Part shown: positions 1 through 20,064 of the stretch, piece by piece
Position numbering within the stretch: the stretch's first letter is position 1
Layout of the letters: every line of letters starts with the position of its first letter
Made by a program: the position numbers and the translations under genes
Notes under the pieces: model-generated
Database searches by the model: none
Seen by the model: only the letters and a program-made list of their open reading frames with translations
Told to the model about the DNA's origin: nothing
IMG/VR virus record: IMGVR_UViG_3300025401_000526
Location: 1 to 20,064 of that record
DNA: 20,064 nt
Source of the DNA: a virus
Reading direction: 5' to 3' (one strand)

Positions 1-1437
1 CCAGAGACACTGTTTGTAGTATTTAGCACTAGTATCTTCCCTTACCGTATGCAGGATGTAGAAGGACAAAAGAAAGCAAGATTATTACAGGCCAGTTATG
101 CCAGGACTAGCTCACAGGATTTTTTAAAATTAGAAGATGAAGAATGGTATGCAAAAGGTTTACCACTACAGTTTGCCAACGGTAACAGTCTTCCTTGGTT
201 ACAGTATATTAAAGATCTAAATCCTAAGACCAAAATTGTCATGGGCGGCAGTAAGACTTGGGAATACTTTGGTACACCGTTAGTTGATAATTACTTTGTA
301 GGTATGGCCGAAACTATGTTTGTTGACTATGTATTAAGCATTAGTGGGCAAGGACCCAAACGCATCTTTAATACTATTGTGGACTACGATACTAAAGCTC
401 AGGGTAACAAAGAACAATTCAACTATGTCTACAGCACTACACGCTATCAGGAAGAAGATTTTATACAGTCGTACGAAGGATTAGGATTAGAAGTTGGCAG
501 GGGGTGCCGTTTTAGTTGCAGTTTTTGTACTTGGCCGTTAATAGGACAAAAGAATGTAGCTGATTACACAAAGACCCCGGAACTTATTCGTGAAGAACTT
601 ATAGAGAATTGGGAACGTTGGGGTGTATGGAAATACTACGTGACCGACGACACGTTTAATGACAGCACAGAAAAACTAGAAACATTTTTAGCTATTGTTA
701 AAAGTTTACCATTTAAGCCTGCGTTCTGGGGATTTTTTAGATTAGATCTAATAGCGAGTCACCCCGAACAAATGCAACTTATTAAAGACTGTGGATTTAA
801 AGATATTGTAGTAGGCATCGAAACGTTTAATAAAACAGCAGGTCGCGCAATTAAAAAAGGAGCAAGTCCGGATAAACTTAAACAAGCTCTGATAGATTGT
901 AAAGCAGTATGGGGCGGAGATGTGTTAATCAGTAGCCAATTTATCACAGGTTTACCGGGGGAAGATAGTGCCAGCGTTGCAGAATCTGTCGAATGGTTTA
1001 TGCGTGAAGATGCTCCTATCGATGCTATCGGTCTTGTTCCACTACGGCAGTATGCCCCGGATCCCTTAGATAGATATAAGGTCACTAGTCAATTTGAACG
1101 TGAAGCTGAAAAGTGGGGTTATAGTTGGCCTGACCCAATAAATCGCCCCTGGTATTGGGAAAAGAATGACGGTACTGATATTACCAACTACGATGAAGCC
1201 AAAGCGGTATCAGACTACTGGGAAGCTAGGCTAAGTACAATCAAACGCAAAGGTAAGTGGGTATTTAAACATACTGCATTTGATCACGGAGATTGGTCCT
1301 GGGAAGAGCTCGATTCACTATCATGGGAAGAGTATGAAAACGTACCGAAAGTCAGTGGAAATATGCTGTTAATATACAAGCAAGTTATGCGTGATTATTT
1401 TAATCCATTACTTAAATTTTTAAAGGATCGTAAATGA
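1..1437 (+). CDS. B12-binding-type radical SAM enzyme, 5' end cut by window
   Basis: The reading frame is open from base 1, so the true start lies upstream; the first internal Met is at 49. Counting from that Met, residues about 50-100 resemble the end of a cobalamin-binding Rossmann domain (a GGS turn near 66-68, then a GMAE stretch near 85-88), as in BchE/MiaB-like radical SAM proteins. The radical SAM cluster follows as Cys153-x3-Cys157-x2-Cys160, with a downstream GLPGED motif typical of Elp3-type TIM barrels. Such enzymes cleave S-adenosylmethionine on a [4Fe-4S] cluster and, when B12-dependent, often methylate unactivated carbons. The DxHxxG base-off motif is not visible because the N-terminus is missing, so cobalamin use is inferred. 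It overlaps the next gene by 4 bases (ATGA), suggesting translational coupling. Confidence 0.85.
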   Translation, partial: PETLFVVFSTSIFPYRMQDVEGQKKARLLQASYARTSSQDFLKLEDEEWYAKGLPLQFANGNSLPWLQYIKDLNPKTKIVMGGSKTWEYFGTPLVDNYFVGMAETMFVDYVLSISGQGPKRIFNTIVDYDTKAQGNKEQFNYVYSTTRYQEEDFIQSYEGLGLEVGRGCRFSCSFCTWPLIGQKNVADYTKTPELIREELIENWERWGVWKYYVTDDTFNDSTEKLETFLAIVKSLPFKPAFWGFFRLDLIASHPEQMQLIKDCGFKDIVVGIETFNKTAGRAIKKGASPDKLKQALIDCKAVWGGDVLISSQFITGLPGEDSASVAESVEWFMREDAPIDAIGLVPLRQYAPDPLDRYKVTSQFEREAEKWGYSWPDPINRPWYWEKNDGTDITNYDEAKAVSDYWEARLSTIKRKGKWVFKHTAFDHGDWSWEELDSLSWEEYENVPKVSGNMLLIYKQVMRDYFNPLLKFLKDRK

Positions 1438-2138
1438 AGCATATAACCATTTCACCTCAAGAAATTACACCCGACATTTTATATTGTAATGGCGATAGTT
1501 GGGCTTGGGGATCAGAGCTAGGTGATGAAAGCGAAGCACATAGATTAGCATATTCCTTTCCAGGCTTGTTATCAAAGCATTATAATTTACCGTTGTTAAA
1601 TTCTGCTTCACCAGGTGGTAGTAATCAAAGAATAGTTAGAACTACTGTTGAAGATATTAGTAGATTATTACTGGAAGGGCGTAAACCTCTTGTTATTATT
1701 ACATGGACATTGATACATCGTTTTGAATTGTTTAGTCAAGAAAAAAATAACTGGACTAACTTTTCAGCATCGACTCGTGGGGATGATCAAAAACTTGCTG
1801 AAAAAATTTGGACACGATATTCTTCCGATGAAACTGATGTTATAAATTTTTTAACTCAAGTAGTATTATTAGAATCATTTCTAAAGAAAAATAATATTCC
1901 TTACTTAATGCTTAACACGTTTGACACAAAGACGGTGTTGTTGCGCCAAGATATAAAAGACCTATTTGTATCACAAATGGATTTAACTTATTACATGGTC
2001 ACTATGGCATTAAGGCATTATGTAATGAACTTCCCTAATATAGATTGGGGTCCTGGTGATCATCCCCTGGAAAATGGACACGAGCTTGTGGCAGATTTTT
2101 TAAAAACGCATATCGATCTTAGATTTATATTAAAATGA
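1434..2138 (+). CDS. SGNH/GDSL-type hydrolase-like protein
   Basis: A 234-residue protein with block I of SGNH hydrolases, Gly20-Asp21-Ser22 inside NGDSWAWG, giving a candidate nucleophile Ser22. An SASPGGSNQRI segment near 58-68 could hold the oxyanion-hole Gly and Asn, and a C-terminal GDHPLENGH motif supplies the candidate Asp209-His210. The family includes esterases, acyl hydrolases and carbohydrate O-deacetylases; I recall similar proteins in marine T4-like phages. No signal peptide is seen, so it probably acts in the cytoplasm. It overlaps its neighbours by 4 bases on each side, between a radical SAM gene and an oxygenase gene, so it may add or remove acyl groups in the same pathway. 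The substrate cannot be told from sequence. Confidence 0.75.
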   Translation: MKHITISPQEITPDILYCNGDSWAWGSELGDESEAHRLAYSFPGLLSKHYNLPLLNSASPGGSNQRIVRTTVEDISRLLLEGRKPLVIITWTLIHRFELFSQEKNNWTNFSASTRGDDQKLAEKIWTRYSSDETDVINFLTQVVLLESFLKKNNIPYLMLNTFDTKTVLLRQDIKDLFVSQMDLTYYMVTMALRHYVMNFPNIDWGPGDHPLENGHELVADFLKTHIDLRFILK

Positions 2139-2680
2139 AATATATCGGAAATTACATAGATCAAATTCCAGCAGGATTAATTGATGCTGTATTAAACAAT
2201 GATGGTGAAATTACTCCGGTATATCAGCCTGAAAAATGGTCGGGTAAACCAGAATGGGACGCTGCCCGTATTGCTTTAGAAAATGCCGGCTATCCTAAAC
2301 TAGATTATCATTTTCATCAGTACACTGAAAATACAGAATGTATAAAACCGTTTTTAGATCAAATTGATTTTAAATTTAATCTACCTGACTTGCCACCAGT
2401 ACATCATTGGTGGATAGTTAAATACATGGGTGGGGATATGCAGCCTATGCATTTTGATCCGCATGTTATAGATACACAAGATTGTCAGCGTTATACTATG
2501 ATGCTAACAGATTTTGAAGATGGACACATATTTGTCTACGATGATGTGTTATTAAATAATTATAAGGCTGGCGATTTGTTTTTATGGCCTGATGCTATGT
2601 GTTTGCACGGTGCTGCAAATATCAGTATGAATCCCCGAATTAGTCTGCAGATGAGTTTTTATAATGAAATATCTAGGTAA
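2135..2680 (+). CDS. 2OG-Fe(II) oxygenase-like protein (R-type, copy 1)
   Basis: A 181-residue protein with the double-stranded beta-helix signature of 2-oxoglutarate/Fe(II) dioxygenases: His106-x-Asp108 in MHFDPH, distal His158 in CLHGAAN, and Arg168 ten residues later as the expected 2OG anchor. A YKAGDLFLWP strand precedes the distal His, as in prolyl-hydroxylase-like folds. Such enzymes hydroxylate, desaturate or otherwise oxidise C-H bonds using O2 and 2OG. The protein is similar along its whole length to the next gene (shared MKY-GN N-terminus, QP--W-G-PE segment, NYKAGDL strand), so the two are tandem duplicates. The start overlaps the SGNH stop by 4 bases and the gene runs 17 bases into the next one. 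Confidence 0.78.
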   Translation: MKYIGNYIDQIPAGLIDAVLNNDGEITPVYQPEKWSGKPEWDAARIALENAGYPKLDYHFHQYTENTECIKPFLDQIDFKFNLPDLPPVHHWWIVKYMGGDMQPMHFDPHVIDTQDCQRYTMMLTDFEDGHIFVYDDVLLNNYKAGDLFLWPDAMCLHGAANISMNPRISLQMSFYNEISR

Positions 2681-3239
2681 TTTTAAAGATTGGATTCAGC
2701 CAGAGCTACTAGAAAGAATAGTAGAAACTCAAGGTGATCCGACGCTGTTAAATCAACCACTGACATGGAAGGGTCACCCCGAACACGAAGCGTGGTATAA
2801 AACTTTTTGTGCAGCAGGTTACGATAAACGTAACTTTTACTCAAATATGTATAATCAGTATACTGAAGATATTAAGGACTTTGTAATAACACCACCTATT
2901 GATTTAGGGAATAAAACTTGGGATTGGTGGTTCATTAAATTCCTGCCAGGCTCAGTTGCTTGTATGCATTACGACCCACATACAAAGATTTATCAAACTG
3001 CTAAACGATACTGGATGGCAATGATGGATTATCATCCAGGCCATGTATTTGTATCAGAAGGGGGCCAGATGATGACTAATTATAAAGCTGGTGATTTATG
3101 GACTTGGGATCAGGCCGATCTAATACACGGAGTAGTTAATCTTAGCATGATACCGAGAGTGACTTTTCAATTTAGTACTCATGAAACCGATGATGCATAT
3201 CATAAACCTAAATTCTACATTGATCATAATTTAGATTAA
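2664..3239 (+). CDS. 2OG-Fe(II) oxygenase-like protein (R-type, copy 2)
   Basis: A 191-residue tandem paralogue of the preceding gene. The metal triad is His102-x-Asp104 (MHYDPH) and His155 (LIHGVVN), with Arg165 as candidate 2OG-binding residue and a matching NYKAGDLWTW strand. The C-terminus is about 15 residues longer than in copy 1. The start codon lies 17 bases inside the previous gene, consistent with coupled translation. Its TAA stop overlaps the stop of the convergent oxygenase gene on the other strand, leaving no room for a terminator. The substrate is unknown; retention of all catalytic positions in both copies suggests both are active and may oxidise different positions or substrates. 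Confidence 0.78.
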   Translation: MKYLGNFKDWIQPELLERIVETQGDPTLLNQPLTWKGHPEHEAWYKTFCAAGYDKRNFYSNMYNQYTEDIKDFVITPPIDLGNKTWDWWFIKFLPGSVACMHYDPHTKIYQTAKRYWMAMMDYHPGHVFVSEGGQMMTNYKAGDLWTWDQADLIHGVVNLSMIPRVTFQFSTHETDDAYHKPKFYIDHNLD

Positions 3240-3787
3240 TCGTAAGTCATCCAGTGTAATATAAACTTAGGAGTAAGTCCTACATTAGTTCCAGCATGCC
3301 ATAGTTTATAGTCACTCCACTCATACATGTTGCCGATGGCTTCATTATAGAAACACTGTTCTTCCATGGCAAGTATATGTCCCACCGCAGGCGGATCAAT
3401 GAATATCATAAAGCGACGAGTGTTTCCTAGTTTATTCCATTCTTCTTCATTATCATCAGTATCCCAATGCCATGGTGTACACCATCCGGGATCTATTCTT
3501 GCCAGCCATACTTTGATTGTTTTAACTTTTAATAAGTTTTCTAGTTTAACTATAACTTCGCTATCAAAGTCTTGTCCCGGGTAGTAGTTAATCCATTTGA
3601 TAGAATCAAAGTTAAAGTTTGCTCGCTCCCATAGATCTACCAGTTCTCCGTAGACCGGATTAGAATCCATCTTCCACTTGGATCTATCGGCTGTGACTAA
3701 CTTGCCCGGCTTATCGATAACTTCTGCTACAACTTTGTTCCAGTCAATGATATCTGCAGAATTACCTACAAATTTAACTTTACTCAT
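3236..3787 (-). CDS. 2OG-Fe(II) oxygenase-like protein (K-type, copy 1)
   Basis: A 183-residue protein with His107-x-Asp109 (PWHWDTDD) and distal His164 (LWHAGTNVG). At the place where the plus-strand pair has Arg, ten residues after the distal His, this protein has Lys174, so 2OG binding, if it occurs, would use a lysine. The N-terminal NSADIIDW segment and the RIDPG----WHWD and WHAG-N-GL-PK motifs are shared with the next upstream gene, which makes them a second tandem-duplicate pair. The start follows directly after the upstream stop (TAAATG), with a weak AGGAT Shine-Dalgarno a few bases before. It is last in block B and converges on the plus-strand oxygenase with a 4-base overlap. Substrate unknown. 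Confidence 0.75.
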   Translation of the reverse strand: MSKVKFVGNSADIIDWNKVVAEVIDKPGKLVTADRSKWKMDSNPVYGELVDLWERANFNFDSIKWINYYPGQDFDSEVIVKLENLLKVKTIKVWLARIDPGWCTPWHWDTDDNEEEWNKLGNTRRFMIFIDPPAVGHILAMEEQCFYNEAIGNMYEWSDYKLWHAGTNVGLTPKFILHWMTYD

Positions 3788-4300
3788 TTAATATCCTATA
3801 AAGTGATACATGTATTTCGGAACAAGGCCCATGTTGGCACCAGCATGCCACTCTCTAAAATTTGAAAATTCTACTATATCACCTACTTGGAAATTATAAC
3901 AAATTCTATTATCTACAATAAAAACATGACCAAATGAAAATTCGCTAATGTGTACAGAATATCTTTTTGGTTCTCGAGGCAGTGTTGCAATAGCAGGATT
4001 ATCAAAGTCCCAATGGTAAGGGGCCATGCATCCAGGATCTATTCTACTAATCCAAGATTCTACATGAGTCAACCCTAAGAACTTCTCCATCGCAGGAACA
4101 ACGTTATCATCGATTTGGAATGGTTCATAATTGAATACTCGAACGCCGGCAATATTCATATTAGCGTCCATCCATAACTTGTGGATTTCATTATAATCTT
4201 TCTTCATGGACCATTCTTCCGGTTTGATATATGCAGGAACTGCTGGATCCTTTAGGGTATCAATTACATGTTTCCAATCTATAATATTTGAACAATTCAT
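3788..4300 (-). CDS. 2OG-Fe(II) oxygenase-like protein (K-type, copy 2)
   Basis: A 170-residue protein when begun at the ATG at 4298-4300. The frame stays open to 4387, but the extra N-terminus is basic, unlike the paralogue, and overlaps the neighbouring gene; starting at MNCSNIIDW aligns with NSADIIDW of the paralogue, and a TATAAATA box lies four bases upstream of this ATG. The catalytic residues are His96-x-Asp98 (YHWDFD) and distal His152 (WHAGANMG), with Lys162 where Arg is usual. Length and motif spacing match a small double-stranded beta-helix oxygenase. It is third in the minus-strand block and may also have its own promoter, given the box and the 41-base gap before it. Confidence 0.75.
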   Translation of the reverse strand: MNCSNIIDWKHVIDTLKDPAVPAYIKPEEWSMKKDYNEIHKLWMDANMNIAGVRVFNYEPFQIDDNVVPAMEKFLGLTHVESWISRIDPGCMAPYHWDFDNPAIATLPREPKRYSVHISEFSFGHVFIVDNRICYNFQVGDIVEFSNFREWHAGANMGLVPKYMYHFIGY

Positions 4301-4304
4301 GAAA

Positions 4305-4312
4305 TATTTATA
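4305..4312 (-). promoter_or_regulatory. T4-late-type promoter box TATAAATA
   Basis: On the minus strand this reads exactly TATAAATA, the T4-like late promoter consensus, followed by TTTC and then the ATG of the oxygenase gene at 4300. Box and spacer are repeated almost letter for letter before the gene at 5702. Four bases between box and ATG leaves no room for a leader, so the transcript would be leaderless if this is a true late promoter. Confidence 0.5.
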
Positions 4313-4341
4313 TGATAATCTTTTGGTTGATAACAGTTTTA

Positions 4342-5034
4342 TTAAAATAGCTGTTTGTACATTTTTGGTAAAACATCGTCTGGCCACTTAACCCATGATT
4401 CTAATGCCTGTTTGAATAATATTTCAATATTAAGAACATCACCTTCTATCGCTGCTTCAAATCTAGGTCCCGACGTTTCACCGATCATACCTCGAATATG
4501 ATCTAATTTGACATACGGATCTCTTGCTCTAACACACCCATAAAAATCAAATGTACGCAATACTCCGTTATCAATAAAATAACAATGCGGATATAGACTA
4601 GTTTTATAGTATCCAGAATCAACTATGTCTTTTAAAATTGAAAACATTTGTTCTTTCCAATCGGGGCATTCTTCATCTAAACTACGCTCTGTATATACTA
4701 TTTGATTACAGGTTTCTCCAACCCAGCTGAAAAATATCTTTTGTTCTTCTGTGTCTATTGAAATATTTCTTGGAGCCCAAACTCTATCTTTGAATACTGT
4801 AAGATACTCAACTTCTCTATCGAAGAAAAATTTAACCATCTCTTTAGTATAGTACGGGCGATTAGGTAACCAGTGTGCTAGATCTTCATTTTGGTATTTG
4901 CTAGTATGATCAAAATGCATACAAAATACATTACCACTAGGACTTACTAGAGGAGTATATATTAAATTAGTTTCAATCAGATTATTATCTTCTGGATTGA
5001 TTTTATAAAAGGGATTCCAATTATCTGTATTCAT
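4342..5034 (-). CDS. Hypothetical protein, possible degenerate kinase-like fold
   Basis: A 230-residue protein that I do not recognise with certainty. The order of segments loosely follows protein-kinase/aminoglycoside-phosphotransferase proteins: an early strand region (YTPLVSPSG), an acidic helix with REVEYL, a hinge-like FFSWVGETC stretch, then KTSLYPHCYFIDNG followed by VLRTFDFYGC. The last part resembles a catalytic loop (HxDLxPxN) followed by DFG, but with Ser in place of the catalytic Asp and Cys in place of the metal-binding Asn. If the fold is right, it may be a pseudokinase or a nucleotide-binding scaffold. It lies between oxygenase genes, overlaps the upstream one by 4 bases (ATGA) and presumably serves the same pathway. 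Expression is well supported by context; the function is not. Confidence 0.6.
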   Translation of the reverse strand: MNTDNWNPFYKINPEDNNLIETNLIYTPLVSPSGNVFCMHFDHTSKYQNEDLAHWLPNRPYYTKEMVKFFFDREVEYLTVFKDRVWAPRNISIDTEEQKIFFSWVGETCNQIVYTERSLDEECPDWKEQMFSILKDIVDSGYYKTSLYPHCYFIDNGVLRTFDFYGCVRARDPYVKLDHIRGMIGETSGPRFEAAIEGDVLNIEILFKQALESWVKWPDDVLPKMYKQLF

Positions 5035-5702
5035 ACATCTATTGTTAGTATAAAATAATCTTTAGTCAACGCATCTAACTCATCTAAGCAGTCTACTTCT
5101 ATGGTAAGTTTTGCAATTAGATCTTGACCATCAAAGTCACTAACAATACCACGTTTGAACGCTCTATTCAACCACGGGCTAATAATATCATCAAATAAAA
5201 ATCTACGATCTGCTACGATATTTTTCAGCGTAATATGTACATCAATCGGATCTTTAAGAATATTAGTCGGTAGTAACTTCCTGACCACTAACTGCAATCT
5301 ATCTTCGCTGCCAAAATTAGCAGCAGTGTGTCTTACTCCGGCGTCCATACTATACCAACAGCCGTCTACTTTAGTTTGAAACATTTGATTATTTTCTAAA
5401 TCTATTAGATATGAATGATTACCGCAAATAGACAAATGCCATCGATCATCCATATCAGCATGACTAGGATATGCCTCACCCGGAGATAGTTTAATTAGTC
5501 TGGCTTCTCCTTTATCGCAAGCAATACTATCTAGAATCTGTTCCCAAACTGTGTTTTTAAACTCTGGTTTTATTTTCCAGGGATCTTTAAAGAATCTAGC
5601 ACTAGGTTGATTAAGAGCTAACCGTGCATCTATTTTGGGCAATAGACTAATTGCCTCTTGTAATAATTCGTTAGATATAGTATAATCAGTGAGCTCTAGC
5701 AT
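5031..5702 (-). CDS. 2OG-Fe(II) oxygenase, aspartyl/asparaginyl-hydroxylase-like
   Basis: A 223-residue protein with His81-x-Asp83 (PSHADMDDRWHLSI), distal His125 (VRHTAANFG) and Arg135 (EDRLQLVV). The arrangement 'SHxDxDxRxHL...G...D.G..H...N......R' resembles the aspartyl/asparaginyl beta-hydroxylase group rather than the four small oxygenases nearby. About 85 residues follow the catalytic core and have no recognised domain. It is the first gene of block B. Its ATG has no Shine-Dalgarno; instead CATAAATA sits four bases upstream. It overlaps the kinase-like gene by 4 bases. The substrate could be a protein side chain, but this is inference from the family. Confidence 0.75.
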   Translation of the reverse strand: MLELTDYTISNELLQEAISLLPKIDARLALNQPSARFFKDPWKIKPEFKNTVWEQILDSIACDKGEARLIKLSPGEAYPSHADMDDRWHLSICGNHSYLIDLENNQMFQTKVDGCWYSMDAGVRHTAANFGSEDRLQLVVRKLLPTNILKDPIDVHITLKNIVADRRFLFDDIISPWLNRAFKRGIVSDFDGQDLIAKLTIEVDCLDELDALTKDYFILTIDV

Positions 5703-5706
5703 GAAA

Positions 5707-5714
5707 TATTTATG
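5707..5714 (-). promoter_or_regulatory. Late-promoter-like box CATAAATA
   Basis: The minus strand reads CATAAATA, then TTTC, then the ATG at 5702. It differs from TATAAATA in one base and has the same 4-base spacing as the box at 4305-4312. It lies inside a 38-base divergent spacer that also holds a plus-strand version. Confidence 0.45.
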
Positions 5715-5721
5715 TGCTAGT

Positions 5722-5730
5722 ATTATAGTG
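5722..5730 (-). promoter_or_regulatory. Sigma70-like -10 element (CACTATAAT)
   Basis: The minus strand reads CACTATAAT, containing a perfect TATAAT at 5722-5727, upstream of the block B start. No good -35 is present: TTGTGG lies 19 bases upstream and TGGTTT 16 bases upstream, both poor. The same nine bases recur in the other two divergent spacers, where a perfect TTGACA is present. Confidence 0.35.
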
Positions 5731-5736
5731 TAAATA
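5729..5736 (+). promoter_or_regulatory. Late-promoter-like box TGTAAATA
   Basis: The plus strand reads TGTAAATA, then ATTC, then the ATG of the aminotransferase at 5741. The spacing is again four bases and no Shine-Dalgarno is present. The match to TATAAATA is one base off, so on its own it would be weak; the repeated geometry makes it credible. Confidence 0.35.
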
Positions 5737-5740
5737 ATTC

Positions 5741-6595
5741 ATGAAACCACAACGTGTTGCTCCTTCATATGATTCCAAATGGCTAGAGATAGATCGTCCT
5801 CAACCATTATCTGATCTTAGGATTGAGCAACTGCAACAAGATGTATTAAACGGAGTCCTGGATAAAGACATTACTGATCAAGTCTATATCAATTTTAAAA
5901 AAGAAATGACGGCATGGTTATTTGCCAGTAAACTTAATAATATCACTGGGTTTGATAAATTTGACCGTGTTGATATTATAAATGGTTGTACACAATTTAT
6001 CGATGCTATCTATATGCAAGGGCCTGTGCAGACTCTAAAGGGCGATTATAGATATCACGCTAGACTAAATCCTAATTTAGTTTACAGTATACCGGGATAC
6101 TTACGTCGAGACTTACCGTTAATTATTGCCATGCCCTTTCCCGGTACAGGAGCAGTCTATGATCAAATGACGGAGATATTAGATGAATGTTTGGATAAAG
6201 AAATTCCGGTCCATATTGATGGCGCTTGGATTACTTGTTGTAGGGATATTGTTTTCGATGTCGGGCATCCTGCTGTTCGTAGCGTTGGTATCAGCCTCAG
6301 TAAAGGTTTGGGTCTAGGTTGGAATCGTGTAGGATTGCGTTGGACTAAAAGTCAGGATCCAGATGCTGTTACTATTATGAATGACTTTAATATGAATCTC
6401 CGTGCACCTGCGATGATTGGCTTACACTTCTTACGTAATCTTCTACCAGACTATTTGTGGAATACTTACGGCGATACTTACTATAAGATATGCAAGGACT
6501 TTGATCTAACACCAACTAAGAGCATTTACCTTGCTCTTAAAGATAACCAACCAGTGGGACTAAGTCCTCTAATAAGATATGTTGCCAAACAGTAA
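5741..6595 (+). CDS. PLP-dependent aminotransferase, fold type I, short form
   Basis: A 284-residue protein with the core of class I/II aminotransferases. NGCTQFIDAI near 81-90 looks like the cofactor-phosphate loop, PFPGTG near 132-137 like the NPxNPTG loop, Asp160 (VHIDGAW) would bind the pyridine nitrogen, and Lys188 in SLSKGLGLGWNRVG is the candidate Schiff-base lysine with Arg196 after it. The family transfers amino groups between amino acids and oxo acids or oxo sugars. At 284 residues it is about 80-100 shorter than usual, mainly at the C-terminal small domain that normally binds the substrate carboxylate, so its substrate may be unusual. It is first in block C and overlaps the next radical SAM gene by 17 bases, which suggests a common pathway. 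Confidence 0.8.
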   Translation: MKPQRVAPSYDSKWLEIDRPQPLSDLRIEQLQQDVLNGVLDKDITDQVYINFKKEMTAWLFASKLNNITGFDKFDRVDIINGCTQFIDAIYMQGPVQTLKGDYRYHARLNPNLVYSIPGYLRRDLPLIIAMPFPGTGAVYDQMTEILDECLDKEIPVHIDGAWITCCRDIVFDVGHPAVRSVGISLSKGLGLGWNRVGLRWTKSQDPDAVTIMNDFNMNLRAPAMIGLHFLRNLLPDYLWNTYGDTYYKICKDFDLTPTKSIYLALKDNQPVGLSPLIRYVAKQ

Positions 6596-7844
6596 AACAT
6601 TCTGTATGCATCCTTTTACAGGATTAGCCACAAGAGAAGATGGGGCTATCTGCGCCTGCTGTCGCAGCCATCCTATTGGATTTATAGATAAACAATCGTT
6701 AGAAGAAATTTGGAATAACAATACAATCAAACGTATTCGCCAGCAGGTGCTCAACGATGAACGTCCGCCCGAGTGTGAACCATGTTTTAGTTTAGAAGAT
6801 CAAGGTGTTGAAAGTTTACGTCAGCGTCATATAGCAGGTAAGATACCAGAAGCTAGGATTAATTTATATCCTGATGCACTCAACAGTTTACAAGACGATT
6901 TTACAATGCCGTTTGAGATTCCTACCATGGAACTTAAATTAAACAACTTATGCAATCTTGCTTGCCGTATGTGTCATCCTATGGATAGCACTAGTTGGAC
7001 AGACTGGAATGAAGTTAAAGAGTTCTACAAGAAAGAAAGCAATATAATGTATGCTATTGTAGAAGAAAATAATTTAGAAAGTAAACCCCATCTAGATAAA
7101 TTCCAAGATAGTCCAGCGTGGTGGGCTAGTCTAGAAAAACTATTACCTCACTTCCGTCGTGTAGAATTTGCCGGTGGGGAGCCCTTAATGGATCCACAGC
7201 ACTATCGTATATTAGATATGCTTGCTCCGTACGGTGATCAAATTGAAATAAAGTACGCTACTAATTTAAGTATGCTAGGCAAGAGTAACAGAACTGTTTG
7301 GCAATACTGGCCCAAGTTCAAAAGTGTAGCGGTCAATGTAAGTATAGATGGTATAGGTGATGTATATGAATACATAAGATCAAATGCCAGCTGGAAGGAA
7401 GTGGTTACTAACATTCGGCAAATACAATCTATACCAAACATTAGTCGTATAGTAGGTGCCTGTACTGTTCAGGTAAGTAACGTACTAATATTAGACAAGA
7501 TTATAGAAGAGTTTTTAGACAAGTTAGGTATTATATTTCACACCCATCGTGTAAGTTATCCTAATCTATTATCGGCGCAAGTATTACCTGCTCCCTTAAA
7601 ATCGTTAGCTATCATGCGTCTGGAAGCAGTTAAAGATCGAGTGGCCAATTTCAAACTAGTTAAAGAACGACCTGAACTATTAGAATACACACTAGGACAA
7701 ATTCAAGATAACATTAATTTTCTTAATGCTAAGGATCTTAGTGATTTATGGGAAGATTGCGTAGAGTTTAATCGGCGGTTAGATAAAACTAGAAACAGCC
7801 GAACATTTACTGATGTAGTACAAGAATTCAAAGACTATGTTTAA
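6579..7844 (+). CDS. Radical SAM enzyme with N-terminal twitch-like cysteine cluster
   Basis: A 421-residue protein. The extra cysteine set comes before the catalytic barrel: Cys9 (FCMHPFTG), Cys25/27/28 (ICACC) and Cys66/Cys69 (CEPC). The radical SAM motif is Cys125-x3-Cys129-x2-Cys132 (CNLACRMC) and the SAM-binding GGEP is at 199-202. The architecture matches proteins annotated as twitch-domain radical SAM (N-terminal twitch) in phages. The auxiliary cluster probably holds a second Fe-S cluster for peptide or substrate binding. The closest relative in the window is the 472-residue protein at 9708-11126. The start overlaps the aminotransferase end by 17 bases and the stop overlaps the next radical SAM gene by 8, so the three are likely co-translated. 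Confidence 0.88.
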   Translation: MLPNSKTFCMHPFTGLATREDGAICACCRSHPIGFIDKQSLEEIWNNNTIKRIRQQVLNDERPPECEPCFSLEDQGVESLRQRHIAGKIPEARINLYPDALNSLQDDFTMPFEIPTMELKLNNLCNLACRMCHPMDSTSWTDWNEVKEFYKKESNIMYAIVEENNLESKPHLDKFQDSPAWWASLEKLLPHFRRVEFAGGEPLMDPQHYRILDMLAPYGDQIEIKYATNLSMLGKSNRTVWQYWPKFKSVAVNVSIDGIGDVYEYIRSNASWKEVVTNIRQIQSIPNISRIVGACTVQVSNVLILDKIIEEFLDKLGIIFHTHRVSYPNLLSAQVLPAPLKSLAIMRLEAVKDRVANFKLVKERPELLEYTLGQIQDNINFLNAKDLSDLWEDCVEFNRRLDKTRNSRTFTDVVQEFKDYV

Positions 7845-8736
7845 AGTTACTAGCCGCTGGCCCCATCAAAATAGTGTTAAAGTCGAGTGGAATCTCGGCA
7901 AGCGTTGTAACTACGATTGTAGTTATTGTCCTAGCAGTATACATGATAATAATAGTAAACATACTGATATAGAAATATTAAAGAATACCGTAGATCAATT
8001 AGTAAAGATAGGCAAACCTGTACGACTAAGTTTCACAGGTGGGGAACCTACAGTACATCCAAACTTTGAAGAATTAATCAACTATGCTAAACATGTCGGT
8101 ATCAGTTGGATCAGCGTGACTACAAATGGTACACGCACACCTGAATGGTATCAACGACAACGAGTTGATCAATATGTATTCAGTATACACTTTGAATATG
8201 ATTTTAAGAGAGTTTTACATACTGCCACTAGCTTGAAAGATAGTAGCAAATCGTTAGTGTTACAGTTAATGGCACATCATGATCACATGAAGGATGTTAA
8301 AGATTCAGCTGATTATCTCGATATTATAAAAGTACCATACACTATACGCAGAATACGCTGGACCGAAGGAGATCACGATTTGTTCGATGATATGCGCTAT
8401 CACCCAGATGATTTAAATTGGATTAAAGATAGTGAAGCAACAGTTGCTCCTAACGTTATTATTTGGCTCGATGATAAGTTTGGACAAATAACACAGCATG
8501 CCAACGATGTTATTAAACTGCATCGCAATCAGTACAAGGGTTGGTCGTGCAACGCCGGGATAGAAAGTCTAATGATTAATTGGGATGGTGATGTACATCG
8601 CGCTACCTGCCGAGTGGGCGGTAGTTTAGGTAATATCTACCAGGGAAACTTTACTATTCCTGTAGATCCGATTATCTGTGATCGGAATTATTGTACGTGT
8701 GCTGCCGACATTCCGTTGACTAAGATTAGACTTTGA
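7837..8736 (+). CDS. Radical SAM enzyme with C-terminal twitch/SPASM-like cluster
   Basis: A 299-residue protein. The radical SAM motif is Cys24-x3-Cys28-x2-Cys31 (CNYDCSYC), GGEP is at 68-71 and TTNGTR follows, as in MoaA/PqqE/anSME-like barrels. The C-terminal Cys238, Cys258, Cys281, Cys286 and Cys288 (WSCNAG, TCRVG, CDRNYCTC) form an auxiliary Fe-S binding set. SPASM/twitch enzymes mostly modify peptides or proteins. It belongs to a three-member group with 8626-9711 and 14583-15539, sharing 'GWxC--G-ES' and '-C---C-C' endings. It is last in block C. Its final 111 bases lie on the opposite strand of the tail of the convergent radical SAM gene. Confidence 0.88.
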   Translation: MFKVTSRWPHQNSVKVEWNLGKRCNYDCSYCPSSIHDNNSKHTDIEILKNTVDQLVKIGKPVRLSFTGGEPTVHPNFEELINYAKHVGISWISVTTNGTRTPEWYQRQRVDQYVFSIHFEYDFKRVLHTATSLKDSSKSLVLQLMAHHDHMKDVKDSADYLDIIKVPYTIRRIRWTEGDHDLFDDMRYHPDDLNWIKDSEATVAPNVIIWLDDKFGQITQHANDVIKLHRNQYKGWSCNAGIESLMINWDGDVHRATCRVGGSLGNIYQGNFTIPVDPIICDRNYCTCAADIPLTKIRL

Positions 8737-9711
8737 TAAATGTGTTTCTGGCGGGCATACACATCTATTAATAGTGCAGATGCTAGGTGATAGTTGCGGA
8801 TTAAAAATACTAATAAATTGCTTGTCTAAGATATTATATCTTGTATTATTAAAAATTAATTGACCACAACTACCTTTTAACTCACCGTCAAAATCTATAT
8901 AGACTGACTCCACTCCGATTGCACATTCCCATCCCTTAAAATTATTTTCTTGTGTAGTTATATAATATTGAGAAGTAGCTCGGCGCTTCTTACCATTAAC
9001 TGTATATTTGCTTTCAAATAATTTAACGTGTCCTTTAAACAATAAATGAAGATTTTTTAAAATCCATATTATGCTAGGAAATCGTTTAAGCTCATATTTA
9101 AAAAAGTTTCTTTGTTTATCTGTATACGAGATGTTAACTCGAGAAGTAGAAACTAACTCTTTGGTTTGAATCATCCAACGATATTTGCTGTTTGCTTTGA
9201 TATAATTTACACTTGCAACACATTCATCCCAGTGCTGATCATCCATTAACACATGAACTGTAACTTTTTTACCATACGCATGAATAATATCAGCAACATT
9301 AATAGTATGATCTAAATCAGCAAATTGTTGATGATAACTTAAAATTAAATTATCAATTAACATACCGTTTTCTTTCCACCATCGTATTGTTCGAGATCCA
9401 TTTGAAACAACACTAACATATACATTATGTTCTTTTTTAATTCCTCTAATAAATTTATCAAGGTCTTTATACATAGTAGGCTCGCCGCCTAGTATTTTTA
9501 AATCAAATACTTCTTTACCGGCATATTTGCTATAATAATCTAGCATGTAATTAAAATTTTTAATTAATAAATCAACATCTGTTGGGCTTGGATAATTTCC
9601 TTCATTACTACCCGGAAAACAATATCTACATTTAAAATTACAAACGTTGTTCAAAGCCCATCGAAGTTCTAATCTATTACGGGGTTGTGTTGATTCAATC
9701 CGAGTAATCAT
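8626..9711 (-). CDS. Radical SAM enzyme with C-terminal twitch/SPASM-like cluster, extended tail
   Basis: A 361-residue protein. The radical SAM motif is Cys24-x3-Cys28-x2-Cys31 (CNFKCRYC), GGEP is at 75-78, and the C-terminal cluster cysteines are Cys263, Cys282, Cys312, Cys317 and Cys319. The core aligns with 7837-8736, but that family normally ends about ten residues after the last cysteine pair; here the frame continues for roughly 30 more residues, read from the antisense strand of the neighbour's C-terminal codons. The tail (about residues 330-361) is therefore probably not functional sequence but the result of a lost stop. The gene is last in block D and starts with a 4-base ATGA overlap with the preceding twitch-type gene. 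Confidence 0.85.
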   Translation of the reverse strand: MITRIESTQPRNRLELRWALNNVCNFKCRYCFPGSNEGNYPSPTDVDLLIKNFNYMLDYYSKYAGKEVFDLKILGGEPTMYKDLDKFIRGIKKEHNVYVSVVSNGSRTIRWWKENGMLIDNLILSYHQQFADLDHTINVADIIHAYGKKVTVHVLMDDQHWDECVASVNYIKANSKYRWMIQTKELVSTSRVNISYTDKQRNFFKYELKRFPSIIWILKNLHLLFKGHVKLFESKYTVNGKKRRATSQYYITTQENNFKGWECAIGVESVYIDFDGELKGSCGQLIFNNTRYNILDKQFISIFNPQLSPSICTINRCVCPPETHLSKSNLSQRNVGSTRTIIPITDNRIYRNSKVSLVDIT

Positions 9712-11126
9712 AGTAAATGTGTCAACTCGGGGAATGTAATTTTAAAATCAGTTTTACGTTGTGCATCCATTGTATTAATGTACTCACGGAAATCTGGTAG
9801 TAAATTAGTATGATCTTCTGCGTCCATCCAGTCTAGTATACCTTCCCAGCGACGCCATCCATAGGGATTAACTTCCCAGAACTCTGCATCTTGTGTATAG
9901 TTGTCCCATAACCATTGCTGTAGTTCAGAAAATAGTTCACGTACTTCTGCCTTATCTTCTTTAGGTAATACACGTAAACTTAACCAAGTAGGAATCCATA
10001 GCAAGTGTACACCTACTAAACCTCCACCCATTACATGTCCCGCGGCATTCTTATCAAAGTTAACTTTCTTAAAATTCATACGCACTTTCCATTTAATAAA
10101 ATCCGGAACGTGCATAATGTTTAGTATCTGTACAGCCATGGCAATGTTAGTCTGTATGTTGTCTGGAGCATTATCTAACTTAATTAAATTTTCTTCTACT
10201 GTCTTCCAATCTAAGGGATAGCGTATATACTCACCGCGCGGTCCTATACCGTCTAAACTAACACCTACTTTTACTTTACGGAATTGGCTCCATATATCAA
10301 TTATTTCATCATTGACTAGTATACCGTTAGTATTATACCGTAAACTAATTTGGCTAGCATAACCACGTTTGATAATTTCTAAAAGAAATACCTTATGTTC
10401 TTTTATGAGCAACGGTTCACCACCTGCAAAATACAACTGTTTAATGTTGGGAATTTGATCATAGACTTCTTCCCAGAACTCGGGATTTTCATGCCAGCTG
10501 TTGTTGTGCATTTTTTTATCCCAGCCCATTTGTTTTTTAATTAACGGACTTTGAAAGAGCGGATATACTTTTTTATGTTCGGGAGTCCATAAACTACTAT
10601 CGTGTGGACTACACATAATACATTTGAGATTGCAAGTATTTCCCAAGCGAAGATCTAAATACTGTAACTTATAAGGTACAGAACCGTCTGCTTGCGTTTC
10701 TGCAATTAATTCTTTAATATCGATTTTTTCTTGTAAATGCCAGGTGCCTGTTTCCCAGATACGCTTACTGGCAACACCTTGTTGTTCTTCTTGATAGCAT
10801 TTTAAACAGCTAGCTGGCACTTCACCAGCTAACATTGTTTTACGCACCGATCGCATATAGTTGTTATTAAATGCCTCAGTGGGCAAATCATGCCCAAAAT
10901 TAGCAGGAGTACCATCTTCCTTTTTAACAAGCCCCACATCGTACTCACCACTATCGGCACCTGACGCATTTGCCACGCAGCATATACGCATATCACCATT
11001 AGGGCGGGTGGCCAGATGTATCCACGGTAGGACACAAAAGCTAGGACTTCCGGTTAGCTCGGTAATTTGTTTTTGCCAATCACCTAGTTGGGTTGTTTCG
11101 GGCTGTAGCCAAAATACCTTATTCAT
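9708..11126 (-). CDS. Radical SAM enzyme with N-terminal twitch-like cysteine cluster
   Basis: A 472-residue protein with the same layout as 6579-7844. The N-terminal cluster cysteines are Cys31 (FCVLPWIHL), Cys49/Cys50 (RICC) and Cys107/Cys110 (CLKC). The radical SAM motif is Cys165-x3-Cys169-x2-Cys172 (CNLKCIMC), and an FAGGEP motif is further on. It is about 50 residues longer than its relative, partly from an acidic insert between the ICC and CLKC motifs. It is second in block D, overlaps the upstream gene by 8 bases and the downstream one by 4. Like 6579-7844 it is immediately followed by a short C-terminal-cluster radical SAM gene, which suggests the two proteins of each pair work together. 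Confidence 0.88.
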   Translation of the reverse strand: MNKVFWLQPETTQLGDWQKQITELTGSPSFCVLPWIHLATRPNGDMRICCVANASGADSGEYDVGLVKKEDGTPANFGHDLPTEAFNNNYMRSVRKTMLAGEVPASCLKCYQEEQQGVASKRIWETGTWHLQEKIDIKELIAETQADGSVPYKLQYLDLRLGNTCNLKCIMCSPHDSSLWTPEHKKVYPLFQSPLIKKQMGWDKKMHNNSWHENPEFWEEVYDQIPNIKQLYFAGGEPLLIKEHKVFLLEIIKRGYASQISLRYNTNGILVNDEIIDIWSQFRKVKVGVSLDGIGPRGEYIRYPLDWKTVEENLIKLDNAPDNIQTNIAMAVQILNIMHVPDFIKWKVRMNFKKVNFDKNAAGHVMGGGLVGVHLLWIPTWLSLRVLPKEDKAEVRELFSELQQWLWDNYTQDAEFWEVNPYGWRRWEGILDWMDAEDHTNLLPDFREYINTMDAQRKTDFKITFPELTHLL

Positions 11127-12210
11127 TAAATGTGTCCAGGTCTACAAATTGATCGCGGCATTGACTAATAACAGCATCGGGAAACTTACCACAAGTTCTT
11201 ACACAGACATGTAGTTTATCACCTTCAAAGGATTCGTCCCACTGACTTTGCCATTCAGGACTATCTACTATTTCCTGAACAGACCTCTTACGTAAATTTA
11301 ATTGTTCAATACCTTTAAATTTTTCTAGCAGTCTATTAAGGCTTGATTTACTATCTGTTTGAAAATCATGAACAAGTTGTTGTTCTGTTGTATGTATATA
11401 TGGAGTGGCTCCAACAAAGCAACAAGGCCATAGGTATCCTAGTGCATCTATATATACACTATTAAGTTCTTCAACTTCACATTTAATTGTTGCACTAGCA
11501 ACTAATTCTCTATAGTTTTCTACAGTCTTTTTATCTACAAACACTAATTTTTGTTCCGTTGGATTTTCTAATCGATGGGTTACATTCCCATTTTTATCGT
11601 AAGCATCAAACCAAGGGTTACCTATAAAGCGGCTAGTTTGCTTTTCATAGAAGCTATCAAATCCTAAATCCTTAGCCATCTGTCGGGCGGTTTCCAATTG
11701 ATGTTCGTTGTGTCTAAATGTAATAAAGTTCCAGCGAGCTTTGCCGCCAGCATTAATAAATGTTTTAGCATTGTCAATGATTTTATTAAAGTCCGTCCCC
11801 ACACGATACAGTGCGTGAGTATCTTCCAATCCATCAATACCAAATTGTACAAGATGATTGTCGGGTAATGCTGCGGCTAATTCTGCCCACCACTTAGTCG
11901 AACGTAGGCTTCCGTTAGTATGTATATCAATCCTAATATTAGGATTGTTCATAGTAATATATTTGACAATATTAAGTAAGTCATTATTAAGCAATGGATC
12001 ACCGAAGTTTCCACACATTGTTATAGTGTGTAATTGTTCTACAAGCCTGCTAGGAATCATTCTAATAAAGAATCTAAGATCAATATCTTTAACTTTGAGC
12101 AAGGGATTATCTTTGCCGCCGTGATGATTTCTAGCGCACATAGGACAACTGGCTTGACAATTTGAACTAAGTTCAACGTGAAGGGCGCCTATTTCTTTAA
12201 ATTTATACAT
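11119..12210 (-). CDS. Radical SAM enzyme, CARNxHGG group (copy 1)
   Basis: A 363-residue protein. The radical SAM motif is Cys18-x3-Cys22-x2-Cys25 (CQASCPMCARN), close to the N-terminus. The GGEP position reads NFGDP (68-72), so the glutamate is replaced by aspartate. IDIHTNGS and FGIDGLED strands follow as in SPASM-type barrels. C-terminal cysteines at 244, 263, 264, 336, 340 and 351 (PCC and CVRTC) form a SPASM-like auxiliary set. It is very similar to 12888-14003 along its length. It is first in block D, with a TTGACA-N18-TATAAT promoter a few bases upstream and no Shine-Dalgarno. I have seen this type in marine phages but know of no defined substrate. Confidence 0.85.
   Translation of the reverse strand: MYKFKEIGALHVELSSNCQASCPMCARNHHGGKDNPLLKVKDIDLRFFIRMIPSRLVEQLHTITMCGNFGDPLLNNDLLNIVKYITMNNPNIRIDIHTNGSLRSTKWWAELAAALPDNHLVQFGIDGLEDTHALYRVGTDFNKIIDNAKTFINAGGKARWNFITFRHNEHQLETARQMAKDLGFDSFYEKQTSRFIGNPWFDAYDKNGNVTHRLENPTEQKLVFVDKKTVENYRELVASATIKCEVEELNSVYIDALGYLWPCCFVGATPYIHTTEQQLVHDFQTDSKSSLNRLLEKFKGIEQLNLRKRSVQEIVDSPEWQSQWDESFEGDKLHVCVRTCGKFPDAVISQCRDQFVDLDTFNE
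11928..11947. repeat. 20-bp perfect palindrome inside coding sequence
   Basis: The arm CAATCCTAAT is followed at once by its exact reverse complement ATTAGGATTG, with no spacer. It lies within the radical SAM gene at 11119-12210, where it encodes part of the NPNIRID strand. The paralogue at 12888-14003 has no such palindrome at the equivalent place. Confidence 0.6.
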
Positions 12211-12230
12211 ATCATCATATTTATTTAAGG

Positions 12231-12260
12231 ATTATAGTGGCATAAATATTCTTATGTCAA
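12231..12260 (-). promoter_or_regulatory. Sigma70-like promoter TTGACA-N18-TATAAT for block D
   Basis: On the minus strand TTGACA (12255-12260) is followed by 18 bases and TATAAT (12231-12236), both perfect consensus hexamers, with CAC before TATAAT. Transcription would begin near 12224, giving a leader of about 14 bases to the ATG at 12210. The -35 lies over the start codon of the divergent oxygenase gene. Confidence 0.7.
12241..12248 (+). promoter_or_regulatory. Late-promoter-like box CATAAATA
   Basis: The plus strand reads CATAAATA, then five bases, then the ATG at 12254. It is the same box as at 5707-5714. It lies within the spacer of the minus-strand sigma70-like promoter, so the two would compete for this DNA. 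Confidence 0.4.
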
Positions 12261-12895
12261 CTACTATTAATTTATTTCCAGTTCCTATATCCATATTCGA
12301 ATCACCCGAATTACCCGTAGACACTATGGATTTTATAAAAAACAAATTAGAATATATGCCATGGCATAGTAAAGAAAACCACTATCTTGATATTTCAAAA
12401 TCATTTCAAGTATTAACCGATTGTCAAGAATTGGCACAGCTAAAAGCAAATACAATTAACATTGCAAACACGTACTGGAGAGACATATTATGTGTAGATT
12501 TGTCTTTAAGTATTAGCATTAAGCATAGTTGGATTACAAGACATAAACCTGGTCAATATAATAGACCCCATATACATAATAATTGTGTGTTTGTATTAAC
12601 TACTTACTTAGATACATACGAAAACTGTGGTAATCTTATTTTTAAGAAGAATACTCATTATTTAAATTTATTCCCTGCTATGCTAGATGTTGAATATCAT
12701 ACTACAAATTTAATTAATTGCAAAGATTATTCAATAACTCCTAAAAACAATATGACTGTTTGCTTCCCTAGCCATTTAGAACACGAAGCCGAAGTTAACA
12801 ACAGTGGACAAAATCGTTTTTGCTTAACTGCTGATTTCTTTATACGAGGTACAACAAATAGGGCCGGTCGCGGATTCGATACGTATTTTAATTAA
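12254..12895 (+). CDS. 2OG-Fe(II) oxygenase, TIGR02466-like
   Basis: A 213-residue protein that follows the plan of the phage/cyanobacterial TIGR02466 oxygenases. SWITRHKPGQYNRPHIHNN (92-110) corresponds to the family's W-N-x-H-x-x-G-x-x-N-x-P-H-x-H region with metal-ligand candidates His106 and His108. NLIF (127-130) matches the G-x-L-x-F strand, and PSHLEHEAEVNNSGQNR (172-188) supplies distal His177 and Arg188. The reaction is presumably an O2/2OG-dependent oxidation of unknown substrate. It is the only gene of its block, with a CATAAATA box five bases before the ATG and no Shine-Dalgarno. Its last 8 bases overlap the convergent radical SAM gene. It is not closely related to the other five oxygenases here. 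Confidence 0.78.
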   Translation: MSTTINLFPVPISIFESPELPVDTMDFIKNKLEYMPWHSKENHYLDISKSFQVLTDCQELAQLKANTINIANTYWRDILCVDLSLSISIKHSWITRHKPGQYNRPHIHNNCVFVLTTYLDTYENCGNLIFKKNTHYLNLFPAMLDVEYHTTNLINCKDYSITPKNNMTVCFPSHLEHEAEVNNSGQNRFCLTADFFIRGTTNRAGRGFDTYFN

Positions 12896-14003
12896 AACGT
12901 TCTACATAAGTGTCTTGATCTTCCATAGTGGAAAAAGGACTAGATGCACTACACATCTTAATACATACATCAGAATCTTTATCCTTCCATTTCTTCTGCA
13001 TAATTGTTTGCCACATCTCCGATTCAAGCAAACTTTTAATGTCTACTTTACTAGCATCAATAGCATCAAATCCACCCATATCATTTACCAGTTTTGAAAA
13101 ACTTTCATTTAATCCAGTGCCGGCATCATAGTTTGACACTGAATCGTAGACGTTGTACTGTTTATAATATTCTTTATTATAATCAATATTTAAATAGGTT
13201 AACGATCCCATAATGCAACAAGGCAGGGTTATGTAGTTTGCGTCAATATAAATTTCTCTATTCTTTTTAACATAGCAATGGATTTCATCAGCTTTATCCC
13301 ATTTTTTAAAATTATCAAAGTCTCCCTTCTTAATAAATTTGATAGGAGCAGAATCTGAAGATTCTAAGTAATGTGTAACAATACCATCTCTATCTAGTAC
13401 TTTAAATGGTTCGTCACCGTGCCTGCGGCTAGTTTTTAATGAAAATGCTTTGAATCCAATATCCCTAGCTCGTTGTTTAGCTTCCTCAATTTGATGTTGA
13501 TTATGTTTAAACTGTATAAACTGCCACGTTGCATAGCCACCTGCTGCTATAAAAGTCTTTGCGTTCTTTATAACCATATCATATGTCACGTTAACTCTGT
13601 ATAGGTGATTAGTATCTTCTAATCCATCTAATGCAAAAACTACGCTATGATTGAATGGCATTACTGTTGCTAATTCTGCCCACCACTTAGAATTTCGTGC
13701 GCCACCATTAGTAAAAATACTAATGAATATAGCTGGATTAGTTGTCTTAACATAATCGCACATGGCAATTAAATCTTTATTAAGTGTGGGCTCTCCAGCA
13801 GTTCCTGCGAAATCAATAGATTTAATCTGTAACAATACTTCTTTATTAAAAATTCTTTTGAAATCATCGAGAGACCAATCATTTAACTTCATTATAGGAT
13901 TATCTAACCCACCATGCACGTTTCTTGCACAAAGTGGACAGGCTGCTTGACAGCGATTAGTTATTTCAATTTGAAGAGCGTTTAGTTCATTAAATTTAAA
14001 CAT
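12888..14003 (-). CDS. Radical SAM enzyme, CARNxHGG group (copy 2)
   Basis: A 371-residue protein, closely similar to 11119-12210. The radical SAM motif is Cys18-x3-Cys22-x2-Cys25 (CQAACPLCARN), and the GGEP position reads TAGEP (68-72), so the glutamate is retained here. FALDGLED and the C-terminal cysteines 243, 262, 263 (LPCC), 347 and 351 (CIKMC) follow, a SPASM-like auxiliary set. It has an extra stretch near 275-300 relative to copy 1. It is last in block F: its start overlaps the methyltransferase-like gene by 8 bases and its stop overlaps the convergent oxygenase by 8. The two copies now sit in different transcription units with different partners, which suggests divergence in substrate. 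Confidence 0.85.
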   Translation of the reverse strand: MFKFNELNALQIEITNRCQAACPLCARNVHGGLDNPIMKLNDWSLDDFKRIFNKEVLLQIKSIDFAGTAGEPTLNKDLIAMCDYVKTTNPAIFISIFTNGGARNSKWWAELATVMPFNHSVVFALDGLEDTNHLYRVNVTYDMVIKNAKTFIAAGGYATWQFIQFKHNQHQIEEAKQRARDIGFKAFSLKTSRRHGDEPFKVLDRDGIVTHYLESSDSAPIKFIKKGDFDNFKKWDKADEIHCYVKKNREIYIDANYITLPCCIMGSLTYLNIDYNKEYYKQYNVYDSVSNYDAGTGLNESFSKLVNDMGGFDAIDASKVDIKSLLESEMWQTIMQKKWKDKDSDVCIKMCSASSPFSTMEDQDTYVERFN

Positions 14004-14592
14004 GTTTGTAGCCTATTAACATATAACGATTATACAACTGTGTAGGTAACTCGCCACTCCACAGTACATTTATATTACTTTGTTTTTGAAAATCACCGAG
14101 ATCATTGGCCCATCGAACATGCTCCGGAATATCGTAATTGTTACTTTGTAGTACCAGCAGACTTGAGTCTGGTAAATTTGATAACCATTTATCGTACTGC
14201 TCCTGTGTGATGTGTTCACAACTGGTATTAATTATGATATCGCTTGTAGACTCCACTTCGCACATGTCAGCGGTAACAGCCTTAAAGTATCCGTCTTGCT
14301 CTTCTATCTTATTCATCATTGTGGCGATCGGCTGGCATGCCGGATCTATGTCTATACTACGCAGATATTTAATTGCGATATCACTTTGAAATAAAAGACT
14401 GGCCAAGACACCTACCCATCCTCCGTGAATATCTATACTCACGGCATTAGCAACATAGGGTTTAATATTGTCTATTAACCATTCTTTGCTTTTAATTTGC
14501 CCTTGCCAAAATGCGTCCATAGTTCTCATAGGATCTGGACTTTGTCGGATGGCCTGCATCCAAAAATGTAAGTGTTCGGTATCTATTTGCAT
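13996..14592 (-). CDS. Class I SAM-dependent methyltransferase-like protein
   Basis: A 198-residue protein with a Rossmann-type methyltransferase pattern: DIHGGWVGVLASLL (54-67) as motif I, RSIDIDP (78-84) with an acidic residue ending strand 2, TADM near 108-111, and DIIINTSCEHI (118-128) as the strand-4 region that usually carries the catalytic or substrate-contact residues. It would transfer a methyl group from SAM, but the acceptor is not evident. It lacks the DPPY/NPPY motif of amino-DNA methyltransferases and the PC motif of cytosine-C5 enzymes, so DNA base methylation is less likely. It sits between two radical SAM genes in block F and overlaps both by 8-10 bases. Confidence 0.7.
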   Translation of the reverse strand: MQIDTEHLHFWMQAIRQSPDPMRTMDAFWQGQIKSKEWLIDNIKPYVANAVSIDIHGGWVGVLASLLFQSDIAIKYLRSIDIDPACQPIATMMNKIEEQDGYFKAVTADMCEVESTSDIIINTSCEHITQEQYDKWLSNLPDSSLLVLQSNNYDIPEHVRWANDLGDFQKQSNINVLWSGELPTQLYNRYMLIGYKHV

Positions 14593-15539
14593 TTTGGTAC
14601 CTTGCTATCTGCTGAGCTAACACATCTGGTAGTTACACATTTTTTAGGGTTGGAAAACAAAGTAAATTTTTCTATTGTGCCCAAAGATTCTTCTTGACAA
14701 CTATATGCTCGTTTTACTTCGTCACCTCTTATTATAACACTTTGGTATCCGCTGTTGCAAGTCCAATCAGTAAACTGATTAAAACCCAACGCATTAAATC
14801 GTTCTGCTTGATCGATATAATAATCTTGATGACCGTCTGTTAATCTAATCTGATAACCTTCTTGTTGTTCAAAGTCATCTTGCATGATCTTGATCATTTC
14901 GGGAGTATATCCATCTACGATAGCAGTTGCAGTATCATTGCTTTGTGGTTTAAGTGTTACATTAATTCCTTTGGAACGTAACCGATTACAACGTTCTAGT
15001 GTTTCATAAAACTGTTCAGGAACCATTACTTGATTAACTGTAACATATACTCCTTCGTAAATCAACTGTAGACATTTGTCACCAAACTCTTGCTCTTTAG
15101 CAAACTCTGCATGAAAACTAGCTGTGATACTACGACGCTGTAATAAAGCTGTATTAGTACACCATGTCTTCCACCATTTTGATCCCGGACTCAAATTGGT
15201 TGTCATGTGTATGCTTTGATAGGGACTTTCTGTTTCATCTAGATGTTTTACTAAATCGGGCAGTTGCTTGTATGCTGTAGGTTCGCCTCCGCTGAATGAC
15301 CAGTGAAATTGAGTAAATCCATTTTGGCGAGCTTGACGTTTAATCTCATCTATTGCGTGAGTATAGACTTCAAATGGCTGATAGTCCATTTTGTCACTGC
15401 GAGCATAGGGCCAGCAATAGCTACATTTATAATTACAAAAACGGCCCAATATCCAACTCGTGTTAAATAATGGACGATCCAGCATGGTTTGCTGTCCAAA
15501 ATATGTAATCTTATCGAAGGGTATTGTAGAAAATTGCAT
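14583..15539 (-). CDS. Radical SAM enzyme with C-terminal twitch/SPASM-like cluster
   Basis: A 318-residue protein, the third member of the short C-terminal-cluster group. The radical SAM motif is Cys35-x3-Cys39-x2-Cys42 (CNYKCSYC), SGGEP is at 83-87, and auxiliary cysteines are Cys261 (WTCNSG), Cys281, Cys301, Cys306 and Cys317. It has about 11 more N-terminal residues than its relatives. Other Met codons lie further in, but MQF at 15539 preserves the N-terminal strand and follows a promoter-like region. It is first in block F and overlaps the methyltransferase-like gene by 10 bases. It probably acts on a peptide or protein, by analogy with SPASM/twitch enzymes. Confidence 0.86.
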   Translation of the reverse strand: MQFSTIPFDKITYFGQQTMLDRPLFNTSWILGRFCNYKCSYCWPYARSDKMDYQPFEVYTHAIDEIKRQARQNGFTQFHWSFSGGEPTAYKQLPDLVKHLDETESPYQSIHMTTNLSPGSKWWKTWCTNTALLQRRSITASFHAEFAKEQEFGDKCLQLIYEGVYVTVNQVMVPEQFYETLERCNRLRSKGINVTLKPQSNDTATAIVDGYTPEMIKIMQDDFEQQEGYQIRLTDGHQDYYIDQAERFNALGFNQFTDWTCNSGYQSVIIRGDEVKRAYSCQEESLGTIEKFTLFSNPKKCVTTRCVSSADSKVPKCK

Positions 15540-15567
15540 TGACAGTATTTACAAAAGGCACTATAAT
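15539..15567 (+). promoter_or_regulatory. Consensus sigma70 promoter TTGACA-N17-TATAAT
   Basis: TTGACA at 15539-15544 and TATAAT at 15562-15567 are separated by exactly 17 bases, a textbook strong sigma70 promoter. Initiation 6-7 bases beyond the -10 falls at 15573-15574, exactly the first base of the tRNA-like gene. It probably also drives the right-hand small genes. The -35 abuts the start codon of the minus-strand radical SAM gene. Confidence 0.8.
15546..15553 (-). promoter_or_regulatory. Weak late-promoter-like box TGTAAATA
   Basis: The minus strand reads TGTAAATA, then six bases, then the ATG at 15539. It matches the box before the aminotransferase gene (5729-5736). It lies in the spacer of the plus-strand sigma70 promoter. 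The call rests mainly on the recurring pattern at block starts. Confidence 0.25.
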
Positions 15568-15573
15568 AACAAT

Positions 15574-15681
15574 GTAGACGTGAGTGGAACTTGGTATACC
15601 TCCTCCCCAGCATTTGTTGGGGAGGGCAAGGGTCTAGCTCTTAGAGCGACTTTGAAGGTTCGAATCCTTCCGTCTACACCA
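15574..15681 (+). tRNA. tRNA-like gene with encoded CCA, oversized, isotype unclear
   Basis: The acceptor stem is GTAGACG (15574-15580) with CGTCTAC (15671-15677), a perfect 7 bp, followed by discriminator A and an encoded CCA (15679-15681). The T arm is perfect: GAAGG, loop TTCGAAT, CCTTC (15654-15670). A 3-bp D stem (15582-15584 with 15600-15602) encloses a loop with the usual GG, as in Leu/Ser tRNAs. The middle is odd. A long hairpin with 7 bp and an 8-base loop (15603-15624) comes first, then a second hairpin region (15628-15653). No arm gives a clean 5-bp/7-base anticodon. One reading of 15628-15642 has loop GTCTAGC with U33, anticodon CTA and G37 (amber-decoding) on a weak stem. At 108 bases it is about 20 longer than a type II tRNA. 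Confidence 0.65.
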
Positions 15682-15703
15682 AAATAGGCACAGAAAGGCT
15701 AGT

Positions 15704-16033
15704 ATGAAACAGTTTTTATTTTTAGTATTAATGGTAAGTTCCACTGCATACGGATTTGAAGATAATCCGATCATGCCATTTTCCACCGCTAAAAATATTG
15801 CAGTTCAAAGCAATATCCGATGGATCCCTGTTGATGATGTACAGGCAGCTTGTGATAAAGAAAGCCGACGCAGAGGTGGAACCGGATTTAAAATGGCTGT
15901 GCAAGCCTGTTCATTTAATGATGCCCCAGTTAACGGCGTGAATAACTGTATTATCTATACCTTTAAAAACCCAACAATGCACACCCTGGGTCACGAAACT
16001 CGGCACTGTTTTCAGGGCGCATGGCACGAATGA
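15704..16033 (+). CDS. Secreted HExxH metallopeptidase-like protein
   Basis: A 109-residue protein with an N-terminal signal peptide (MKQFLFLVLMVSSTAYG, cleavage probably after Gly17). A zinc-protease motif sits near the C-terminus: His97-Glu98-x-x-His101 followed by His108 in HETRHCFQGAWH, reminiscent of metzincins but with one extra residue between the second and third His. Cys50, Cys69, Cys82 and Cys102 could form disulphides, fitting export. The start is supported by an AAAGG Shine-Dalgarno about eight bases upstream and lies 22 bases after the tRNA-like gene. Its stop overlaps the next start (ATGA). The protein may act on the envelope or outside the cell, but its substrate is unknown and the chain is short for a free protease. 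Confidence 0.72.
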   Translation: MKQFLFLVLMVSSTAYGFEDNPIMPFSTAKNIAVQSNIRWIPVDDVQAACDKESRRRGGTGFKMAVQACSFNDAPVNGVNNCIIYTFKNPTMHTLGHETRHCFQGAWHE

Positions 16034-16431
16034 AGGAATATAATCTCATAGAAGATATTTGGCGTGATGACGAGATCCTGAATAAAATTAGGACTCGTGA
16101 TGACTATGCTCAAAATCTCTATGCGGCATTATGCAATATGCAATATTGCCCACGTGATTTATGGCCCATACTAAAAGAAGAATATTGGTCCTGTAGTTGG
16201 CGTGCCGCCGGCGGACTAGTATCTGACTTCATAGGTAAGGGCGACTATATGGATTGGTATTGCAGTGGTATGGGTGGATTTGCGGCACTATCAAATGAAC
16301 AGGAGCATGATGCACAAGCAGAATTTGCTGCCAAAAAATATGTTCCAGAAGGTACAGTAACCGATGAAATCGAAAGAGATTTCAACAGATTAGGTTGGAT
16401 TCCAGTTCCATGGCCTAAAGATAAACACTAG
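16030..16431 (+). CDS. Conserved phage hypothetical protein
   Basis: A 133-residue protein starting MKEYNLIEDI. An ATG at 16021 is in frame, but the one at 16030 gives an ATGA overlap with the preceding stop, the commonest junction here. It is acidic, with conserved-looking segments (DDYAQNLYAALCNMQYC, EEYWSCSWRAAGG, DYMDWYCSGMGG, YVPEGTVTDEI, LGWIPVPW). I recall near-identical blocks in proteins of marine T4-like phages, where the function is unknown. There is no signal peptide or membrane segment. Its position right behind the HExxH gene is suggestive of partnership but is not evidence for a role. Confidence 0.8.
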   Translation: MKEYNLIEDIWRDDEILNKIRTRDDYAQNLYAALCNMQYCPRDLWPILKEEYWSCSWRAAGGLVSDFIGKGDYMDWYCSGMGGFAALSNEQEHDAQAEFAAKKYVPEGTVTDEIERDFNRLGWIPVPWPKDKH

Positions 16432-16444
16432 GTTAAATAATAAT

Positions 16445-16612
16445 ATGAAAACAAATTGGACTATAACTGTAGAAGAAGATCCTGCAACAGGCGATTTATT
16501 ATTGCCGTTTCCGGATGATTTTTTAGAAACTCAGGGTTGGAAAGAAGGGGATACATTGGAATGGACTGATAACCATGATGGTAGTTGGACTATTCAAAAA
16601 GTAAATGCATGA
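16445..16612 (+). CDS. AbrB/MazE-like small protein
   Basis: A 55-residue protein with ATG at 16445 and TGA at 16610-16612. The segment GDLLLPFPDDFLETQGWKEG followed by DTLEW resembles the swapped-hairpin AbrB/MazE/SpoVT fold (a 'lP..ll...gw..GD.l.w' pattern) and it ends with WTIQKVNA. Such proteins bind DNA as dimers or act as antitoxins. No toxin gene is adjacent, and I recall similar stand-alone proteins in marine T4-like phages. A TTAAATAA sequence lies just upstream and no clear Shine-Dalgarno is seen. Its stop overlaps the start of the IF-1-like gene by 4 bases (ATGA). Confidence 0.75.
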   Translation: MKTNWTITVEEDPATGDLLLPFPDDFLETQGWKEGDTLEWTDNHDGSWTIQKVNA

Positions 16613-16827
16613 GTAAAGACGATTTATTAGAATTAACCGGTACTGTAGAAGAAGTTCTACCTGCTAATATGTTTAGAGTGCGTGTAGAAAATATGCCCGA
16701 TTTACTACTGTGTTACCTGGGCGGGAAACTTAAACAGCATAAAATAAGAATTATCGAAGGTGATTCAGTTAGATTAGAAGTCAGCACTTATGATTTAACT
16801 AAAGGTAGGATAACTTATAGGTTATAG
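16609..16827 (+). CDS. infA: Translation initiation factor IF-1 homologue
   Basis: A 72-residue protein, the same length as bacterial IF-1, that aligns end to end with it from memory: MSKDD, then GTVEEVLPANMFRVRVEN (IF-1: GTV-E-LP--MFRVELEN), GGKLKQHKIRI (SGKMRKNYIRI), GDSVRLEV (GDKVTVEL) and YDLTKGRI (YDLSKGRI). One residue is inserted after the VEN segment. IF-1 is an S1-type OB fold that occupies the ribosomal A site during initiation. The start at 16609 rather than the in-frame ATG at 16585 gives the canonical N-terminus and an ATGA overlap with the preceding gene. A phage copy could bias host initiation toward phage mRNAs; this role is inference. Confidence 0.85.
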   Translation: MSKDDLLELTGTVEEVLPANMFRVRVENMPDLLLCYLGGKLKQHKIRIIEGDSVRLEVSTYDLTKGRITYRL

Positions 16828-16829
16828 TA

Positions 16830-17483
16830 ATGAATAGCGTAATGGAATCCGTTTGTTTAGTTTGTAAGACCGTAAGGAACAAAAGCAAATCGGGTGTAAG
16901 TTTCCAATCATTACTAACTAGCCTACGCAGAGAATTTCGAACCCAAGGGTTTGATATTAGAATAAAGAGTCTGAGAGATCGAACACTAGATTTAGACGAA
17001 TTCTGTGTTAATGCATTTTATGACCCGATCGATGATCATCGTCGAGAAATAGCAATAGAAATAAGCATATATCATAATTTCACCAAAGACTTAGTTTGGG
17101 ACGAATTGCATATAACTAATTTGCTAATACAAATATTTGATGCCACTGTACACGAGTTTAGACATCAACGCCAAAGCCGTAAAAGAATCTTTGAAGTTTT
17201 TTATAATGGTAATACCTATCTAGAAGACCCTGACGAAATAGATGCCTACGCGATTAGCATAGCCATCGAATTATGTAGAAGTCTAGGTAAAACTCGTGCG
17301 CTAAGATACATGCCAACATTTGCCAGCCTGAGTAAATTAAAATTCAATAGTCAATATGTTAGTCCTGCTCTACATTCATATGTTAAACAATTTGGCAATA
17401 TCTCAAATCCAATAATACAACGCCTAGCCAAAAAGGTCTATATAAGGTTACAAAAGATTGACACCGACTGCATTTTCATGTAA
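16830..17483 (+). CDS. HExxH metallopeptidase-like phage protein
   Basis: A 217-residue protein. The zinc motif His108-Glu109-x-x-His112 (TVHEFRHQRQ) is followed by an acidic EDPDEIDAYA segment in which Glu136 is the likely third ligand, a gluzincin-like arrangement. Cys9 and Cys12 near the N-terminus may bind metal. There is no signal peptide, so it would act in the cytoplasm or in the virion. The start at 16830 is two bases after the IF-1 stop with no clear Shine-Dalgarno; the Met at 16842 is an alternative. The fold may serve as a protease or only as a structural zinc site. It is unrelated in sequence to the smaller exported HExxH protein at 15704. Confidence 0.72.
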   Translation: MNSVMESVCLVCKTVRNKSKSGVSFQSLLTSLRREFRTQGFDIRIKSLRDRTLDLDEFCVNAFYDPIDDHRREIAIEISIYHNFTKDLVWDELHITNLLIQIFDATVHEFRHQRQSRKRIFEVFYNGNTYLEDPDEIDAYAISIAIELCRSLGKTRALRYMPTFASLSKLKFNSQYVSPALHSYVKQFGNISNPIIQRLAKKVYIRLQKIDTDCIFM

Positions 17484-17507
17484 AATACATAATACAAGGA
17501 GCAAGCT

Positions 17508-17915
17508 ATGACAGAACAAGAAATGCAAGAATACTTTCCAAAAGTATATCCAAAAATGTTTGTAGGTAAGTACGGTGGTATTGCTGTGGGTGCAGGCTGG
17601 GCTAATATCCTAGTTCAGTTATGCCAAAACATCCAACATCACTTAGATTGGAAAAATAAAGATGGCGAAATTGTTCCACAGGTAGTTGTACAACAAGTCA
17701 AAGAAAAGTTCGGTTCGCTACGATTCTATTATCAAGGCGGAGATGAATATGTTGCTGGGTTAGTTAGCATGGCGGAGTCAATGTCTGGTGTTACTTGTGA
17801 AAGTTGCGGAGTACCTGGTGAAACTAGACGAGGTGGATGGATCCGCGTGTTGTGTCAGTCCTGTGAGAATAGCCGTGAAGAGGCAAAACTTCTGCGAGAA
17901 GGGTTTGAGCAATGA
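17508..17915 (+). CDS. Phage zinc-ribbon hypothetical protein
   Basis: A 135-residue protein. The N-terminal part carries a WANILVQLCQNIQHHLDW helix and VVQQVKEKFGSLRFYYQGGDEYV, which I recall in many phage hypothetical proteins. The C-terminal part has a four-cysteine zinc ribbon: Cys97-x2-Cys100 (CESCG) and Cys116-x2-Cys119 (CQSC), with a GWIR loop between. The start is well supported by AAGGAG (17496-17501) seven bases upstream. It overlaps the phosphoesterase gene by 4 bases. The function is unknown; nucleic-acid binding is possible but not shown. Confidence 0.8.
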   Translation: MTEQEMQEYFPKVYPKMFVGKYGGIAVGAGWANILVQLCQNIQHHLDWKNKDGEIVPQVVVQQVKEKFGSLRFYYQGGDEYVAGLVSMAESMSGVTCESCGVPGETRRGGWIRVLCQSCENSREEAKLLREGFEQ

Positions 17916-18760
17916 AAATTAAACTAGTCAGCGATCTACATTTAGAGTTTGCTGACATACAGATTAAAAATGACAACGACTATGACGTCCTTATTCTAGG
18001 CGGAGATATCATGGTCGCTGATCATCTTAAGCGAGCGAAGCCTGTGAGCATGGCGTGGGCCGGTGAAGCATTGGTTGATAGTATGAGTTATCGTCAACAG
18101 GCCGCCTTACGTTATAGAGAATTCCTTAAACGCTGTAGCTTCCAATTTCCACATGTTATCTACATAGCCGGCAATCATGAATTCTATGACGGCAAGTGGG
18201 CGGAAACTATAGATATCCTAAGACAGGAGTGTGAGGAATCATTTAGCAACATCTACTTTTTGGAACGTGATACCAAGGTAATTGACGATGTTACTTTTGT
18301 GGGCGGAACATTATGGACTGATTGTAATAAAGGTGATCCATTGACTATGCATGCCTTGCCCTCTATGATGAATGATTTTAAAATCATTCGGGTAGAACAT
18401 GCTGGATATCGTCCGCTTAAGGCTGCCGATATCATGGACCGACACAGTCGTACTAAAGCCTATATCAAAGAAGTAGTAGAAAGTAACCCATTTAACAAAT
18501 ATGTAGTTGTTGGTCATCATAGTCCAAGTTTTGCTAGTGTGCATGAAATGTACGCACACGAAACTATAATGAATGCCGGGTACCACAGCGATTTGAATGA
18601 ATTTATCCTTGACCACCCGCAGATTAAATTATGGACACACGGGCATACGCATTATCCATTTGACTACATGATCGGTACTACTAGAATAGTATGTAATCCA
18701 CGCGGCTATGATGGCTACGAGGAAAGCGGCTGGAACCCAAATATTTTATTGGAGATTTAA
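17912..18760 (+). CDS. Calcineurin-like metallophosphoesterase
   Basis: A 282-residue protein with all five metallophosphoesterase blocks: Asp8-x-His10 (SDLHLEF), Gly30-Gly31-Asp32, GNHE (87-90), GHH (201-203) and GHTH (244-247). These coordinate two metal ions and hydrolyse phosphomono- or diesters; family members act on nucleotides, cyclic nucleotides, capped RNA or proteins. No signal peptide is present, so it is cytoplasmic. The length is normal and all metal ligands are present, so it is probably active. The start overlaps the zinc-ribbon gene by 4 bases. The substrate is not inferable from sequence. Confidence 0.9.
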   Translation: MKIKLVSDLHLEFADIQIKNDNDYDVLILGGDIMVADHLKRAKPVSMAWAGEALVDSMSYRQQAALRYREFLKRCSFQFPHVIYIAGNHEFYDGKWAETIDILRQECEESFSNIYFLERDTKVIDDVTFVGGTLWTDCNKGDPLTMHALPSMMNDFKIIRVEHAGYRPLKAADIMDRHSRTKAYIKEVVESNPFNKYVVVGHHSPSFASVHEMYAHETIMNAGYHSDLNEFILDHPQIKLWTHGHTHYPFDYMIGTTRIVCNPRGYDGYEESGWNPNILLEI

Positions 18761-18761
18761 A

Positions 18762-18944
18762 ATGTCAGAAGAAATTAAAATTGTAGAAGAACAACAACCA
18801 AAAATTAGTGTGGCAGATATGCTACGAACAACTAGTCAAAATACTAACAATTTATTAATGCAGATGGCCGATCATATTGATGCTCTTGAAAATCGCATTG
18901 CAGAATTGGAGGCGGGCAATGTCGCAGATAGTTCGCCACAGTAA
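18762..18944 (+). CDS. Small coiled-coil hypothetical protein
   Basis: A 60-residue acidic protein starting MSEEIKIVEE. GGAG (18751-18754) lies seven bases before this ATG, which decides the start over the in-frame ATG at 18708 inside the phosphoesterase gene. The region NLLMQMADHIDALENRIAELEAG has heptad-like spacing of hydrophobic residues, suggesting a short coiled coil. No known function. It overlaps the next gene by 26 bases. Confidence 0.7.
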   Translation: MSEEIKIVEEQQPKISVADMLRTTSQNTNNLLMQMADHIDALENRIAELEAGNVADSSPQ

Positions 18945-19158
18945 TACCTGCAAGGTTAAAATGGCTAAGAGTGCCAAATTAACTGAAGCAGTTGTTGATC
19001 AATTTGTATTTCAACAGCAACTTGATGTAATCATTAACAAGGCAATCAAGTTGAAATTAAAATGGAACGGTCGTTGCTATGAAGGAAGAGGCAGCGGAAT
19101 GGATTTTGAAAGTGAAGGACCCGAAGTAACAATAACAAACACAGGAGTAAGAGGATGA
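18919..19158 (+). CDS. Hypothetical phage protein
   Basis: A 79-residue protein starting MSQIVRHSN. A GGAGG sequence lies about seven bases upstream of the ATG at 18919 and inside the previous gene, supporting this start; the frame is open further upstream. The protein is basic in its middle (KVKMAKSAKL, INKAIKLKLKW) with a glycine-rich end. No recognised domain. Its stop overlaps the next start (ATGA). Confidence 0.6.
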   Translation: MSQIVRHSNTCKVKMAKSAKLTEAVVDQFVFQQQLDVIINKAIKLKLKWNGRCYEGRGSGMDFESEGPEVTITNTGVRG

Positions 19159-19319
19159 ATAGCTTTAGATCATGGTATTTGAATAATCAAACAGAAATTA
19201 CTTGGTTTCTAATTGGGTGGCTAACCCTTTGTGGTTTTGAAGATTTAGGCAAAGGTGACTATACCGGTGCTGCCATTAGTTTTATTCTAGCCGGAATCAA
19301 TTATAAATTTAGTCAGTAA
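19155..19319 (+). CDS. Small membrane protein
   Basis: A 54-residue protein encoded at 19155-19319, starting MNSFRSWYLNN. Two hydrophobic stretches, ITWFLIGWLTLCGF (15-28) and AAISFILAGINY (39-50), predict a hairpin in the inner membrane joined by a short charged loop (EDLGKGDY). I recall very similar small proteins in marine T4-like phages, function unknown. It overlaps the preceding gene by 4 bases and shares one base with the next (TAATG). Confidence 0.7.
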   Translation: MNSFRSWYLNNQTEITWFLIGWLTLCGFEDLGKGDYTGAAISFILAGINYKFSQ

Positions 19320-19543
19320 TGCTCAGCCCGCAAGAGTTTGATGAGTTTGTCAAACATTATAATTGGGAGTACATGCGTAATCCAGATTATCGAGTCGGGC
19401 AAGCATTTCTCAATTGGTGTCCGACCATAATACGGAAACAAATTGCAACAGAAAGTGGACAAGATGTTGACAGCGCAGCCAAATTGTTTTATAATACTAG
19501 TAATGAAGAGTGCTGGAATCTTATTAGAAAGTATGTAAAATGA
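19319..19543 (+). CDS. Hypothetical protein
   Basis: A 74-residue protein starting MLSPQEFDEFVKHYNWEY. It has no signal peptide or membrane segment, and a mixed-charge helical composition. The start shares its first base with the preceding stop (TAATG) and the stop overlaps the lipoprotein start (ATGA). I do not recognise a domain. The junction style matches its neighbours, which supports it as a real gene. Confidence 0.65.
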   Translation: MLSPQEFDEFVKHYNWEYMRNPDYRVGQAFLNWCPTIIRKQIATESGQDVDSAAKLFYNTSNEECWNLIRKYVK

Positions 19544-19815
19544 AATTGGCAATGTGTTTAGTAGTACTACTGCTAGCAGGGTGCTACGAGCATGAAAGTC
19601 CAAACCCTTGGGCCGGACCACTAACCTACGAAGCTCTAGCTAACTATCCAGTCAGCTGTGAGCTAGCCAATCAGCAATTGGCACATCTTAAAAAGATCAA
19701 ACAAGATAAAAATTTTGATCCAGATCCGGATAATTTAAGCCTAGTGGATCGTGAATACAATAGTAAGTTAAAAGCTACTATTTGGTGGTACTCATATTCG
19801 TGCGATAAATCATGA
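19540..19815 (+). CDS. Predicted lipoprotein
   Basis: A 91-residue protein. MKLAMCLVVLLLAGC ends in a lipobox (LLAGC) with Cys15 as the lipidation site. The mature part is hydrophilic, with two further cysteines (SCELAN and SYSCDKS) that could form a disulphide. It would be exported and anchored in the host envelope during infection. Phage lipoproteins often affect superinfection or lysis (Rz1-type, Cor, Llp), but this one lacks the proline-rich Rz1 signature and I cannot name it. It overlaps its neighbours by 4 bases on both sides. Confidence 0.72.
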   Translation: MKLAMCLVVLLLAGCYEHESPNPWAGPLTYEALANYPVSCELANQQLAHLKKIKQDKNFDPDPDNLSLVDREYNSKLKATIWWYSYSCDKS

Positions 19816-20064
19816 ACCGTCTACTACTAATACCTCTTTTGGCTAGTCAACTTGCGTGGGCAGATTGTGACATACGTTCGGCTAGTCAATTGGCTAGTCA
19901 ACATACTGTAAGTGCAGTAACCAATTTAACCAAAAATATATCGCAAGGTAAATGTGCAGTCACATTTGATCTAACTGTAGACGGCGTAGTTCATCATTTA
20001 ACTGATAGCCACACTGGTGCTGATTCTGAAGATACGCTATGCCGGATTGCACAAGAAAAAGCTC
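19812..20064 (+). CDS. Secreted hypothetical protein, 3' end cut by window
   Basis: The frame begins with ATG at 19812 in an ATGA overlap with the lipoprotein stop and runs to the window end without a stop (84 residues visible). The N-terminus is a signal peptide (MNRLLLIPLLASQLAWA, cleavage likely after Ala17), followed by a cysteine-containing mature region (DCDIRS, GKCAVTFDL, TLCRIAQ). It follows a lipoprotein gene, so the two may form an envelope-acting pair. No domain recognised. Confidence 0.68.
   Translation, partial: MNRLLLIPLLASQLAWADCDIRSASQLASQHTVSAVTNLTKNISQGKCAVTFDLTVDGVVHHLTDSHTGADSEDTLCRIAQEKA

Follow-up and report, generated by a model that had tools for sequence, protein, structure and literature searches.

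Interchangeable clusters of radical SAM (rSAM) genes have been on record in phages since 2010, with no product assigned to them. In the T4-like Campylobacter phages CP220 and CPt10, rSAM and amidinotransferase genes form interchangeable clusters (PMC2853527), swappable units of 10-12 genes that include five rSAMs along with glycine-amidinotransferase-like and NDP-sugar-transferase-fold genes. Jumbo cyanophages of the S-SSM6a type carry 8-12 sugar- and amino-acid-modifying genes, including a halogenase, several 2OG oxygenases and a methylase, with a predicted role in capsule decoration or metabolite production (PMC7824862). Pelagimyophages, which also have curli genes, possess hypervariable host-recognition clusters of tail fibres and glycosyltransferases, and two related phages differ in this region by rSAM gene cassettes (PMC7029224). 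Beyond the systems named here, we found no closer rSAM-rich phage system in the literature. Multi-step tailoring chemistry of the kind described below is rare in a virus.

Genes of the island

We analysed a 20,064-nt phage fragment (referred to as the window), most of which is occupied by an island of putative tailoring enzymes. Counts out of 41 refer to loci of at least 14 kb selected by gene M.

A, 1..1437, + strand: rSAM protein of the B12-rSAM-like subfamily (PF04055, 9.5e-16), 5'-truncated by the window edge
B, 1434..2138, + strand: SGNH/GDSL-like protein, DUF6071 (PF19547, 3.7e-17)
C, 2135..2680, + strand: 2OG-Fe(II)-oxygenase-like, family CD, invariant HxD..H over 18 sequences
D, 2664..3239, + strand: 2OG-Fe(II)-oxygenase-like, family CD, same 18-sequence alignment
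E, 3236..3787, - strand: 2OG-Fe(II)-oxygenase-like, family EF, invariant HxD..H
F, 3788..4387, - strand: 2OG-Fe(II)-oxygenase-like, family EF, probably beginning around 4300 in reality
G, 4342..5034, - strand: kinase-fold protein, profile match to protein kinase TTK (E 1.4e-6)
H, 5031..5702, - strand: Asp/Asn-hydroxylase-like oxygenase, core (PF05118, 5.8e-5; 38/41 loci)
I, 5741..6595, + strand: small fold-type-I-like PLP enzyme, core (38/41 loci)
J, 6579..7844, + strand: N-terminal-twitch rSAM, core (NF033640, 326 bits; 41/41 loci)
K, 7837..8736, + strand: rSAM with C-terminal Cys cluster, core (PF04055, 8.8e-16; 41/41 loci)
L, 8626..9711, - strand: rSAM with C-terminal Cys cluster (PF04055, 1.1e-10), frequent but not universal (30/41 loci)
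M, 9708..11126, - strand: N-terminal-twitch rSAM, core (NF033640, 402 bits; 71 relatives)
N, 11119..12210, - strand: SPASM-type rSAM, family NP (PF04055, 5.5e-11; family NP in 41/41 loci)
O, 12254..12895, + strand: accessory 2OG-Fe(II) oxygenase (PF13759, 4.5e-13; phrog_81, 8.4e-31)
P, 12888..14003, - strand: SPASM-type rSAM, family NP (PF04055, 7.2e-9)
Q, 13996..14592, - strand: class I SAM-dependent transferase, core (AF2 pLDDT 94)
R, 14583..15539, - strand: rSAM with C-terminal Cys cluster, core, at the island edge (PF04055, 5.6e-13)
Boundary RNA, 15574..15681, + strand: tRNA-Leu-like, without anticodon, 3' CCA encoded, in the phage backbone

As in CP220 and CPt10, several rSAMs lie in a swappable phage cluster, here with eight rSAMs and with empty as well as occupied sites. 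The CP220/CPt10 rSAMs match the island profiles for K and for family NP (E 1e-15 to 1e-30), and only these NP/K-type rSAMs match well; no homologue of R, Q, M, I or H was detected there as best match, oxygenases are not annotated, and the cluster is about half the size of the island. The S-SSM6a cluster is built around carbamoyl transferases and rSAMs are unmentioned in PMC7824862, whereas the island is rSAM-dominated, with no carbamoyl transferase among the Pfam and NCBIfam matches of its part in the window. For pelagimyophages, no conserved multi-enzyme rSAM core is described in PMC7029224. The sequenced jumbo Vibrio phage K566 (OZ196521) carries five twitch-rSAM-type proteins among glycosyltransferase-like genes, matched by the M and J profiles down to 6e-24, but no match to R, Q, I or H and no oxygenase-rich periphery were seen in it. 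Homologues of Q, I and R were likewise not found when phage records were searched by megablast with the whole window and at the protein level. A bacterial counterpart is the Bdellovibrionales MAG HKST-UBA04 (JAGQZY010000009.1 and a second contig), in which I and Q are grouped with two M-type rSAMs and a pair of family-27 genes (see below), and the second contig holds R (444 bits), an H-like gene and another copy of I. It differs in that ordinary bacterial genes follow further along the contig, and K and the large accessory set were not found. A first scan with the PLP family had returned no bacterial homologue of I; the two copies in this MAG came from a later profile search.

All eight rSAM proteins of the original prediction proved real and correctly placed, each above the PF04055 curated cut-off (best E 1e-18). 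The 170-bit cut-off of N_Twi_rSAM (NF033640) was passed by J and M, the remaining rSAMs falling below it. Protein A, which is 537 aa long in the related contig G006, comes nearest to PhpK/HpnJ-type NCBIfam models, all far below cut-off, and every NCBIfam RiPP-maturase match of the window rSAMs is also far below cut-off. K and L are convergent and overlap by 111 bp. The six predicted oxygenases are likewise supported, H and O by Pfam and the other four by an invariant HxD...H triad, which in 18-sequence alignments corresponds to H106/D108/H158 in family CD and H107/D109/H164 in family EF; neither family has a Pfam, PHROG or NCBIfam match of note.

The proposed SGNH hydrolase is borne out as an SGNH-like protein (B) by its DUF6071 match. 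Protein I has no real Pfam match, and its assignment as a PLP-type protein holds through an invariant lysine, K188 in SLSKGLGLGWNR, and an invariant aspartate, D160 in HIDGAW. Q, anticipated as methyltransferase-like and having at least 598 relatives in IMG/VR, has the predicted fold of a class I SAM-dependent enzyme. Its best Foldseek match is the nicotianamine synthase MtNAS (1.5e-10), followed by ChlM and others; since generic class I methyltransferases score nearly as well, nicotianamine synthase is a lead only. The kinase-like protein G retains its resemblance to TTK, but in our own alignment to the kinase motif (A1) the position of the HRD aspartate is Ser or Thr throughout. With this catalytic residue missing, we rejected an active kinase; G is probably a pseudokinase.

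Conserved core, changing cargo and the insertion site

Independent contigs match the window at about 100% identity, and the window is therefore not a chimeric assembly. The genes form a phage-borne multi-gene unit, as predicted: the island recurs in more than 140 IMG/VR loci, and its genes, far from being unique to this locus or degenerating, are under purifying selection (dN/dS 0.03-0.16 where measurable). Its richness in rSAMs is not due to chance, since all 20 relatives checked hold 7-14 rSAM genes. The description as a complete multi-step pathway was too strong. The window covers only part of the island, which extends about 3.7 kb past its left end with more oxygenases (including TauD), a second kinase-like gene and a GNAT-like gene, for a size of about 20 tailoring enzymes, at least six oxygenases and the eight rSAMs being in the window. 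Moreover, only a core is conserved, the remainder being variable cargo.

This core comprises the four rSAMs R, M, K and J together with Q (SAM-dependent transferase), I (PLP enzyme) and H (oxygenase), usually accompanied by a family-NP rSAM. Almost every locus of 14 kb or more has it (R in 26 of the 27 such loci selected by Q), whereas L, O, A, B, CD, EF and families 13, 14, 18 and 19 vary. The accessory enzymes comprise oxygenases, SGNH proteins and PP-loop proteins, the latter (family 14) frequent in relatives. The relative G001 adds a tryptophan halogenase, a class-III aminotransferase, SDR-like genes and an amidinotransferase, an enzyme absent from the window, whose nearest match is StrB1 (8e-24), then HsvA and others. 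A phage IscU occurs in only 5 of 10 contigs, which is suggestive but not diagnostic of iron-sulfur supply by the phage.

Judged from its sequence context, the island is carried as cargo at an insertion hotspot, a fixed genomic spot in T4-like jumbo freshwater phages. Occupied sites span 21-35 kb and empty ones 0.2-2.4 kb: the distance from a phosphoesterase gene to the boundary RNA is 20.9 kb in G006, 28.1 kb in G001, 30.6 kb in G003 and 34.8 kb in G008, compared to 0.2-2.4 kb in L200, L202, L206, L209, L212 and L221. On the other flank in G006 lies a virion-type gene with an Mtd_N-like match (1.7e-4, below gathering) and a virion-protein PHROG match, and in L225 the boundary RNA is directly adjacent to an Mtd-like ORF. 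The variable cargo thus adjoins a gene of tail or receptor-binding type, as in the hypervariable host-recognition regions of T4-like phages.

The island offers a defined core, several families without a Pfam match, and occupied and empty sites that allow natural comparison. Since the sequenced isolates Phosso, K566 and CP220 have related rSAM clusters, and a version of the core exists in a bacterial genome, viral use of radical chemistry becomes directly testable by mass spectrometry.

Candidate products of the island

Our leading, still tentative, reading is that the hotspot cargo is a modular biosynthetic cassette whose product group would be displayed on a surface glycoconjugate, either of the virion tail or of the infected cell. 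The core enzymes would work one after another on a single residue (amino acid or amino-sugar), which accessory oxygenases, SGNH protein, halogenase, amidinotransferase and others would decorate in various ways. Such variation could pay off by helping the phage to recognise hosts, to exclude superinfecting phages or to escape being recognised. In favour of this reading are the conserved core with its changing periphery, the occupied and empty sites, the Mtd-like neighbour, the low dN/dS and the enzymes added in G001. While no glycosyltransferase is present in this window's island, family 27, a GT-A-type protein with DxD, is the immediate upstream neighbour of R in 11 loci and adjoins M, I and Q in the Bdellovibrionales MAG; its Foldseek matches have low TM-scores (0.35-0.44). 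A HAD and MobA-like NTP-transferase fusion adjoins one island, and a Q homologue sits in a glycosyltransferase-type cluster of Mesorhizobium. Further links to sugars come from K566, where twitch rSAMs alternate with glycosyltransferase-like genes, and from CP220, where rSAMs accompany NDP-sugar-transferase-fold genes. Among the products originally proposed, these glycosyltransferase-like neighbours in relatives favour a modified surface sugar, and hypermodified DNA has lost ground (see below). Assignments to glycosyltransferases and tail genes in K566, sinorhizobiophage Phosso and G006 are mostly our reading of the sequences.

Direct modification of side chains on a tail or receptor-binding protein, RiPP-like but without a small precursor, is possible though doubtful. 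SPASM and twitch rSAMs often modify polypeptides, an Mtd-like tail gene adjoins the island, and in Phosso largely unrelated rSAMs are interleaved with tail-type genes, with no obvious glycosyltransferase among them, an arrangement that fits direct protein modification equally well. Substrates of twitch and SPASM rSAMs also include sugars and nucleosides, so that the general expectation of a peptide substrate from extra cysteine clusters was too broad. As originally noted, no precursor peptide is apparent: none fits the islands across loci, 98.96% of 1.42 Mb consisting of ORFs of at least 100 aa, and recurring intergenic small ORFs were rejected as candidates because they trace to the translated tRNA-like RNA or to known flank genes. 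This weakens a dedicated RiPP pathway and agrees with modification without a separate precursor; nor was a RiPP leader found. Against direct protein modification, the core is also found on a contig of a bacterial MAG where no structural gene is visible, and the amidinotransferase, class-III aminotransferase and NTP-transferase of relatives belong more typically to pathways for sugars or small molecules. The halogenase, amidinotransferase, class-III aminotransferase and SDR-like genes of G001 would suit a phage-borne biosynthetic gene cluster for a diffusible secondary metabolite acting on competitors or host. The nicotianamine synthase match of Q and the metabolite alternative proposed for S-SSM6a (PMC7824862) point the same way. 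We consider a metabolite unlikely, as neither an exporter nor a self-resistance gene nor any enzyme that would form a scaffold (NRPS, PKS) was recognised, and a slow metabolite would be of little gain to a lytic phage unless infection is long.

Compared to surface display, hypermodification of DNA or RNA is highly improbable. PLP and rSAM enzymes do take part in thymidine hypermodification, and PP-loop proteins are common in relatives, but no thymidylate-synthase-family gene was found in G001 (270 kb) or G024 (332 kb), which weakens this reading. The search covered large relatives, the window's own phage being known only as fragments; the gene found in G023 may be an ordinary one. No base-hydroxymethylase or nucleotide kinase was recognised in the island, and accessory genes as extremely variable as these would not be expected if a DNA base were the target. 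Unrelated moron genes gathered by chance, without a joint pathway, would suit a hotspot with variable cargo, yet this seems just as improbable given the low dN/dS and the recurrence of one core, locally in order, across dozens of contigs and in a bacterial MAG.

A tRNA-like RNA at the island boundary

The RNA next to R adjoins it in 49 of 64 testable RNA-selected loci, an association that allows a very unlikely variant: the island would make a new class of combinatorially varied phage molecule with this RNA as aminoacyl carrier or donor, the RNA-tethered amino acid being tailored by rSAM, PLP and oxygenase enzymes. A part for the RNA in the chemistry of the island, suspected from its position, was largely rejected because it persists at sites without an island (10/64) and because, in G023 and G024, its candidates lie far from the island. 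ARAGORN and Rfam were silent on the window copy. The RNA is nonetheless a conserved, covarying, undescribed and unclassified tRNA-like family in its own right, whose 48 aligned members have, in place of the anticodon arm, hairpins that differ in length and loop.

Enzyme content and extent of the island

The original prediction had placed eight radical SAM (rSAM) proteins and six oxygenases in the window, and both sets held up. All eight rSAMs (A, J, K, L, M, N, P and R) score above the PF04055 cut-off where they had been predicted, J and M being N-terminal-twitch rSAMs that lie far over the NF033640 cut-off. Oxygenases O and H match Pfam, while C, D, E and F, which form two families (CD and EF) with no significant match in Pfam, PHROG or NCBIfam, keep an HxD...H triad that is invariant in both families (18 relatives each). 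Pfam offers no real match for the PLP-type protein I; 18/18 of its relatives nevertheless keep the lysine and aspartate that a fold-type-I enzyme should have. A high-confidence model of Q shows a class I SAM-dependent enzyme. G matches protein kinases at the profile level and is read as a putative pseudokinase because Ser/Thr occupies the catalytic-aspartate position throughout the alignment of its relatives. The convergent K and L genes overlap by 111 bp (window 8626-8736), with the rSAM domains of both intact.

The window is one entire virus record of 20,064 bases. The same genes occur in identical order, at 99-100% identity, in contigs from other samples (L009 and L013); the window is therefore not a chimeric assembly. 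In the 73.7-kb contig G006, the island extends about 3.7 kb past the left edge of the window.

Features at the island borders (several of the GT-, SDR-, GNAT-, IscA- and curli-like labels used in the text are our own sequence readings, where no profile match is cited)
G006, island genes left of the window: family 13 (HxD...H), Asp/Asn-hydroxylase-like, second kinase-like, GNAT-like, TauD oxygenase
G006, after these genes: Mtd_N-like virion-type gene and calcineurin-like phosphoesterase gene
Window 15574-15681, + strand: boundary RNA, a tRNA-like sequence with an encoded 3' CCA and without an anticodon arm; 48 distinct versions beside R, the rSAM at the island edge

Two small flanking proteins (window 15704-16033 and 16830-17483) carry HExxH-type motifs (HETRH and HEFRH) and are possible metallopeptidases; the start of the 15704-16033 protein resembles a signal peptide.

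Conserved core and insertion hotspot

The close relatives are all contigs from metagenomes. M as query retrieved 71 loci, and Q at least 598 relatives, from which 80 loci were retained. The genes co-occur in other phage loci: K, J and an rSAM of family NP (the family of N and P) are each present in 41/41 M-selected loci of at least 14 kb, followed by I and H (38/41 each), Q (35/41) and R (34/41); R and Q occur in 26 of the 27 Q-selected loci of that length. Around this core, the presence of L, G, CD, EF, O, A, families 13, 14 (PP-loop), 18 (SGNH-like) and 19 (B12-rSAM-like) and others varies, with 7-14 rSAM genes per contig in the 20 contigs checked. The island of G001 (270 kb) has an additional tryptophan halogenase (PF04820, 2e-83), a StrB1-like amidinotransferase (8e-24), a class-III aminotransferase and SDR-like genes. 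Compared with its closest usable relatives, the window has dN/dS values of 0.03-0.16 (unsaturated synonymous sites only).

Scanning IMG/VR with the D arm of the boundary RNA yielded 75 further loci, none selected via a protein. Of these, 64 extend 800 nt or more to the island side: R lies within 120 bp in 49, another island family is found on that side in 5 and no island family in 10. The phosphoesterase gene is 0.2-2.4 kb from the boundary RNA at six island-free sites versus 20.9-34.8 kb in G006, G001, G003 and G008, so the island is cargo, with the boundary RNA on one side of it and the phosphoesterase-side backbone on the other. It is carried by T4-like jumbo phages (gp23 match, E 1e-81); in the sequence of their capsid protein they share 81% identity with Sinorhizobium phage Phosso and 76% with Pseudomonas phage PA5oct.

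IscU-like scaffold genes (PF01592, 2e-54) adjoin an IscA-like gene at G006:67403-67789 and G001:50134-50523; IscU, detected in 5/10 contigs, possibly supplies Fe-S clusters to the many rSAM enzymes. The window's phage (G006) also has 24 tRNA genes within about 9.4 kb (L081:8277-17687), a tmRNA gene (L082:2123-2555, tag AKANTFKYMQVDVALNDDAFALAA) and, by eye, apparent curli-type genes (CsgG-like, CsgF-like and a curlin-like repeat protein; G006:50807-55939). Curli genes are known from pelagimyophages as well (PMC7029224).

The boundary RNA

Pairing in the 7-bp acceptor stem reaches 99.5%, 5/7 pairs are changed on both sides, and the covariation score of the whole structure is 0.230 versus 0.112 in shuffles, 0/500 of which reach 0.230. 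The D arm resembles that of tRNA-Leu, as which four of five high-scoring ordinary tRNAs checked were identified, and hairpins that vary in both length and loop replace the anticodon arm. Neither ARAGORN nor Rfam detected the window copy. Pattern-found copies score 70-119 bits in a covariance model, apart from one truncated by the end of its contig, and ordinary tRNAs no more than 43 bits. Because the RNA is retained at island-free sites, and divergent candidates of about 50 bits in G023 (L323:1063-1170) and G024 (L324:1019-1119) lie far from the island, we regard it as part of the phage backbone and as a finding separate from the island. ARAGORN calls the G024 candidate tRNA-Pro(ggg), probably a forced reading.

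Related clusters and the island product

Phages CP220 and CPt10 have 11-12 rSAMs per genome; their interchangeable clusters of 10-12 genes include five rSAMs and an amidinotransferase (PMC2853527). Jumbo cyanophages such as S-SSM6a have 8-12-gene clusters with a halogenase and 2OG oxygenases, for which capsule decoration or metabolite synthesis was proposed (PMC7824862), and the rSAM cassettes in the hypervariable host-recognition cluster of pelagimyophages differ between related phages (PMC7029224). Likened to these clusters by sequence rather than by product, the island would operate in the same manner. However, it has few genes in common with CP220, does not carry the S-SSM6a core and contains far more rSAMs, and we thus see it as a variant of its own within this kind of cluster.

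Homologues of Q, I and R are absent from INPHARED. Q occurs in at least 2 of 84,980 bacterial and archaeal species genomes (a lower bound from a pattern-based scan); in Mesorhizobium sp. CA8 it lies, by our own ORF reading, amid glycosyltransferase-type genes. The Bdellovibrionales MAG HKST-UBA04 (L194, L198) carries a version of the core on one contig (27, 27, M, I, Q, M); a separate 5.3-kb contig has R, another I and an H-like gene, and ordinary bacterial genes stand further along the longer contig. Family 27, which sits immediately upstream of R in 11 phage loci, has an invariant DxD motif, and the structures that Foldseek places near it are of the GT-A type, at modest TM-scores.

Sequence comparison demonstrates the composition, core, variability, hotspot and selection of the island, whose enzymes would act serially on one substrate. 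One of the products originally proposed, a modified peptide, has become less likely as far as it would need a dedicated precursor: ORFs of at least 100 aa make up 98.96% of the islands and the recurring small ORFs correspond to the boundary RNA or flank genes, so no precursor fits. Of the three largest relatives, two lack thymidylate-synthase homologues. In three lineages, analogous rSAM clusters have sugar-type enzymes as neighbours (family 27 and an HAD/NTP-transferase fusion here, GT-like genes in Vibrio phage K566, proteins with NDP-sugar-transferase folds in CP220), and beside the hotspot lies a tail-type gene. For these reasons we tentatively favour a product that decorates a surface glycoconjugate over direct modification of a virion protein by the island enzymes, which we consider rather unlikely, and over a diffusible metabolite, which ranks just behind it.

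In the sequenced isolate Phosso, several rSAM genes lie amid tail-type genes (L318:7871-20396), near a giant virion structural gene; they are largely unrelated to the island core. The K566 cluster (L317:1325-18692) interleaves five twitch-rSAM-type genes with GT4/GT8-like genes, and one member carries only a hypothetical annotation.
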